A stretch of DNA of 64,000 nucleotides from Nesterenkonia pannonica. GTDB taxonomy: Bacteria; Actinomycetota; Actinomycetes; Actinomycetales; Micrococcaceae. Under the pieces are notes generated by a model, which was not told where the DNA came from, did no database searches, and saw only the letters and a list, made by a program, of their open reading frames with translations. How positions within the stretch are numbered: the first letter of the stretch is position 1; each line of letters begins with the position of its first letter. A program made the translations under genes and the position numbers. Shown here piece by piece: positions 1 through 64,000 of this stretch. The DNA lies in contig NZ_CP080575.1 of assembly GCF_019575955.1 (NCBI RefSeq), positions 992,001 through 1,056,000 on the forward strand, given 5' to 3'.

Positions 1-1
1 T

Positions 2-109
2 GCGCTCTCCGCAGGCCGGATCACCGGCCAGCTGCCCGCTGCGGACGCCACCCAGGAACGAATGATGGAACTGATGACGGCCGAGCCGTCGCTTGAGACA
101 AGGACCTGA
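2..109 (+). CDS. Sugar ABC transporter ATP-binding protein, C-terminal end only
   Basis: The last 35 codons of a gene that starts before the window. The reading frame ends in TGA at 107-109, three bases before the permease start. The residues (LSAGRITGQLPAADATQE, then MMELMT) match the tail of monosaccharide-importer ATPases of the GguA/MmsA/AraG group, where the ATPase precedes the permease. Its position in front of a permease and araB-araD-araA indicates an arabinose importer; the binding protein would lie upstream. No catalytic motif is visible in this fragment. Confidence 0.7.
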   Translation, partial: ALSAGRITGQLPAADATQERMMELMTAEPSLETRT

Positions 110-111
110 CC

Positions 112-1323
112 ATGCTGAAGAACAACAGCGGCGGCGCCGTCACCGCCGGAACCTCGAACGTCTTCGAGCTGATGACGCGCAACCTGCGCCAGTCGGGCAT
201 CTACATCGCCTTCGTGGCGATCGTGGTGCTCTTCACGGTGCTCACCCAGGCGCGCTGCTCTCACCGGGCAACCTCACCAACCTGGTGCTGCAGTACTCCT
301 ACATCCTGATCCTGGCCATCGGCATGGTCATGATCATCGTCGCCGGGCACATCGACCTCTCCGTGGGCTCGGTGGTCGCACTGACCGGTGCGGTGGCCGC
401 GGTGGTGGTCATCCGTGAGGGCATGCCCTGGTGGGTCGGCATCCTCGCCGCCCTGCTGACCGGTGTGCTCGTCGGAGTGTGGCAGGGCTTCTGGGTGGCC
501 ATCGTCGGCATCCCCGCCTTCATCGTCACCCTGGCCGGCATGCTGATCTTCCGCGGCATGACCATGCAGGTCCTCGACAACGTCTCCTCTCGCCCTTCCC
601 CAGCGAGTACCAGATGATCGCTTACGGCTTCCTCAACGGGCTGCTCGGCGGAGCCGGGTACGACGTCTTCACCGTCCTCATCGGTGTCCTCGCCGCCGCC
701 TACTTCGGCGTGCAGCAGTGGCGGGTGCGCTTAAGCACAAGGTGCGCTACCGCCAGCCGGTGGAGTCCATCTGGCTCTTCGCAGCGAAGGTGCTGCTCGT
801 CTCGGCCGTCATCCTCGCCTTCGCCTGGAGGCTCGCCAACGCCCGCGGCCTGCCCATCGTGCTGATCCTGCTGGCAGCCCTGGTGCTCATCTACGGCTTC
901 GTCACCCAGCGCACCATCTTCGGCCGCCACATCTACGCCATGGGCGGCAACCTGCAGGCAGCCAAGCTCTCCGGCATCAAGACCCGCCGGGTCAACTTCC
1001 TGCTCTTCATCAACATGGGCGTGCTCGCGGCCATCGCCGGCATCGTCTACTCGGCCCGATCCAACTCCGCACAGCCCGGCGCCGGCTACATGTTCGAGCT
1101 GGACGCCATCGCCGCAGCCTTCATCGGCGGCGCCGCAGTCACCGGCGGTGTGGGCAAGGTCCAGGGCGCCATCATCGGCGGACTCATCATGGCCGTGATG
1201 TCCAACGGCATGCAGATCATGGGCATCGACCAGTCCACCCAGAACGTGGTCCGCGGTGTGGTCCTCGTCCTGGCCGTGGCCTTCGACGTCTGGGCCAAGA
1301 AGAAGGCGGGGATCGAGCGATGA
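112..1323 (+). CDS. Sugar ABC transporter permease (GguB/MmsB/AraH type), frame broken by read errors
   Basis: Membrane permease of a multiple-monosaccharide importer, probably for L-arabinose from its place in the ara operon. ATG at 112 follows the ATPase stop by two bases. The corrected protein is about 404 residues, the usual family length, with many hydrophobic segments and the family signatures ILAIGMVMIIVAGHIDLSVG, AFIGGAAVTGGVGKVQGAI and NGMQIMGID. Three breaks separate the pieces: a lost G near 247, a lost C near 588, and GCTTAAGC at 729-736 in place of GCCGGC. GCTTAC at 620-625 probably also stands for GCCGGC. The gene ends in TGA overlapping the araB start (ATGA). Confidence 0.85.
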
Positions 1324-3026
1324 GCGCGGCAGCCCGCCACGACGACGTCACCATCGGCATCGACTTCGGCACCCTCTCCGGACGCGCAGTCGTCGTCCGG
1401 GTCTCAGACGGGGCCGAGCTCGGCAGCGGAGTCCACGAGTACGAGCACGCGGTCATGGACTCCGCCCTCACCGTTTACGACGGCCAGCAGCTCCCGCCGG
1501 ACTGGGCCCTGCAGAATCCGGGCGACTATGTGAACGTTCTCAAGAACGCCGTCCCTGCAGCCCTGCGGGACGCCGGCGTGCACCCGCAGCAGGTGATCGG
1601 AGTCGGAACCGACTTCACCGCCTGCACCATGGTGCCCACCACCGCGGACGGCACACCGCTGAACGAGCTGCCGCAGTTCGCAGACCGGCCCCACGCCTAC
1701 ACCAAGCTCTGGCGCCACCACGCCGCACAGCCGCAGGCCGACCGCATCAACCAGGCGGCACACCGCCGCTCCGAGCCGTGGATCAGCCGGTACGGCGGGT
1801 TCATCTCCTCCGAGTGGGAGTTCGCCAAAGGCCTCCAGCTGCTCGAAGAGGACCCCGAGGTCTACGCCGCCATGGAGCACTGGGTCGAGGCCGCCGACTG
1901 GATCGTCTGGCAGCTCACCGGCACCTACGTGCGCAACGCATGCTCCGCCGGATACAAGGGCATCCTCCAGGACGGCGAATACCCCTCCCGCGGCTTCCTG
2001 ACCGAGCTGAACCCCGAGTTCGCCGGGTTCGTCGAGGACAAGCTCGACCACCCGATCGGCCAGCTCGGGACCGGGCCGGGTCCTCAGCGCCCAGGCCGCA
2101 GCCTGGACAGGCCTGCCCGAAGGCATCGCCGTGGCAGTGGGCAACGTGGACGCCCACGTCACCAGCCCGGCAGCCGACGCCGTCGAGGACGGCCAGATGG
2201 TCGCCATCATGGGAACCTCCACCTGCCACGTCATGACCTCCTCGCAGCTGGCCGAAGTGCCGGGCATGTGCGGTGTGGTCGACGGCGGCATCCTCGCTTA
2301 ACACATGGGGGTATGAGGCCGGACAGTCCGGCGTGGGGACATCTTCGCCTGGTACGTGAAGAACCAGGTCCCCGGCGCCTACGAGGCCGAAGCCCAGCAG
2401 CGCGGGCTCAGCCTGCACGAGCTGCTCACCGAGAAGGCAGCCGAGCAGCCCCGGGCGCCCACGGGCTCATCGCCCTGGACTGGCACTCCGGCAACCGGTC
2501 GGTGCTGGTGGACCACGAGCTCTCCGGGGCGATCATCGGCCAGACCCTGGCCACCCGCCCCGAAGAGATCTACCGGGCGCTGCTGGAGGCCACCGCCTTC
2601 GGCACCCGCACCATCATCGAGGCGTTCAACGCCGCCGGGGTGCCCGTGCGGGAGTTCGTCGTCGCCGGCATGGGCTGCTGAAGAACCCGGTGCTGATGCA
2701 GATCTACGCCGACGTGCTCGGACTGCCGATCTCCACCATCACCTCCGCGCAGGGTCCCGCGCTCGGGTCAGCCATCCACGCAGCAGTGGCCGCAGGCGCC
2801 TACCCGGACGTCAGGGCAGCCGCCCAGGCCATGGGCGGACGCTCCCGGGAGGCCTACACCCCCGGCCGCAGGCCCAGCTGGTCTACGACCGGCTCTTCAC
2901 CGAGTACACCCGGCTGCACGACTACTTCGGCCGCGGCGGCAACGACGCCATGCGCCACTCAAGGCACTGCGCCGGGAGGCGCTCGCCGGCGCCGCCGAGA
3001 CGCAGCCGGAGACGGTGCCCGCATGA
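1320..3026 (+). CDS. araB: L-ribulokinase, frame broken by read errors
   Basis: FGGY-family kinase that phosphorylates L-ribulose with ATP in L-arabinose breakdown. The ATG at 1320 overlaps the permease stop. The N-terminal ATPase fold shows GIDFGTLSGRAVVV and GVGTDFTACTMVP. The C-terminal half shows GLIALDWHSGNRS, EIYRALLEATAFGTR and ISTITSAQGPALGSAIHAAVA. Corrected length is about 568 residues, normal for AraB. The frame is broken near 2068, 2090, 2296 (GCTTAAC for GCCGGC, giving a false TAA), 2336, 2450, 2678, 2870 and 2957. The end, TGA at 3024-3026 overlapping the araD start, is set by the frame of the last segment. Confidence 0.88.
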
Positions 3027-3755
3027 GCGGCGTGGTCCTGGCCGAGCTGCCCGGCCCGGTGCAGAAGCGGGTGGCCGAAGCCCGGGCGACGGTCGCCGCC
3101 CTGCACGCGGAGCTGCCCCGCAACGAGCTGGTGGTCTGGACCGCTTAAGCAACGTCTCCCAGCGGGTGCCCGACGACGGGCAGGGCCCTGAGCTGTTCGT
3201 CATCAAGCCCTCCGGGGTCTCCTACGACGAGCTCACCCCTGAGCGGATGGTCGTGTGCACCCTCGACGGAGAGAAGATCGACGACGGCACCCCCGCCGCG
3301 CTGAGCCCTCCTCGGACACCGCCGCCCACGCCTACACCTACCGGCACATGCCGCAGGTGGGCGGGGTGGTGCACACCCACTCGCCCTACGCGACCGCCTG
3401 GGCCGCCCGCGCTGAGCCGATCCCATGCGTGCTCACCATGATCGCCGACGAATTCGGCGGGGACATCCCCGTCGGGCCCTTCGCGCTGATCGGCGACGAC
3501 TCCATCGGCCGAGGCATCGTCGAGACGCTGAAGGACTCCCGCTCACCGGCGGTCCTGATGGCAGGCCACGGGCCCTTCACCATCGGCAAGGACGCCCGCG
3601 CCGCCGTGAAGGCCGCCGTGCTCTGCGAAGAGACCGCCCGCACCGTGCACCTGGCCCGCCAGTACGGCGACCCGCCCCGGCTGCACCAGGAGCACATCGA
3701 CGCGCTCTACGCCCGCTACCAGAACGTCTACGGACAGAAGGACCCCACAGCATGA
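3023..3755 (+). CDS. araD: L-ribulose-5-phosphate 4-epimerase, frame broken by read errors
   Basis: Class II aldolase-type epimerase converting L-ribulose 5-phosphate to D-xylulose 5-phosphate. Visible family motifs are [30 protein letters not shown] (two metal-binding His) and LMAGHGPF (third metal His). About 243 residues after correction, close to the family norm. GCTTAAGC at 3143-3150 replaces GCCGGC in WTAGNVSQ and makes a false TAA; one C is lost near 3305. It overlaps araB by four bases and araA by four bases, so translation of araB, araD and araA is probably coupled. Confidence 0.9.
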
Positions 3756-5274
3756 ACACCCAGCTCAGCGACCCCTACGCGGACAAGTGCGTCTGGTTCC
3801 TCACCGGATCCCAGGACCTCTACGGCGAGGAGACCCTCGCCCAGGTGGAGGCCCAGTCCCGCAAGATCGCCGTCCGGCTCGACGCCGCCGGCGAGGTGCT
3901 TAAGCAGGCGTGGCATGGAAGCCGATCCTGAAGGACCGGGACTCCATCCGTGCCGCAGCCCTGGCCGCCAACGCCGACCCCGACTGCCTGGGCGTCATCG
4001 TCTGGATGCACACGTTCTCCCCGGCGAAGATGTGGATCGCCGGGCTCGAAGCCCTGACAAGCCGGTGCTGCACCTGCACACCCAGGCCGAGGCGGGCCTG
4101 CCCTGGGAGTCCATCGACATGGACTTCATGAACCTCAACCAGGCGGCCCACGGAGACCGCGAGTTCGCCTACATGGCCACCCGCATGGGCGTCTCCCGCA
4201 AAACGGTGGTCGGCCACGTCTCCGATGAGGCCGTGCGCGGCCGTGTGGGCACCTGGGTGCGCGCCGCGGCAGGATGGCAGGCGCTGCGAGGCATGAAGGT
4301 GTGCCGGTTCGGCGACAACATGCGCAACGTCGCCGTCACCGAGGGCGACAAGACCGAAGCCGAGATCCGTCTGGGCGCCTCGGTTAACACCTGGGCCGTC
4401 AACGAGCTGGCGGAAGCCGTCGAGCAGACCTCAGCCGCGGATGTCGAGCCGCTGCTGAAGGAGTACGAGGAGCTCTACGACGTCGCCCCCGAGCTGCGAG
4501 CCGACGGTGCGCGCAGAGAGTCCCTGGTCTACGCGGCCCGTCAGGAGCACGCCATGCGGCGCTTCCTCGACGAAGGCGGCTTCACGGCATTCACCACCAA
4601 CTTCGAGGACCTCGGGGCCCTGCGCCAGCTCCCCGGCCTGGCTGTGCAGCGGCTGATGGCCGCCGGGTTCGGGTTCGGCGCCGAAGGCGACTGGAAGACG
4701 GCGCTGCTGGTCCGGGCCGCGAAGGTGATGGGCCACGGGCTCGACGGCGGCGCCTCCCTGATGGAGGACTACACCTACGAGATGACCCCGGGCAAGGAGA
4801 AGATCCTCGGCGCCCACATGCTCGAGGTCTGCCCCAGCCTCACCACCTCCCGCCCCTCCCTGGAGGTCCACCCGTTGGGCATCGGCGGACGGGAGGACCC
4901 GGTGCGCCTGGTCTTCACCGCCGACCCCGGCCCGGGCATCGTGGTGGCCATGTCAGATCTGCGCGAGAGGTTCCGGCTCACCGCCAACGTGGTGCAGCTG
5001 GTGGAGCCGGACGCCCCCTGCCGAACCTGCCCGTGGCGCGGGCCGTCTGGGAGCTTAAGCGCCCTCCTTCGCAGCAAGCGCTGAGTGCTGGCTCAGCGCA
5101 GGCGGCGCCCACCACACGGTGATGTCCACCGCCGTGGGCAGGGAGGCCTTCGAGGACCTCGCCGACATCGCCGACGTGGAGCTGGCGCTCATCGACGAGA
5201 CCAGCAGCCCGCGGCAGTTCGCCCAGCAGCTGCGGTGGAACGCCGCATACCACCGCCTCGCCCAAGGCCTGTAG
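3752..5274 (+). CDS. araA: L-arabinose isomerase, frame broken by read errors
   Basis: Isomerises L-arabinose to L-ribulose, the first catabolic step. Conserved features include [13 protein letters not shown] near the start, [35 protein letters not shown], and the four metal-binding residues in [10 protein letters not shown] (Glu), MEDYTYE (Glu), [10 protein letters not shown] (His) and GGAHHTVMS (His). About 507 residues, as expected. Breaks: GCTTAAGC at 3898-3905 and 5053-5060 where VPAG and WEPAPSF require GCCGGC, and small losses near 4058 and 5020. Stop TAG at 5272-5274 is followed by a strong hairpin. Confidence 0.92.
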
Positions 5275-5282
5275 AGCCTGAC

Positions 5283-5322
5283 GCCCGGGCGGTGCGGGGC
5301 TCTGCGCCCCGGCCGCCCGGGC
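5283..5322. terminator. Hairpin between convergent araA and galK
   Basis: GCCCGGGCGG at 5283-5292 pairs perfectly with CCGCCCGGGC at 5313-5322, and a second small GGGGC/GCCCC stem sits inside. It lies between two convergent operons, so it probably terminates both. There is no U tract, which is common in actinobacteria. Confidence 0.7.
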
Positions 5323-5324
5323 AG

Positions 5325-6516
5325 CTAGGCGGTGCGACGGGCGCCCTGCGCGGGCTCCGCGGTCAGCATCAGCGGCGCCTCCAGGCCCCGGCGCGCAGCC
5401 TGCGACGCGGCCGCATCGACCACCGCGTCGTGAGCCTGATGGGGAACCAGGGCGATCACGCAGCCGCCGAAGCCGCCGCCCACCTGGCGCGCCCCAACGC
5501 ACCCGCATTCATGACGGTCTCCACCAGCTGGTCCGTCTCCGGGACCGTGATCTCGAAATCCCGCTGCTGGTACAGGTGCGCCGCGTTGAGGATCTCGCCC
5601 AGTGCGGCAGGGTCACCGTCCCTGAGCAGCTGGGCCGCCTCCAGCACCCTCGCGTTCTCCGTCAGCACATGGCGCACCCTGCGCCGGACCGCCTCGTCCT
5701 CCACCGAGACGTCCAGCTCCTCAGGGGTGGTGCCCTGATCGGTCAGCACCCGCAGGGATTCGATGCCCAGCGTGCCGGCACCCTCCTCGCACTGGCGCCG
5801 CCGGTCCGCGTACTCGCCGTCCACCAGCCGGTGCGGCGCCTGCGCATCGATGACCAGCAGGCTCAGCCCCGCGCGCTCGAGCTCCAGAGGCACATGCTCC
5901 ACCTGCATCGACCGGGTGTCGAGCAGCAGCGCATGCCCCTGCCTGCCCGTCGTCGACGCCGTCTGATCCATGATTCCGCAGGGCATGCCCACGTAGTCGT
6001 TCTCCGCGCGCTGCGCGATGCGCGCCAAAGCCAGAGGATCCAGCTCGATGCCTGCGCTCTCGGCGGCCGCCAGGCCGACGGCGCACTCCAGCGCCGCTGA
6101 CGAGGAGAGCCCCGCCCCGGTGGGGACGGAGGAGCCCAGCAGAACATCCATGCCCTGCAGTCGGTGCCCGGCCTGCTCCAGGGCCCACAGCACCCCACCG
6201 GGTACGCGGCCCAGCCGGATGCCCTTCTCCCCGGCGCCGAGGCATCGCTCTGCGCCAGAGCGTCCAGGTCCACCTGCACCGAGCCCTCCTGCTGCTCCGA
6301 CAGGATCCGCACCGTCCGGTCCTCGCGCCGCCGCACCGCAGCCTGAACCGTCTGAGACAGCGCGAACGGCAGCACGAACCCATCGTTGTAGTCGGTGTGC
6401 TCACCCACCAGGTTCACCCGTCCCGGCGCCTCCCACACTCCGTCCGGATCCGCGCCGAATTCCCGGCGAAAAGCCTCCGTCAGCTCCCGGATCCGCTCAT
6501 CGCTGTGCTGCGTCAT
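5325..6516 (-). CDS. galK: Galactokinase, frame broken by read errors
   Basis: GHMP-family kinase that phosphorylates galactose at C1 in the Leloir pathway. Family motifs in order: GRVNLVGEHTDYNDGFVLPF (substrate loop), SSVPTGAGLSSSAALE (ATP loop), GMPCGIMDQTAS (catalytic Asp), and a C-terminal VGGGFGGCVIAL. Corrected length is near 395 residues. One G is missing near 6195 and one near 5490. The start is the ATG at 6514-6516, which overlaps the galE stop, so galK is the last gene of galT-galE-galK. Confidence 0.92.
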
Positions 6517-7470
6517 CGCTCCCGCGCCGTCCATGCGTCCTCCACCATCTCCTTCACCGTTCGCCGCGGACGCCATCCCAGGCCCTCCGCAGCCTTCCGG
6601 CCCGAGGCCACCAGCACCGCAGGATCCCCAGGCCGACGAGGATGCTCCTGGGCCGGAACCGGATGCCCCGTGGCCTGCCGCACCGCACCGATCACCTCAC
6701 GCACACTCGTGCCGGTGCCGGTGCCCAGGTTGTAGACCTCATGCACCCCGGCCTCCGCGGCATCCAGCGCCCGCACATGCGCGTCGGCCAGGTCCACCAC
6801 ATGGATGTAGTCCCGGATGCAGGTGCCGTCCCGGGTCGGATAGTCGGTGCCGAAGATCGACGCGAGCTGCGCTCGCGGCGGCCACCTTCAGCAGGTTGGG
6901 GATCAGGTGCGTCTCGGGATCGTGACGCTCGGCCAGCACGCCGCCGCCTTCGACGAAGGCCGCTCCCGCCACATTGAAGTAGCGCAGCGACACCGCCGCG
7001 AGCCCGTGGGCTGCCGCCTCCGCGGTGAGCATGTGGTCGATGGCGAGCTTGGAGGCGCCGTATGGGTTGGTCGGATGGGTCGGCTGGTCCTCCGTGATGC
7101 TGTCCGCGGCAGGCTCGCCGTAGGTCGCAGCGGTGGAGGAGAAGACCATGCGCGGCACCCCGGCCTCACGCATGGCATCGAGCAGGTGAAGGGTCTGCAC
7201 GATGTTGCCGTGCCAGTACAGCTCAGGCCTGCTCACGGACTCCCCGACGAGGGACTTCGCGGCGAAGTGCAGCACCGCATCGAAGCTGGAGTCCAGCACC
7301 CGCCCGGCCTCGCCGATGGGCAGACGGTGCAGCCTCGCTCCGGCCGGCACGCTCGCGGCATAGCCGGTGCTGAGGTCGTCGATGACCTCCACCGTGTGGT
7401 AGGCGGCCAGCACCTGCTGCGTCACCACTGAGCCGATGTAGTAAGCCCCGCCGGTCACCAGGACCTTCAT
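6513..7470 (-). CDS. galE: UDP-glucose 4-epimerase, one frame break
   Basis: Short-chain dehydrogenase that interconverts UDP-galactose and UDP-glucose with bound NAD. The N-terminus reads VTGGAYYIGS where the family has GGAGYIGS: GTAAGC at 7441-7446 stands for GCCGGC, so the missing nucleotide-binding glycine is a read error. The catalytic Ser-Tyr-Lys set is present (FSSTAATYG, NPYGASK), with the FNVAGA and CIRDYIHVVDLADAH motifs. A frame break lies near 6870. It overlaps galT (7467-7470) and galK (6513-6516). Confidence 0.92.
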
Positions 7471-8580
7471 GCGTCATCTCCTGCGTCTCTGAGCCTCGCG
7501 GCCATGTCCTCGGGGGCGATGTCGTTGATGAACACACCCATGCCCGACTCCGAGCCTGCCAGATACTTCAGCTTGTTCGATGCTCGACGGATGGAGAACA
7601 GCTGCAGGTGCAGACGCATGTCCTCGCGCATGGCGCCGCGGGGCCTGCTGCCATCCGGAGATGTACGGCAGAGGCCCGTCGAAGAGCCGGTCGCCGCGTC
7701 GCAGCACCTCCAGGTACAGGTCTGCGAATTCGGTCCGCTCCGCCTCCGTCAGCTCGGGGCCTACCGACGCTGCGGTGCGGCAGAATCATGATCTCGACAG
7801 GCCAGCGCGCCCACGGGGGACCATGGCGGTCCAGTGCTCGCCGGTCAGAATGACGGGGAGCCCTGGGGAGGCTCTGCGGAGAGGATCTCGTCGAAGAGGT
7901 CCTTGCCGTGCCTGCGGCGGAACCCTTCCGCCTGAGCCATGATCTTCTGGGTCCGCGGCGTGCGGAACGGGTAGCCGTAGATCTGGCCGTGCGGGTGATG
8001 CAGCGTCACGCCGATCTCCTCGCCGCGGTTTTCGAAGATGTAGACCTGCTCCACCCCGGCTCGCGCATCAGCGCCTCGGTGCGGTCCGCCCAGGCGTCCA
8101 CCACGGTGCGCATGCGCGCTGCGGGGACCTCGGCCAGCTGCCCGGTGTGCTGGTCGGTGAACACCACCACTTCGCACCGGCCCGCCCCAGGGCGGACGAG
8201 CCCGCCCGCCTCCTCCGCCTACCGAGATGCTCCAGCACGTCAGGCGGCACGGGCGCCTCGCCGCGGAATGAGGGGAACCGGTTCTCGAACACGACGACGT
8301 CGAACCCAGCCTCCGGGACCTCCGTGGCCCGCTCTGGGGTGCTGGGGCAGAGAGGGCAGGCGTCGGCGCTGGGCTTGTGCGTGCGGTTCTGGCGCGCCGC
8401 CGCTACGGCCGTCCACTCGCCGAGCAGCGGGTCGAATCGCATCTCATTGGCGCCCTCGGGACGGGCGATGTCGCGGCCGTCGTGGACGCTGCGGGTGCGG
8501 GTCTCGTCGTCGTAGAAGAAGATGTCGCGGCCGTCGGCCAGCTGTGCAGTGGTGCGGTTCACGGGCGGAGTCACTTTCAT
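7467..8580 (-). CDS. galT: Galactose-1-phosphate uridylyltransferase, frame broken by read errors
   Basis: Transfers UMP between UDP-glucose and galactose 1-phosphate. Seen: a Cys pair in ACPLCPS (metal site), DVVVFENRFPSF, and the active site HHPHGQIYGYPF carrying the His-Pro-His that is uridylylated. C-terminal FINDIAPEDMAARL. About 370 residues. Breaks near 8220, 8058, 7845, 7775 and 7640. First gene of the gal operon; start ATG at 8578-8580. It is divergent from dapB across 63 bases that hold a LacI-type operator. Confidence 0.9.
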
Positions 8581-8586
8581 GCGTTG

Positions 8587-8600
8587 TGTTAACGATCACA
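8587..8600 (-). promoter_or_regulatory. LacI/GalR-type operator in front of galT
   Basis: TGTTAACGATCACA (TGTGATCGTTAACA on the minus strand) matches the half-palindromic pattern TGTnAnCGnTnACA used by many actinobacterial LacI-family repressors, with the central CG. It lies 7 to 20 bases upstream of galT, where a bound repressor would block the promoter. The LacI-family gene at 9879-10881 is the nearest candidate regulator; the link is inferred. Confidence 0.5.
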
Positions 8601-8643
8601 TTCTGGCACGGAGGCGGTGCTCGCGGAGAGATAGGCTGAACCC

Positions 8644-9402
8644 ATGAGCGAGAGCATCAGAGTGGCCGTACTGGGCGCCTCAGGACGAATGGGCTCGGAA
8701 GCGGTGAAGGCCGTGGACGCTGCCGAAGACATGGAACTCGCGACGACCCTGGGCCGAGGCGATCCGCTGGAGCGCATCCTCGAGTCCGGAGCAAGCCACA
8801 TCGTGGACCTCACTGTTCCCGGTGCGACGCAGGACAACGTCTCCTTCGCCGTGGAGAACGGCCTGCACGCAGTGGTCGGCACCACCGGGTGGACGGAGGA
8901 GAGGCTCGCCTCCCTCGAGGACCAGCTGGCCCAGCACCGCGAGGTGGGAGTGCTCATCGCTCCGAACTTCGCGCTCGGAGCAGTGCTCGCCACAGCCTTC
9001 GCCGCCAAGGCGGCCCAGTATTTCGAATCTGCGGAGATCGTTGAGCTGCACCACCCGCAGAAGGTGGACGCCCCCTCAGGCACAGCCGCCCGCACCGCCT
9101 CCCTGATGGGCCAGGCGCGGCGCAGCGCCGGCGTGGCACCCTCGCCCGACGCCACGGAGTCCGACCCCGGCGGCGCCCGCGGTGCGGTGGTGGAGGACAT
9201 CCATGTGCACGCGGTCCGGCTGCGCGGCCTCGTCGCCCACCAGGAGGTCCTCCTCGGCTCGGCGGGAGAGCAGCTGACCATCCGCCACGACAGCTTCGAC
9301 CGCGGCAGCTTCATGCCCGGGGTGCTGCTGGGACTGCGTCAGGCAGCCCGGCGCCCCGGCCTGACGCACGGCCTCGACGGCTACCTCGATCTCGGACTGT
9401 AA
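8644..9402 (+). CDS. dapB: 4-hydroxy-tetrahydrodipicolinate reductase
   Basis: NAD(P)H-dependent reductase of lysine/diaminopimelate synthesis. Intact, 252 residues. N-terminal VAVLGASGRMGSE is the dinucleotide-binding loop; IVELHHPQKVDAPSGTA holds the catalytic His and Lys and the substrate-binding loop; HDSFDRGSFMPGVLLG is the C-terminal family signature. It works with dapA (12144) and dapF (24320) in the same window. Its start lies 63 bases from the divergent galT. Confidence 0.96.
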   Translation: MSESIRVAVLGASGRMGSEAVKAVDAAEDMELATTLGRGDPLERILESGASHIVDLTVPGATQDNVSFAVENGLHAVVGTTGWTEERLASLEDQLAQHREVGVLIAPNFALGAVLATAFAAKAAQYFESAEIVELHHPQKVDAPSGTAARTASLMGQARRSAGVAPSPDATESDPGGARGAVVEDIHVHAVRLRGLVAHQEVLLGSAGEQLTIRHDSFDRGSFMPGVLLGLRQAARRPGLTHGLDGYLDLGL

Positions 9403-9411
9403 GGAGGCACC

Positions 9412-9882
9412 GTGAAATCGAAGTTCTTCACCTTCCTGATGGTCGGACTGCTGGGCATCTTCCTGGTGGCATCCTGGCTCATCGGCATCCGCTTCCTGCG
9501 GACAGGGGACCTCACCGCCCAGCTCATCGGCGCTGGCACCATCGCCCTGACCATTCTGGGCTCATGGGTGCTGTTCCGCGAGATCAGCTTCGGCCGCGGC
9601 ATCGAGCGGCTCGGCGGTCAGCTGCACCGCGAAGGAGGCCTCCCCGAGGACGTCGTCGAACGCTCCCCGGGAGGACGCGCGAACAGGTCCCAGGCCGACG
9701 AGCAGTTCGAGAAGTACAAGGCCCAGGCAGAGGCCAAGCCCGACGACTGGCGATCGTGGTTCCGCCTGTCCATGGCCTACGACACCGCCGGGGATCGCAC
9801 CCGTGCGCGGCAGTCGATGCGCCGGGCCATCGACATGGAGCGCGCCGCACGCGCCCGAGGTCAGGGTCCGGGCCGGCGATGA
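9412..9882 (+). CDS. Conserved actinobacterial membrane protein of unknown function
   Basis: 156 residues, GTG start at 9412, nine bases after dapB, behind a strong AAGGAGG. Two hydrophobic segments (about residues 5-25 and 37-53) are followed by a charged soluble part. A helical pair near residues 105-145 (DDWRSWFRLSMAYDTAGD, then ARQSMRRAIDMERA) resembles a TPR repeat. A protein like this is usual after dapB in Micrococcales. No enzyme motif. Its stop overlaps the start of the LacI gene. Confidence 0.75.
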   Translation: MKSKFFTFLMVGLLGIFLVASWLIGIRFLRTGDLTAQLIGAGTIALTILGSWVLFREISFGRGIERLGGQLHREGGLPEDVVERSPGGRANRSQADEQFEKYKAQAEAKPDDWRSWFRLSMAYDTAGDRTRARQSMRRAIDMERAARARGQGPGRR

Positions 9883-10881
9883 AGCACCGTGGGGACGCCC
9901 GGCCTCCGTCGATGACCGACGTGGCGCGGGAGGCCGCGTCTCCCACCAGACCGTCTCCCGCGTGCTCAACGAGCCGGAGGCCGTCCGATCAGCCACCCGG
10001 CGCCGGGTGGAGCGTGCCATCGCGAAGCTGGGCTACCGGCGCAGCAACGCGGCACGCTCCCTGCGCACCCGGTCCACCCGAACTATAGGCGTCGTCGCCC
10101 CGGGGACCGGACGTTCGGGCCCGCGCGCACCACTCAGGCGGTGGAGCAGGCGGCCAGGGCCCACCACTATGCCACCATCATGACCGTGGTGGATGAGGCG
10201 TCGAAGCCCACAGTGGACGCCGCCATGAACTTCTTCGCCGAGCACGGGGTCGACGGCATCGTCGTCATCGCCCACCAGGACCCCGTCGCCGAGGCGGCCC
10301 TGCAGATGGCCGAGCAGCTGCCGGTGGTGGTGATCAGCTCCGGCATCGCGCCCGGCTACGGTCGCCACGTGGTCGGCATCGACCAGAAGGAGGGTGCCCG
10401 GCTGGCCGTGGACCACCTCCTCGGCAGAGGCTTTGCGGACATCGCGCACATCTCCGGCCCCAGCGCCTGGTTCGACGCGCGCGAGCGCGCCTCGGGCTGG
10501 CAGGAGCGCATGCTGAGCACCGACGCGGAGCTGCCGCGTCTGGTGCGCGGCGGGTGGAACGCTGAGGACGGCTACCAGGCCGCCCAGCGTCTGCTCGGAG
10601 GGGCGAAGCCGCCGGAGGCCGTGTTCTCCGCCAACGACTACATGGCCCTCGGCATCATTCGTGCACTCGCCGAGAGGGGCCTGCGGGTCCCGGAGGACGT
10701 AGCGGTGGTGGGGTTCGACGATGTGGACGCCTCGGACTTCTTCTCCCCGCCGCTGACCACCATCCGGCAGCCCTTCGAAGCCGCCGGAGAGGCTGCGCTG
10801 GATGCCCTGTTCGCGGTGATCGACGGTGCGGAGCAGTCCTACTCGCTCATCGCCCCTGAGCTCATCGTCCGCACATCCTGA
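9879..10881 (+). CDS. LacI-family transcriptional repressor, two frame breaks near the start
   Basis: DNA-binding regulator. The N-terminal helix-turn-helix reads MTDVAREA, then SHQTVSRVLNEPEAVR and RVERAIAKLGYRRSNAARSL (hinge helix). The periplasmic-binding-like domain follows, with FSANDYMALGIIRALAERG and VGFDDVDASDFFSPPLTTIRQP. About 335 residues. One or two bases are missing near 9940 and near 10110. It is the only LacI regulator in the window; sugar operons on both sides make gal or ara control plausible, but the effector is unknown. Confidence 0.88.
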
Positions 10882-10910
10882 CCCGCTGAGACGCTGCGCT
10901 CACGCGATGG

Positions 10911-12124
10911 TCAGGGCTTCGGGCCTACCAGGGCGTGCGCTGCCCCTGCCGTCGCGGCCTCCAGGGGCCCTCGCCTCTTCACCAGCACCTTCACCAGACC
11001 CAGGACCAGGAACGCGACGATGAACCCCGTCCAGAGCATCGGTGGGGTGACCGTCTCCTGCAGGTCTTCGCTGGGATGCCACACTGCCAGCACCAGCAGG
11101 TGGGCGGTGTAGAGCGTCAGCGGCATCGCGCCGGCGCTTACCAGGGGTGCGGTGAGCCAGGGGAGGGCCGCAGCGATGAGCAGGAGGACGCCGAGGGTCA
11201 GCATCGAGGTGCTCAGCGTGTGGATGAGATCCACCGGGGATCCCTGATGCGGGGTGACCAGGCCGAACCAGGCCGGGTGGGTGATGAAGGGCAGCAGGTG
11301 GTCGTTGGTCTCCAGGGCGCCCTGCACCTCGTGCGGCTCATAGCCGGAGAGCTGCTGGAGGTGGCCGAACATGCCGGAGGTCTCCACCGTCGCCCACCCG
11401 ATCAGGTAGGTGGCCGCAGCGCCCGCAGCACCGGCGGCGGCCAGGGCGGCCGCCGTGGAGAGGCGGCGCAGGTTCAGGCGGCCGATGGCCATGCCCGCGA
11501 AGAAGTACGCCTACCACACCAGCAGCGGGTAGTAGCCGGTCACCGTCAGGTCCAGCGCCAGGGTGCCCGGATCCACGAAGGTCTCCGGACTGTCCGAGAG
11601 GTCCAGGAAGGTGGGGAGTGCCAGAGCCGCTCCGGCTGGCTGCTGAGCGTCTCCCGCAATGCGTTCTGCCACAGGTAGAGGGCCGCAGGGCCCAGAAGTG
11701 CGAAGCCCGCCGAGAGTCCAGCCAGGGCTTTGGCGCCCAGCCGCAGGAAAGGCAGCGCTAGGAGGAACATGAGCCCGTAGTTGACCAGGATCACCGCCAC
11801 GCCGTGATTCATCAGGGCGAGGAAGGCGCCCAGCACGATGATCAGCCCGGCGCGCACCGCCACGGCACGACGCGTCCACGAGAGCGTCAGCGCATCCGAG
11901 GTGCGCGAGCTCATCAGGGCCAGTCCCACTCCCGCCAGCACCGCGAAGAGGGCCGCGGAGCGGCCGGAGAGCACCAGGCCTGCGGTGGAGGCGGTGCCGT
12001 CCGGGTTCTGGCTGCTGATCACGTGCACAGTCATCATGCCGATCAGTGCGGCCCCGCGAGCGGCATCCACGCCGAGGAGACGTCCGGTGGCTCTCCGAGA
12101 TTCGGTGCCGGTGCGAGACTTCAC
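10911..12124 (-). CDS. Multi-pass membrane protein, heparan-alpha-glucosaminide N-acetyltransferase/DUF418-like
   Basis: Integral membrane protein of about 400 residues with 8 to 10 hydrophobic helices. LLGVDAARGAALIGMM near the N-terminus is the hallmark of this acyltransferase-like family, whose founders move acyl groups onto sugars across membranes. The C-terminal half holds AGAMPLTLYTAHLLVLAVWH, also typical. Frame breaks lie near 11510 and 11635, and GCTTAC at 11136-11141 stands for GCCGGC. I prefer the GTG at 12122-12124 because an ATG at 12166 would run into dapA. The substrate is unknown. Confidence 0.7.
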
Positions 12125-12130
12125 ACGCGT

Positions 12131-12136
12131 TACAGT
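12131..12136 (+). promoter_or_regulatory. -10 element of dapA, placing transcription at the start codon
   Basis: TACAGT at 12131-12136 ends seven bases before the A of the dapA ATG, the usual distance from a -10 box to +1. No Shine-Dalgarno lies between them. This suggests a leaderless dapA message, common in actinobacteria. Confidence 0.45.
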
Positions 12137-12143
12137 ACTTTGT

Positions 12144-13103
12144 ATGACCGGCGACCAGGACACCACCCGCGAGTTCGACCCCTATCTGGCTGAGGGGAGA
12201 TCAAGCACCCTGATCAGACCGACCCCTACTTCGGGCACCTGGCCACTGCCATGGTCACACCCTTCACCGCGGATGACCGGGTCGACTTCGAGGCGTTCGA
12301 GGCCCTGGCGCACAAGCTCGTCGAGGAGGGCAACGACTCGCTGGTGGTCTCCGGGACCACCGGAGAGACATCCACCCTCGAGGACTACGAGAAGGCTGAC
12401 CTGGTCCGCGCCGCCAAATCCGCGGTGGGGACCGGGCCAAGATCATCGCCTACACCTCCACCAACCACACCAGCCACGACCTCGAGATGGCCGCGAAGGC
12501 CGAGCGAGCGGGAGCCGACGGCCAGCTGGTGGTCACCCCGTACTACAACAAGCCCTCCCAGGACGGCGTGCTCGCCCACTTCAGGGCCGTCGCGGACGCG
12601 GCGGACCTGCCGCTGATGATCTATGACATCCCCGGGCGCACCGGCATCCCGATCGCCACCGAGACCATCCTCCGGCTGGCCGAGCACCCGCGCATCATGT
12701 CGCTCAAGGACGCAAAGAACGACATCACGGCCACCACTGAGGTGCTCACCAAGACCGAGCTGGAGATCTACTCGGGCGATGACCAGAACGTGCTCGCATG
12801 GATGGCGATGGGCGCCGCTTGCGTGGTCTCGGTCACCAGCCATGTGGCCTCCCGACCTTCCGGCGCATGATCGACGCGCTGCTGAACTATCAGCTGAAGG
12901 ACGCCCGCATCGCTCACGGCGAGCTGGGCCCCGTGATCCGCGCCATGATGACCCGCGTGCAGGGCAGCGTGGCCTCCAAGCTGACCCTGAACTGGATCGG
13001 ATTCCCCATCCGCACTGACGTTCGCCTGCCCCTGGTGCAGGCAAATGAGGCTGAGCAGGAGCTCATCCTCCACGACCTGCGGAGAGTTTACTGGCAGCTG
13101 TGA
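12144..13103 (+). CDS. dapA: 4-hydroxy-tetrahydrodipicolinate synthase, frame broken by read errors
   Basis: Condenses pyruvate with aspartate semialdehyde in lysine/diaminopimelate synthesis. TIM-barrel motifs: HLATAMVTPF, VVSGTTGETSTL (substrate Thr pair), VVTPYYNKPSQDG, MIYDIPGRTG (catalytic Tyr) and IMSLKDAKND (Schiff-base Lys). About 320 residues. Bases are missing near 12198, 12433 and 12855. Start ATG at 12144. Confidence 0.92.
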
Positions 13104-13150
13104 GGCTGCCGTCGACCCCGTGCCGCTATTGAGACTTTGAGGAGTCGCCT

Positions 13151-14830
13151 GTGACAACAGAGACACTGATCACCCTGCCCAAGCTGAAGAGCGGAACGAT
13201 GCGCATCGTGCCGCTCGGAGGGCTCGGTGAGATCGGCCGAAACATGACCGTGTTCGAGCTCAACGGGAAGCTGCTGCTCGTGGACTGCGGCGTGCTCTTC
13301 CCCGAGGAGGAGCAGCCCGGAGTCGACCTGATCCTCCCGGACTTCAGCTACATCGAAGACCGGCTCGACGACGTCGTCGGACTCGTGCTCACCCACGGGC
13401 ACGAGGACCACATCGGCGCCGTGCCCTACCTGCTGCGCAAGAACGACCAGATCCCGCTCATCGGCTCGAGGCTCACCCTCGCACTCATCGAGGCCAAGCT
13501 CGCCGAGCACCGGATCAAGCCCTACACGCTGACCGTCGAAGAGGGGGCGTGGAGAGCTTCGGCCCCTTCGAGTGCGAGTTCGTCGCAGTCAACCACTCCA
13601 TCCCCGACTCCTGGCCGTGTTCATCCGCAGCGAGGCCGGAAACGTGTTCCATACCGGCGACTTCAAGATGGACCAGCTGCCGATGGACGGCCGGATCACG
13701 GACCTCCGGCACTTCGCCCGTCTGGGGAGGAGGGTGTGGACCTGTTCCTCTCCGACTCCACCAACGCCCACGTGCCGGGCTTCACCGCGCCGGAGAAGAA
13801 CATCGGCCCGGTCATCGAGTCCTACTTCCGCGACTCTGAGCGGCGCATCATCGTGGCGTCCTTCGCCTCGCACATCCACCGGGTGCAGCAGGTGCTCGAC
13901 GCGGCCCACAAGCACGGCCGCAAGGTGGCCTTCGTGGGGCGCTCGATGGTCCGCAACATGGGCATCGCCGACAAGCTCGGCTACCTGGACGTGCCTGAGG
14001 GTCTTCTCGTCGACATCAAGAAGGTCGACGACGTGCCGGACCACAAGCTGGTGCTCATGTCGACCGGATCCCAGGGCGAGCCGATGGCTGCCCTGTCACG
14101 GATGGCCAACGGCGACCACCAGGTCCAGGTGGGCGAGGGCGACACCATCATCCTCGCCTCCTCGCTCATCCCCGGCAACGAGACCAGCGTGTACCGGGTG
14201 ATCAACGGTCTGATGAAGACCGGCGCCGACGTGGTGCACAAGGACAACGCCAACGTGCACGTCTCGGGGCATGCCTCGGCGGGCGAGCTGCTGTACTGCT
14301 ACAACATCCTGAAGCCTCGAAACGTCATGCCGGTGCACGGTGAGACCAGGCACCTGATCGCCAATGGTCGGCTCGCCGAGGAGACCGGTGTGCTCCCGGA
14401 CAGCGTCCTGCTCTGCGAGGACGGATCCGTCGTTGATCTGCGCGACGGGCAGGCCCGGATCACAGGCCAGATCGAGTGCGGCTACGTCTACGTCGACGGC
14501 TCCAGCATCGGCGAGATCACCGACACCGACCTCAAGGACCGCCGCACCCTCGGCGAGGAGGGCTTCATCTCGGTGATCACGGTGGTGAACCGTCAGACCG
14601 GCACCATCGTCTCCGGGCCGGACATCCACGCCCGCGGCGTGGCCGAGGAGGACGCCGTGTTCAAGGGCATCAAGCCCAAGATCGAGAAGGCTCTCATCGA
14701 GGCGATCGAGTCCAACAAGGAGCACACCACCCACCAGCTCCAGCAGGTGGTGCGGCGCACGATCGGGTCGTGGGTCAGCCGCAAGCTGCGCCGCAAACCG
14801 ATGATCGTTCCTGTCGTCGTGGAGACCTGA
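13151..14830 (+). CDS. rnj: Ribonuclease J, short out-of-frame stretch from read errors
   Basis: Metallo-beta-lactamase/beta-CASP exo- and endoribonuclease for RNA maturation and decay. VPLGGLGEIGRNMTVFE opens the fold; LTHGHEDHIGAVPYLL carries the zinc ligands; FHTGDFKMDQ and STGSQGEPMAALSRMA follow; GHASAGELLYCYNILKP and MPVHGETRHL belong to the beta-CASP region. About 560 residues. Three single-base losses near 13545, 13608 and 13728 cancel, so only residues about 132-194 are misread. GTG start at 13151, after GAGGAG. The dapA-rnj order is typical of the group. Confidence 0.93.
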   Translation: MTTETLITLPKLKSGTMRIVPLGGLGEIGRNMTVFELNGKLLLVDCGVLFPEEEQPGVDLILPDFSYIEDRLDDVVGLVLTHGHEDHIGAVPYLLRKNDQIPLIGSRLTLALIEAKLAEHRIKPYTLTVEEGAWRASAPSSASSSQSTTPSPTPGRVHPQRGRKRVPYRRLQDGPAADGRPDHGPPALRPSGEEGVDLFLSDSTNAHVPGFTAPEKNIGPVIESYFRDSERRIIVASFASHIHRVQQVLDAAHKHGRKVAFVGRSMVRNMGIADKLGYLDVPEGLLVDIKKVDDVPDHKLVLMSTGSQGEPMAALSRMANGDHQVQVGEGDTIILASSLIPGNETSVYRVINGLMKTGADVVHKDNANVHVSGHASAGELLYCYNILKPRNVMPVHGETRHLIANGRLAEETGVLPDSVLLCEDGSVVDLRDGQARITGQIECGYVYVDGSSIGEITDTDLKDRRTLGEEGFISVITVVNRQTGTIVSGPDIHARGVAEEDAVFKGIKPKIEKALIEAIESNKEHTTHQLQQVVRRTIGSWVSRKLRRKPMIVPVVVET

Positions 14831-14878
14831 GCCGCGTATATACACGTCAAGTCGGCTCCTCACCGCTAGGTTGGGGGT

Positions 14879-17859
14879 ATGGCGACACGTACTTCCCCTC
14901 GCGGTCGTCCGGACAGAAGAGCTCCTCCGGCCGCGGGACGACGTCTGGAAAGAAGAAGCAGCAGCCTGCTGAGGAGCAGGTGCCGCTTCCCGCGCGCATT
15001 CTCACGGCCCTGTGGATGGCACTGGCGACCCCTGTCGGGACCAGTGTGCGCGGGGTCGGACGGCAGGTGAAGATCCACCCCGACGACCGTCGCGACGCGG
15101 CGGGCCTGGTGTTTCTGCTGCTGGCCGCACTCACCGCCGTCGTCGACTGGTGGGGCGCCCGGCACTGGGACCACTGGGTCCCCGAGCTCATCCATCGGCT
15201 GACTGCGGGGTCATTGGGCTGGGCGAGCGTGATCCTTCCCTTGCCCTGCTCATCACCAGCGTGCGGCTCTTCCGCACGCCGCAGGCCCATGACAATAACG
15301 GGCGCGTCGCGCTGGGCCTGGCGATCATTCTCGCCGCGGGCGCTTACCTGGCCCACCTCGCAGCGGGTCTGCCGAGCATCAACGAGACCTTCGAGCAGGG
15401 AGAGGCTTACGGCTTCGAGCAGATGCTCAGCTCCGGCGGTGTGATCGGCTACCTCGTGGCCGTGCCGATGGCCTCCTGGTGACGGCCTACCCGGTGTGGT
15501 TCATCCTCAGCGCCATCCTCATCGCAGGGATCCTGGTGCTCACCGACACCCCCGTCCGCCGCATCCCCGAGCGGATCGACGTGGCACGCCACTACCTGAT
15601 CGGCGAGGCGGCGCCGCGCCCTGCCCGCTCCGAGGACGCCGACGCCGAGCAGATGCCCTCCGGCGGCGATTCGCAGCAGCAGACCGCCCAGTACACCGGC
15701 GTGAGCCCGCAGGCGCCCAAGTCCAAGACCAAGGCCAAGTCGCAGCGCCCCGGCTTCTTCTCCAAGATCGGGAGCAGCGACTCTGAAGAGGACGAGGCCG
15801 CGCAGACCCAGGCCACCGAGATCCTTGCGGAGAGCGCCCCAGAGGGTGCCTACGATTCGCCCGTGCAGGTGGAGTAGGCGCAGAACGATGAGTCGGCTCC
15901 GAAGCCCGGCACCAAGCGGCCCACCAAGCAGCAGCGCGAGATCCAGGCGGCCAAGGAGGCCGCGGGCCTGTACGACTATGAGGAGATGGTCGGCCAGAAG
16001 GCGGCCGCGGCGCCCAAGGACGGCGCCTCGTCGTCTGCGGGATCGATCCCCATGACCAACGAGCCGGAGAAGCTTACGCCCATCACCGACTTCCCCGTCC
16101 GCTCGGAGCAGCTGGAGCTCGCCGGCGACGTCACCTACACCCTGCCGGACCAGAAGCTTCTGCCCGCCTACCCGGTGCCCAAGGAGCACACGGCCGCCAA
16201 TGACGAGATCGTCGAGGCGCTCAACCACACCTTCGACCAGTTCAAGGTCGAGGCGCAGGTGACCGGCTTCTCGCGCGGGCCCACCGTGACCCGCTACGAG
16301 GTCGAGCTCACCCCTGGCACCAAGGTGGAGAAGGTCACCAGCCTCGAGAAGAACATCTCCTGGCCGTGGCATCCAACGAGGTGCGCATCCTCAGCCCGAT
16401 CCCCGGCAAGTCAGCGATCGGCATCGAGATCCCCAACCGGGACAAGGAAGTCGTAGCGCTTGGCGACGTCATGCGCTCCAACGCAGCACGCCGCACCGAG
16501 CACCCGATGGTGATGGGAGTGGGCAAGGACGTCGAGGGCGGCTACGTCGTGGCCAACCTCGCGAAGATGCCCCACATGCTCGTCGCCGGTGCGACGGGAG
16601 CTAAGCAAGTCAGCGTTCATCAACTCGATGATCACCTCCGTGCTGATGCGGGCCACCCCGGATGAGGTGCGCATGGTCATGGTGGACCCCAAGCGGGTCG
16701 AGCTGACCGGCTACGACGGCATCCTCACCTGATCACGCCCATCATCACCGACCCCAAGAAGGCCGCCGAGGCGCTGGAATGGGTCGTCAAGGAGATGGAC
16801 AACCGGTACGACGACCTCGCCCACTTCGGCTACAAGCACGTCGACGACTTCAACAAGGCGGTGCGCGCCGGAAAGATCCAGCTGCCGCCCGACTCCCAGC
16901 GCGTGCTCCGCCCGTATCCCTACCTGCTGGTGATCGTCGACGAGCTGGCTGACCTGATGATGGTCGCCCCCAGGGATGTCGAGGACAGCATCGTGCGCAT
17001 CACCCAGCTCGCGCGCTGCGGGCATCCACCTGGTGCTGGCGACCCAGCGCCCCTCGGTCAACGTGGTCACCGGCCTCATCAAGGCCAACGTGCCCTCCCG
17101 CATGGCCTTCGCCACCTCCTCTGCCACCGACTCCCGCGTGGTGCTGGACTCCGTCGGCGCGGAGAAGCTGCTCGGCCAGGGCGACGCCCTCTTCCTGCCC
17201 ATGGGCGCCTCCAAACCGATGCGTGTGCAGGGCGCCTGGGTCAACGAGTCCGAAGTCCATGCGGTGGTTGAGCATGTGAAGTCGCAGCTGAAGGCGCAGT
17301 ACGTCGACGATGCTGTGAAGGCCATGGAGCCGAAGAAGAAGGACATCGACGAGGACATCGGCGATGACCTCGAGCTGCTGCTGGCCGCGACCGAACTGGT
17401 GGTCACCACGCAGTTCGGCTCCACCTCCATGCTGCAGCGCAAGCTCAGGGTCGGCTTCGCCAAAGCGGGCTTACTCATGGACCTCATGGAGTCGCGCGGG
17501 GTCGTCGGCCCCTCCGAAGGGTCGAAGGCCCGCGACGTCCTCGTGCCCCGGACGAGCTCCCTGATGTGCTGGCGACCATCAAGGGCGAGGACGCTCCGCA
17601 GGACGAGGAGCCCTACAACGGGGCGGCCGTCGGCGTGGAGACGGCACAGGGCACGGCGGTGCCCGAGCCGCAGCAGGCCCCGGCTTAGCGCACCTCCCCA
17701 GGAGGCACCACAGGCACCGTGCACACCGGCGAGGTCCAGGACCTCATCGCCGCCGATCTGGCCGAACGGACCCAGCAGATCCCGAAGGCAGCCGACTACT
17801 ACGACGGCCACGATTCCGACGGTGCCGAGGACGCGTGGGAGCTCACCGGAAGAGGCTGA
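14879..17859 (+). CDS. ftsK: DNA translocase FtsK, frame broken by read errors
   Basis: Septum-anchored motor that pumps chromosome ends apart during division. N-terminal basic region, about four membrane helices ([18 protein letters not shown] onward), a charged linker, then the motor domain: [11 protein letters not shown] at the Walker A site, [13 protein letters not shown] (Walker B), [23 protein letters not shown]-terminal gamma winged helix ends in [21 protein letters not shown]. The Walker A lysine region is misread because GCTAAGC at 16600-16606 replaces GCCGGC. Others: 15342, 15405, 16072, 17469 (Arg read as Leu) and 17683 (false TAG). Many one-base losses. End taken as TGA at 17857. 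Confidence 0.9.
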
Positions 17860-17925
17860 GCTGCAGGGGCTGAGCAGGCCCTATCTGCCAGGAATCTGAG
17901 GGGTCGAGGCTGTAGAGTCGCAGGT

Positions 17926-18509
17926 ATGGATGATCGCCGCGTACCGCTGTGGAACATCGCCAATGTGCTGACGATGCTGCGCATAGCTCTGGTGCCGGTC
18001 TTCGTGGCGGCGCTGCTGCTGGACGCGGAGGGCCTCGAGCCCCAGGAGGACATCTGGCGGTGGGTCGCGGCTGCGGTCTTCGCCCTCGCGGTCATCACCG
18101 ACAAGATCGACGGCGACGTCGCGCGCGCACGTAATCTGGTGACGGATTTCGGCAAGATCGCGGACCCCATCGCCGACAAGCTGCTCATCGGGTCGGCGCT
18201 CGTCATGCTCTCCGTGCTGGGGAGCTGCCCTGGTGGGTCACCATCGTCATTCTCGTGCGCGAGGTCGGCGTCACCCTGCTTCGCATGTGGATGATCCGCA
18301 CCCAGGTCATGCCCGCCTCCCGGGGCGGCAAGCTCAAGACGGTGCTCCAGGCCGCGGGGCTGCAGCTGATGCTTCTGCCCCTGGCCGTCATCGCCGGATG
18401 GCTGAGCACCGTGGCCCTGTGGATCGTCATCGTCGCCGCCGTGGTCACTGTGGTCACAGGCATCGACTACGTCGTCCAGGCGATGCGCATCAGGCGCGCA
18501 GCACGATGA
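17926..18509 (+). CDS. pgsA: CDP-diacylglycerol-glycerol-3-phosphate 3-phosphatidyltransferase, one frame break
   Basis: Membrane enzyme making phosphatidylglycerol phosphate. The CDP-alcohol phosphotransferase signature is complete: KIDGDVARARNLVTDFGKIA followed by DPIADK, giving the pattern DG-AR-G-D-D. About 195 residues with five or six membrane helices. One or two bases are lost near 18225. Its stop overlaps the cinA start, so the two genes are probably co-translated. Confidence 0.9.
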
Positions 18510-19142
18510 CCGTGCAGGGGCCGGCAGTCCACGTGGCCGAGGACGCCAGCCGCAGGCAGGACCCGGTGGAGCTGGTGCAGCGATGCGCCCACCGCGGAAT
18601 CACCCTGGCGACCGCCGAGTCGCTGACGGCCGGCTTCTCTGTCCGCGCGGATCGCTGATGTGCCGGGAGCCTCAGAGGTGCTTCAGGGTGGAATCGTCTC
18701 CTACTCCGTCCTGGTCAAGGAAGAGGTCCTGGAGGTCCCGCGCGAGGTTCTGCAGGACTGCGGAGCCGTGGACGGCCGGGTCGCCGCCTACATGGCCCGC
18801 GGTGCGGCCCGCAGATGCCGGGCACAGTTGGGAGTCTCCACCACAGGGGTGGCCGGTCCGGCTCCCCACGAGGGCAAGGACGTCGGCACCGTGTACCTGG
18901 GCCTCGCACTCCATAAGGACACAGCATCGCGTCTGAGCCTGACGCTGCCGCCGGAGGCCCATCCCCACGAGCTCGACGGCGACTGGCTCACCGGCGCCCT
19001 CCTGCTCGACCTGGCCCCCGACGACGACGTGGACAGCACGCGCCAGCACATCAGGGACGCCTCCCTGGAGGGGGCCCTGAAGCTGACCTACGATCTGCTC
19101 CTCACCGAACCTGAGGGGATCGTGGGGACGGACCAGCCGTGA
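18506..19142 (+). CDS. cinA: CinA-like nicotinamide-nucleotide amidohydrolase, one frame break
   Basis: Stand-alone CinA C-terminal (PncC) domain, which deamidates nicotinamide mononucleotide for NAD recycling. Motifs: ITLATAESLTAG, VPGASEVLQGGIVSYS and STTGVAGPAPHEGKDVGTVY. About 212 residues; it lacks the N-terminal MoaB-like half found in longer CinA proteins. A base is missing near 18640. Its place between pgsA and the recA region is conserved in actinobacteria. Confidence 0.88.
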
Positions 19143-19279
19143 GCCCCAAGCCCCGCGGGGCTCCTGCTCTCAGCCCATTGCGGCTACTGTGGGAACAAGT
19201 CAGCCGCCCCTTCCGTTGTTCTAGGTCAGTCCGAAAAAGTCCGAGCCTCAGCCGCAGCCGCTCAGCAAGGAGTCAGCAC

Positions 19280-19375
19280 ATGGTGCGACAGCCAGTCACC
19301 GTCAACGGAGTCACCCGGTGGAAGGACGCCGAGGAGCAGCTCCCCGAGCAGAAGCCCCAGAGTCCAAGGGAGTGA
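19280..19375 (+). CDS. Possible 31-residue protein upstream of clgR
   Basis: ATG at 19280 follows AAGGAG at a good distance. It encodes [16 protein letters not shown] and a short Glu/Gln-rich tail, ending three bases before the clgR ATG. No family is recognised. The ribosome binding site and tight spacing support translation; the short length keeps this uncertain. A longer in-frame extension upstream is unlikely because it has no ribosome binding site. Confidence 0.4.
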
Positions 19376-19377
19376 CG

Positions 19378-19677
19378 ATGCGCCAGGAGATCGGTGATGT
19401 GCTGCGCAGCATCCGCCAGGAGGAGGGACGCACACTGCGTGACGTCTCCCATGATGCGCGAGTCTCGCTGGGCTACCTCTCCGAAGTGGAGCGCGGTCAG
19501 AAGGAAGCCTCCTCGGAGCTTCTGGCGTCGATCTGCGCTGCGCTGAACGTGCCTCTGGCCGTCATGCTCTTCCAGGTCGCCGAGCGCATCGCAGTGGCCG
19601 AAGGCATCACCATTCCCGATACCGTCCCCGCTGAGTTTCAGCAGGAGTTTGGAACCGACGAGCTCATCGGTGCGTGA
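19378..19677 (+). CDS. clgR: XRE-family regulator ClgR
   Basis: About 99 residues. A Cro/C1 helix-turn-helix covers residues 5-60: [40 protein letters not shown] and ICAALNVPL. The recognition segment [20 protein letters not shown] is the signature of ClgR, the actinobacterial activator of Clp protease and other proteolysis genes, which typically sits between cinA and recA. I chose the ATG at 19378, eight bases after AAGGG, over the GTG at 19373. Confidence 0.85.
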
Positions 19678-19890
19678 GTCGAGGTTCTGGTCCCTCATGG
19701 AGGGCGAGTTCGGCGCGGGCTACGCCCCGTGCTCGCCGGTGAGCTGGTCATCAGTGAGTACCAGCTCACCGCGCAGCAGGCGCTGAGGGCCGGGGTCGAG
19801 CCACGCCGTGTGTGGGAGGCGCTGTGCAGGCAGCAGGACGTGCCCGAGGAGCGACTTCTCGGCGCGGATGTTCCGCTGAAGCGCGACTGA
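19670..19890 (+). CDS. DUF3046 protein, one frame break
   Basis: About 73 residues. GTG at 19670 overlaps the end of clgR. Reads [18 protein letters not shown], then [20 protein letters not shown] and [19 protein letters not shown], which is the usual DUF3046 pattern. This small actinobacterial family sits between clgR and recA; its function is unknown. The frame breaks near 19730, where an indel disturbs the middle. Confidence 0.75.
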
Positions 19891-19935
19891 GCCGACCTGC
19901 CCCGGATCCGACGACGGCGCGGTCGGCGTGTTGGT

Positions 19936-19951
19936 TCGAATATGTGTTCGA
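19936..19951. promoter_or_regulatory. SOS box (LexA operator) of recA
   Basis: TCGAATATGTGTTCGA differs by one base from the actinobacterial LexA consensus TCGAACnnnnGTTCGA. A candidate -10 (TAGAGT, 19960-19965) follows, so LexA would cover the -35 region. The recA start is about 145 bases downstream. Confidence 0.8.
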
Positions 19952-20011
19952 TCCGGGACTAGAGTCTTGCAGTGACGCAGCGTCGCGATGGCGGCCGCGC
20001 TTACCGCACCT

Positions 20012-20040
20012 TGTCATGGTGATGACACAGCACGTGTCAT
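20012..20040. promoter_or_regulatory. Two overlapping palindromes in the recA leader
   Basis: TGTCAT-GGTG-ATGACA (20012-20027) and ATGACAC-AGCAC-GTGTCAT (20022-20040) share the ATGACA arm, so only one hairpin can form at a time. They lie 57 to 85 bases upstream of the recA ATG and downstream of the SOS box, thus inside the recA leader RNA. They could be a protein operator or an RNA switch; function unknown. Confidence 0.45.
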
Positions 20041-20096
20041 AGGTCCGCCGTAGTCTCGATCGCGTACCCACAGACCACAACCCCGTGAGGTGAATC

Positions 20097-21132
20097 ATGG
20101 CAGCAAGCCCTGACCGCGAGAAGGCCTTGAAGCGGCCCTCGCCCAGATCGACAAGCAGTACGGCAAGGGCTCGGTGATGCGTCTGGGCGATGACACCCGC
20201 GCTCCTATCGAGGCCATTCCGACCTCATCGATCTCCATGGATGCCGCATTGGGCATCGGCGGGTTCCCCGCGGCCGTGTCGTGGAGATCTACGGCCCCGA
20301 GTCCAGCGGCAAGACGACGGTCGCCCTCCACGCCGTTGCCAACGCCCAAAAGAGCGGCGGCATTGCGGCGTTCATCGATGCCGAGCACGCGCTCGACCCC
20401 GCCTACGCCGCCAAGCTGGGCGTGGACACCGACGCTCTGCTGGTCTCCCAGCCGGACACCGGTGAGCAGGCTCTGGAGATCATGGACATGCTGGTCTCGT
20501 CCGGATCGCTGGACATCGTCGTCATCGACTCCGTGGCCGCACTGGTGCCTCGCGCTGAGATCGAGGGCGAGATGGGCGATTCGCACGTGGGCCTGCAGGC
20601 CCGCCTGATGTCGCAGGCGCTGCGAAAGATCACCGGCCGCCTGGCGCAGACCAAGACGACAGCGATCTTCGTCAACCAGCTCCGCGAGAAGGTCGGAGTC
20701 TTCTTCGGCTCCCCGGAGACCACGTCCGGCGGCAAGGCCCTGAAGTTCTACGCCTCAGTCCGTGTCGATGTGCGACGCATCGAGACTCTGAAGGAGGGTG
20801 TGAACGCCGTCGGCAACCGCACCCGGGCCAAGATCGTGAAGAACAAGATGGCTCCGCCGTTCAAGCAGGCCGAGTTCGACATCCTCTACGGAGAGGGCAT
20901 CTCCCGTGAGGGCGGCCTGATCGACGTGGGCGTGGAGAACGGCCTGGTCAAGAAGTCCGGCGCCTGGTTCACCTACGAAGGGGATCAGCTCGGCCAGGGC
21001 AAGGAGAAGGCCCGCCACTTCCTCAAGGACAACCCCGACCTCGCCGATGAGATCGAGCGCCGCATCAAGGAGAAGCTCGGCATCATCAAGACCGAAGGCG
21101 AGGAATCGGGCCCTGAGCTGAAGGCCGTCTGA
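20097..21132 (+). CDS. recA: Recombinase RecA, early frame breaks
   Basis: Strand-exchange ATPase and LexA co-protease. From about residue 60 the gene is intact: [12 protein letters not shown] (Walker A), [29 protein letters not shown] (Walker B and L1), [19 protein letters not shown] and the C-terminal acidic tail. Two single-base losses, near 20127 and 20270, break the first 60 codons. About 345 residues. No intein. The stop overlaps the recX start. Confidence 0.96.
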
Positions 21133-21793
21133 TGGCTGACCCTGAGGGTGCACAGCCAGACAAGCTGGACAAGCTCCGCCAGACTCTCGAGAAGCTGGAG
21201 TCTGGAGAACTTCGCTCCGACCTGTTCGACGCGAAGGCCGCTGAGGCTCCTGCCGACTCCGGGAAGGAGTCGGCAGGAGCCCCAGGCTCACGAAGAGGTC
21301 TCGGAGTACTCGAAAGCCCGCGCAGTGGTGCTGAGGAAGCTCACCGGTTCGCCCAAGTCCCGCCATCAATTGGCTCAGGCTCTGCGCGAGAAGGAATTCC
21401 CGAAGAGACCATCGTCAGCGTGCTGGACAGAATGCAGGCCGTCCAACTGATCGACGATGAAGCGTTCGCGCACACATGGGTGCGCACACGCCACGAGCTC
21501 AAAGGCCTCGGCGCCTCCGCGCTGCGCCGCGAGCTGCAGGACAAAGGCATTGAGCCTGAGAACATCGAGGCCGCCCTCGACCAGCTCAGTGTGGAGGACC
21601 AGGAAGCGGCAGCGCGCGAACTCGTGGAGAATAAGCTGCGAGGAGTCGCAGTGCCCTCCGGCCACGCGCCGGAGGATCGCAAGGAGCGGACAAGATCACA
21701 CGCCTACTGGTGGACATGCTCGCCCGACGCGGCCACAGCCCGGGCGCCGCGTTCACGGTCGTCAGGGATGCCTTGGACACCCGCGCCGCGTAG
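21132..21793 (+). CDS. recX: Regulatory protein RecX, frame broken by read errors
   Basis: Binds RecA filaments and limits their activity. The three-helix repeats are visible: EYSKARAVVLRKLTGSPKSR, LIDDEAFAHTWVRTRHELKG, LGASALRRELQDKGI and a last repeat ending FTVVRDALDTRAA. About 220 residues, with a Lys/Glu-rich N-terminal extension. Breaks near 21280, 21400 and 21690. Translationally coupled to recA (ATGA-type overlap). Confidence 0.85.
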
Positions 21794-21838
21794 ACTCTCC
21801 TCTTGTTCCTGACCCGCCACCCCACCTGAGCAGAGCCG

Positions 21839-23371
21839 ATGACAGACACCCTCGAGGACCTTTCCGCACCGACCGCTGGCGCTGTCCGCACCTACGAAGT
21901 GCGCACCTTCGGCTGCCAGATGAACGTCCACGATTCGGAGCGGATCTCCGGCCTCCTCGAAAGCTCCGGCTACGTCGAGGCGCAGGAGGGGCAGAGCCCT
22001 GACCTGGTGGTCTTCAACACCTGCGCAGTGCGGAGAACGCCGACAACCGGCTCTACGGGAACCTCGGCCAGCTCAAGAGCACCAAGGACGTGCAGCCAGG
22101 GATGCAGATCGCCGTCGGCGGGTGCCTCGCCCAGAAGGACCAGAACACGGTCCTGGAGAAGGCGCCCTGGGTCGACGTGGTCTTCGGCACCCACAACATC
22201 GGATCCCTTCCCACGCTCCTCCAAAGGGCGCGGCACAACGCCGCAGCCGAGCTGGAGATCCTCGAATCCCTCGACACCTTCCCGTCCACCCTGCCCACCA
22301 AGCGCGAATCCGTGCACTCGGGCTGGGTGTCGATATCAGTCGGGTGCAACAACTCATGCACCTTCTGCATTGTGCCCTCACTGCGCGGCAAGGAGAAGGA
22401 CGCTTACCCGGCGAGATCCTCGCCGAAGTCCAGGCGCTCGTCGACGACGGCGCCGTGGAGGTCACCCTGCTCGGCCAGAACGTCAACACCTACGGCGTCG
22501 AATTCCGCGACCGCGGAGCCTTCGCCAAGCTTCTGCAGCCTGCGGCGACATCGAAGGTCTTGAACGGGTGCGCTTCACCAGCCCCCACCCGGCCTCCTTC
22601 ACCGACGACGTCATCGACGCCATGGCAGAGACGCCCAACGCCATGCCCCAGCTGCACATGCCCCTGCAGTCCGGCTCAGACCGGATCCTCAAATCGATGC
22701 GCCGGTCCTACCGCTCCAGCCGGTTCCTCTCCATCCTGGAGAAGGTGCGGGACCGGATGCCCCACGCAGCCGTCACCACCGACATCATCGTCGGGTTCCC
22801 GGTGAGACCGAAGAGGACTTCCAAGAGACCATGCGGGTCGTCGAGGAGGCCCGCTTCGCCAGCGCCTACACGTTCCAATACTCCCCGCGGCCCGGAACCC
22901 CGCCGCCGAGTTCGACGAGCAGCTCCCCAAAGAAGTCGTCCAAGAGCGCTTCGAGCGACTCATCGCCCTGCAGAACCGAATCTCCGGAGAAGAGAACAGA
23001 AAGCTCGTCGGCACGCGCCAGGAGCTTCTCGTCACCGCAGACTCCGGACGCAAATCCGCCCAGACCGCCCGTCTCACAGGGCGTGCGGCAGACAACCGGC
23101 TCGTCCACTTCGCCGTCCCCACGGGCAGCCCGGAGCCCCGCCCCGGCGACTTCGTCACCGTGCCCATCACCCAGGGCGGAAAAGCGCACCTCATCGCCGA
23201 TCCCCAGCCCGAGGAGTATGCCCTGCGCCGCTCCCGCGCAGGCGAGGCCTGGGACCGCTGGCAGGCCGAATCGTGCGGAGTGGGCACCACTCAGGTCGAC
23301 GGCACCAAACCGGCCTCCGTCTCCCTGGGCATGCCCAGTCTCCCGCCTGCTTAAGCAGCGTCCGAGTCTGA
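21839..23371 (+). CDS. miaB: tRNA-2-methylthio-N6-dimethylallyladenosine synthase, frame broken by read errors
   Basis: Radical-SAM methylthiotransferase acting on A37 of tRNAs already modified by MiaA, its neighbour. N-terminal cluster cysteines in TFGCQMN, NTCAVR and GGCLAQ; radical-SAM motif CNNSCTFC; C-terminal TRAM domain ([22 protein letters not shown]). About 510 residues. Breaks near 22032, 22402 (GCTTAC for GCCGGC), 22545, 22800, 22900 and 23349 (GCTTAAGC, false TAA). The corrected stop is TGA at 23369. Confidence 0.92.
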
Positions 23372-23379
23372 GCGCCGCG

Positions 23380-24311
23380 GTGACCGCACCCCTGATCACG
23401 GTGGTGGGCCCTACCGCCTCCGGAAAGTCGGGACTCGCCGTCGAGCTCGCCCACCGGCTGGCCGAGACGGGCGCGCCCGGTGAAGTCATCAACGCAGACT
23501 CCATGCAGTTCTACCGCGGCATGGACATCGGGACCGCCAAGGTCACCGAAGACGAGATGCGCGGCATACCCCACCACCTCTTCGACATCCTCGACGTCTC
23601 ACAGGAAGCCGCAGCCTCCGAGTACCAGCCGCTGGCGCGGCAGAAGATCGCCGAGATCCGGAGCCGGGGCGGCACCCCATCCTCGTCGGCGGCTCCGGCC
23701 TCTACGTCCGGGCAGCCATGGACATCATCGACTTCCCACCTGCCGACCACACGGTCCGCACCCAGCTGCAGCAGGAGCTCACCGACAGGGGCAGCGAGGC
23801 CCTCCGTGAGGAGCTCCGCGCCAAAGACCCCGCATCCGAGGCCGTGATCCGTGACGACCGCCGCCTCATCCGCGCCCTCGAAGTGGTGCGCATCACCGGA
23901 GGCACCTTCACCGCCTTCATGCCCCCGCACCGGTACGAGCCCTCCGTGGAGCCGGTCGTTCAGCTCGGCACCGACGTGCCCCGACCGGTGCTCAGAGAAC
24001 GGATCGGTCAGCGCGTGCACGACATGGTGCGCCACGGGCTGGCGGATGAGGTGCGCGCACTGGAGCACGAAGGGCTGCGTCACGGCAGAACCGCCTCGCG
24101 CGCCATCGGCTACCAGCAGTTCCTCGCCGTCCTCGACGGCCAGCACACCCACGCCGAAGCCGTCGAGCAGACCATCAACGCCACCCGGAAGCTCGCGCGC
24201 CGCCAAGACACATGGTTCCGCGCCGACCGGCGCATCGCCTGGGTTCCGGCGCTGGAGACGGACCGCCTTGAGCAGGCGATGCGCATCATCAGCTCCGCCG
24301 CCCATGGTTAG
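23380..24311 (+). CDS. miaA: tRNA dimethylallyltransferase, one frame break
   Basis: Adds a dimethylallyl group to A37 of tRNAs reading UNN codons, the step before Mia[18 protein letters not shown] is the P-loop; [20 protein letters not shown] and [10 protein letters not shown] follow; [13 protein letters not shown] and [13 protein letters not shown] close the family pattern. About 310 residues; a base is missing near 23677. GTG start at 23380, eight bases after miaB. Confidence 0.93.
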
Positions 24312-24319
24312 GTAGAAGG

Positions 24320-25226
24320 ATGCAGTTCACCAAGGCCCACGCCACGGAAACGACTTTGTGCTCCTCGCCGACCCCGCAGGCCAGATGGACCTGGACCACG
24401 GCTTCGTCACCGCAGTATGCGACAGACACCTCGGAGTGGGCGCCGACGGACTGATCCGGGCGGTGCTACCACCTCATGGCAAAAGGGCGCAGACTCCTAG
24501 ACGAGCACTCGATGACCAGCACCGTCGACGCACCGGTGTGGTTCATGGACTACGTCAACAGCGACGGTTCCATGGCGCAGATGTGCGGCAACGCAGTCCG
24601 CGCCCTCGTCCACTTCCTCGTCGCCGAAGGCCTCGTCACGCTCACGGAGGGTGACGAGCTGCCCATCATGACCCGATCCGGGCTCAGAGCCGTCCGGCGC
24701 GTGGAGGAGGGATACGCGGTGGGAATGGGCGTCTGGTCCTTCATCGACCCCGAGATGGCCGCCGAGCAGGCCAGCGACTCGCTCGTCAAAGCCGCCAGCG
24801 AGGCAGAGCCCCGCCCCGCCCTCAGCATCTCCATGGGTAACCCGCACACCGTCGTGGCCCTGCCCGACGACGCTGCCCTCAATCGTCTGAGCCTCACCAG
24901 CGCACCCACCGTCGAGCCGACGCCGCCGCACGGGACCAACGTGGAGTTCGTCGTCCCGGGGTCCCCGCTCGTGCAGGACGGCATCGGCCACGTGCGGATG
25001 CGGGTCCACGAGCGGGGCGTCGGCGAGACCCTCTCCTGCGGCACGGAGCCTGCGCCGCGGCCGCGGCGACGAGGGTCTGGGCCGCCGATGAGGGCGTCGA
25101 CGCATGGAAGGTCGCCTCAGCCGGCGGGGAGCTCACCGTGAGCTTCGCCGCGCGTCAGGACGGGGCCGAAGAGGTCACTCTTGCGGGTCCGGCGACGATT
25201 GTCTTCACGGGGAGCTGGTGCCGTGA
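24320..25226 (+). CDS. dapF: Diaminopimelate epimerase, frame broken by read errors
   Basis: Converts LL- to meso-diaminopimelate for lysine and peptidoglycan. MQFTKAHG and ND-FVLLADP at the start, [13 protein letters not shown], the first catalytic Cys in [16 protein letters not shown], and the second in [10 protein letters not shown]. About 303 residues. Breaks near 24345, 24465, 25045 and 25208. The corrected end (GELVP then TGA at 25224) overlaps the next gene's GTG start. Confidence 0.9.
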
Positions 25227-27186
25227 CTGTCGTTGAGATCATCGCGCTGGCGGTGACCGGGCTGCTGCTCACCGCGGGGCTCATCCTCTCCACGCGGCGC
25301 GCCCTGGGAACCAAGACAGGGCTGACCCGAACCGCGATCTCCTGCTTGGCGGCGGTGATCAGCCTGTGGCCCCTGGGCCTGCTCTTCGCTCGGCCCCTCG
25401 GGCTGGTGGACGACGAGGGCGTATGGGACGCCAAGCGGACCGGCCCTGCTGGCATCGATGCTGCTGGCCCTGCTGTGGATCCAAGTCGCCTCACTCATCC
25501 TGCTGGTGGCGCTCGAGGCCCTGGTCCCCACAGCCTCCGTGCCCTCGCTGCCGCAGCTCGCCCGCCGCACCTACTCGCGGATCCGACGCACCCGCAGAAT
25601 CGCCCAGCTGGCCAAGATCGCCTCCTCCTCAGGTCTGACCCGGGTGCTGCGCACAGGACCGGCCCACCAGGACTTCGCCGACTCCCTCGTCACGGCCATC
25701 AACCGTTCAGGGGTGACGTTCGTGAAGATGGGCCAGCTCCTCGCCACCCGTCAGGACCTGCTGTCGGACAACGTCACCCGCACCCTGGCCTCCCTCCAGG
25801 CCCACGCCTCACCCATCCCGTTGGAGCAGGTGCGCCGGGTCATACGCACTGAGCTCGGCGCGGACCCCGAGGAGCTGTTCGCCAGCTTCACCCCCGAGCC
25901 GATGGCCGCAGCCTCCGTCGCCCAGATCCACGCGGCGCGCACCCACGACGGCCGGGAGGTGGTCGTCAAAGTGCAGCGGTTAGCCGCCCGAGCACAGGTG
26001 CGGGACGACATCGCGGTGCTGCGCCACGCTGCGAAGATCGCGTCGCAGAGATTCGAATGGGCGCGGAACATGCACCTCACCAGCCTCGTCGATGAGCTGA
26101 TGGAGACTATCCGGCGGGAGCTCGACTACCGCGAGGAGCTGACCAACACCCGCGCCCTGGAGCACGCACTGAGGGACGTCGACCGCATCGGCACCCCCGT
26201 GCCCGTCCCCGAGCTGACCACCTCCAGAGTATTGGTGGTCTCCCGGCTGGTAAGCATCCCCATCAGTGAGGCGCATGGCCGCATTGAGCGGCTGGACACC
26301 GACGTGAGGGAGCAGCTGGCGGACGATCTCGTCTCGGCGCTCGTCGAAGGAGTGTTCATCCGGGGATCTTCCACGCAGACCTGCACCCCGGCAACATCAT
26401 GCTCCTGGACAGCGGCACGCTCGGGCTGCTGGACTTCGGCTCCATCGGGGTCCTGGACTCGGAGGCGCGGCAGGTGCTGGCCACGCTGCTCTACGGGATC
26501 GTCAACGACGACGCCGTCACCGCCGCCAACGCGTTCGTGCTCGGCTTCGACGTCCCCGACGACGTCGACCACACGCAGCTGCAGCGAGACATCGGCCGGG
26601 AGATCGCGCTCGTCCAGGGCAGCTACGACGTCGACGCAGGCCTGTTCGGACGGCTGTTCGAACTTGCTCGAGACCATGGCATCGGTGTGCCTCCGGGGTT
26701 CACGGCGGCGTTCAGGAGCCTGGCCGCCGTCGAGTCCTCACTGCTGCTGCTCAACCCGAACATGTCGCTGCTCGAAGCGGCGCGAGGCCGCATGGGAAGC
26801 ATCATGCGCCGTCTCAACTCCCCGGGCGGCTGGCTGCCCAGTCGCTCGGCACAGCGGCGGTGTCCTCCGCGATCGCCCGCCGCATGCCGATGCGGGTGGA
26901 AGAGGTCACCTCAGCGCTTGCGGAGGGGCGTCTCACCGTCGACGCCCGGCCCTTCGCATGGAGCGGGGACCGCGCCTACGTCAGGGGTCTGGTCGACGAC
27001 GGGATCGGCGCCATCATCGCGGTGGCGGCCCTGCTGGTGGCTGCGCTGCTGCTGACCACCGAGGACGGCACCGACGTGCTCGGCCCGCTGAGCCTCTACG
27101 AAGTGCTCGGGGTCGGCTTCGCCTTCAGCGGGTGCCTGCTGGCTCTGCGCTCCATTGTGCGCATCTTCCAACGCTCCGTCGTGTAG
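25223..27186 (+). CDS. ABC1/UbiB-family atypical kinase with membrane helices at both ends, frame broken
   Basis: Atypical protein kinase-like ATPase of the UbiB/ADCK group, linked to quinone synthesis or membrane lipid handling. Two or three N-terminal helices, then GVTFVKMGQLLATRQDLL (KxGQ motif), EPMAAASVAQIHAA (Ala-rich loop), VVVKVQR, HADLHPGN with the next codons, LLDFGSIG (metal site) and two C-terminal helices. About 654 residues. Breaks near 25443, 26367 and 26840. GTTAGC at 25979 and GTAAGC at 26250 stand for GCCGGC. Function in this organism is unproven. Confidence 0.82.
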
Positions 27187-27192
27187 CAGCGG

Positions 27193-28464
27193 CTAGCGCT
27201 CCGGCCCCGGAGCCACGAACAGTGCGGCAGCATCTGCGTCCAGCGTTCGCAGCGTCAGTGCGGTGAACAGGACCGTGCCTGCTGCCAAGGTGCGGCGACC
27301 GCGCAGCAGCTCCTCCATCTGCACCGACCCGGGAGCCTCATGGACGTCCGGCCCCAGGTCATGCAGCGTGACCCACTCCCAGGGCCACACCTGCCGCGGG
27401 GAGTGCCGGTGTACGCGCCCGGCAGCTCGACGAAGCGTCGTGCCCCGGAATTCGCCCAGTGCGTCGATGAAGCCCTCGATGTCCTTGCCGGGGGCAGGCA
27501 CACCAGCACCTGGTCAATGCCGCCCATCTGGTCCTCGGCGAACCGCAGTGCTGCCTCCAGCCCTGGGCCGGACACCGCCGAGTCCACCACGCATCGGCCC
27601 TGCGGGGCCTCATGCACGGAGAGCCTCCCGGGATAGTTCACCGTCCGCAGCGCCTCGGCCGTCTCCGAAGGGGCGTGAGCGCCTCCGGCCATCCGCAGAG
27701 CCGCGGTGACGCCGGCTGGCCGCATTGCTCCGCTGGAACCCCTCCGGCATATGCCGCACCAGCTCGAAGGCCTCAGGGGTGGGCTGCAGCAGCACCGTGC
27801 CCGTGGCCCGAGCCCGCGCGGAACGGCCGGATGCTCGTCGGCCAGGCTGACGCAGAAGCGGGTGCGGGCTCCCATGACTGCGGCCTTATCTTCGGCCACA
27901 TCACTCACGGTGGGCCCCAGAATGTCGAGGTGCTCGCCGAATATCTGGGTGAGCACCACAGCCTCCAGCGGCCAATGGCTCAGGTCATCGGATGCGCCGC
28001 CGATGCCTACCTCGGCCACCGCAGCATCGACAGCCAGCTCGTCAAAGATCAGCAGCCCCATCAGCAGAAACAGACCGGTCGGCGCGAGATAGCCGGTGTC
28101 CGGGTCGGCCGCGGGCAGTCGACGGCGCGCCTCCTCGATGCGGATCAGCGCTGCCCGTCGCGTCTGCTCATCCACCATGCGCCCGTCGATGCGGATCCGA
28201 TCGGCGTTGCTGAGCACCCCGGGCTCATCACCGTCCCCACGCGTCGCCCCAGGCCGGTCAGCGCGGCTGAGGCGTAGGCGGCCGCGGTTCCTTTGCCCTT
28301 GGAGCCGACGACCCCCAGCACGGGAACCGCAGCTCAGACGGTCGGTGTCCCAGGGCGGCCATGAGCTCGGCGGTCCGTTCCAGCGAGCGGGCGGAGGTGT
28401 GCCTCAGGCGCCTCCACTCGGAGAACACGACCGCCTCCTCCAGGTCGGCCGTGGGCAGCCGCAT
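27193..28464 (-). CDS. FolC-like Mur ligase (folylpolyglutamate synthase family), frame broken
   Basis: Soluble ATP-dependent ligase of the FolC/Mur superfamily, about 424 residues. N-terminal FPVLGVVGSKGKGTAAAYAS is the P-loop (compare GTNGKGS). SPGVLSNADRIRIDGRMV, FDELAVDAAVAEVGIGG and LDILGPTVSDVAEDKAAVM match the FolC core. The C-terminal half is less conserved. Breaks near 28320, 28238, 27830, 27725 and 27490. It ends six bases from the convergent UbiB-like gene. True folate glutamylation is likely but not certain, since the sequence is divergent. Confidence 0.68.
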
Positions 28465-28482
28465 GGAGGTCTTCGAGCGTGC

Positions 28483-29085
28483 TCACCGACGAACCCTCAG
28501 CAGGCGGAAGCCCTTGTCAGTCTCGGGCCTGTCGACGGAATGCTCGGCCGGCAGTGAGGCGGCCAGCCATTTCTGCAGCGAGTCGGCGCCCAGGTTCTTC
28601 TGGACCACAAGCCACGCCTCTGCGTCGGCATCGAGGCGCGGCAGCCAGCTCAGCAGGATGTCGTGGAGCGCAGCCTTGCCCACCCGGATCGGCGGGTTGG
28701 ACCATATGGTGCTGAACCGCAGGTCCGTCGGCACCTCCTCCGGAGCCGCTGCGATGACGTTGCTCAGGCCCAACGAGGCCGCGTTCTCGGCGCAGAGGGT
28801 CCGAGAGCGGGCGTTGATGTCCACCGCCCACACTCGGGCGTCGGGGAGCGCTGAGCCATGGTCAGGGCGATGGGCCCCCATCCGCAGCCGATGTCCAGAA
28901 GCTCGCCCTCCGGGGACGGGTCCGGCACGTGCTTGAGGAGCACGGCAGTGCCCTTGTCGAGGCCGTCGGGGAGAAGATGCCCCGGAGGTGGACACCGCCA
29001 CCTCTGCGCCGTTGAGCACAGCGCTGATTCTCCTGCGCTCGAAGGGCCCTTCAGGATCTGACGAGAAATAGTGCGCGGTGCTCAC
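28483..29085 (-). CDS. RsmC-like class I methyltransferase, frame broken
   Basis: About 200 residues. LLDIGCGWGPIALTMA is the SAM-binding loop, visible after frame correction. VWAVDINARSRTLCAENAAS and FSTIWSNPPIRVGKAALHDI (NPP[I/F] catalytic motif) follow, then AWLVVQKNLGADSLQKWL. This is the methyltransferase-small domain of RsmC/RlmG enzymes that methylate guanine in rRNA. The frame breaks near 28990 and 28850. It lies 18 bases from the FolC-like start and is divergent from hflX. Confidence 0.75.
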   Translation of the reverse strand: MSTAHYFSSDPEGPFERRRISAVLNGAEVAVSTSGASSPRRPRQGHCRAPQARAGPVPGGRASGHRLRMGAHRPDHGSALPDARVWAVDINARSRTLCAENAASLGLSNVIAAAPEEVPTDLRFSTIWSNPPIRVGKAALHDILLSWLPRLDADAEAWLVVQKNLGADSLQKWLAASLPAEHSVDRPETDKGFRLLRVRR

Positions 29086-29092
29086 GAGTTGC

Positions 29093-29098
29093 TAGGGT
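29093..29098 (+). promoter_or_regulatory. -10 element for the hflX leader
   Basis: TAGGGT ends seven bases before the ATG of the 14-codon reading frame at 29106, so transcription would begin on that start codon. It is the only good -10 between the divergent genes. Confidence 0.45.
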
Positions 29099-29105
29099 AG
29101 TACGT

Positions 29106-29150
29106 ATGAAGATCTGGGCCCGTACGTGCTTCGTCCGCCTCCGCGGCTGA
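29106..29150 (+). CDS. Possible leaderless 14-residue leader peptide upstream of hflX
   Basis: The frame encodes MKIWARTCFVRLRG and a TGA. A -10 box sits seven bases upstream and there is no ribosome binding site, as for leaderless actinobacterial genes. The peptide is basic and contains Trp and Cys. It is followed by about 85 bases before hflX, including a small CCGC/GCGG stem near 29186. Translation of it could control hflX by attenuation; this is inference. Confidence 0.35.
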   Translation: MKIWARTCFVRLRG

Positions 29151-29235
29151 ACTGCACCTCGCAAGAACCTGCTCCCGCCCTGCTTCCGCTTACTGCGGTT
29201 GAGCCTCACGCCCAGAACACTTCCCAAGGACATTC

Positions 29236-30834
29236 ATGACTGAACAGAACAATCACCCCTCAGACGCGTCCATCGACGAGACGATCGCCCGCATCCTCGC
29301 CGCCGACGACACCGCCCGCAGCACCGAGGCCAGCACCTTCACCCAGGCTGAGGATGATGCGGAGACCGCTGACGCGAACCGTGCCTCCGCACGCCGCTCC
29401 GTCCTTCAGGGCCGGGCCCGGGAGCTCGCGGACCTCGGCGAGCACACCGAGCACGACGGCGACCAGTTCGACCTGGTCGAGCGCCGCAGCCTCAGACGCG
29501 TGGAGGGCCTCTCCACGGAGCTCGAAGACGTCACCGAGGTCGAGTACCGGCAGCTGCGCCTTGAGCGAGTGGTGCTCGCCTAGCCTCTACACCGGCAGCA
29601 GCACCGCCGAGGCGGAATATTCGCTCCGGGAGCTCGCAGCGCTGGCTGAGACGGCTACTCGACGGTGCTCGACGGCTTCCTGCAGCGGCGCGCCACTCCA
29701 GACCCCGGAACGTTCTTCGGGTCGGGCAAGGCCGAGGAGATGCGGATCGCTGTCGCGGAGCTCGGCGCGGACACCGTCGTGGTGGACTCCGAGCTGGCGC
29801 CGTCTCAGCGCCGCGGGCTTGAGGACATCGTCAAGGTCAAGGTGATCGACCGCACCGGCCTCATCCTGGACATCTTCGCCCAGCACGCCAAGTCCCGGGA
29901 GGGCAAGGCGCAGGTGGAGCTGGCCCAGTTGGAGTACCTGCTGCCGCGCCTGCGCGGCTGGGGCGACTCCATGTCCCGTCAGGCTGGCGGTCAGGCGGTA
30001 AGCGGCGCCGGCATGGGCTCCCGCGGCCCCGGTGAGACCAAGATCGAGCTGGACAGGCGTCGCATCAATCAGCGCATGGCGAAGCTGCGCCGCGAGATCG
30101 CGGGCATGAAGCCCGCGCGTGAGGCCAAGCGGGCCAATCGTCGGCGCAACGCGGTCCCGTCCGTGGCCATCGCCGGCTACACCAACGCGGGCAAGTCCAG
30201 TCTGCTCAACCGCCTCACCGACGCGGGAGTCCTGGTGGAGAACGCTCTGTTCGCCACACTGGACCCCACCACCCGCAAGGCGGTCACCCCGGACGGCATC
30301 GGATACACGCTCTCGGACACCGTGGGCTTCGTCCGTCAGCTGCCCACTCAGCTGGTCGAGGCCTTCCGGTCCACGCTCGAAGAGGTCGCCGAGGCAGACC
30401 TCATCCTCCACGTGGTGGACGCTTCGCACCCTGAGCCTGAGGGCAGATCGCCGCGGTGCGGCAGGTGCTCGCCGACGTGGACGCGCACGAGGTCGACGAG
30501 ATCATTGTGCTGAACAAGGCTGATGCCGCCGAGGACCACGTCATCGACCGGATCAGGCGCCGCGAGCCCCATGTTGCGGTGGTCTCCGCCCACACAGGCC
30601 TGGGCATCGAGGAGCTGAAGCAGCGGATTGCCGACTCCATCCCTCGGCCCAACATCGATATGGATCTGCTCGTGCCGTACTCCATGCGGCGACGTCGTGT
30701 CCCGGCTTCACGCGGCGGACGCGGAGATCCTGCACACCGAGTACGAGGAGGAGGGCACGCGCCTGAAGGTCAGGGTGCGCGGCCCGCTGGCGGCAGAGCT
30801 GCAGCAGTACCGGGTGCAGGACCGCCCCGCATGA
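29236..30834 (+). CDS. hflX: Ribosome-splitting GTPase HflX, frame broken by read errors
   Basis: GTPase that separates stalled or antibiotic-bound ribosomes. The N-terminal HflX domain shows GTFFGSGKAEEM and VVDSELAPSQRRGLED. GMGSRGPGETKIELDRRR is the family linker. G motifs: AGYTNAGKSSLLNRL (near residue 314), DTVGFVRQLP and LNKAD. About 532 residues with a long acidic N-terminus. GCCTAGC at 29578 (false TAG) and GTAAGC at 29998 stand for GCCGGC. Bases are missing near 29657, 30443 and 30690. The stop overlaps dinG. Confidence 0.93.
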
Positions 30835-32884
30835 CCTCGGCGACCGCTGACGCGCCTGCTGCCGGGAAGAAGGCTCAGCAGCTTCTCGGAACCGCTGTGG
30901 AGGCCTTCGGCGGCACCCGCCGTGAGGGTCAGGAGGAGATGGCGCGCCGGGTCGCTGGTGCCCTGGACCGAGGCTAGGCACCTGCTGGTCCAGGTAAGCA
31001 CGGGCACGGGCAAGTCATTGGCCTACCTGGTGCCCGCCGTCGCCCACGCGACCGCCGCGGAGAAGCCGGTGCTGGTCTCCACGGCCACGCTGGCTCTGCA
31101 GGCCCAGATCATGGGCCGCGACCTCCCGCGACTCCTGGAGAGCCTCGAGCCGGAGCTTGAGAGGCCGGTCAACGTGGCTCTGGTCAAGGGCCGCGCGAAC
31201 TACCTGTGCAAGCAGAAGCTCGCCGGCGGCTTCCCGGAGGATGATGACGACGCGGAGGCCCTCTTCTCCGTGGCGGCGGAGCCCTCCGGGAGTCACCGCC
31301 TACGAGCCGACCTCGAAGCTCGGCAAGCAGGTCGTGATGCTGCGTGAATGGGCTGAACGGACCGAGACCGGCGACCGGGACGACCTGCCCGAGGGCGTCA
31401 CCGATCAGGCCTGGCGTCAGGTCTCGGTCAACGCGGTGGACTGTCTGGGCAGAAAGTGCCCCATGGTCGAGGAGTGCTTCGCCGAGGAGGCGCGGGCCCA
31501 GGCGGTCGACGCCGACATCGTCGTCACGAACCATGCGATGCTCGCCATCGATGCTTTCGAGGGCCTTGAGGTGCTCCCGGACCACGACGCGGTGATCATC
31601 GATGAGGGCCACGAGCTGGCAGAACGGGTGACGTCGGCGGTCACGGTCCACCTGTCGGCTGGCATGCTCCAGGCTGCGGCATCCTCCGCCCGTCGGCATA
31701 CGGCAATCCGCGTCGAGCCCCTGCAGGAGGCCGCTAACGCTCTGGAGGCCGCCTTCGCTTAAGCATCGAAGACGGGCTGCTCCATAAGACGAATGGGAAG
31801 CCGACGGGACTGAACGAACGGCAGCTCTCGGCGGTGCAGGCCGCACGCGACGCTGCCCGAACCGCACTGTCAGACTCCAAGCCCTCGGGCGACGGCACCG
31901 GAGGCGAGGCGGATGCGGGCCGAACCACCGCACGTGCTCGCCTGCAGGCCGTCTACGATGTGGCCAACCGCATCGTCGAGGCCGACGAGACCCCTGACGT
32001 CGTATGGCTCAGCTACCTGGAACCTTCACTCCGGGTCAGGGGTACACGCAGGCCGATCCCTCGGAGCCGCCGCTGATCTATGTGGCGCCCACTTCCGTGG
32101 CGGGACGGCTGCGCGAAGGGCTGTTCGGCTCGCGCACGGTGGTGCTGACCTCGGCCACGCTGACGGTGGGGACAGCTTCGACGCGGTCGCCTACCAGCTG
32201 GGGCTCTCAGGCCCTCGCGCGCCCCGATGGGACGGCGTCGATGTGGGAGCCCTTCGACTATCCGTCCCAAGGAATGCTCTATGTGGCCAAGCACCTGCCG
32301 CCCCGTCTCTGAAGACTCAGGACGCCCAGCGGGAGGAGCTAGGGAAGCTCATCGAAGCCTCGAACGGCGCGACGCTTGCTCTGTTCTCCTCGCGCCGGGC
32401 CGCGGAGGAGGCGGCCGAGCAGCTGCGGGAGACGCTGGACGTGCCGATTCTCTGTCAGGGCGACGCGACCATGTCTGCGCTGGTCCGGGAGTTCGCTGAG
32501 GATGAGGAGACGTGCCTGTTCGGCACGATGTCCCTGTGGCAGGGCGTCGATGTTCCGGGACGGTCATGCTTACTTGTGGCGATCGACCGGATCCCGTTCC
32601 CTCGGCCGGACGATCCGCTGATGAATGCGCGCACCCAGGAGGTGGGACGCGCAGGTGGCAACGGCTTCATGGCGGTCTCCGCCGCGCACGCAGCAGTCCG
32701 GATGGCACAGGGTGCGGGACGTCTCATCCGGACCTCCGAGGATCGCGGCGTGCTCGCCGTACTCGACTCCCGGCTGGCGACCAAGCAGTACGGGTCCTAC
32801 TTGAAGAAGTCGATGCCGGACTTCTGGGCCACGACGGACAGCGACGTGGCCAGAGGCGCCCTCCGGCGCCTCGCCGAGGCGTAG
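30831..32884 (+). CDS. dinG: DinG/XPD-type ATP-dependent DNA helicase, frame broken
   Basis: Superfamily 2 iron-sulfur helicase. The Walker A region reads LLVQVSTGTGKSLAYLVP; GTAAGC at 30994 replaces GCCGGC, so the true motif is QAGTGTGKS. Cluster cysteines: NYLCKQKL and CLGRKCPMVEEC. Walker B VIIDEGHEL. C-terminal helicase motifs FGTMSLWQGVDVPG and AQGAGRLIRTSEDRG. About 684 residues. Further GCCGGC miscalls at 30973 (false TAG) and 31757 (false TAA); base losses near 31290, 32030, 32175 and 32308. No SOS box is visible; hflX and dinG overlap. Confidence 0.92.
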
Positions 32885-32887
32885 CCC

Positions 32888-33630
32888 TCAGAGGCTGCGG
32901 AGCACGGTCACCACTTTGCCCATGATGGTGGCCTCATCGCCCAGGATCGGCTCGTAGTGCCGGTTCTGCGGGAGCAGCCACTGGTGGCCGTCGCGCCGCT
33001 TGAGCGTCTTGACCGTTGCTTCCTCGTCCAGCAGCGCTGCCACGATGTCGCCGTTCTCCGCCGCGGCCTGCTGCCTGACGACCACCCAGTCGTCCTCGAA
33101 GATGCCTGCCTCGATCATGGAGTCTCCGCGAACCTGAAGCATGAACAGCTCGCCCTCTCCGGTGAGCTGACGCGGCAGAGCCATGACGTCTTCGACGTTC
33201 TGCTCGGCGACGATGGGGCCTCCGGCGGCGATCTGGCCCACGAGCGGCACCTCGGAGATGCGTGAGTCCGCCTGCTGGCGGTACGCGTTGAGGTCCACCA
33301 CGCCGGCAGGCTCGTCCCGCACCTCAGGAGTCCCCGCCCCTGAGGAGGAGCTCTCGGCATGGGGCGTCTCTGCGCCCATGGGCTCGGCAAGGACCCGGCC
33401 GGAGGAGTCGCGGAGGACCTCCATGGCACGCGGTCGCCCCGGATCGCGCCGAATGTACCCGAGCTGCTGAAGCCTACCCAGCTGATGCGTCACTGAGGAG
33501 AGCGAAGCCAGGCCGCAGGCGTCGCCGATCTCACGCATGGAGGGGGATAGCTGCGTTCGGCCAGCGCCTGCTGAATGATCTCGACGATTCGTCGCTGACG
33601 CTCCGTCAGCGCAGCTGCGTCGTTCTCCAT
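32888..33630 (-). CDS. lexA: SOS repressor LexA, one frame break
   Basis: Represses DNA-damage genes and self-cleaves with RecA. Winged-helix N-terminus ([17 protein letters not shown], then [20 protein letters not shown]), cleavage site Ala-Gly in VGQIAAGGP, catalytic Ser in [11 protein letters not shown], catalytic Lys in [11 protein letters not shown]. About 248 residues with a Ser/Glu-rich linker. A C is lost near 33545. The start ATG is at 33628-33630, with an SOS box 33 bases upstream. It is convergent with dinG, three bases away. Confidence 0.93.
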
Positions 33631-33662
33631 GTCATACCCCCGCCGTTGAATGGTGCTCGTCT

Positions 33663-33678
33663 TCGAATGTTGGTTCGA
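33663..33678. promoter_or_regulatory. SOS box of lexA
   Basis: TCGAATGTTGGTTCGA, one mismatch to TCGAACnnnnGTTCGA. It lies 33 bases before lexA, consistent with autoregulation. Confidence 0.8.
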
Positions 33679-33768
33679 AGCCTACGACAGTTCGGACACA
33701 GTTTCCATCATTGTGTTCGAGTGAAGGTGGAGGCGTTCGAAGATATGTGCTAAGAATAGAACAGATGT

Positions 33769-33784
33769 TCGAATAGCAGTTCGA
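33769..33784. promoter_or_regulatory. SOS box of the LysM cell-division protein
   Basis: TCGAATAGCAGTTCGA has the same single mismatch as the other two boxes. It lies 20 bases before the LysM gene, just in front of the AAGGAGG ribosome binding site. Confidence 0.8.
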
Positions 33785-33804
33785 GCTCACACAAGGAGGA
33801 CGTC

Positions 33805-34148
33805 ATGACCACCAGCACCGCACCGCAGAGCTCAGGAATCCACCTGACCCGCCGTGGCAGGCTCGTCCTGCTCGGCCTGCCGTCCCTGCTTGCCTCAGTG
33901 GCCGTGGCGGCTCTCCTGATCTTCGGCATCACCGGCCTGATGAATCAGGCGCAGGCATCATCGGAGCACGTCACCGGAGTCGAGGCGGTTGAGGTGACGG
34001 TCGCCCTGGGGACACCCTGTGGGACTTGGCCCACGAGGCCGAGAGTGAGGCGCCGGTGCAGGAGACGATCGCTCGAATCGCCGAGATCAATGGTCTGAGC
34101 TCCTCGCAGGTCGAGGCGGGCCAAAGCCTGTATCTGCCGACCGAGTAA
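33805..34148 (+). CDS. SOS-induced LysM membrane protein, probable division inhibitor (DivS/ChiZ/YneA type), one frame break
   Basis: About 114 residues. A short cytosolic start, one membrane helix (LLASVAVAALLIFGITGL) and, after a one-base loss near 34012, an extracellular LysM module: TLWDLAHEAESE, IARIAEINGLSSSQVEAGQS, LYLP. A LysM protein divergent from lexA and under its own SOS box is the layout of Corynebacterium divS and the mycobacterial Rv2719c gene, which hold back division during DNA damage. Role assigned by context and architecture. Confidence 0.8.
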
Positions 34149-34215
34149 TACGCGTTGAGCTCGGCGCCTCCTAGCGGTTGAGCTCGGTGAGTCCGAGCGA
34201 TCGTAGGATGGAGCG

Positions 34216-35344
34216 GTGACTGACGCTCAGACTTCGAACGAACGCGCTGACCGCCTGGCCGCTCTGCCGATCCGCGAGGAGCTCCACGGGCAGGAGCCGT
34301 ATGGTGCGCCCCAGCTGACGGTGCGTGCCATGCTCAACGTCAATGAGACCACCCACGAGGTGCCGGCGGACGTGGTGGAAGCGATTACGAAGCAGGTCCA
34401 TGCGGCCGCTTCGCAGATGAACCGGTACCCGGATCGTGAGTTCACCGAGCTCAGGCAGAAGCTCGCCGACTTTCTGAGCCGCGACCTGCCGGGCGGCAGC
34501 CTCTCGGCGGAGAATATGTGGGCGGCCAACGGGTCCAATGAGGTGATGCAGCACCTCCTCCAGGCCTTCGCCGGGCCGGGGCGGTCGGTGATGGCGTTCC
34601 CTCCCACGTATTCGATGTACCCTCTACGCGAGAGGGACCTACAGCGACTACATCGCGGGTACGCGGAACGCTGACTACACGCAGTCCGCGGACGATGTGG
34701 CCGACCAGATTCGCCGCGATCGCCCGCACGTCGTCATCCTCACCTCGCCGAACAACCCCACCGGCACCGCGCTGGAGCTGGACGTAGTGCGCGCCGCCTA
34801 CGAGGCGGCCGCGGAGTCCAACACGCTGCTGATCGTCGACGAGGCCTACGGAGAGTTCCGCCAGCCCGGCGTCCCCTCTGCGGTGGAGCTGCTGGAGGCC
34901 TACCGCTGCTGGTCGTGACCCGCACCATGTCCAAAGCATTCGCCATGGCTGGGGCTTACTGGGATACCTGGCCGCGGCCCCGGAGGTGACCGACGCGCTG
35001 AGGCTCGTGCGTCTGCCGTACCACCTGTCGGTCTACACCCAGGCTGCCGCGTCCGCCGCACTCGACCATGCCGAGAGCCTCATGGCCAACGTGGAGAAGA
35101 TCAAAGTCCAGCGGGACCGCATCATGGAGGAGCTGCGTTCCATGGGGCTGAACCCCAGTCCCTCGGACGCGAACTTCGTGCTCTTCGGGGCCTCACCGAT
35201 GAGAAGGCAGCGTGGAAGCACCTCCTGGCCGATGAGGTGCTGATCCGCGATGTGGGAATCCCCGGCCACCTGCGCGTCACTGCCGGAACTGAGGAGGAGA
35301 CGACCCTGTTCCTCGACTCACTGCGCACCTTCGTCGGCCGGTAG
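34216..35344 (+). CDS. hisC: Histidinol-phosphate aminotransferase, frame broken
   Basis: Pyridoxal-phosphate enzyme of histidine synthesis. LNVNETTHEVP, AANGSNEVMQHLLQAFAGPG, LTSPNNPTGTAL, LLIVDEAYGEF and the cofactor Lys in TMSKAFAMAG. After that the read gives GCTTAC (34954-34959) where the conserved GGRLGYL needs GCCGGC. About 377 residues. Breaks near 34625, 34906, 34953 and 35190. GTG start at 34216 after AGGATGGAG; it heads the his cluster. Confidence 0.92.
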
Positions 35345-35356
35345 ACTGGGAAGCCT

Positions 35357-35972
35357 ATGGGAGCTGAACTGATTGAGGGCCGCGTCGCCCGTATGGAGCG
35401 CACCACCAGCGAATCGCAGGTGCAGGTGCGGATGGATCTGGACGGAACCGGAACCTCCAACATCTCGACGAGTGTGCCCTTCTACGACCACATGCTCACC
35501 GCGCTGAGCCGTCACTCACTGATCGACCTGGACATCCAGGCGCAGGGGGACACACACATCGACGTGCACCACACGGTGGAGGACACCGCCATCGTTCTCG
35601 GCGAGGTCCTCCGGACCGCGCTGGGGACAAGCGTGGATCCGCAGATTCGGCAACGCCATGGTCCCGCTGGACGAGGCCCTTGCGCAGGCGGTGGTCGACG
35701 TATCCGGGAGGCCCTACCTGGTGCACTCCGGCGAGCCGGAGGGTCAGCAGTACCACCTCATCGGCGGTCACTTCACCGGGTCGATGACGCGCCACGTCTT
35801 CGAGGCCATCACCTACCACTCAGGCATCTGCCTGCACATGCAGCTGCTCGGCGGTCGGGATCCGCACCACATCGTGGAGGCGCAGTTCAAAGCCTTCGCG
35901 CGCGCTCTGCGGGAGGCCGTGGAGTCGGACCCGCGCACAGACGAGGTCCCATCCACCAAGGGAGCCCTGTGA
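35357..35972 (+). CDS. hisB: Imidazoleglycerol-phosphate dehydratase, one frame break
   Basis: Mn-dependent dehydratase of histidine synthesis. Metal motifs [14 protein letters not shown] and [18 protein letters not shown] are both complete, with [16 protein letters not shown] near the start. About 206 residues, the monofunctional form. A base or two is missing near 35630 (GDKRGIRRFGNA region). TGA overlaps hisH. Confidence 0.93.
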
Positions 35973-36604
35973 GCGCCAGGCCCACCGTCGCCGTCCTCGA
36001 CTACGGCTCCGGCAACGTTCACTCGGCCGTTCGTGCGCTGGAGAGCGCCGGCGCAGACGTGGAGCTCACCCAGGACCGCCAGAAGCTGCTCAGCGCCGAC
36101 GGCCTCGTCGTGCCGGGCGTGGGCGCATTCGCTGCGGTCATGGACGCTCTCAACGCCTCAGAGGCACCCCGTTGGATCGGTCAGCGCATAGCGGGGGCTT
36201 ACCGTGCTGGGCATCTGCGTGGGCCACCAGGTCCTCTTCGAGCGCGGCGTCGAGCACGGCATCGCGGCAGAGGGTCTGGGGAGTGGCCCGGCGAGGTGAC
36301 CTCCCTGCCCGAGGACGTGGTGGTCCCGCACATGGGATGGAACACCGTCACCCCTCCTGAGGGCAGCGTCCTCTTCGAGGGCATCGAGGACGAACGTTTC
36401 TACTTCGTGCATTCCTACGCGGTTCAGAAGTGGGACTTCGACCAGTCCATCCCGCAGATGCGCGCGCCCGCTGTCACGTGGGCCCACCACGGGGCCGACT
36501 TCGTCGCGGCCGTGGAGAACGGTCCGCTCTCCGCCACCCAGTTCCACCCCGAGAAGTCCGGGGAAGCCGGGCAGAAGCTGCTCCGCAACTGGGTCCGCTC
36601 CTGA
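35969..36604 (+). CDS. hisH: Imidazole glycerol phosphate synthase glutaminase subunit, two frame breaks
   Basis: Glutamine amidotransferase that feeds ammonia to His[19 protein letters not shown] opens the fold; the nucleophile Cys is in [13 protein letters not shown]; the His-Glu pair is in [15 protein letters not shown]. About 212 residues. GCTTAC at 36197-36202 plus a lost G hide GGRPVLG, and a second break is near 36277. hisF is not in the window. Confidence 0.92.
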
Positions 36605-36659
36605 AAAACTGAACCAGCGGCCGCCCACACGGCCGTCGGCGCACAGACCTGTCCAGACG

Positions 36660-37407
36660 ATGAAAGTGAGTTCCGATGCCTGCACCCTCGAGCTTCTGCC
36701 TGCTGTTGATGTGGAGGGCGGCCACGCTGTTCGCCTCGTGCAGGGCGAGGCCGGTTCCGCCACCAGCTACGGGGACCCGCTGGAGGCGGCGATGAAGTGG
36801 CAGCAGGAGGGGGCCGAGTGGATCCACCTCGTGGACCTCGACGCTGCCTTCGGGCGAGGGCACAACCGCGATGTGCTCAAGCGCGTCGTCGAGCAGATGG
36901 ATGTCCGGATCGAGCTGTCCGGCGGCATACGTGACGACGAGTCGCTGGAGCGCGCACTGGAGTTCGGCGCAGCACGGGTGAACCTCGGCACCGCGGCACT
37001 GGAGGACCCGGAATGGACCGCGCGCGTCATCGAGAAGCACGGCGACGCGATCGCCGTGGGACTGGATGTCCGCGGCGAGACGCTCGCAGCCCGCGGATGG
37101 ACCCAGGAGGGCGGTAACCTCTGGGAGGTGCTCCAGCGCCTGGAGGATGCAGGCTGCCCGCGCTACGTGGTCACCGACGTGACCAAGGACGGTACGCTGC
37201 GCGGCCCGAACACTGACCTGCTCGCGGAGGTCTGCCGCCGTACGGAGAAGCCCGTCGTGGCCTCCGGGGCATCTCGTCCTCGAGGACATCGCCGCCCTGG
37301 CCCAGCTGGTCTCCACCGGTGTGGAGGGCGCGATCATGGGCAAGGCCCTGTACGCGGGCCGCTTCACTCTGCCGGAGGCGCTCGAGACCGCCCGCAGCAG
37401 CGCCTGA
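36660..37407 (+). CDS. hisA: Phosphoribosyl isomerase HisA/PriA, one frame break
   Basis: TIM-barrel isomerase acting on ProFAR in histidine synthesis. [75 protein letters not shown] (catalytic Asp) and [15 protein letters not shown]. About 250 residues. Actinobacteria that lack trpF use this enzyme for tryptophan too (PriA); the window cannot show whether trpF exists elsewhere. Frame broken near 37270. Confidence 0.92.
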
Positions 37408-37415
37408 TTGTTCGT

Positions 37416-38311
37416 ATGGCTGAGCGTGCAGAGTCCAAAGAGCTGCCGGCGCATATTGCCAATCTTCTCGACAGCCGCCGCCGCAGCGCAGGTGGGCGCC
37501 CTGCCGATTCTGCTTAAGATCCCGTGGGAGGGTCGGGACCTCTCCGGAGAAGACAACCCGCTGCACACGTTCGATGGAGACGATGGTCTCACTGCCCCCG
37601 CCGTCGCGGAGGCGCGCGAGGCGCTGATCGCCGGTGCCGCTGATGAGGCCGGCTTCGTCCGTGCCCTGGCTTAGGCCAGCGGCTGTTCGCCCCGGTCATC
37701 GCGACCGGTCAGGGTGATGCGGAGCATGGCGACAAGGAGGCGGACATCTCCTGGTGACGCTCACGGCCTCGGATGGGCGCGCGGCCATGCCGGTGTTCAC
37801 CTCGGTTCAGGCGCTCACGGCGTGGCACCCTGAGGCGCGGCCCGTGGCCGCGGAGACCGAGCGTGTGTTCCTGGCGGCCCTTGCCGAGGGCGCGGAGCTG
37901 GTGGTTCTGGATCCCGGGCCCGCAGATCCGGCTGTGGGCGAGGCTCCTGCCCTGACCTTCGTAGTTCGTCGCCCTGCGGTGGAAGCGGTGGCGAGCGGCG
38001 AGGTGTGGCGTCCTGCCTATGAGGATCCGCAGCTCGCGGCTGAGCTGCAGGAGCTGGCCGACGGAGCGCCTGGGGTGGTTCAGCTTTTGGTTCAGCCGGG
38101 TCCGGGCGTTGTCTCGTTCGCTTCTGATGGGGCGAGGGTGCTCGGTGGAGGGTTGGGGCCGGAGCTGCGCATCGGTGTGGTGGTTGAGCCAGGAACCGAC
38201 GATGTCGGCAGGCGGCTCGCCCTTGCGGCGGTGTCGGCTGGCCTGGAGGAGGCGGCTGTGCTGCGTCGCCGTGCGGATTCGGTGGAAGTTGTGGCCGCAG
38301 AGACTGAGTAG
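37416..38311 (+). CDS. SseB-family protein, frame broken
   Basis: About 300 residues, often found downstream of hisA/priA in actinobacteria. After frame correction: [77 protein letters not shown] (SseB N-terminal domain core) and a C-terminal half rich in Val and Ala. GCTTAAG at 37512 and GCTTAGGC at 37669 (false TAG) replace GCCGGC. SseB proteins have no settled biochemical role. Confidence 0.75.
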
Positions 38312-38321
38312 CGCTCTGCCC

Positions 38322-38810
38322 TCAGGCGATGTCGAGGTGCGCTTTGAGCTTCTCGGCGATCAGGTGGAGCTGGTCGGCCTCTGGGTCGTCCAGTGCGGGG
38401 TGGAAGAGCTCCCGGATGTGCTGGGCGTGGACTTTGGAGGCGGCGTCGAATGCCTCGTGCCCTGCCGGGGTGAGTCGGGCGGTCATGCCCCGCTTGTCCT
38501 CGGAGCTGTTGGACCGCTCGACGAGTCCTTTCTCGCAGAGGACCTTCACCTGGTAGGAGAGTCGTGAGGGGGAGAAGATCATCTGTTCGGCCAGCTCGCC
38601 CATGCGCAGCGATTGGTTGGGCGCTTCGGTGAGTGTGAGGAGCAGGTTGTAGTCAGTGAGCCTGAGGCCTGTGGCGGTGTGCAGGCGCTTCTCGATGTGC
38701 TGGGTCATGAGGGCCGAGGCTTCGAAGAATGACCGCCATGCTTTGGCTTTGGGCGAGTAGCCGGTGAGGCTGCGGCCGCGCTCCTGATCGGGACGGCTCT
38801 CGGCGCTCAC
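38322..38810 (-). CDS. MarR-family transcriptional regulator
   Basis: Intact, 162 residues. Winged-helix MarR core: LRLTDYNLLLTLTEAPNQSL, MGELAEQMIFSPSRLSYQVK, LCEKGLVERSNSSEDKRGMT (wing) and ARLTPAGHEAF. The GTG start at 38808-38810 follows AGGAG. A palindrome lies directly upstream, consistent with self-repression. The ligand is unknown; no obvious target gene adjoins it except the convergent SseB-like gene. Confidence 0.9.
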   Translation of the reverse strand: MSAESRPDQERGRSLTGYSPKAKAWRSFFEASALMTQHIEKRLHTATGLRLTDYNLLLTLTEAPNQSLRMGELAEQMIFSPSRLSYQVKVLCEKGLVERSNSSEDKRGMTARLTPAGHEAFDAASKVHAQHIRELFHPALDDPEADQLHLIAEKLKAHLDIA

Positions 38811-38821
38811 GGGCTCTCCTC

Positions 38822-38833
38822 ATTCGTGCGAAT
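38822..38833. promoter_or_regulatory. Short palindrome upstream of the MarR gene
   Basis: ATTCG-TG-CGAAT lies 12 bases from the start codon, just before the ribosome binding site. MarR proteins bind short palindromes like this, but the arms are only five bases. Confidence 0.3.
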
Positions 38834-38866
38834 CCTACGGACCGTCCAGTATATCGGCATGGTCGA

Positions 38867-38902
38867 GTGCGGGCCTGCCGGGGAGGAGGGGCAGGCCCGC
38901 AC
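38867..38902 (-). terminator. Terminator hairpin after the acidic lipoprotein gene
   Basis: GTGCGGGCCTGCC (38867-38879) pairs perfectly over 13 bases with GGCAGGCCCGCAC (38890-38902), loop of 10. It starts 16 bases past the stop of the lipoprotein gene on the minus strand. Confidence 0.75.
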
Positions 38903-38918
38903 GCAGGCGGCTGACGGG

Positions 38919-39568
38919 TCAGCTGTCAGTTTCGACGACGTCTCCGCTGGTGACATCGACGTAGACCTCGGTGCCGTCGACCAGTTCGATCTCCCAGACA
39001 ATGGTGTCGTTGTGGTCGTCCAGTTCGGCGTCCTCAGGTTCGGCTCCGCCTTCGTCCTCTGCGGTGCGAAGTGCGTCGACGAAGTCGATCTCGACGGCCT
39101 CAGCCTTCTGCAGGTCGTCGGAATCGAGGTCGTCCTGCTCTTCGTTGGTCACCTCGTAGGTCTCTGGGTCCATCTCGAGCTCGAGCTCAGTGTTCGCCTG
39201 GGGGTCCAGGAGGTCCACTTCGATTTCGTCCTGCTCCACCTCGAACTGGCTGACGACGGCGTCGGGGTACTCCTCGGCGATGGCTTCCGCCGCCTGGTAG
39301 GCGGGGCGTCACCGTCGCTCTGCTCCTCGCCGTTTCCGTTGGCCTCATTGGCGGCACCGTCTGTGTCCGCGTCGGCGTCCTCAGCGTCGTCCATCGTTCC
39401 GTCGTCGTCGGTGGTCTCTGTCTCTTCGAACTCCGCTTCGCCGTTGCTGTCTGCGTCCTGCTCTTCGCCCGGGCCGGGGTTCTCCTCATCGGGGGCGCAG
39501 GCGGCCAGAACCAGGGTGGTGGCTGCGGCGGCAGACAGAATGCCGAAGGTTGTGTTCCTGATGTCCAT
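38919..39568 (-). CDS. Acidic PepSY-like lipoprotein, one frame break
   Basis: About 216 residues. Signal peptide ending in the lipobox LVLAAC, then a long Glu/Asp-rich region and a C-terminal part with two beta-rich units: AIAEEYPDAVVSQFEVEQDE and HNDTIVWEIELVDGTEVYVD, then VTSGDVVETDS, which resemble PepSY/YpeB repeats. An ATG at 39634 is in frame but the one at 39566-39568 gives a clean lipoprotein signal. Frame broken near 39308. The strong acidity is striking and would suit saline surroundings. Function unknown. Confidence 0.7.
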
Positions 39569-39638
39569 GGGCACAATTCCTACGCGGCGTTTCTGCAGAG
39601 GCACCTGTGAATCCCTGAACAAATGCTTGACCACATGC

Positions 39639-42600
39639 TCACTGCGTCTGCGAGTTCTTGAGGTGGGCCAGTTGTATGACGCGTGGTCCCTGCGGGCGCA
39701 GGTGCACGGCGCGCCCAGGTATGGGTCTGGCCAGGAGAGGGACGCTCACGGCGAACGCGTCGGCTTCGGAGCGGTGGACGGGGCTGAGCAGAAGGTTGGC
39801 GCCCTGCGCTCTGGCCGTGTGCGCCCAGGGGAGCCTGCTGAAGACGGTGGGGCTGGGGAGCGATGAGGCGATGATGCGGGTGCCAGCCGCTGCAGCCTGC
39901 TGCAGCAGGGCGTGCTGCTCGGGTGTGCACCGGTCAGCATCGTCCACCACCAGTGTGCCTCCGCCCGCCTCCTGCGGCAGCTCCCATGGAGCTCCGCCCT
40001 GGAGCTGTGTCGCGCCAGGGTCCAGAGCGGCGAGCAGGCGGAGGACGGAGGTCTTTCCAGTCCCTGCCGATCCGATGACGAGATTCACCGCACCCAACTC
40101 GATATGGGCCGGAAGCAGGGTGAACTGCTCGACGCCGATGGTGAGCGGGCCGCCAGGCGCCTGACGGTGCCCCACCTCGTCGAGGCCGATCCTGTCGGGC
40201 AGCGGTCTGATCCTCACCCGTGGCTGGTGCAGCGGCGGTGCGGATTCGGAAAGGTGGGCCGCGTCGTTGACGAGCTGAATCTCCACACCTGGTGACGGAG
40301 TGATCGGGTCGATGACGACCCCTTCCTGGCTGCGGGTCGACGCTGCGCAGTTTGGGCCACAGGTAGCGCGTGTCCTCACTGGCTCCGAACGGCAGGTAGA
40401 CCATCGTGGAAAGGCGTGCTCCCAGCTTCCCATGACGAGCTCGCGTCCGCCCGACACCAGCACTGACAGTCCCGCAGCAGGACCTTCGCCTACCAGGGTG
40501 AGCAGCTCGTGCTCCGCTCCGGTTGATTGGAGGAGAGGGTGCAGCTGGCTGTATCCGCTGATGACCAGTACCAGTGGGGGCCCGTTGGAGTCGCTTTCCA
40601 GCCGCAGTGCGCTCATCAGTGCACGCAGCTCATGGATCAGGCGTTCCGTCTCCGGCATGGTCTCCGGCGTCGTGTATGAGGCGACGGCTGGATGGTCCGC
40701 CAGGTCCGCCAGAGTGCCGTCTCCGTCCACCAGGTGCAGCTCCGGTCCGGCGGGGTGATGAGCCAGCTGACGAGCGGCCGCAACCAGGGTTCGACCCCGC
40801 CCGCGTCGGGCTCACCGGTGATGCCGAATGTCTGCGCCTCGTGCGGGTCCAGCACCAGAGGCTCCTGCCGCTGGTGCAGAGGAAGGTCGACCAGGCCGAG
40901 CTGCGCAGCGGACCTGCCGTCTTCTGCCGCGAGAGCGCACTCCAATGGGGGCAGCAGAGGGCTGTGCTGACGTCTCCTGCCCTGAGCGGCGAGCTGCGAT
41001 GTCAGGTGCGCCACGATGCTGCGGACGGGAGTTCCTCGGCTCTGCGCTAAGCGACGCCTGAGAGGCCGGTGCTGCTCGCATTCTCTCGTCGGGCGGGCAT
41101 ACCTGGGCCGTCTGAAAGGGCTCCGCAGCCGCACCGCCGCGTCGCAGCATGGCCCTTCCCGGAAGGGAGGACGGAATGGCTGCCGCGTCCGGAGCGCCGA
41201 TGAGTTCGCGCGACTCGTCATCGGACCGAACCCTGAGGGCCATGGTCGTGCCGATGTTCGCCCGGATATCGGCGGTCACAACCCCTGCGGACGCTGAGTG
41301 GAGAGGATCAGGTGAAGCCCCAGTGACCTGCCGAGGGTTGCGATCCGCATCAGCTCGTCCATCGTCTCCGGAAGTTCGTGCGCGAAGATCCGGAACTCAT
41401 CGATCACCACCACGATCCGGGCCAGAGGCAGCTCTGGGCGCAGGCTCCGATACTCGCCGTAGTCTCCCGCGTCGGCGTCCAGGAACAGCTTCTCCCGACG
41501 AATCAGCTCGCTCCGGATCGACTCTAGGGTCCGTTCTGCCTGAGCCTGCGACAGGTCGGTGACCAGCCCCAGTGAGTGCTCCAGCTGGTTGAGCTGGTGA
41601 AAGGTGGCGCCGCCTTTGAAGTCGAAGAGGATGCAGTTCAGCTCCTCGGGTCCATAGCGGCACGCGAGACTGAGCATGAGCGTCTTGACCAGCTCAGACT
41701 TTCCTGACCCGGTCGTGCCCCCGATGAGCAGGTGCGGTCCGTCTCCTACGAGGTCCAGCGTCGTCGGTCCGCTGCGACCCTGGCCCAGCTCGGCCACCAG
41801 GTGCTCCTGCGCGCTCTCGGCGAACAGGTCAGGTGGGAGCTTGGTCCTGCACGTCTCGGGCAGCTCGCCCGCGCCTGCGCCTCCTGCCCACGAGTGGGGA
41901 GGGCTCGGCGCAGCAGCGTCTGCAGGGTCTCGGGCGCCATGCCGTCGAACTCGAGGTTCCACACCTCTTTCGTGGTCTGCTCATTCTCCTGGCGGAGGAT
42001 GGTGCGGGTGTTCAGATCTGCCTGTCGCCCCGGGGTGCTGTGCCTGACGGCCTGCGCATGATGACGTGCCAGTCCGCGCTCAGAGCCGACTCCAGGTGTT
42101 CGGGGTCCATACCGTCAGCGAAAAGGATGCCCGACGGTCCATTGCGGTCCAGGTTGAAGCCCTCGTGGCTGCGGAGCAGCGTCACGCCCCTGGCCCGGCC
42201 GGTCTCCTCCGGCAGAGCGGAGAACGCGTCCTGCGCAACAGCAATGGGGACGCGGTGAAAGCTGAGCAGCAGCTGAAGCAGAAGCCAGCGCATGCACCGC
42301 TCCGTGTCGCGCCGCTCGCCGACCAATGTCGTCACCTCGCCCGGATTCAGGGGCACCGCCGCTATGCCCTGCGTCTCAAGCAGGACCTGAGGGGCCTCTG
42401 TGCTGGGCGAATCGAAATCGACGAGGGCGTGCATCCTGCCCCTGCCTATTCGGACTGCTGGACACGCACCTGACGTGTGAGCTGCTCGTCCGGTCGGCAC
42501 GTCGTGCACCCCGCCTGCTTGAACCGTGTGGAGCTCCGGCTCCTCGGCAAGGAGCTCAGCAAGCCTGCCGGGCGAAGGACACGCTCAGTGCGGCGTCCCC

Positions 42601-43415
42601 AATCCTCCGCCGAGTTCCGCACTGCAGCGCGGAACCTGCGTCCGCGGCGCCCGGCATGCAGCACGACGACCCCGGCCACGAGCGCACTTGCCGCAGAGAA
42701 CAGCAGGAAGAACCACATCCCGGTCACCGCCACCATCACGATCCCGATCACCAGGGGATGCACGCCATGGCAAGAAGCATTCTGTGCTTCCTCCGGCGGT
42801 CTCTCCTCCGTGCGCCCCGGGGCGGGAGGCCACGTGGTGCGTCCCGACGGTTCGGGCGCGGTACGCACCAGCCGCAGCGAGCTCGCCCCAGACTCAGCGT
42901 GTCGTGCGTGCTGAGGGTGCGCTCGCCCTCATCCGTGAGGTAGCGCACGGAAGTCCTCCCGACGTCCAGGATCCCCTCGTGCCTCGAGACCGCAAGGTCA
43001 GCAACCCGCACACTGCTCTGCCCTCTTCCGACGGTGTATCGGCCTCGCCTGAGGGGGCAGGATCCGGCCCGCATCCGACCGGTGTCCACGCACAGCGCCA
43101 ACTCCCGCGCGCCCCGCGGAGAACCGCGGGGACATCGCCCGCAACCACCACCATGCCCGGATGAATGTGGATGCTTCCCGCTTCGAGATCCTCGAGCCTG
43201 CGCCCAGCACACGAGAGTGCGCACGCATGGAGCTCCGGCAGGCTGCGCAGAGCTCCGGCGAGCTCCGTGCCCGAAGTGTCGGTCCCGCTTCCCGCTGCAT
43301 CTACCTGCAGCAGCACCTCTTCAGGCGAAGTGCCCGGGGCGCGGCTGTGCAGAGAGCCCCATTCCTCAGGGCTGAGCGCATCCGGCGTTCGCACCAGGAT
43401 CAGAGTGAGGCTCAT
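39639..43415 (-). CDS. Large FHA-FtsK/SpoIIIE ATPase, EssC/EccC-like, frame broken at many points
   Basis: One gene of about 1,250 residues. Order: a variable N-terminus, an FHA domain (about residues 110-185; YTVGRGQSSVRVADLAVSRH), two membrane helices (about 215-245; VIGIVMVAVTGMWFFLLFSA), a linker, FtsK/SpoIIIE motor one (LLIGGTTGSGKSELVKTLML near residue 565; Walker B IVVVIDEF; STQRPQG), and a second ATPase (LVIGSAGTGKTSVLRLLA near 1113; TLVVDDAD). FHA plus two helices plus tandem motors is the plan of type VII secretion ATPases (EssC). No WXG100 substrate lies in the window. It is divergent from tadA. Confidence 0.8.
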
Positions 43416-43660
43416 GGGCAGGAAGACTAGGGGTGGCGTGACAAGAACGGACTGCGCGCGCTGCGGCCCTGTGGAGAACTGGCTCCCTGCGGCGTCGGCA
43501 GCGAAGTTCTCCACATAGCCGCTTCGGCGTCCTGCAGAATGGGCTACTGTATTCCCAGCGTCGGACTCTGTAACGGGCAGCCCGGCGCCGAATGGGATGG
43601 ACGGAACGAATTTCAGTGCGCACTTTCTGCTGGGGCAGAAGTGTGCCCTGTGGGGAATCT

Positions 43661-44880
43661 ATGGATGCTGCTGGCATTGTCGAGTCGGAAGTGCGCGACA
43701 TCATTCGCGCACGAGGGATAGATCCGTCTTCGGATCCGGCCGAAGTGCGTCGGCTGGTGGAGAGCTCAGTCGCTGACTATGAGCGCAGATCTCTTCTCGC
43801 TCCTCTGCCGGTTCTCCACTCCGGCGAGCACATCGCGGCGGAGATCTACGACAGCGTGGCAGGATTCGGCGAGCTCCAGCCGCTCCTGGACGACCCGGAG
43901 GTGGAAGAGATCTGGGCCAATGGGCCCCATGAGATCTTCTGCAGCCGCGGCGGTCGATCGGAGCTGACCTCCGTCACCCTGTCGGACACCAGGATGCGTG
44001 ATCTGGTGGAACGGATGCTGAAGACGAGCGGCCGCCGCCTGGATGTCTCGTCTCCCTTTGTGGATGCTGCCCTTCCAGACGGATCGCGGCTGCACGTGGT
44101 CATCCTGACATCACGCGACGCCACTGGGCGGTCAATATTCGCAAGTTCATCTCGCGAGCCGCCAGTCTGGAGGACCTGGTCGCGTACGGCTCGCTGAGCC
44201 CGAAGGCAGCCGAGTTCCTCAGCCTCGCAGTAGGGGCCGGGATGAATGTCCTCGTATCCGGCGCGACTCAGGCTAAGCAAGACGACGATGCTCAACTGCC
44301 TCAGCGCTGCGGCCGGGCCGCGGGAGCGCATCGTGAGCGTCGAGGAGATCTTCGAGCTGCAGATACCTCAGCGAGATGTGGTGGGGCTGCAGTGCCGCCA
44401 GTCCAGCCTTGAAGGCACTGGTGAGATACCGCTGCGCCGACTCGTCAAGGAGGCGTTGCGCATGCGCCCGGATCGCCTCATCGTAGGAGAGGTGAGGGAG
44501 GCGGAGAGCCTCGACATGCTCATAGCCCTCAACAGCGGCCTGCCGGGGCCGCCACCGTCCACGCAAACTCTGCGCAGGATGCGCTCACCAAGATCTGCAC
44601 TCTGCCCATGCTGGCTGGAGAGAACATCTCCTCAAGCTTCATCGTGCCGACCGTCGCCTCCTGCATCGACCTCGTCGTCCACTGCGCGCGCACGAGTTCG
44701 GGTCGTCGGCACGTTGAGGAGATTCTGGGCGTCTCCGGCCGCCTCGAAGGAGACACGATCGAGACGTGCAGCCTGTTTCTGCATGACGGCGACGATCTTC
44801 GCCCCAGCAGAACGGCGCTGTTCGACCACCCCCGGCTGCCCAAAGCAGCCGCCCAGCTCCTGAGAGAGGCGCACCGGTGA
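43661..44880 (+). CDS. tadA: Tad pilus secretion ATPase TadA/CpaF, frame broken
   Basis: Hexameric ATPase powering Tad pilus assembly. FGELQPLLDDPEVEEIWANG, LVERMLKTSGRRLDVSSPFVD, Walker A near residue 203 (VSGATQ..GKTTMLN; GCTAAGC at 44272-44278 replaces GCCGGC), RIVSVEEIFELQIP, LVKEALRMRPDRLIVGEVRE (Walker B region) and a C-terminal part ending in LLREAHR. About 406 residues. Other breaks near 44104 and 44540. The GTG of tadB overlaps its stop. Confidence 0.9.
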
Positions 44881-45740
44881 TGCTCGCGCCGCTGCTCGGA
44901 GCTGCGCTGGCAGCCTACCTTGTTCTCATTCTCTGCTCATTCTGGGTTCGTCCGCCGCGCACCGGTGCACGACCTCGTCGGGCGGGCCCTCTACGACGGC
45001 TGCTCGACGAGGCGGGGCACTCCCGGATTCAGCCCGCCGCGGTCGTTGTCGCGGCATTCGCCGGGGCGCTCGCAGTCTTCCTCCTGGTAGTGGGCATCAC
45101 CGCAGCTCTTCCGCTGGCGGGCTGCTTCGCCCTGTTCGCCGCGGCCGTTCCCTGGGCTGCCCTCCGATGGCAGGCAGCTCGACGTCGGGCCCAGCTTCTC
45201 GACCTCTGGCCGGATGCCGTAGACCACATCAGAGCCGGAGTGCGGTCAGGGCTCAGCCTGCCTGAATCCCTGATGCGACTGGCCTCCGAGGGGCCGGATC
45301 CTCTGCGACCGCACTTCGAAGAGTTCGGCCGCGATTGGCGAGCCGGGCAGACGCTGCAGACTGCGCTCCTGCGCCTCAAGGGTCGGCTTGCCGACCCCGT
45401 TGCCGACAGAATCGTCGCCGCCCTGCAGATCACCAGAGAAGTGGGAGGAAACGACCTGGGGCGTGTGCTCAGCACGCTGAGCGAATTCCTCCGCGACCAG
45501 GCCAGGACGCGCAACGAGCTGGAAGCGCGGCAATCGTGGACCGTCAATGGTGCTCGGCTGGCTGCGGCTGCGCCCTGGGCTGTCGTCCTGCTGCTCTCCA
45601 CACAGCCATCGGCCGCCGAAGCCTATGCAGGGGCTGCGGGGACCGCTGTCCTGCTGTCCGGTCTGGCTGTATCCGTCATCTGCTACCGGCTCATGCTGCG
45701 TCTCGGGGCCCTGCCGCAGGAGAAGAGAGTTCTGGCATGA
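44877..45740 (+). CDS. tadB: Tad pilus membrane protein TadB
   Basis: Intact, 287 residues, GTG start overlapping tadA. Two N-terminal membrane helices, the type II secretion F domain (LDLWPDAVDHIRAGVRSGLS, IVAALQITREVGGNDLGRVL, SEFLRDQARTRNELEARQSW) and two C-terminal helices. Forms the inner-membrane platform with TadC. Confidence 0.9.
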   Translation: MMLAPLLGAALAAYLVLILCSFWVRPPRTGARPRRAGPLRRLLDEAGHSRIQPAAVVVAAFAGALAVFLLVVGITAALPLAGCFALFAAAVPWAALRWQAARRRAQLLDLWPDAVDHIRAGVRSGLSLPESLMRLASEGPDPLRPHFEEFGRDWRAGQTLQTALLRLKGRLADPVADRIVAALQITREVGGNDLGRVLSTLSEFLRDQARTRNELEARQSWTVNGARLAAAAPWAVVLLLSTQPSAAEAYAGAAGTAVLLSGLAVSVICYRLMLRLGALPQEKRVLA

Positions 45741-46654
45741 CAGCGTCCCTCCTCATGGCCCTCGGAGCGGGCCTCGCTCTCAGCGCCACCTTATGCTCAT
45801 CGTGGCAGGAAGTCCGGCGATGAATCAGCCGCAGCTGGTCGACCGCGTTGCGCCGTATCTGCGCAGTGCATCCCCGGTCCAGCAAGCCGTGAGAAGCTCT
45901 CGGCCCTGCGGGGCGCGGCGAGCATCTTCACACCTCTTCTGAACGTCGCGACAGCTCAGCTGGAGCGCTTCAGCATCGGCACGAAGCAGCTGACCCAACG
46001 GCTTGACCAGGCTGCCTCGAACACCACCGTCAGTCAGTATCGGCTGCAGCAGGTGGCGGCGGCGGCAGCGGAGGGGCAGTCGCGATGGCGGCCGCCGCGT
46101 TCCTGGCCGTCTCCGGGGCCTTCGACGGGCTGCTGAGCGTGCTGCTCGTGGCCGCATGGGGCAGTCACGGGCGTCGCGCTGCGCGACCACATGCTGGTCA
46201 GTCGCATCAAACGGCGAAAGGCCGCCATGCTCCAGGAGTTTCCCACCATCGCAGAAATGATGGCGCTCTCCGTAGGGGCTGGCGAATCGGCGCCTGCGGC
46301 CTTCGAACGGGTAGTGAAGCTGAGCCGAGGCGAACTGGCCGCAGAGTTCACACGAATGCTCCATCACACACGATCCGGAGCGAGCTTCTCCCATGCGTGC
46401 CGAGACCTGAGCCGCTTACTCGATCTGCCGCCCTCAAACGCTTCATCGACGGGATACTCGTGGCCGTCGAACGAGGTACGCCCTGGCCGACGTCATGCGT
46501 GCACAGGCAGCTGACGTGCAAGAGCTGTCCAAGAGAGAGCTGCTGGAGTCCGCCGGACGCAAAGAGATCGGAATGCTGGCCCCGTGGTCTTCGGCATCAT
46601 GCCCCTCACCGTCCTATTCGCCGTCTTCCCGGGGCGGCCCTGCTTTCCTTCTGA
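45737..46654 (+). CDS. tadC: Tad pilus membrane protein TadC, frame broken
   Basis: Second platform protein, about 305 residues. MLQEFPTIAEMMALSVGAGE, FTRMLHHTRSGASFSHACRD, LPALKRFIDGILVAVERGTP and KEIGMLAPVVFGIMPLTVLF mark the T2SSF domain and the last helix. GCTTAC at 46414-46419 stands for GCCGGC. Base losses lie near 45795, 45893, 46073, 46160, 46430, 46487 and 46585. Confidence 0.85.
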
Positions 46655-46720
46655 GCCTGCCTGCTCCCAGACACTCACCGCAGAAGATCACAGCCCAACA
46701 GCAACGAACGGAGAAAGATG

Positions 46721-46903
46721 ATGAGCACCAACGCCGCACCAAGAGCACTGGCCGAGGACCTGTATCGGGACGAGCGAGGCGACATTCCCGGCTGGGTGAT
46801 GATCGCGGCGATGTCAGCAATGCTCGTAGCCTACCTGCTCGCCCTGGCGCAGCCCCTCCTGGGCGAGCTCTTCGAAAACGCGATCAGCCAAGTCCGCCCC
46901 TGA
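46721..46903 (+). CDS. Small Flp-like membrane protein of the Tad locus
   Basis: About 60 residues: a charged start (DLYRDERGDIPG), one hydrophobic helix (VMIAAMSAMLVAYLLALAQP) and a short tail. Its size and place between tadC and the TadE genes fit the pilin position. It lacks the Glu at +5 that follows the Gly cleavage site in standard Flp pilins, so it may be a pilin variant or an accessory protein. ATG 46721 is preferred to 46718 for spacing from GGAG. Confidence 0.7.
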   Translation: MSTNAAPRALAEDLYRDERGDIPGWVMIAAMSAMLVAYLLALAQPLLGELFENAISQVRP

Positions 46904-46909
46904 CTCTCG

Positions 46910-47302
46910 ATGCAAGCACCAGTCCGCCTGCGCGATGAGGAGGGATCCGCCCCGGTCGAGTTCACCATGGTGGCTTCACTCGTCGTCATCGTGGTGCTGG
47001 CCGTAGTCCACCTGGGACTGGCCCTCCATGTGCGCAACACCATGATCGACGCGGCCAGCGCTGGAGCGCGCTTCGGAGCCCTCGCAGACAGAACGCCCGA
47101 GGACGGAGCCGAACGAGCACGTGACCTCCTTGGTTCGTCTGTGGCATCACAGTTCGTCCACGGGGTGACGTCAGAGTCCCTGCTCACGCCCCAGGGAGAG
47201 ATTCTGCGGGTGCGGGTGGCAGTCGAGGTCCCTCTCATCAGCTGGGCTGTCGATGCTGAGGAATGGGAGGTGGTCGGCAGTGCCCGCATCATTGAGCCCT
47301 GA
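46910..47302 (+). CDS. TadE-type pseudopilin
   Basis: 130 residues. The N-terminal DEEGSAPVEFTMVASLVVIV has the Gly-xxxx-Glu prepilin-like site followed by a membrane helix. The rest is an extracytoplasmic domain with GARFGALADRTPEDG, as in TadE proteins. Intact; six bases after the Flp-like gene. Confidence 0.85.
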   Translation: MQAPVRLRDEEGSAPVEFTMVASLVVIVVLAVVHLGLALHVRNTMIDAASAGARFGALADRTPEDGAERARDLLGSSVASQFVHGVTSESLLTPQGEILRVRVAVEVPLISWAVDAEEWEVVGSARIIEP

Positions 47303-47717
47303 TCGCCGCTCGACCGCGCAGTCGAACGCGGATGAGGGCTCGGCCCTCATCGAGTTCATAGCACTGACTCTTCTTCTGCTGCTCCCGGTGGTGTGGCTGA
47401 TCACAGCCGCGGCGTCGCTGCAGGCCTCTGCGTATGCAGCGACGGCAGCCGCTGACCAGGCGGCCAAGGTCTACGCTGCGTCAGGAGACCAGGCCCTGGC
47501 CGCGGAAGCGGCGGGCGCAGTGCTCCGGGACTTCGGCCATTCCCCGGAGGCCGCCGACCTTCGACGCAGCTGCTCCGCATCCTGTGAGCCCGGCGCCGTG
47601 GTGCACTACACGGTCGACATTGCCGTGCCGCTTCCCGCGGCGCCCGAATTTCTCGGCAGCCGTTCCCACATGATGACTGTCTCCTCGACAGCCGCACACG
47701 TGCTCAAGGAGCCCTGA
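47280..47717 (+). CDS. Second TadE-type pseudopilin
   Basis: About 145 residues. NADEGSALIEFIALTLLLLL has the prepilin-like site and helix. The extracytoplasmic part contains two Cys (RRSCSASCEPG) that may form a disulfide. Start set to GTG at 47280, ten bases after GGGAGG and overlapping the previous gene by 23 bases; an ATG at 47253 is the alternative. The stop overlaps the next ATG. Confidence 0.8.
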   Translation: MPASLSPDRRSTAQSNADEGSALIEFIALTLLLLLPVVWLITAAASLQASAYAATAAADQAAKVYAASGDQALAAEAAGAVLRDFGHSPEAADLRRSCSASCEPGAVVHYTVDIAVPLPAAPEFLGSRSHMMTVSSTAAHVLKEP

Positions 47718-48142
47718 TGAGCCGCCCGAGCCCCAACGATGAGGGGCAGATCAGCATCCTGACCCTCGGATTCTTCGCACTGCTGCTCATGGTCTGCGCC
47801 GTGGTGCTCGGTGCAACGGCCGTCAACCTGCAGGCACGCCACCTGTTGGCCGCTGCGGACGGAGCCGTATCCGCTGCCGTGGAGCAGCACGCCGTCGCCC
47901 CGGATCGGCTCCGAGCCTGTCGAGCCAGCAGATCAGAAGCAGTGCGGAGGAGCATTTGGAGGCTACGGGGCGCACAGTCGCCACGAGGGGCTCACGGTCG
48001 TGGCGGCATGGTCGGGTGCCGACGGACGGACAGCGCACCTGCGTCTTGGAGCCCACGCGGAGCTGCCCTCGTGCACCGGATTCTTCCGGCCCGCGTGGAA
48101 ATCGTTCAGGAGTCCCACGCGCGCATCGAGGTAGACCGATGA
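47717..48142 (+). CDS. TadG-like/Rv3654c-type secreted Tad protein, frame broken
   Basis: About 140 residues. Starts MSRPSPNDEGQISILTLGFF with one membrane helix and VNLQARHLLAAADGAVSAAV, typical of the last small protein in actinobacterial Tad loci (putative Flp-site secreted protein). After breaks near 47915, 47990 and 48070 the C-terminus reads ARVEIVQESHARIEVDR. Probably a minor pilus component. Confidence 0.75.
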   Translation: MSRPSPNDEGQISILTLGFFALLLMVCAVVLGATAVNLQARHLLAAADGAVSAAVEQHAVAPDRLRACRASRSEAVRRSIWRLRGAQSPRGAHGRGGMVGCRRTDSAPASWSPRGAALVHRILPARVEIVQESHARIEVDR

Positions 48143-48199
48143 GGCGCGGCGGCCTGGTGTCACGTCTAAGGCCCGTCCGCCCGGTAGTGTGGTGACGTT

Positions 48200-49311
48200 A
48201 TGGCAGAGACAGACTTTCCCGCCGAGTTGGCCGACCTGCGCGACACCCTGCGCCGCATCACCGAGGTCATCGACCTGGAGGCGCTGCGCGCTGAGGTCGC
48301 AGACCTCGAGCAGCAGGCAGCGGACCCCAACCTGTGGGACAACCAGGAGAACGCCCAACGAGTCAACTCCCAGCTGAGCCACAAACAGGCTCACCTTGAC
48401 CGCGTCGACAGACTCGGCGGACGCATCGAAGACGTCGAGATCATGGCGCAGATGGCCGCCGAAGAAGCTGACGAAGACACCCGCGCGGAAGCCGTCAACG
48501 AACTCGCAGGCATCCGGAAAGCCCTCGACTCGCTCGAAGTCGTCACCCTCATGTCCGGTGAGTACGACGAGCGCGACGCCGTCGTCACCATCCGTTCCGG
48601 CGCCGGGGAGTGGACGCGGCAGACTTCGCCGAAATGCTGCTGCGGATGTACACCCGCTGGGCCGAGACGCGAGAATGGGACGTCAAAGTCTTGGACACCT
48701 CCTACGCCGAAGAAGCCGGACTGAAGTCCGCCACCTTCGAAATCAAGGCGCCCTACGCCTTCGGCACCCTCTCCGTGGAAGCTTAAGCACCCACCGGCTC
48801 GTGCGCATCAGCCCCTTCGACAACCAAGGCCGACGGCAGACCAGCTTCGCCGCCGTGGAAGTCATCCCCTGCTCGAAGGCACCGACTCCATCGACATCGA
48901 TGAGAATGACCTCAAGATCGACGTCTACCGGTCCTCAGGCCCCGGCGGGCAGTCAGTCAACACCACCGACTCCGCCGTACGCATCACCCACCTGCCCACC
49001 GGCACCGTGGTCTCCATGCAGAACGAAAAGTCGCAGATCCAGAACCGCGCAGCCGCCATGCGCGTGCTCGAATCCCGCCTGCTCCTCCTCAAGAAGGCAG
49101 AAGAGGCAGCCGAGAAGAAAGAGCTCGCTTACGACATCAAAGCATCCTGGGGCGACCAGATCCGCTCCTACGTGCTGCACCCCTACCAAATGGTGAAAGA
49201 CCTCCGAACCGGCCACGAAACCGGAAACGCCGACAAAGTGCTCAACGGCGAACTCGAAGGCTTCATCGAAGCAGGAATCCGCTGGCGCGGACAGGGCGGA
49301 GAGGACTCTAG
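48200..49311 (+). CDS. prfB: Peptide chain release factor 2, frame broken
   Basis: Recognises UGA/UAA and releases peptides. [20 protein letters not shown] at the start, [20 protein letters not shown], the catalytic GGQ in [20 protein letters not shown], and [19 protein letters not shown]. About 370 residues. There is no in-frame TGA near codon 25, so no programmed frameshift. GCTTAAGC at 48781 (false TAA) and GCTTAC at 49127 replace GCCGGC. A lost C near 49307 hides the real stop TAG at 49309 and makes a false fusion to ftsE. Confidence 0.93.
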
Positions 49312-49315
49312 TCGA

Positions 49316-50477
49316 GTGATCCGGTTCGACCAGGTCACCCGCACCTACGGCTCCGGGGAGAAGCCCGCGCTCCACGACATCTCCGTCGAATTCCTGCGCG
49401 GAGACTTCGTCTTCCTCATCGGCGCCTCCGGCTCCGGCAAATCAACGCTCCTGCGCATGATCCTGCGCGAAGGTCTCCCCAGCCGCGGCAGAGTCACCGT
49501 CGCTTACCAGAACCTCGCCATGATGCTCGAACGGCGCGTCCCCAATACCGGCGCTCCATCGGCATGGTCTTCCAAGACTTCCGCCTCCTGCCCGACAGGA
49601 CCATCTTCGAAAACGTCGCCTTCGCCATGCGCGTCACCGGAGCGAAGCGCACCCACATCCGCCCACGCGTCACCAAGACCCTGCAGCGAGTCGGGCTCGA
49701 GCACCTCGCCCGCCGCTACCCCCACGAAATCTCCGGAGGCGAACAGCAGCGCGCCGCCATCGCCCGCGCCGTCGTCAACAAACCCTCCATCCTCCTCGCC
49801 GACGAGCCCACCGGAAACCTCGACCCCGGGCATCAGAGGAAGTCATGAACATCCTCCGGCGCATCAACGACGCCGGCACCACCGTCATCATGGCCACCCA
49901 CGACCGCGCCATCGTAGACAGCATGTCCCGCCGCGTCGTCCAGCTCCACCGCGGCGAACTCGTCCGCGACGAGCAGCCCGGCACCTACGACCCGCCCGTG
50001 GGCTCCCGCGCCTGGAGAGCCCTCGTCGCCGAAGAGTCCAGCTCCGGGCTGCGCGCCCAGGACCCCATCCCGCTGCGTACCGAAGCCGTCCCCACCGTCG
50101 CAGAGCAAGACCCCGCCGCCTCAGAGCCCAGTGCCACCAGCGCGCCCTCCGCCGAAGAGGCCGACCCCGCTGCCCGCCCCGAAGCGATCTACCGGGTCAC
50201 CTGGCCCGGCGACGACACCGACGACGAGCACTTCCAAGAAAGAGTCCTGCCCGAAGAAGACGTCGAACCTGACACCGCACCCAACCCCGGGCGCCGACGC
50301 ACACACCCGAAGAATCAGCGGCCCCAGCCGAGGAGCGTCCCCACGCACCGCGCCTCGGCTGGCTCAGCCGCGGAACCGACGAAACCCCAAGCCGCGCCTC
50401 GGGGAGCCGCCGCCGAATCCGAGGAATCCGAAAGATTCAGCTTCCGACGCGACCCCGGCGGGAGCAACGACGCATGA
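49316..50477 (+). CDS. ftsE: Cell division ATP-binding protein FtsE with long C-terminal tail, two frame breaks
   Basis: ABC-type ATPase that with FtsX couples division to peptidoglycan hydrolases. [20 protein letters not shown] (Walker A), [20 protein letters not shown] (Q-loop), [19 protein letters not shown] (signature), [13 protein letters not shown] (Walker B), [10 protein letters not shown] (His switch). The ATPase needs about 230 residues; a further 150 or so acidic, Pro/Ala-rich residues run to 50477. GCTTAC at 49502 is GCCGGC; breaks near 49545 and 49830. GTG start at 49316 by homology; stop overlaps ftsX. Confidence 0.9.
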
Positions 50478-51390
50478 GCCAGCTCCCATACATGCTTCGC
50501 GAAACGGCCGGATCCCTGCGCAAGAACGTGGCCATGGTCGCCTCCCTCGTCCTCGTCACATTCATCTCCCTGAGCTTCGTCGGCGCAGCCGCCCTCATGC
50601 AGCTGCAGGTCAACCACATGACCGACGACTTCCACGACCGGCTCGAAGTCAGCCTCTTCCTCTGCACCGAAGAGTCAGCCGAAGCGAACTGCCCCACCGG
50701 CGCAGTCACCGACGAGCAGCGTGAGACCGTCGAAGAGATGCTCGAAGACGGAGCCGCTAGCCAATACGTCGACACCTGGCGCTACGAATCCCAGGAAGAA
50801 GCACTCGAGAGCTTCGTCGAAGGGCGTGAAGAGAGCGTCAGAGCAGCCGCGCTGACCCCCGAGGACATGCCCGAGTCCTACAGGATCAACCTCCTCGACG
50901 CCGAAGAGCATCCCATCGTCAGCGAACTCTTCGCCGGAGTCCCCGGAGTGGAGAACGTCGCAGACCAGCAGGAGGTGCTCGACCAGATCTTCGGCATACT
51001 CAACGGACTCACCGTCGTCGCACTGATCATCGCCGCCGTCATGATCCTCTGCACCATCCTGCTGATCTCCACCACCATCCGGCTCTCCGCCTTCAGCAGA
51101 CGCAGAGAGACATCCATCATGCGCATGGTCGGCGCCTCCAAGTCCATGATCCGCACACCCTTCGTGTTCGAAGGCGTCATCGCAGCCATATTCGGGGCCC
51201 TCCTGGCATGCGCGGCCACCTGGGTGATCGCCGAATTCCTCCTCGGACAGTGGCTGCCCACCCAAGTCACCGGAGTCCTCTTCATCACAGGCCTGACTCC
51301 TTCGTGCTCATGCCGGGCCTGCTGCTCATCGCCGTCGCGCTGGCCGGGCTGTCCTCCTGGCTCACTGTGCGCCGGTACCTCCGCGTCTGA
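50474..51390 (+). CDS. ftsX: Cell division protein FtsX, one late frame break
   Basis: Four-helix membrane partner of Fts[21 protein letters not shown] and the first helix, an extracellular loop with a Cys pair ([13 protein letters not shown]), then the conserved [20 protein letters not shown] (coupling region) and [18 protein letters not shown]. About 305 residues. A base is missing near 51293; the corrected end is RRYLRV then TGA at 51388. Confidence 0.92.
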
Positions 51391-51458
51391 GCATTGACGC
51401 GGCCGGTATAGTGAACTCCTGGCCTTTTGCCGATCCCGCACGCCCCAGGAGGTGACCA

Positions 51459-51974
51459 GTGGCTAAGAAGAGCAGCAACGTCAAGAAGAAGAAGCGCGGC
51501 GAACGCGATCCCAACAACCACATGGTCGCCCACAACAGGCGAGCACGGCACGACTACGAGATCCTCGACAAGTACGAGGCCGGTCTCGTGCTCACAGGCA
51601 CCGAGGTCAAATCCCTGCGCGAAGGCCAAGCCTCACTCACCGACGGCTTCGCGGCCTTCGACAACAGTCACGAACTGTGGCTCGAACAGGTCCACATCCC
51701 CGAATACCTCAACGGCACGTGGACCAACCACTCCGCCCGCCGCAAGCGCAAACTGCTTCTCCACAGCAAAGAGCTCATCAAGATCTCGCGCCAGATCGAA
51801 TCCCCGACTGACCATCGTCCCCTCAGCCTCTACTTCAAAGACGGCCGAGCCAAAGCGGAGATCGGTATCGCGCGCGGCAAACGCGAATTCGACAAGCGGC
51901 AGACCCTGCGCGAGAAGCAGGACGCCCGCGACGCGCACCGCGAAATGCGCTACCGCAACCGCACCGCCGCCTGA
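51459..51974 (+). CDS. smpB: SsrA-binding protein SmpB
   Basis: Binds tmRNA (ssrA, 59276-59648) for trans-translation. [55 protein letters not shown] and KRGLVP-class C-terminus ([18 protein letters not shown]). About 172 residues. A short misread stretch near 51800-51830, where ESPGLTIVPLSLYFK is expected, comes from three base losses that cancel. GTG start at 51459 after AGGAGGTGA. Confidence 0.94.
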
Positions 51975-51989
51975 CCGCATCCACGGCGC

Positions 51990-52027
51990 ATGAGTGAGGG
52001 GAGCCCCGACTGGGGCTCCTCACTCAT
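51990..52027. terminator. Strong hairpin after smpB
   Basis: ATGAGTGAGGGGAGCCCC and GGGGCTCCTCACTCAT form a long stem with one bulged G and a four-base loop. It separates smpB from the convergent small membrane protein gene and probably stops both. Confidence 0.8.
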
Positions 52028-52043
52028 GCTCAGGCCTCGACGA

Positions 52044-52466
52044 TCAGCCGAGGATGCCCACGATGTAGCCGATGAAGAACAGCAGCAGCAGGACCACCAC
52101 CGCAGCCACCGCGGCGATCATGACCGCGTTCGACTTCGGAGGGGTGCTGGGAGCCTCATGCGGCGGAGTGGCCGTCGCCGAGTTCGAGTCAGGAGGAGTC
52201 TCCCCGGGAGCAAGGTCCGTTTCGATCGCAGGCTCGGCGCCCGGGTCCGGGTCCGCGTTGGGATTGCGGTCCGTCTCGTCGCGCCCGTAGCGGGCCTCGT
52301 CAGGTCCAGCATGCGCGGCCTGCTCCGTCGTCTCCTGCGGCGCGGGGAGGGATTCTCCGTCCGGCTGCTGCCGTCGCCCTGCGTATCAGGAGAAAGCGGT
52401 CCGCCCGGTGCGTGCGGCTCCGGCTCCTGCTGGTGCTTCGGGGTGTCCTCTGGGTTGGTGCTCATC
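52044..52466 (-). CDS. Tail-anchored small membrane protein of unknown function, frame broken
   Basis: About 142 residues. The N-terminal two-thirds is Pro/Glu/Asp-rich and low-complexity (NPEDTPKHQQEPEPHAPGGP). The C-terminus is a single helix, NAVMIAAVAAVVVLLLLFFI, followed by GYIVGILG. This is the form of a tail-anchored protein or a flexible cytosolic tether. Breaks near 52350 and 52190. No family recognised. Start ATG at 52464-52466. Confidence 0.6.
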
Positions 52467-52572
52467 GCGTCCTTCACCTCTTCATGGTCAACGTGTCCCC
52501 ATAGGGTAGGGACGAAAACTGCAGGTCAGGTGCACAGATCCTTCATGCACCCTGGGAATCGCTCGAGAGCGC

Positions 52573-53680
52573 TCAGCGCGGTCCGCCGAACAGCTCCGCG
52601 ATGCTGCGCTGCTGGGACTCCACGATCGACGCGGACGCCTGATCGAGCCGCTCGGAGGCCATGTCGGCCTGGTGCCAGAAGGGGTACGCCAAACCGGGAC
52701 GGCCCACATCGTCGATCTCGCGCGTGTCCTGCTCCGTCAGCTCCACCGACGAGTAGCCCAGAAGATCCTCAAGCTGATTCATCGTCCGAGCGGCCACAGC
52801 CACGTTGTGCACTCCGGGCCTACCAGGAGCCAGGCGAGAATGACCTGCGGGATCGTCGCCCCACGGCGCCCCGCAACGGCCTCGAGCACATCGACGACGC
52901 TGTACAGCTTCTCCCAGTCGCCGACGCGCACCTCCACGCCCGGTCCGTCCTTCATCCGTGCAGGGGACTCCGGCTCCTGACCCCGACGGTACTTGCCGGT
53001 CAGTAGGCCCATGCTCAGCGGGGACCACGGCTGTGAGCCGATGCCTGCGTCGAGGCCAGAAGGAATGAGCTCATACTCGGCTTCGCGAGCATAGGGGAGT
53101 AGTGAACCTGCTGGGAGACCGGCTTCACCAAGCCGTTGGCCTCACAGACGCGCAGAGCCTTCCTGCAGCTGCCAGCCGGTGTAGTTCGAGACCCCGTAGT
53201 AGCGGATCGTGCCCTCGCGGACCAAGGAGTCCATCGTCTCCAAGGTCTCCTCGAGCGGAGTCTCACCGTCCCAATGGTGCAGGTAATAGAGGTCTATATG
53301 GTCCCGACGCAGGCGCTTCAGCGACCGGTGCACCTCCCGCCGCAGGTGCCATCGTGAGGCGCCGCCGTCATTGGGGCCGTCGCCGATCACCAGACGCCCC
53401 TTTGTGGTCACCAGAAAGTTCTCGGGGCTCTCGATCCTCTGCAGTGCCTCGCCGACGACTTCCTCGGCCACCCCTGCGCCATAGAGGTTGGCGGTGTCGA
53501 TGAGGTTGATCCCTGCATCACGGGCACGGCTGAGCTGGCGGGCCGCCCCGTCGGCGTCGAGATCGCCCATGTGGGTCAGCTCCTCGCCCCGGCCGAAGGT
53601 CAGCGTGCCCAGCGCCAGCGGACTCACCCGGAGGCCGCACGTGGGGAGAGCGGGCGGTAGAAAGGTTCGGAAGCGGTCAC
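52573..53680 (-). CDS. Aldo/keto reductase, frame broken
   Basis: NADPH-dependent oxidoreductase, about 365 residues, nearest to YajO/general-stress-type family members. LRVSPLALGTLTFGRG, AGINLIDTANLYGAGVAEEV (catalytic Asp and Tyr), NFLVTTKGRLVIG (Lys), IDLYYLHHWD (His), IRYYGVSNYTGWQLQ, and a C-terminal NVAVAARTMNQLEDLLG cofactor motif. Breaks near 53645, 53162, 53060 and 52815. GTG at 53678-53680 has a good AGGAGA in front; ATG at 53708 is the alternative. Substrate unknown. Confidence 0.82.
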
Positions 53681-54012
53681 AGAGTTCTCCTGATGCGAAT
53701 CGGTGCATTCAACGTCACTGCACCACCACACACCCGCAGGCTTGGAGGAAGCTCCAGATCAGTCCGAGCCGTTTGATGGGAGCCCTCCGGGCGGTTCGCG
53801 TACTTCAGAAGCTGGAACCGGCCGCGGGCGGGCTTGTGCACGGTCTCGGGGTGGTCTTCGACCAGCTTCCAGACGATCCCGTTCGCGGTCTTGGGATGGA
53901 TGTCCGGGTCCTCCGCCTGGATCGCGCGAAGCAGATCGGCCCACTGCATCCCGTCGGGATGGCGCTCCAGCTCATCGAAGACGATCTTGGTCACCCGCGC
54001 GCGGACGCTCAC
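53677..54012 (-). CDS. Small winged-helix-like protein of unknown function
   Basis: Intact, 111 residues, GTG start. SVRARVTKIVFDELERHPDG, MQWADLLRAIQAEDPDIHPK and TANGIVWKLVEDHPETVHKP look like a winged-helix (HARE/RPB-type) fold for protein or DNA contact. It overlaps the AKR gene start by a few bases and lies six bases from the Tudor-like gene, so it is part of a small minus-strand operon. Function not assigned. Confidence 0.65.
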   Translation of the reverse strand: MSVRARVTKIVFDELERHPDGMQWADLLRAIQAEDPDIHPKTANGIVWKLVEDHPETVHKPARGRFQLLKYANRPEGSHQTARTDLELPPSLRVCGGAVTLNAPIRIRRTL

Positions 54013-54017
54013 CGGCT

Positions 54018-54218
54018 TCAGCCTTCCAGGGCCTTCTCATGGTGCGACGCCTGCTTGCCGGTCTTCTCCGACTCCACGATGTACACGGGATCGTCAGCTG
54101 AGGAACGGAACGTCTGATCGGCGAACGTGAGATCCTCAGTGTGCTTGGAGACGACGGTTCCGCAGGTCGTTCCCTGGCTGGTGCTCCAGCTGACCCTCTG
54201 GCCCTTCTTGAATGACAT
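54018..54218 (-). CDS. DUF2945/hypervirulence-associated TUDOR-domain protein
   Basis: Intact, 66 residues: MSFKKGQRVSWSTSQGTTCG, then TVVSKHTEDLTFADQTFRSS and DDPVYIVESEKTGKQASHHE. The whole protein is the small beta-barrel known as the HVA1 TUDOR domain. Common in soil bacteria beside other small stress proteins; ligand unknown. Confidence 0.8.
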   Translation of the reverse strand: MSFKKGQRVSWSTSQGTTCGTVVSKHTEDLTFADQTFRSSADDPVYIVESEKTGKQASHHEKALEG

Positions 54219-54250
54219 CGATGAGCCCTTCTGCTCGTGCGCGCGGCTGC

Positions 54251-54571
54251 TTACAGGTTCTTGAACTTCTCGCGGCTGACCCACTCCCGGCCTGGGTCTC
54301 CGCCCCAGGCGTCCCACGCCACGCGACCCGGGGTGGGGTAGCCCTGCTCGCCCTGGTTGAAGCCCTCAGCGTCGCTGTCCACGGCGTGGCGCTTGAAGTA
54401 CTGCTGCATCTTCTTGATGTCGCCCTCGGGCACGGGCTCACGCTCGGCCAGCTGCTGGGCGCGCTTATGGCCCGTGTCGGTGAAGCCTGAGCCAGCCTTG
54501 CCGTCATTGATCCAGTCGACTGCGCGCTGCGCCGCGTGCGCGACGTCCTGAGGCGGTTGGTGTCCCGACAT
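54251..54571 (-). CDS. Small conserved protein of unknown function
   Basis: 106 residues: AVDWINDGKAGSGFTDTGHK, AQQLAEREPVPEGDIKKMQQ, YFKRHAVDSDAEGF and TPGRVAWDAWGGDPGREWVS. The last motif recurs in a widespread family of about 100-residue bacterial and phage proteins with no known role. The stop (TAA within GTAAGC, 54249-54254) may itself be a miscalled GCCGGC, so the true C-terminus may be longer. The longer frame start at 54721 is rejected because ATG 54569-54571 begins the conserved part. Confidence 0.6.
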   Translation of the reverse strand: MSGHQPPQDVAHAAQRAVDWINDGKAGSGFTDTGHKRAQQLAEREPVPEGDIKKMQQYFKRHAVDSDAEGFNQGEQGYPTPGRVAWDAWGGDPGREWVSREKFKNL

Positions 54572-54629
54572 GGGCTCAGTCTGCCAGATCACACTGAAGC
54601 ACCGCCTGAGAGGAGTACACTCAGGGCAG

Positions 54630-54765
54630 CGAGGGAGTATCCCCGACGCGCTGCGGACGACAGCACGCGGATGCCATTCATCCGCCGGGCGCAGCGGCTT
54701 ACTCGGCTCAGGCCAGAGCACGGTGGAGAGACTCGCGACGATGCTCGGCGTCGTCGTGACCTCGA
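54630..54765 (+). ncRNA. Probable yybP-ykoY (Mn2+) riboswitch upstream of terC
   Basis: The 205-base leader before a TerC-family gene has the two hallmarks of this riboswitch: a GGGAGTA loop near 54631 and a GGAGAGAC loop near 54724, each with GC-rich stems around it (for example GACGATG...CGTCGTC just after). TerC/Alx and other Mn exporters are the standard genes under it. GCTTAC at 54697-54702 likely stands for GCCGGC and disturbs one stem. Boundaries are approximate. Confidence 0.6.
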
Positions 54766-54777
54766 AAGGCGTACTCC

Positions 54778-55835
54778 ATGGACATCCCGATCTGGGTATG
54801 GCTCCTCACCGGCACTGCTGTTGTCGGCCTGCTGATCTTCGACTTCTTCGCCCACGTGCGGCACTCCCACGAGCCGACGCTTCGTGAGGCGGCGATATGG
54901 AGCGGCGTCTACATCGGACTGGGCGTGCTCTTCGGCGTGCTGCTCATCCCGCTCCTGGGCCCCGACGCGGCAGCCACCTACTACGCCAGCTACATCACGG
55001 AGAAGGCGCTGTCGGTGGACAACCTCTTCGTGTTCCTCGTCATCATCTCCACCTTCAACGTGCCCTGCAGGCTCCAGCAGCGAGTGCTGCTGTTCGGCAT
55101 CATCCTGGCGCTGATCGTCAGGAGCGTCTTCATCCTGCTGGGGCGGGACTGATCGAGGCGTTCAGCGGCGTCTTCTACCTCTTCGGGGCAGTGCTCATCG
55201 TGACCGCAGCGAACATGCTGCGGCGGGAGGTCGGCCCCAAGTCCTCCCACGCCCCACCGAGCGAGAGGGCTGCGGTCAGGGCTCTGCGCCGCTGGGTGCC
55301 GATGACGGATCGCTTCGATGAGCACCGGCTGACCGTCCGCGAGGCCGGTAAGAGGGTCGCCACCCCGATGCTGATCGTCATGCTGGCCATCGGCGGCACT
55401 GATCTGCTCTTCGCCTTCGACTCGATCCCGGCGATCTATGGACTCACCCAGGAGCCCTTCATCGTCTTCGCCGCCACGGCGTTCTCACTGATGGGCCTGC
55501 GCCAGCTGTACTTCCTCATCGACGGGCTGGTGCAGCGTCTGGTCTTCCTCTCCTACGGGCTCACCGCCATCCTGGGCTTCATCGGTGTGAAGCTGGTGCT
55601 GCACGCGCTGGGGGAGAACACCCTTTCCTTCATCAACGGCGGTCAGCATGTGCCCGTCCCGCAGGTGAGCACGACGATGTCCCTGGTGGTCATCGTCGGG
55701 GTGCTGATCGTGACGATGGCCGCATCGATCGTCGCCACTCGTTGGATGCCCCACGGTGGCAGAATGAGGGAGGCACAGGATTCGACACCGATGCGCCTGC
55801 GCGCTCCTGTGACAGCGCCGCAGGCCACAGCTTGA
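54778..55835 (+). CDS. TerC-family membrane protein, one frame break
   Basis: Integral membrane protein of about 352 residues with eight or nine helices. SYITEKALSVDNLFVFLVII, LFGIILALIVRSVFILLG, IGGTDLLFAFDSIPAIYGLT and LRQLYFLIDGLVQRLVFLSY are the TerC/Alx signatures, including acidic residues in helices that bind metal. Family members export Mn and assist metal loading of secreted proteins. The frame breaks near 55146. The riboswitch upstream supports Mn control. Confidence 0.9.
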
Positions 55836-55845
55836 GGAGAGAGAC

Positions 55846-56885
55846 ATGAAGGCACTCCGCTACGTCGCCGTCGGCCAGGCCCCTGAGATCCATGAGGTGC
55901 CCACGCCTGATCCCGGGCCGGGGAGGTGCGCGTGCGCATCACCGCCGCCGGAGCCTGCCACCCGACAGCTTCGTCATGAGCCTCACCGAGGAGCAGTACC
56001 AGGCGTTCGGGTACCCGCTGCCGATGACTCTCGGCCACGAAGGTGTGGGCGTGGTGGACGCGCTGGGCGAGGGCACCACGGGCGTTCAGGTCGGCGAGTC
56101 CGTGGCCGTCTACGGACCCCGCGGCTGCGGCCGCTGCCATGCGTGCGCTGAGGGCCAGGAGAACTACTGCCCCCATGCGGCCGGTATGGGCATTGTGCCC
56201 CGGGCCTGGGTGTGGACGGCTCAATGGCTGAGTACATGATCGTCTCCGATCCGCGTCTGCTCATGCCCCTGGGCGATCTCGATCCCGTCCAGAGCGTCGC
56301 GCTGACTGACGCCGGACTGACTCCATACCACGCGATCAAGGGGTCGCTGGATCTGCTCGTTCCAGGCAGCGTTGCTGTGGTCATCGGGGTCGGCGGGCTC
56401 GGGCACATCGCCGTGCAGCTGCTGCGTCGCCTGACCTCGGCCACTGTGGTGGCGTTGGACGTCACCGAGAGCAAGCTGGAGTTCGCCCGAGAGGTCGGGG
56501 CGCACTACGCCTACCTCTCCGACGAGAACGCTGCGGAGGCGCTGCGGCGCGACGTCACCAGTGAGCCCGTGACCGCAGTCTTCGACTTCGTCACCAATGA
56601 GCCGGTCATGAAGATCGTCGATGCCGTGAGCGGACCGCGGACTGACATTGTGCTGGTCGGCGCTTACGCCGTCACCCGCCCGGTCGGCCTGCTCGGCCAG
56701 CCCTTCGGCTCACGCCTGCGCGCACCGTACTGGGGCTCGCGTCCTGAGCTGATGGAAGTCATCGAACTGGCTCGACCGGCCAGCTGACCGTCGACACCGA
56801 ACAGTTCAGTCTCGACGACGCCCCGGAGGCCTACCGCAAACTCCACGACGGTGAGCTGCGCGGCCGGGCGGTCATCGTTCCGTGA
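55846..56885 (+). CDS. Zinc-dependent NAD alcohol dehydrogenase (MDR), frame broken
   Basis: Medium-chain dehydrogenase, about 347 residues. Catalytic zinc Cys region near residue 40 (AGACH after correction), TLGHEGVGVVDALGEGTTGV, structural zinc Cys in RGCGRCHACAEGQENYC, nucleotide-binding VVIGVGGLGHIAVQLL and C-terminal YRKLHDGELRGRAVIVP. Breaks near 55920, 55955, 56200 and 56780; GCTTAC at 56662 is GCCGGC. It follows terC by 10 bases, possibly in one transcript. The physiological alcohol is unknown. Confidence 0.88.
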
Positions 56886-57025
56886 ACAGAAAGCGGCCGA
56901 GGTCCAAGGGTGTGCCCGTGAGAGTGCTGAGGTACGCCCTATGGGCCGCAGCCGTCGCCGCTGCGGTGACGCTCGCGCTCGTGATCTACGGGTTCGGCTA
57001 CTCGTACTCCATGCGGGACTTCTAA
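56882..57025 (+). CDS. Possible 47-residue single-helix membrane protein
   Basis: GTG at 56882 overlaps the dehydrogenase stop. Encodes MNRKRPRSKGVPVRVLRYAL, a hydrophobic helix (AAAVAAAVTLALVIYGFGYS) and a short end. The basic start and the helix look like a real small membrane protein. Its last bases overlap the stop of the minus-strand gene ending at 57022. Confidence 0.45.
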   Translation: MNRKRPRSKGVPVRVLRYALWAAAVAAAVTLALVIYGFGYSYSMRDF

Positions 57026-57227
57026 TCCAGGCCGTGCCTCGCCTCACCGGAAGGCTCTGGCGGAGGGGCGCTCTCGCTGTCGGCGTCCCCAGCCACTGAG
57101 ACCGTCCCGGTGATGACTGCCTGGTCGGTCCACTGAGAGTGCGTGGAGCCACCGCCTGGAGGGTCATCAGGCCTACCAGCGCGCATGCAGCGGCCGCAGC
57201 GGTGTGCGGGCGCAGGCAGCGGCTCAC
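57022..57227 (-). CDS. Small exported SipW-type substrate, one frame break
   Basis: About 68 residues. GTG at 57225-57227 overlaps the stop of the LAXTG gene. Hydrophobic export signal (AAAAACALVGLMTLQA), then after a break near 57160 the motif SQWTDQAVITGTVSVAG. The same pattern, SQWTSQDSIRGDVSVG, follows the signal of the TasA-like protein at 58568-59113, so both are probably cut by the signal peptidase at 58124. The short acidic C-terminus suggests a truncated or minor substrate. Confidence 0.55.
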
Positions 57228-58059
57228 AGCGCACCCCCATGTCTGCGGTGCCGACTCTTCGCCATGATGCCCGCCGCGGTGAGAAGCGCACTGAGGGCGA
57301 GCAGGAGCGCCGGAGCAGACCCTGTGTCGGCGAGGCCCAGGCTCGGGGTTCCGCGTCCGCCTGATGCCGCGTCATGCCCATCAGAGTCGTGTTCTGACGT
57401 GGGACTCTGCTCCGGGGCGGAGCCCGCTCCTCCTGAAGCAGCGCAGGGGGTGCGGCGTGGTCTCCGTCCTCGGAGGCTTTGGCACCGCCGCGGCTCGGTT
57501 CGGCGGGAGTGTTCGGGCAGTTCACGGGCTGCGTGCTCTCCGGGGCACTCGGGAGGGGCTGCCCGCTGTGGCACCGAACTCCACCTCGAAGGACGACGAA
57601 ATCCCCTGAGCGGTCTCCGGGGCACCGGGGGAAGGGACGCCACGAAGCCGACATCCCAGACCTCTCCGGATTGGAGGGTGTGCGTGAGGCACTGGTCCGA
57701 CCTGAAGTCTGCGCGCAGCGCATTCTCGCCGCAGCTTTCCTGGGCCGGCTGATGCCCGGCAGAATGTCGCGGAGAGCCTCGGCCCCGGCGGCCGCAGTTC
57801 GGGTATCCGGCCACGAGGACGTGATCGTGACATCCATCGGCCCCGGAGCTGTGTTCGTCACGGCAGCCCGGCCGGTGTCGAAGGTGCCGGGACCAGGCAG
57901 AGTGAGGTGCAGCGGCCCGTCCGGGTATGTCACTCTCAGCGATTCGTCGGTGTGAGAGGTGACCGTCTCCTGCGCGAATGCGGGGACGGAGGATGCGAAC
58001 ACGGCCGTCGCTGCGGCCAGCGTCACACAGGTGGTCCGCAGTCGGCGCGCCGCCGTCAC
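57224..58059 (-). CDS. LAXTG sortase-anchored surface protein, frame broken
   Basis: About 275 residues. N-terminal signal peptide ending VPAFA, then a beta-rich domain (SLRVTYPDGPLHLTLPGPGT, AAVTNTAPGPMDVTITSSW), a Pro/Ser/Gly-rich stalk, and a cell-wall sorting end: LADTG, a membrane helix and a basic tail (MAKSRHRRHG). LAXTG is the motif of actinobacterial class E sortases. Several frame breaks, near 57770, 57560 and 57470. GTG start at 58057-58059, after AGGAGC. Confidence 0.65.
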
Positions 58060-58123
58060 AGCTCCTGCTCCTCGGATGCCTCGGGAGCGCCTCGCCGAGG
58101 CAGCAGCAGCGCAGCGAGAATCA

Positions 58124-58571
58124 TTAGGCGCTTACGCTTACCACGAGAAGCCAGAGACTGGATCGGCTCCCGAACCACAGGACGAGCTGGCCGACCCAGG
58201 GGCTCTGAGCACCATCACTTCGGCGGTGCGGGCCGCATACTTCACCGCGTCGGCAGTGGGGTTGTCGTCCCCTGCATCTCGATCAGCCGCTCGCCGGAGG
58301 GCCCGGGCTCGTTGGAGATGACGCGGTGTGTGACGAGGTGCCCGTCCGGGTGGGTGATCGTGGCAATCTCACCCTCGTGAGCTTCAGAGGCATCCACGGT
58401 TCGATTGAGCAGCAGGTCCCCAACGCTCAGCTCAGGCTCCATGGAGCTGGACTGCACGGCGCGTAGCTGAACAAGATCCAACTGAGCGCTCAGGGCCAGT
58501 GCGACGAGGAGCACCACAGCCAGTCCGATGAGCCCTGAGAGCGCCGCGCGTGCCTGACGCGCCCCGCTCAT
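58124..58571 (-). CDS. SipW-type signal peptidase I, one or two frame breaks
   Basis: About 150 residues. One N-terminal helix, the catalytic Ser in SSSMEPELSVGDLLLNR and the second box THPDGHLVTHRVISNEPGP; after a break near 58262, NPTADAVKYAARTAEVMVL and a C-terminal helix. The Ser-His arrangement is that of endoplasmic/SipW-type peptidases rather than the usual Ser-Lys type. GCTTAC at 58130 and 58136 both stand for GCCGGC; corrected, the frame ends AGAGA with TAA at 58124. It overlaps the TasA-like gene. Confidence 0.75.
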
Positions 58572-59113
58572 CCGCTCGGAGCGGTGTCAGCATCGATCAC
58601 CTGGGTGCCGGTGAACGTGAAGGTGAGTCCTTCGAAGGTCCTGCCCATGGCTTCAGCGGACGAATCCACTTCTGCGGTGATCGCAACGGCTACGAATTCT
58701 CCCACGTCCATCGAAAGAATTTCGTCGGCTCCGAAGGTCTGACGTGAGTCTCCGCTGAGGTAAGCAGCGTTGTCGTCGTAGATTGTGACGTCAAAATCGA
58801 CTTCCTTCGGGATCGCCTCAGTGGTGAGCCGGACGTCCGCCTGCGTCGTCGAATTGTTCGACAGCGTGTGGAGCGAGACCTGCGGTTCGCCCGGTACAAG
58901 CTGCTCGAATGCAAGGTCCTCCTCGCTGATCACTAGCGAGAAGGAGCCCACGGAGACGTCACCGCGGATACTGTCCTGGCTCGTCCACTGCGAGGCTGTG
59001 AGAGATGCCGCCGCTCCGAGGACTCCCACGGCAAGGAGCGCGCCGCCGCCTTTTATAAAACGTTTTCTCGTGCGCGACGGAGAAGCATTGAGGTCAAAGT
59101 GCTGGCCTTTCAC
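58568..59113 (-). CDS. TasA/CalY-like exported protein
   Basis: 181 residues, intact apart from GTAAGC at 58760 (GCCGGC). Basic N-terminus (SRTRKRFIKGG), hydrophobic export helix, cleavage region LTASQWTSQ, then a beta-sandwich domain (GDVSVGSFSLVISEEDLAFE, VSLHTLSNNSTTQADVRLTT, FDVTIYDDNAAYLSG). This is the camelysin/TasA family, whose members form biofilm fibres in Bacillus. First gene of a four-gene operon with its peptidase. GTG start at 59111-59113. Confidence 0.78.
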   Translation of the reverse strand: MKGQHFDLNASPSRTRKRFIKGGGALLAVGVLGAAASLTASQWTSQDSIRGDVSVGSFSLVISEEDLAFEQLVPGEPQVSLHTLSNNSTTQADVRLTTEAIPKEVDFDVTIYDDNAAYLSGDSRQTFGADEILSMDVGEFVAVAITAEVDSSAEAMGRTFEGLTFTFTGTQVIDADTAPSG

Positions 59114-59233
59114 AGTGCGAATGTGATGCAGGTCAAAGATGACCCTCGCTTAGTAAATAGTCAGCTTTCCAATCCGTCAAGTTGCCGCTCTCAGTGACAG
59201 TAAAACTGAATTCATACGAGACGTTGGGGGCAC

Positions 59234-59270
59234 AAAGAGGGGCTGAGCACAAAGTGCCCAGCCCCTCTTT
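59234..59270. terminator. Terminator between tmRNA and the upstream region
   Basis: AAAGAGGGGCTG pairs perfectly over 12 bases with CAGCCCCTCTTT, loop of 13. On the minus strand it directly follows the tmRNA 3' end and is followed by a short run of T. Confidence 0.85.
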
Positions 59271-59275
59271 CACTG

Positions 59276-59648
59276 TGGAGACGGCGGGAATCGAACCCGC
59301 GTCCGATCTGGCTTTGCATGGGCTTCTACGTGTGTAGTCAGCTCATCGCATCTCGACCTCAGGCGTCATACTGACAAGCGCCTGAGCAGGTCCAGCCGCA
59401 TAAATTGTCGGAATCGGACCCTGCGGCCAGGTCCTCATCCCAGTGGCTATCTAGCTGATGCCAGGCACTGAGTCGATAGCAAACTCAGGCTGACAGACTC
59501 GCGGTCGCTGCTGTTATGCAGCGAGGGCGAAGTCAGTGCGCTTAGATTCGGCACTTATTAGGTTGCACAAACGGTTTTAACGTGGTCGCTTGGCATCCAC
59601 GACACGCTTCCCCATGCTCAACTCAGATCGTCGAAACCGATCGTCCCC
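59276..59648 (-). ncRNA. ssrA: Transfer-messenger RNA
   Basis: The 3' end reads GGTTCGATTCCCGCC (T-arm) then GTCTCCA on the minus strand; the 5' end reads GGGGACGATCGGTTTCGACG. The tag frame (59514-59552) encodes AESKRTDFALAA and a stop, with the resume codon GCC. Length 373 bases, normal. Works with SmpB. The tag is of the Micrococcaceae type. Confidence 0.97.
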
Positions 59649-59689
59649 ATATGCTGTTGCCAAACTGGCCCCGGTTCCCGGAGACCGTC

Positions 59690-59719
59690 ACTATAGGATA
59701 ACCGCGAATCCGCGTGCAA
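59690..59719 (-). promoter_or_regulatory. Promoter of ssrA
   Basis: On the minus strand TTGCAC (-35) and TATAGT (-10) are separated by 18 bases. Transcription would start about 35 bases before the mature tmRNA end, leaving a leader for RNase P. Confidence 0.65.
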
Positions 59720-59745
59720 CATTCCCGCTTACCGCTAAGCGGTGA

Positions 59746-60084
59746 TCAGGACCCCAGCATCGCCGCTCCCAGTCCGGCCCCAGCATGGGCGGCCCACATG
59801 CCTACAGCCGCCCAGCGTCGCCCGTCCAGCCACAGCAGCGCCGACCGCAGGGACACCGTCGCGAATGTCGTCAGAGCGCTGAAGACGCCCACTGCGAGCA
59901 CCGTCGCCAGCTGCTCGTCCAGCCCGCTCCCGGAGACCAGCAGCCCGTACAGGATCCCCGCGCCGAAGCAGCCCAGAGCATTCGCTGCGAGCAGACCGGC
60001 GGGCAGGTACCGATCCAGCAGATAGCGGACGGCCGCGCCGAATGCGCCGCCCACAGCTATTCCCAGCACCACAGCAGCGGTCAT
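59746..60084 (-). CDS. crcB: Fluoride channel CrcB/Fluc, second subunit
   Basis: 112 residues, four helices: GIAVGGAFGAAVRYLLDRYL, AANALGCFGAGILYGLLVSG, VGVFSALTTFATVSLRSALL and a final helix. Fluc family exporters are dual-topology dimers; where two genes are adjacent they form the heterodimer. The start overlaps the stop of the partner gene (ATGA). Confidence 0.88.
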   Translation of the reverse strand: MTAAVVLGIAVGGAFGAAVRYLLDRYLPAGLLAANALGCFGAGILYGLLVSGSGLDEQLATVLAVGVFSALTTFATVSLRSALLWLDGRRWAAVGMWAAHAGAGLGAAMLGS

Positions 60085-60607
60085 TCGGAAGCCTCCCGAC
60101 GCGCATCATCATCCAGCTTCGGCGTCCCCTCGCGAGGGTCGATCACTTCGTTCTCATCAGTCGGCTCGGGGACGCTGTCGAAGATGGCTTGGCCTACGGT
60201 GATCCCGCACCCGGCGGCCGCCGTGCCGAACAGCATGGCGATGATGAGGTAGGCCATCATCTCCAGAGGGTCAGGGATCAGACTCGGGCCACCCTCAGCG
60301 AAGCTCCCGCCCAGGAGCGACGGGCCAGCCACCACCATGACCGCCGAGAGGGTCGTGAAGGATCCCAGAAGCCCCGTGCCGAGCACCGGCATCACCCAGT
60401 CTCCTGGGCGACGGACACGAATCATGCCCACCAGCAGGCCCAGTCCCGCCGAGCCTGCAATGTTCACGGCGAACGTCGTCCACGGAATCGCATCTCAGCC
60501 TCGCCGACCAGCTGCCCGGCAGCCAGTCGCAGCAGCGTTCCGGCTGCCCCAGCGGCCGCGACCGCCAGGACCAGGGCTGCAGTCCTCATCGCACCGCTTC
60601 GACTCAT
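60081..60607 (-). CDS. crcB: Fluoride channel CrcB/Fluc, first subunit, one frame break
   Basis: About 176 residues. VAAAGAAGTLLRLAAGQLVG, then FAVNIAGSAGLGLLVGMI (pore Asn), GLLGSFTTLSAVMVVAG (pore Phe-Thr-Thr) and a fourth helix, followed by an unusual 35-residue acidic tail (PEPTDENEVIDPREGTPKLD). Breaks near 60490. Start ATG at 60605-60607 overlaps the mntR stop, tying fluoride export to the metal operon. Confidence 0.85.
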
Positions 60608-61299
60608 GCGGCAGTGCTCACCCGCACAGCGTGGGCCACGTCGTGGAGAGCGAGAATCCGGATCCCGCTCCGCCCGCAAGCGTCACCTCACCATCGAGGG
60701 CCTCCAGCACCTGCACCGATGATCCGATCGTGACCTGCTGCTCGGCGAGGATCCGCAGGGCCTCGGGCACGGCGTCGTCGACCTGCTCCACCACGGCCTG
60801 CGTCCGGCCCGGCACCTGGCACAGGCGAGTCGTCGAGGGGTAGTGCATCTTGAGGTCCTTCGCGGGAATCGGATCGCCGTGTGGGTCCGAGGCAGGACGT
60901 CCGAGCCGCTCATCGAGCCTGTCCACAAATACTTCGGAGACGGCATGCTCCAGGCGCTCCGCCTCTTCGTGCACTTCGTCCCAGCCGTAGCCGAGCTCAT
61001 TGACCAGCCAGGTCTCGATGAGTCGGTGGCGCCGGACCATCGCCAGCGCCAGCCGGTGCCCCGCGTGGGTCAGGCGAATGGGGGCATACGGCTGATGGTC
61101 CACCAGGCCCAGCTCCGCCATCTTCTTGACCATGAGAGTCACTGACGGGTTGGAGACCCCGAGCTTCTTGGCCAGTGCGCTGGCAGTGACGGCAGCCCTC
61201 CCACTCGGCGATGCCGTAGATCGTCTTCGCGTAGTCCTCGACGCTCGTGGTGGCTGCGGGGGCATGCGTGGACTGTCCCTGGGCAGAGGTTCGCGGCAT
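60604..61299 (-). CDS. mntR: DtxR/MntR-family metal-dependent repressor, two frame breaks
   Basis: About 230 residues. Winged helix: SVEDYAKTIYGIAEWEG, LAKKLGVSNPSVTLMVKKMA, ELGLVDHQPYAPIRLTHAGH. Dimerisation/metal domain: WDEVHEEAERLEHAVSEVFV and a C-terminal FeoA/SH3-like part (IGSSVQVLEALDGEVTLAGG). Breaks near 61205 and 60655; the corrected C-terminus ends in STAA and overlaps crcB. It most likely controls the adjacent ABC transporter through the operator at 63862. Mn versus Fe specificity cannot be told here. Confidence 0.85.
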
Positions 61300-61309
61300 G
61301 ATGCCCAGT

Positions 61310-62144
61310 CTACGACGCCGGGGTCCGGCGGCTGCGGAGCCTGCGCACACTCGCCAGTCCGTAGGCGATGACGAACTGAGCGGAGGCGGCGAGCACGATC
61401 GAGGCGCCCGTGGCGACGTCCAGCCAGTAGCTCGCATACACACCCACCACCGCCGAGATGACGCCCACCGCCGTGGAGAGCATCAGCATGGTGGTGAACC
61501 GCCGGGCGACCAGGAAGCTCGCCGCCCCGGAATCACCAGCATCGCAACCACCAGAATCACCCCGAGCGTCTGCAGGGACGTCACCGCTGTCAGGGCCAGC
61601 AGCACCAGCAGGACCCCATGCAGGACCCCACCGGCAGGCCGACTGTCCGGGCGTAGGTCGGGTCGAAGGCCACCAGGGTGAAGTCGCGGCGCTTCAGGAG
61701 CAGCACCAGCACGGTCAGGGTCCCCAGTGCAGCGACTTGGTAGAGGTCGGTGCGGGACGTGCCCAGGACATTGCCGAAGAGGATGTGCTGCAAGTGGGTG
61801 GAGGTCGTCACCGTGGAGATCAGGACCAGGCTTATGGCGAAGAGCGAGGTGAACACCACGCCGATCGTTGCGTCCTGCTTCAGCCGAGTGGTTCGGCCCA
61901 GCGCACCGGTCAGCACCACCGCCAGCATCCCGAAGACGAAGGCGCCTGCCCCCAGGGGCACTCTGATGATGAAGGCGAGGACCACCCCAGGAAGGATCGA
62001 GTGAGCCACAGCCTCGCCGATGAGCGACCAGCCCATCAGTACCAGCCATGACGAAAGCATGCCGCAGACCGCGCAGGCGACGACGGCCACCAGCAGCGCA
62101 TTCTGCATGAAGGGGTACTGCAGAGGGGTGAGAATGGCCTCCAT
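61310..62144 (-). CDS. mntB: Metal ABC transporter permease (MntB/ZnuB family), frame broken
   Basis: About 282 residues, eight or nine helices. YPFMQNALLVAVVACAVCGM, WSLIGEAVAHSILPGVVLAF, RLKQDATIGVVFTSLFAISL and LQTLGVILVVAMLVIPGAAS are ABC-3 family signatures. Breaks near 61622 and 61528. It overlaps the ATPase stop and lies 10 bases before mntR. Confidence 0.88.
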
Positions 62145-62865
62145 CACTGCGCTGACCCGAGCTCTCCGCCGATGGCGGCGCCGAAGGCCAGCGCCAGGTT
62201 GGTCTCGGTCAGGACCTCCCGGGCTTACCGAGGCCAGGATCCGGCGATGGAGCAGAAGCACCTCATCGGCCAGGGCCCGCACCCTCCAGATGGTGCGTGG
62301 ACACCAGCACTGCGGCACCGCTGCTGCGCAGTCGCCGCAGCACGCGCGTGATGAGCTCCTCCGATCCGCGGTCGACCCCGCGAACGGTTCGTCCAGCAGC
62401 ATCAGAGGTGCCTCCTGCGCGAGGGCGCGCGCCACAAATGCCCGCTTGCGCTGCCCCCGGAAAGCTGACCGATCCCGCGCTGACGGAGCTCCAGAAGGCT
62501 CACATCCGCCAGCGCCTGCTCCGCCGCGGCGCGGTCCGCCGCGGAGGGCCGACGGGTCAGGCCCTGATGGGCGAAACGACCCTGCATCACCACTTCCTCC
62601 ACGGTGATGGGAAAAGCCATGTCCACCGCATCCTGCTGCGGCACATAGCTGACCCGGTTGTGCCGCCGTGCCGCCGCAGGGCGCTCGCCGAAGAGATGCA
62701 CCTCCCCGGCAGAGGGAGTCACCAAGCCCAGCAGGACGCTGAAGAGCGTGGACTTGCCTGAGCCGTTGGCTCCGAGCAGTGCTGTGATGCTCCCCGGGCG
62801 GAGGCTGAAGGAGATGTCCTCCAGAGCGGTCACCCCGAATAGCTTACCGTCAGGGCAGACACCAC
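62144..62865 (-). CDS. Metal ABC transporter ATP-binding protein, frame broken
   Basis: About 243 residues. ITALLGANGSGKSTLFSVLL (Walker A), NRVSYVPQQDAVDMAFPITV (Q-loop), GIGQLSGGQ (signature), LMLLDEPFAGVD (Walker B). The N-terminus reads VSALTAGYSGVTALEDISF once GCTTAC at 62842 is restored to GCCGGC; I set the GTG at 62863-62865, though an ATG near 62874 in another frame is possible. GCTTAC at 62223 is another miscall; breaks near 62450, 62378 and 62285. Confidence 0.85.
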
Positions 62866-62897
62866 CGCGGGGTCATGCCCAGGGCCTACTGCAGAGG

Positions 62898-63848
62898 TCA
62901 TTCAGCGGCCTCGAGGATGGTGGTCATGTTGTGCTCCAGCAGGTCGAGGTAGGTGGGTGCGACGCCGTCGGCCTCGGTGAGGAGTCGACATAGAGGGTCT
63001 CGCCGAGCTGGGCTCCTGTGGCCTCAGCGACCTGTCTCTGCGGGCCGTCGTTGACCGTGGACTCGCAGAAGATCGTGTCGACGTCGTGGGTCTGGACGAA
63101 CTCGATCTGAGCCTCCACCTGCTGGGGCGAGCCCTCATCCTCGGCATTCAGGGGCCACAGGTAGTGCTCCGTGAGCCTGAGATCCTCCGCGGCGTAGCTG
63201 AAGGCGCCTCGCAGGAGACGACGAATATCTCTGAGCCGACGCTCTGGGCGCGCTCCTGGGCACTGGCGGACAGCCTCGAGTTGGCCCCGCAGTTCGTCCG
63301 CGTTGTCCTCAAAGAGTTCGGCCTCCTCGGGAACCAGATCCGCCAAAGCAGCTTCGATGTTGTCGACGTAGGTCAGGGCCTTCTCCGGAGAGAGCCACGC
63401 GTGAGGGTCAGTGGGCATCTCCGCTGAGTCGCCCTGATCATCGGGATGGCCGGGGACGCGCGTAATGGGGTGCGCGTCGATGCCGTCAGTGGCAGTGACC
63501 ACGGGTGCGTCACCCTGAGCGATGAACTGATCGAACCATTCCTCGAGTCCCAAGCCGTTCTCGATGACCAGGTCGGCGTCGCTTGCCGCAGCCACATCTG
63601 AGGGGAGGGGTCGTACTCATGCACCTCGGCCCCACCGGGGTGATCGACTGCACCTGCACAGCGTCATCGGCGATGTGAGCGGTTATATCCTCCAGCACGC
63701 TGAAAGTCGTCAGCACCAAGGGGTTCTGGGAGTCGGCCTCGGAGCCGTCCTCACCGGCGCAGGAGGTGACAGTCAGGGCCGATGCGAGCAGAGCTGCTGG
63801 GACCGCTGCGCGTGGAGCGCATCGCGCGGGCCTCGTTGAGTGCAGCAT
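62898..63848 (-). CDS. mntA: Metal ABC transporter substrate-binding lipoprotein (MntA/ZnuA type), frame broken
   Basis: Cluster A-I binding protein, about 317 residues. Lipobox LTVTSCAG; metal ligands in GAEVHEYDPSP (His), DPHAWLSPEKALTYVDNI (His), CESTVNDGPQRQVAEATG (Glu region) and a last Asp near LYVDSL. No long His-rich loop, which favours Mn or Fe over Zn, though one His-Pro stretch (PGHPDDQGD) is present. Breaks near 63637, 63590, 63270, 63210 and 62983. First gene of the six-gene operon. Confidence 0.86.
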
Positions 63849-63861
63849 AGAAAAACTCTAG

Positions 63862-63877
63862 TTTAGTGGTGACTAAA
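63862..63877. promoter_or_regulatory. Operator for the MntR/DtxR-type repressor
   Basis: TTTAGT-GGTG-ACTAAA is a perfect palindrome 14 bases upstream of mntA, inside an AT-rich promoter stretch. Its form resembles DtxR/MntR/IdeR boxes, and the operon encodes such a repressor. Confidence 0.7.
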
Positions 63878-63901
63878 AAGTCTACCGATCAGCTGTTCGG
63901 C

Positions 63902-64000
63902 TCAGGCGATGGGTGTGGCCGCGTCGGGTGCCAGCGCTGCCAGAGCCGCCTCGTGGAGGAGGCCATTGGTGGCCAGAGCATTCGCGCCGCTGCACCCAGG
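63902..64000 (-). CDS. C-terminal fragment of an unidentified protein
   Basis: The last 32 codons of a gene running off the window: SGANALATNGLLHEAALAAL, then APDAATPIA and TGA at 63902-63904. The residues are Ala-rich and do not point to a family I can name. It precedes the metal operon on the same strand by about 25 bases upstream of the operator. Confidence 0.4.
   Translation of the reverse strand, partial: PGCSGANALATNGLLHEAALAALAPDAATPIA

Follow-up and report, generated by a model that had tools for sequence, protein, structure and literature searches.

GCTTAC-type words in place of GCCGGC in a Nesterenkonia pannonica assembly point to strand-specific miscalling at a methylated NaeI-type site

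Methylation-linked, strand-specific nanopore errors in native DNA make up a large share of consensus errors according to excerpts of two reports (PMC11389150, PMC6591954), the first of which describes methylated motifs at which forward reads contradict reverse reads, with the outcome close to a tipping point, and a cure by PCR (PMC11389150). Excerpts of other sources list NaeI with the recognition word GCCGGC (PMC7653180), print a different word for the same enzyme in another review, and report 5-methylcytosine at GCCGGC in N. gonorrhoeae (PMC12871193) and A. hydrophila (PMC8565308). Among the literature matches listed on GCCGGC/NaeI methylation, on strand-specific or motif errors, and on Nesterenkonia and nanopore, the excerpts contained no description of GCCGGC misread as GCTTAC.

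The window, that is, the whole stretch of DNA analyzed here, spans 64,000 nt (positions 992,001 to 1,056,000 of NZ_CP080575.1) of the 2.70 Mb single-contig genome of Nesterenkonia pannonica, for which the completeness value is 62.5. A first-pass annotation had held that GCCGGC is replaced in this window by GCTTAC-type words at about forty sites; its words and coordinates were borne out by a direct count of 43 sites, specifically GCTTAC (23), GTAAGC (5), GCTTAAGC (7), GCTAAGC (4), GCTTAGC (1), GCTAGGC (2), and GCCTAGC (1), and 28 intact copies of GCCGGC were present. The genome-wide count that it proposed extended both the loss and the gain to the whole genome: GCCGGC occurred 686 times, whereas its reversed control word occurred 2715 times (ratio 0.25; 1.10–1.41 in 12 same-genus genomes), and GCTTAC, in both orientations, 1238 times versus 1037 for the control (ratio 1.19; 0.11–0.60 in the same 12). 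The count of GCTTAAGC, 165 genome-wide versus 1–13 in those 12 genomes, was the highest of 295 family genomes, in which 22 same-genus genomes had 1–31. Another family genome with 154 copies (G164) was considered as a parallel case and set aside as ordinary, having 52% GC and no depletion of GCCGGC in 60 kb. GTAAGC is rarer than GCTTAC genome-wide (506 versus 732), which counts against miscalling.

When 304 kb of the N. pannonica genome were compared with 359 kb from five congeners, the most depleted 6-mer was GCCGGC (198 versus 992, both strands counted) and the most enriched was GCTTAC (155 versus 16). GCCTAC, GCATAC, and GCGTAC, unnoticed in the first pass, were also enriched, so that the usual product is GCNTAC, and the GCNTAC gain was specific to the GC prefix (8.6-fold for GCTTAC; 1.03-fold for the other fifteen prefixes pooled before that ending). 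By a rough accounting over 444 kb, 593 GCCGGC were lost and about 447 GCNTAC gained after composition correction, with further gains of 24.5 GCTTAAGC, 35 GCTAAGC, and 13.8 GCCTAGC. GCCTGC, left out of this accounting, was likewise up by 240 ± 42 in 444 kb; once it is included, the gains outweigh the losses, so base composition plays some part. A Markov model built from just the window gave no excess of GCTTAC (23 versus 21.3 expected) and is uninformative because the model absorbs the signal, which only comparison with relatives reveals.

Relatives could be aligned at 24 of the 43 window sites, the other 19 having no aligned relative. At 11 of the 24, one or more relatives had GCCGGC in register, against a baseline of 29 of 5576 sampled positions, and the window's own word was found in relatives at none of the 24; apart from 7441 and 17469, where the relatives' residues are those that GCCGGC would encode, the remaining 11 of the 24 were called uninformative. 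The earlier claim that conserved residues are disrupted at the variant words held in the relatives' alignments for GalE, FtsK, a DinG-type helicase, and PrfB. In galE (TIGR01179), GTAAGC (7441..7446, − strand) gives GGAYYIG where both in-frame relatives have GGAGYIG; in ftsK, GCTTAC (17469..17474, +) lies where four of four relatives read FAKAGRLMDLM and the window's 11-residue stretch reads differently. At the DinG-type helicase P-loop, GTAAGC (30994..30999, +) turns the LLVQAGTGTG of three in-frame relatives into LLVQVSTGTG, with GCCGGC in two of four relatives, and farther along the gene GCTTAC (32568..32573, +) replaces an Arg found in four of four with Leu, with GCCGGC in three of four. 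In prfB, GCTTAC (49127..49132, +) changes the Ala-Gly of four in-frame relatives to Ala-Tyr; 4 of 14 relatives have GCCGGC there and 6 more GCCGGA/G. In the putative FtsE gene, a name taken from the first pass, GCTTAC (49502..49507, +) changes Gly (three in-frame relatives) to Tyr, with GCCGGN in 13 of 14 relatives, and in hisC (34954..34959, +) it faces GCCGGC in one of four relatives, the reading frame being broken nearby. GCCTAC, a variant absent from the earlier list, marked further sites, all on the + strand: 11509..11514 (GCCGGC in three of four relatives), 12448..12453 (four of four), and 32189..32194 (two of four); this word is partly genuine, also appearing in a relative at 6 of 25 aligned GCCTAC sites. 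Identity of GCCGGC between window and relatives was 4 of 49, which is weak evidence alone, since CCCGGG (1 of 23) and GGGCCC (0 of 8) were poorly kept too.

Words that change the length of the sequence number 15 in the window. By tblastn junctions, five of them fell within frameshift intervals (one supported by a single genome), versus 9.8% of covered bases; such junctions miss words that are followed by a compensating error, and four places were therefore re-aligned allowing frameshifts. At all four the frameshift lay exactly on the word: +1 at GCTAAGC in the ftsK P-loop (16600..16606, +), compensated 118 bases later (GCCGGC in one of four relatives, GCCGGN in two more); +1 at GCCTAGC in hflX (29578..29584, +; GCCGGC in one of four); +1 at GCTAAGC in a TadA-type ATPase P-loop (44272..44278, +; one of seven); and +2 at the fused GCTTAAGC in prfB (48781..48788, +; 9 of 14). 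The other copies of GCTTAAGC, also on the + strand, either had no aligned relative (729..736, 3143..3150, 3898..3905, and 5053..5060) or lay within frameshift intervals where alignment was poor (23349..23356 and 31757..31764).

Orientation of the words was independent of the coding strand (58:55), and the coding-strand bias sought as a sign of real sequence was thus absent. It was uneven over 20 stretches (chi-squared 65, df 19, p = 6e-7): pairs of words up to 12 kb apart agreed in 63–73% of cases and farther pairs in 51–52%, where chance is about 53%. These orientation blocks of up to ~12 kb are on the scale of read lengths and indirectly support, from the consensus, the first-pass proposal of strand-specific miscalling.

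The search for a methyltransferase, also proposed in the first pass, led to a NaeI-type C5 candidate outside the window. The island, at about 174.7–177.1 kb of the contig (G000:C1) and >800 kb from the window, comprises a C5 methyltransferase (PF00145, 1.1e-53), an adjoining NaeI homologue in frameshifted pieces, and Vsr; as assembled, the methyltransferase and endonuclease genes are both frameshifted, in an error-rich assembly. Two endonuclease pieces matched the NaeI family (PF09126) at 2e-27 and 7e-21, four pieces cover 2–267 of the 288 profile positions, and each piece matched nothing in the PDB but NaeI at E ≤ 0.001. All nine family genomes with a full-length NaeI carry a C5 methyltransferase of the island's type next door, 58–74% identical to the island's (five seen in part), and the neighbor of a tenth, weaker NaeI match (G249) is only 33% identical. 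The genome also carries a second C5 methyltransferase, which counts against this assignment. The genome-wide footprint fits recognition of GCCGGC by this candidate system.

Depletion, broken residues and frames, strand blocks, a lack of long G/C runs, and the NaeI-type island together support a modification reading, in which the GCTTAC-type words are miscalls at methylated GCCGGC; we give it a probability of about 0.9. The island's C5 methyltransferase, presumably active, would methylate both strands of GCCGGC, probably as m5C. Native DNA would then have been read by a long-read basecaller, most likely nanopore, with a model unsuited to the modified word, and GCCGGC would be called GCNTAC on each read strand, mostly as GCTTAC or GCCTAC, and as GTANGC in opposite-strand coordinates. 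The consensus would follow whichever strand dominates locally or fuse both as GCTTAAGC or GCTAAGC, and part of the sites would persist as GCCGGC according to their flanks. If the mark sits on the CpG cytosine, basecallers trained on human data might read it correctly, which counts against this explanation. A bulkier or doubled modification beyond plain m5C, laid down by the island or another enzyme, is quite unlikely; it would account for a multi-base miscall at most sites instead of one ambiguous base.

A basecaller error at GCCGGC from context only, with no modification, would suit an assembly with other long-read errors, including 60 frameshift regions supported by at least two relatives and a lack of long G/C runs (none of ≥6 in 444 kb, versus 5–14 runs of six per 100 kb in congeners), but CGGCCG, built from the same bases, is retained at 107 per 100 kb (97–151 in congeners), and the NaeI-type system present here had no match in the 20 congeners listed, making such an error very improbable. 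We hold it equally improbable that GCCGGC carries a phosphorothioate, m4C, or deazaguanine; the miscall does exceed single-base ambiguity, but DndC and a PF01555 N6/N4 methyltransferase were both sought in the genome and neither was found, and next to the NaeI homologue lies a C5-family methyltransferase gene accompanied by Vsr. The Dnd-type phosphorothioation raised in the first pass went unsupported: neither this genome nor 12 congeners yielded a DndC match at E ≤ 0.001. Real mutation, in which GCTTAC is genuine and GCCGGC disappeared during evolution because restriction was avoided or methyl-cytosine decayed, is extremely unlikely: strong depletion is what avoidance would produce, but the nine full-length-NaeI genomes (platform unstated) keep GCCGGC (ratio 0.85–1.70; GCTTAC 0.17–0.61), the decay products GCTGGC/GCCAGC are not enriched (526 versus 626), conserved residues are altered and frames broken in prfB, ftsK, hflX, and the TadA-type gene, and orientation is indifferent to the coding strand in blocks of up to ~12 kb.

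By scaling, false words would number in the thousands genome-wide, with ~2,300–3,600 sites lost, bringing invented codons, frameshifts, and, with other errors, probably a lower completeness value. Restriction-modification specificity can be predicted from a consensus in which a palindrome is depleted and a mirror-image pair of words enriched, and the NaeI-type system found >800 kb from the window bears that prediction out in the present genome. Run on other long-read-only assemblies, the same test could expose corrupted genomes and, where raw signal is lost, point to methylase motifs; if this is true generally, finished public assemblies of unpolished long reads would keep a readable methylome fossil from which enzyme specificity would be predictable without raw signal.

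As in the NaeI system (PDB 1ev7/1iaw; PF09126), an endonuclease homologue lies beside a C5 methyltransferase, whereas here the genes are frameshifted in the assembly, a Vsr gene follows, and activity and specificity are putative. The likeness to N. gonorrhoeae and A. hydrophila, as excerpted, lies in the site GCCGGC, at which 5-methylcytosine is reported in those species and proposed here. Methylated motifs, strand disagreement, and a tipping point are shared with the nanopore errors in the published excerpts, although here they are deduced from the consensus. What differs from those excerpts is that two or three bases change here or one or two are added to the word, that some four fifths of the expected sites are missing, and that a finished consensus sufficed to recognize the pattern. 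Errors of this kind have been described before, and the present case is an unusually strong, multi-base example.

The variant words that the first-pass annotation had attributed to misreading of a modified GCCGGC (GCTTAC, GTAAGC, GCTTAAGC, GCTAAGC and GCTAGGC) were all found in place when word positions were rechecked in the window, and the effect extended genome-wide. Across the whole genome, GCCGGC occurred 686 times versus 2715 for the reversed control word (ratio 0.25; 1.10–1.41 in 12 congeners), and GCTTAC, both orientations summed, 1238 times versus 1037 for its control (ratio 1.19; 0.11–0.60 in 12 congeners). GCTTAAGC was present in 165 copies versus 1–13 in 12 congeners, the highest count in the family sample (n = 295), where 22 same-genus genomes had 1–31. 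Among all 6-mers, GCCGGC showed the strongest depletion and GCTTAC the strongest enrichment (304 kb versus 359 kb from five congeners). The window spans bases 992001–1056000 of its contig, which comprises 2,699,453 bases, with a completeness of 62.5; three Nesterenkonia records were the top named matches for a protein from the window, pointing to that genus. Another family genome, G164, contained 154 copies of GCTTAAGC; with 52% GC (60 kb read) and no loss of GCCGGC, it was rejected as a second affected genome and regarded as ordinary.

Of 43 sites carrying these words, 24 aligned with a relative; GCCGGC stood in register in at least one relative at 11 of these (baseline, 29 of 5576 sampled positions), the word of the window at none, and eleven were too divergent for judgment. 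Residues shared by the relatives, compared only where these aligned in frame with the window, were broken in the window: GGAGYIG became GGAYYIG in GalE (two relatives), AGRLM to AGLLM in FtsK (four), QAGTGTG to QVSTGTG (three) and CRLV to CLLV (four) in a DinG-type helicase, and AG to AY in PrfB (four). Four of the 15 length-changing words, picked where a relative has GCCGGC, were examined by frameshift-permitting alignment, and in all four the frame broke exactly on the word: by +1 at 16600, 29578 and 44272, and at 48781 by +2. The relative shows Ala-Gly at every one of these breaks, and opposite errors elsewhere restored the frame.

The first-pass annotation had caught the GCTTAC part of the usual product, which proved wider. 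In 444 kb, GCATAC, GCCTAC, GCGTAC and GCTTAC were enriched 3.0-, 2.0-, 2.1- and 8.6-fold, versus 1.13, 1.10, 1.20 and 1.03 for ATAC, CTAC, GTAC and TTAC after the fifteen other two-base prefixes pooled; thus, the usual product is GCNTAC. GCCTAC itself was mixed, with GCCGGC in a relative at 5 of 25 aligned sites and GCCTAC at 6. By rough accounting over the same 444 kb, gains of GCNTAC (447 after composition correction), GCTTAAGC (24.5), GCTAAGC (35, with its two orientations counted a single time) and GCCTAGC (13.8) sum to ~520, against a GCCGGC shortfall of 593 ± 32; GCCTGC was also in excess (240 ± 42) but is outside this sum, and including it would overshoot the shortfall. GCCGGC survived at 0 of ~39 expected sites in G.C context and 36 of ~80 in C.A context, flank dependence that fits the earlier suggestion of calling near a tipping point. 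GGTCACC (41 versus 81–104 per 100 kb) and ACCGAGG (30 versus 42–91) were also scarce relative to five congeners (444 kb sampled), which may point to another affected motif or simply to codon usage.

Word orientation did not follow coding direction (the same at 58 sites, opposite at 55 and undecided at 42), but was uneven among 20 stretches (p = 6e-7), and neighboring sites agreed in 50 of 73 cases versus 40.6 in shuffles (p = 0.01; 204 contiguous kb). Agreement was 63–73% for pairs ≤12 kb apart and 51–52% beyond, with chance at ~53% and pairs not independent; blocks of this length match long reads rather than genes. They would be expected if forward and reverse reads contributed to the consensus in proportions that vary from place to place, and GCTTAAGC would represent GCTTAC and GTAAGC overlapped on TA. 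Genome-wide, GCTTAC exceeded its reverse complement GTAAGC by 732:506 (126:75 in the 444-kb samples), for which no cause was found.

G/C runs of six or more were absent from 444 kb of the assembly, versus 5–14 runs of six per 100 kb in congeners, which is run-length truncation of a long-read consensus. Within the window, at least two relatives agreed on each of 60 frameshift regions across the 54.8 kb that relatives' ORFs cover, and by raw count 35 of these regions contain a run of four or more. The missing runs and these regions indicate an error-rich long-read consensus, probably from nanopore reads.

Phosphorothioation, the alternative modification proposed earlier, is not supported in its Dnd form, as DndC had no match in this genome; neither did the N6/N4 methyltransferase family PF01555. 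A methyltransferase outside the window had also been anticipated, and the genome encodes two of the C5 type. One (PF00145; plus strand, 8672–9409 of L137, the stretch G000:C1:166001–184000 of this genome, continuing in another frame) adjoins NaeI-family endonuclease pieces (PF09126, 2e-27 and 7e-21); the island thus lies at ~174.7–177.1 kb of the contig. In all, four pieces cover PF09126 profile positions 2–267; for each of the two pieces with the E-values above, NaeI (1ev7/1iaw), given with the recognition word GCCGGC (PMC7653180), was the only PDB match. Also adjoining is a Vsr mismatch endonuclease (10646–11083, plus strand; TIGR00632, 1.2e-35), whose single match among 13 loci compared (63% identity) lies on a locus of genome G002 that was included because of another, distant C5 methyltransferase. 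The second methyltransferase (minus strand, 7674–8591 of L138, ~1.76 Mb) lies among ORFs that, by eye, look like prophage genes.

PF09126 matched 12 of 295 family genomes, 11 above cut-off; within the genus, the 20 further genomes listed gave no match. In nine of nine genomes with a full-length NaeI match, the neighboring methyltransferase was 58–74% identical to that of L137 (five partial only), versus 33% in G249, with a weaker NaeI match. These nine retain GCCGGC (ratio 0.85–1.70; GCTTAC, 0.17–0.61), so the system alone does not remove sites; loss would also need a sequencing method that stumbles over GCCGGC.

The first-pass observation is thus confirmed, and its interpretation, strand-specific miscalling of a modified GCCGGC, is supported. 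In nanopore data, base ambiguities have been described as divided between forward and reverse reads at methylated motifs, with outcomes that tip on small frequency changes and are cured by PCR (PMC11389150); in one K. pneumoniae set, ~70% of the consensus errors made by the default basecallers of that time were attributed to Dcm motifs (PMC6591954), and m5C at GCCGGC is reported in other bacteria (PMC12871193, PMC8565308). The evidence supports an artifact of known kind pointing to an enzyme system of known kind, with a plain m5C mark as candidate; methylation-linked nanopore errors are familiar, but special here are the multi-base form and its recognition from consensus alone.
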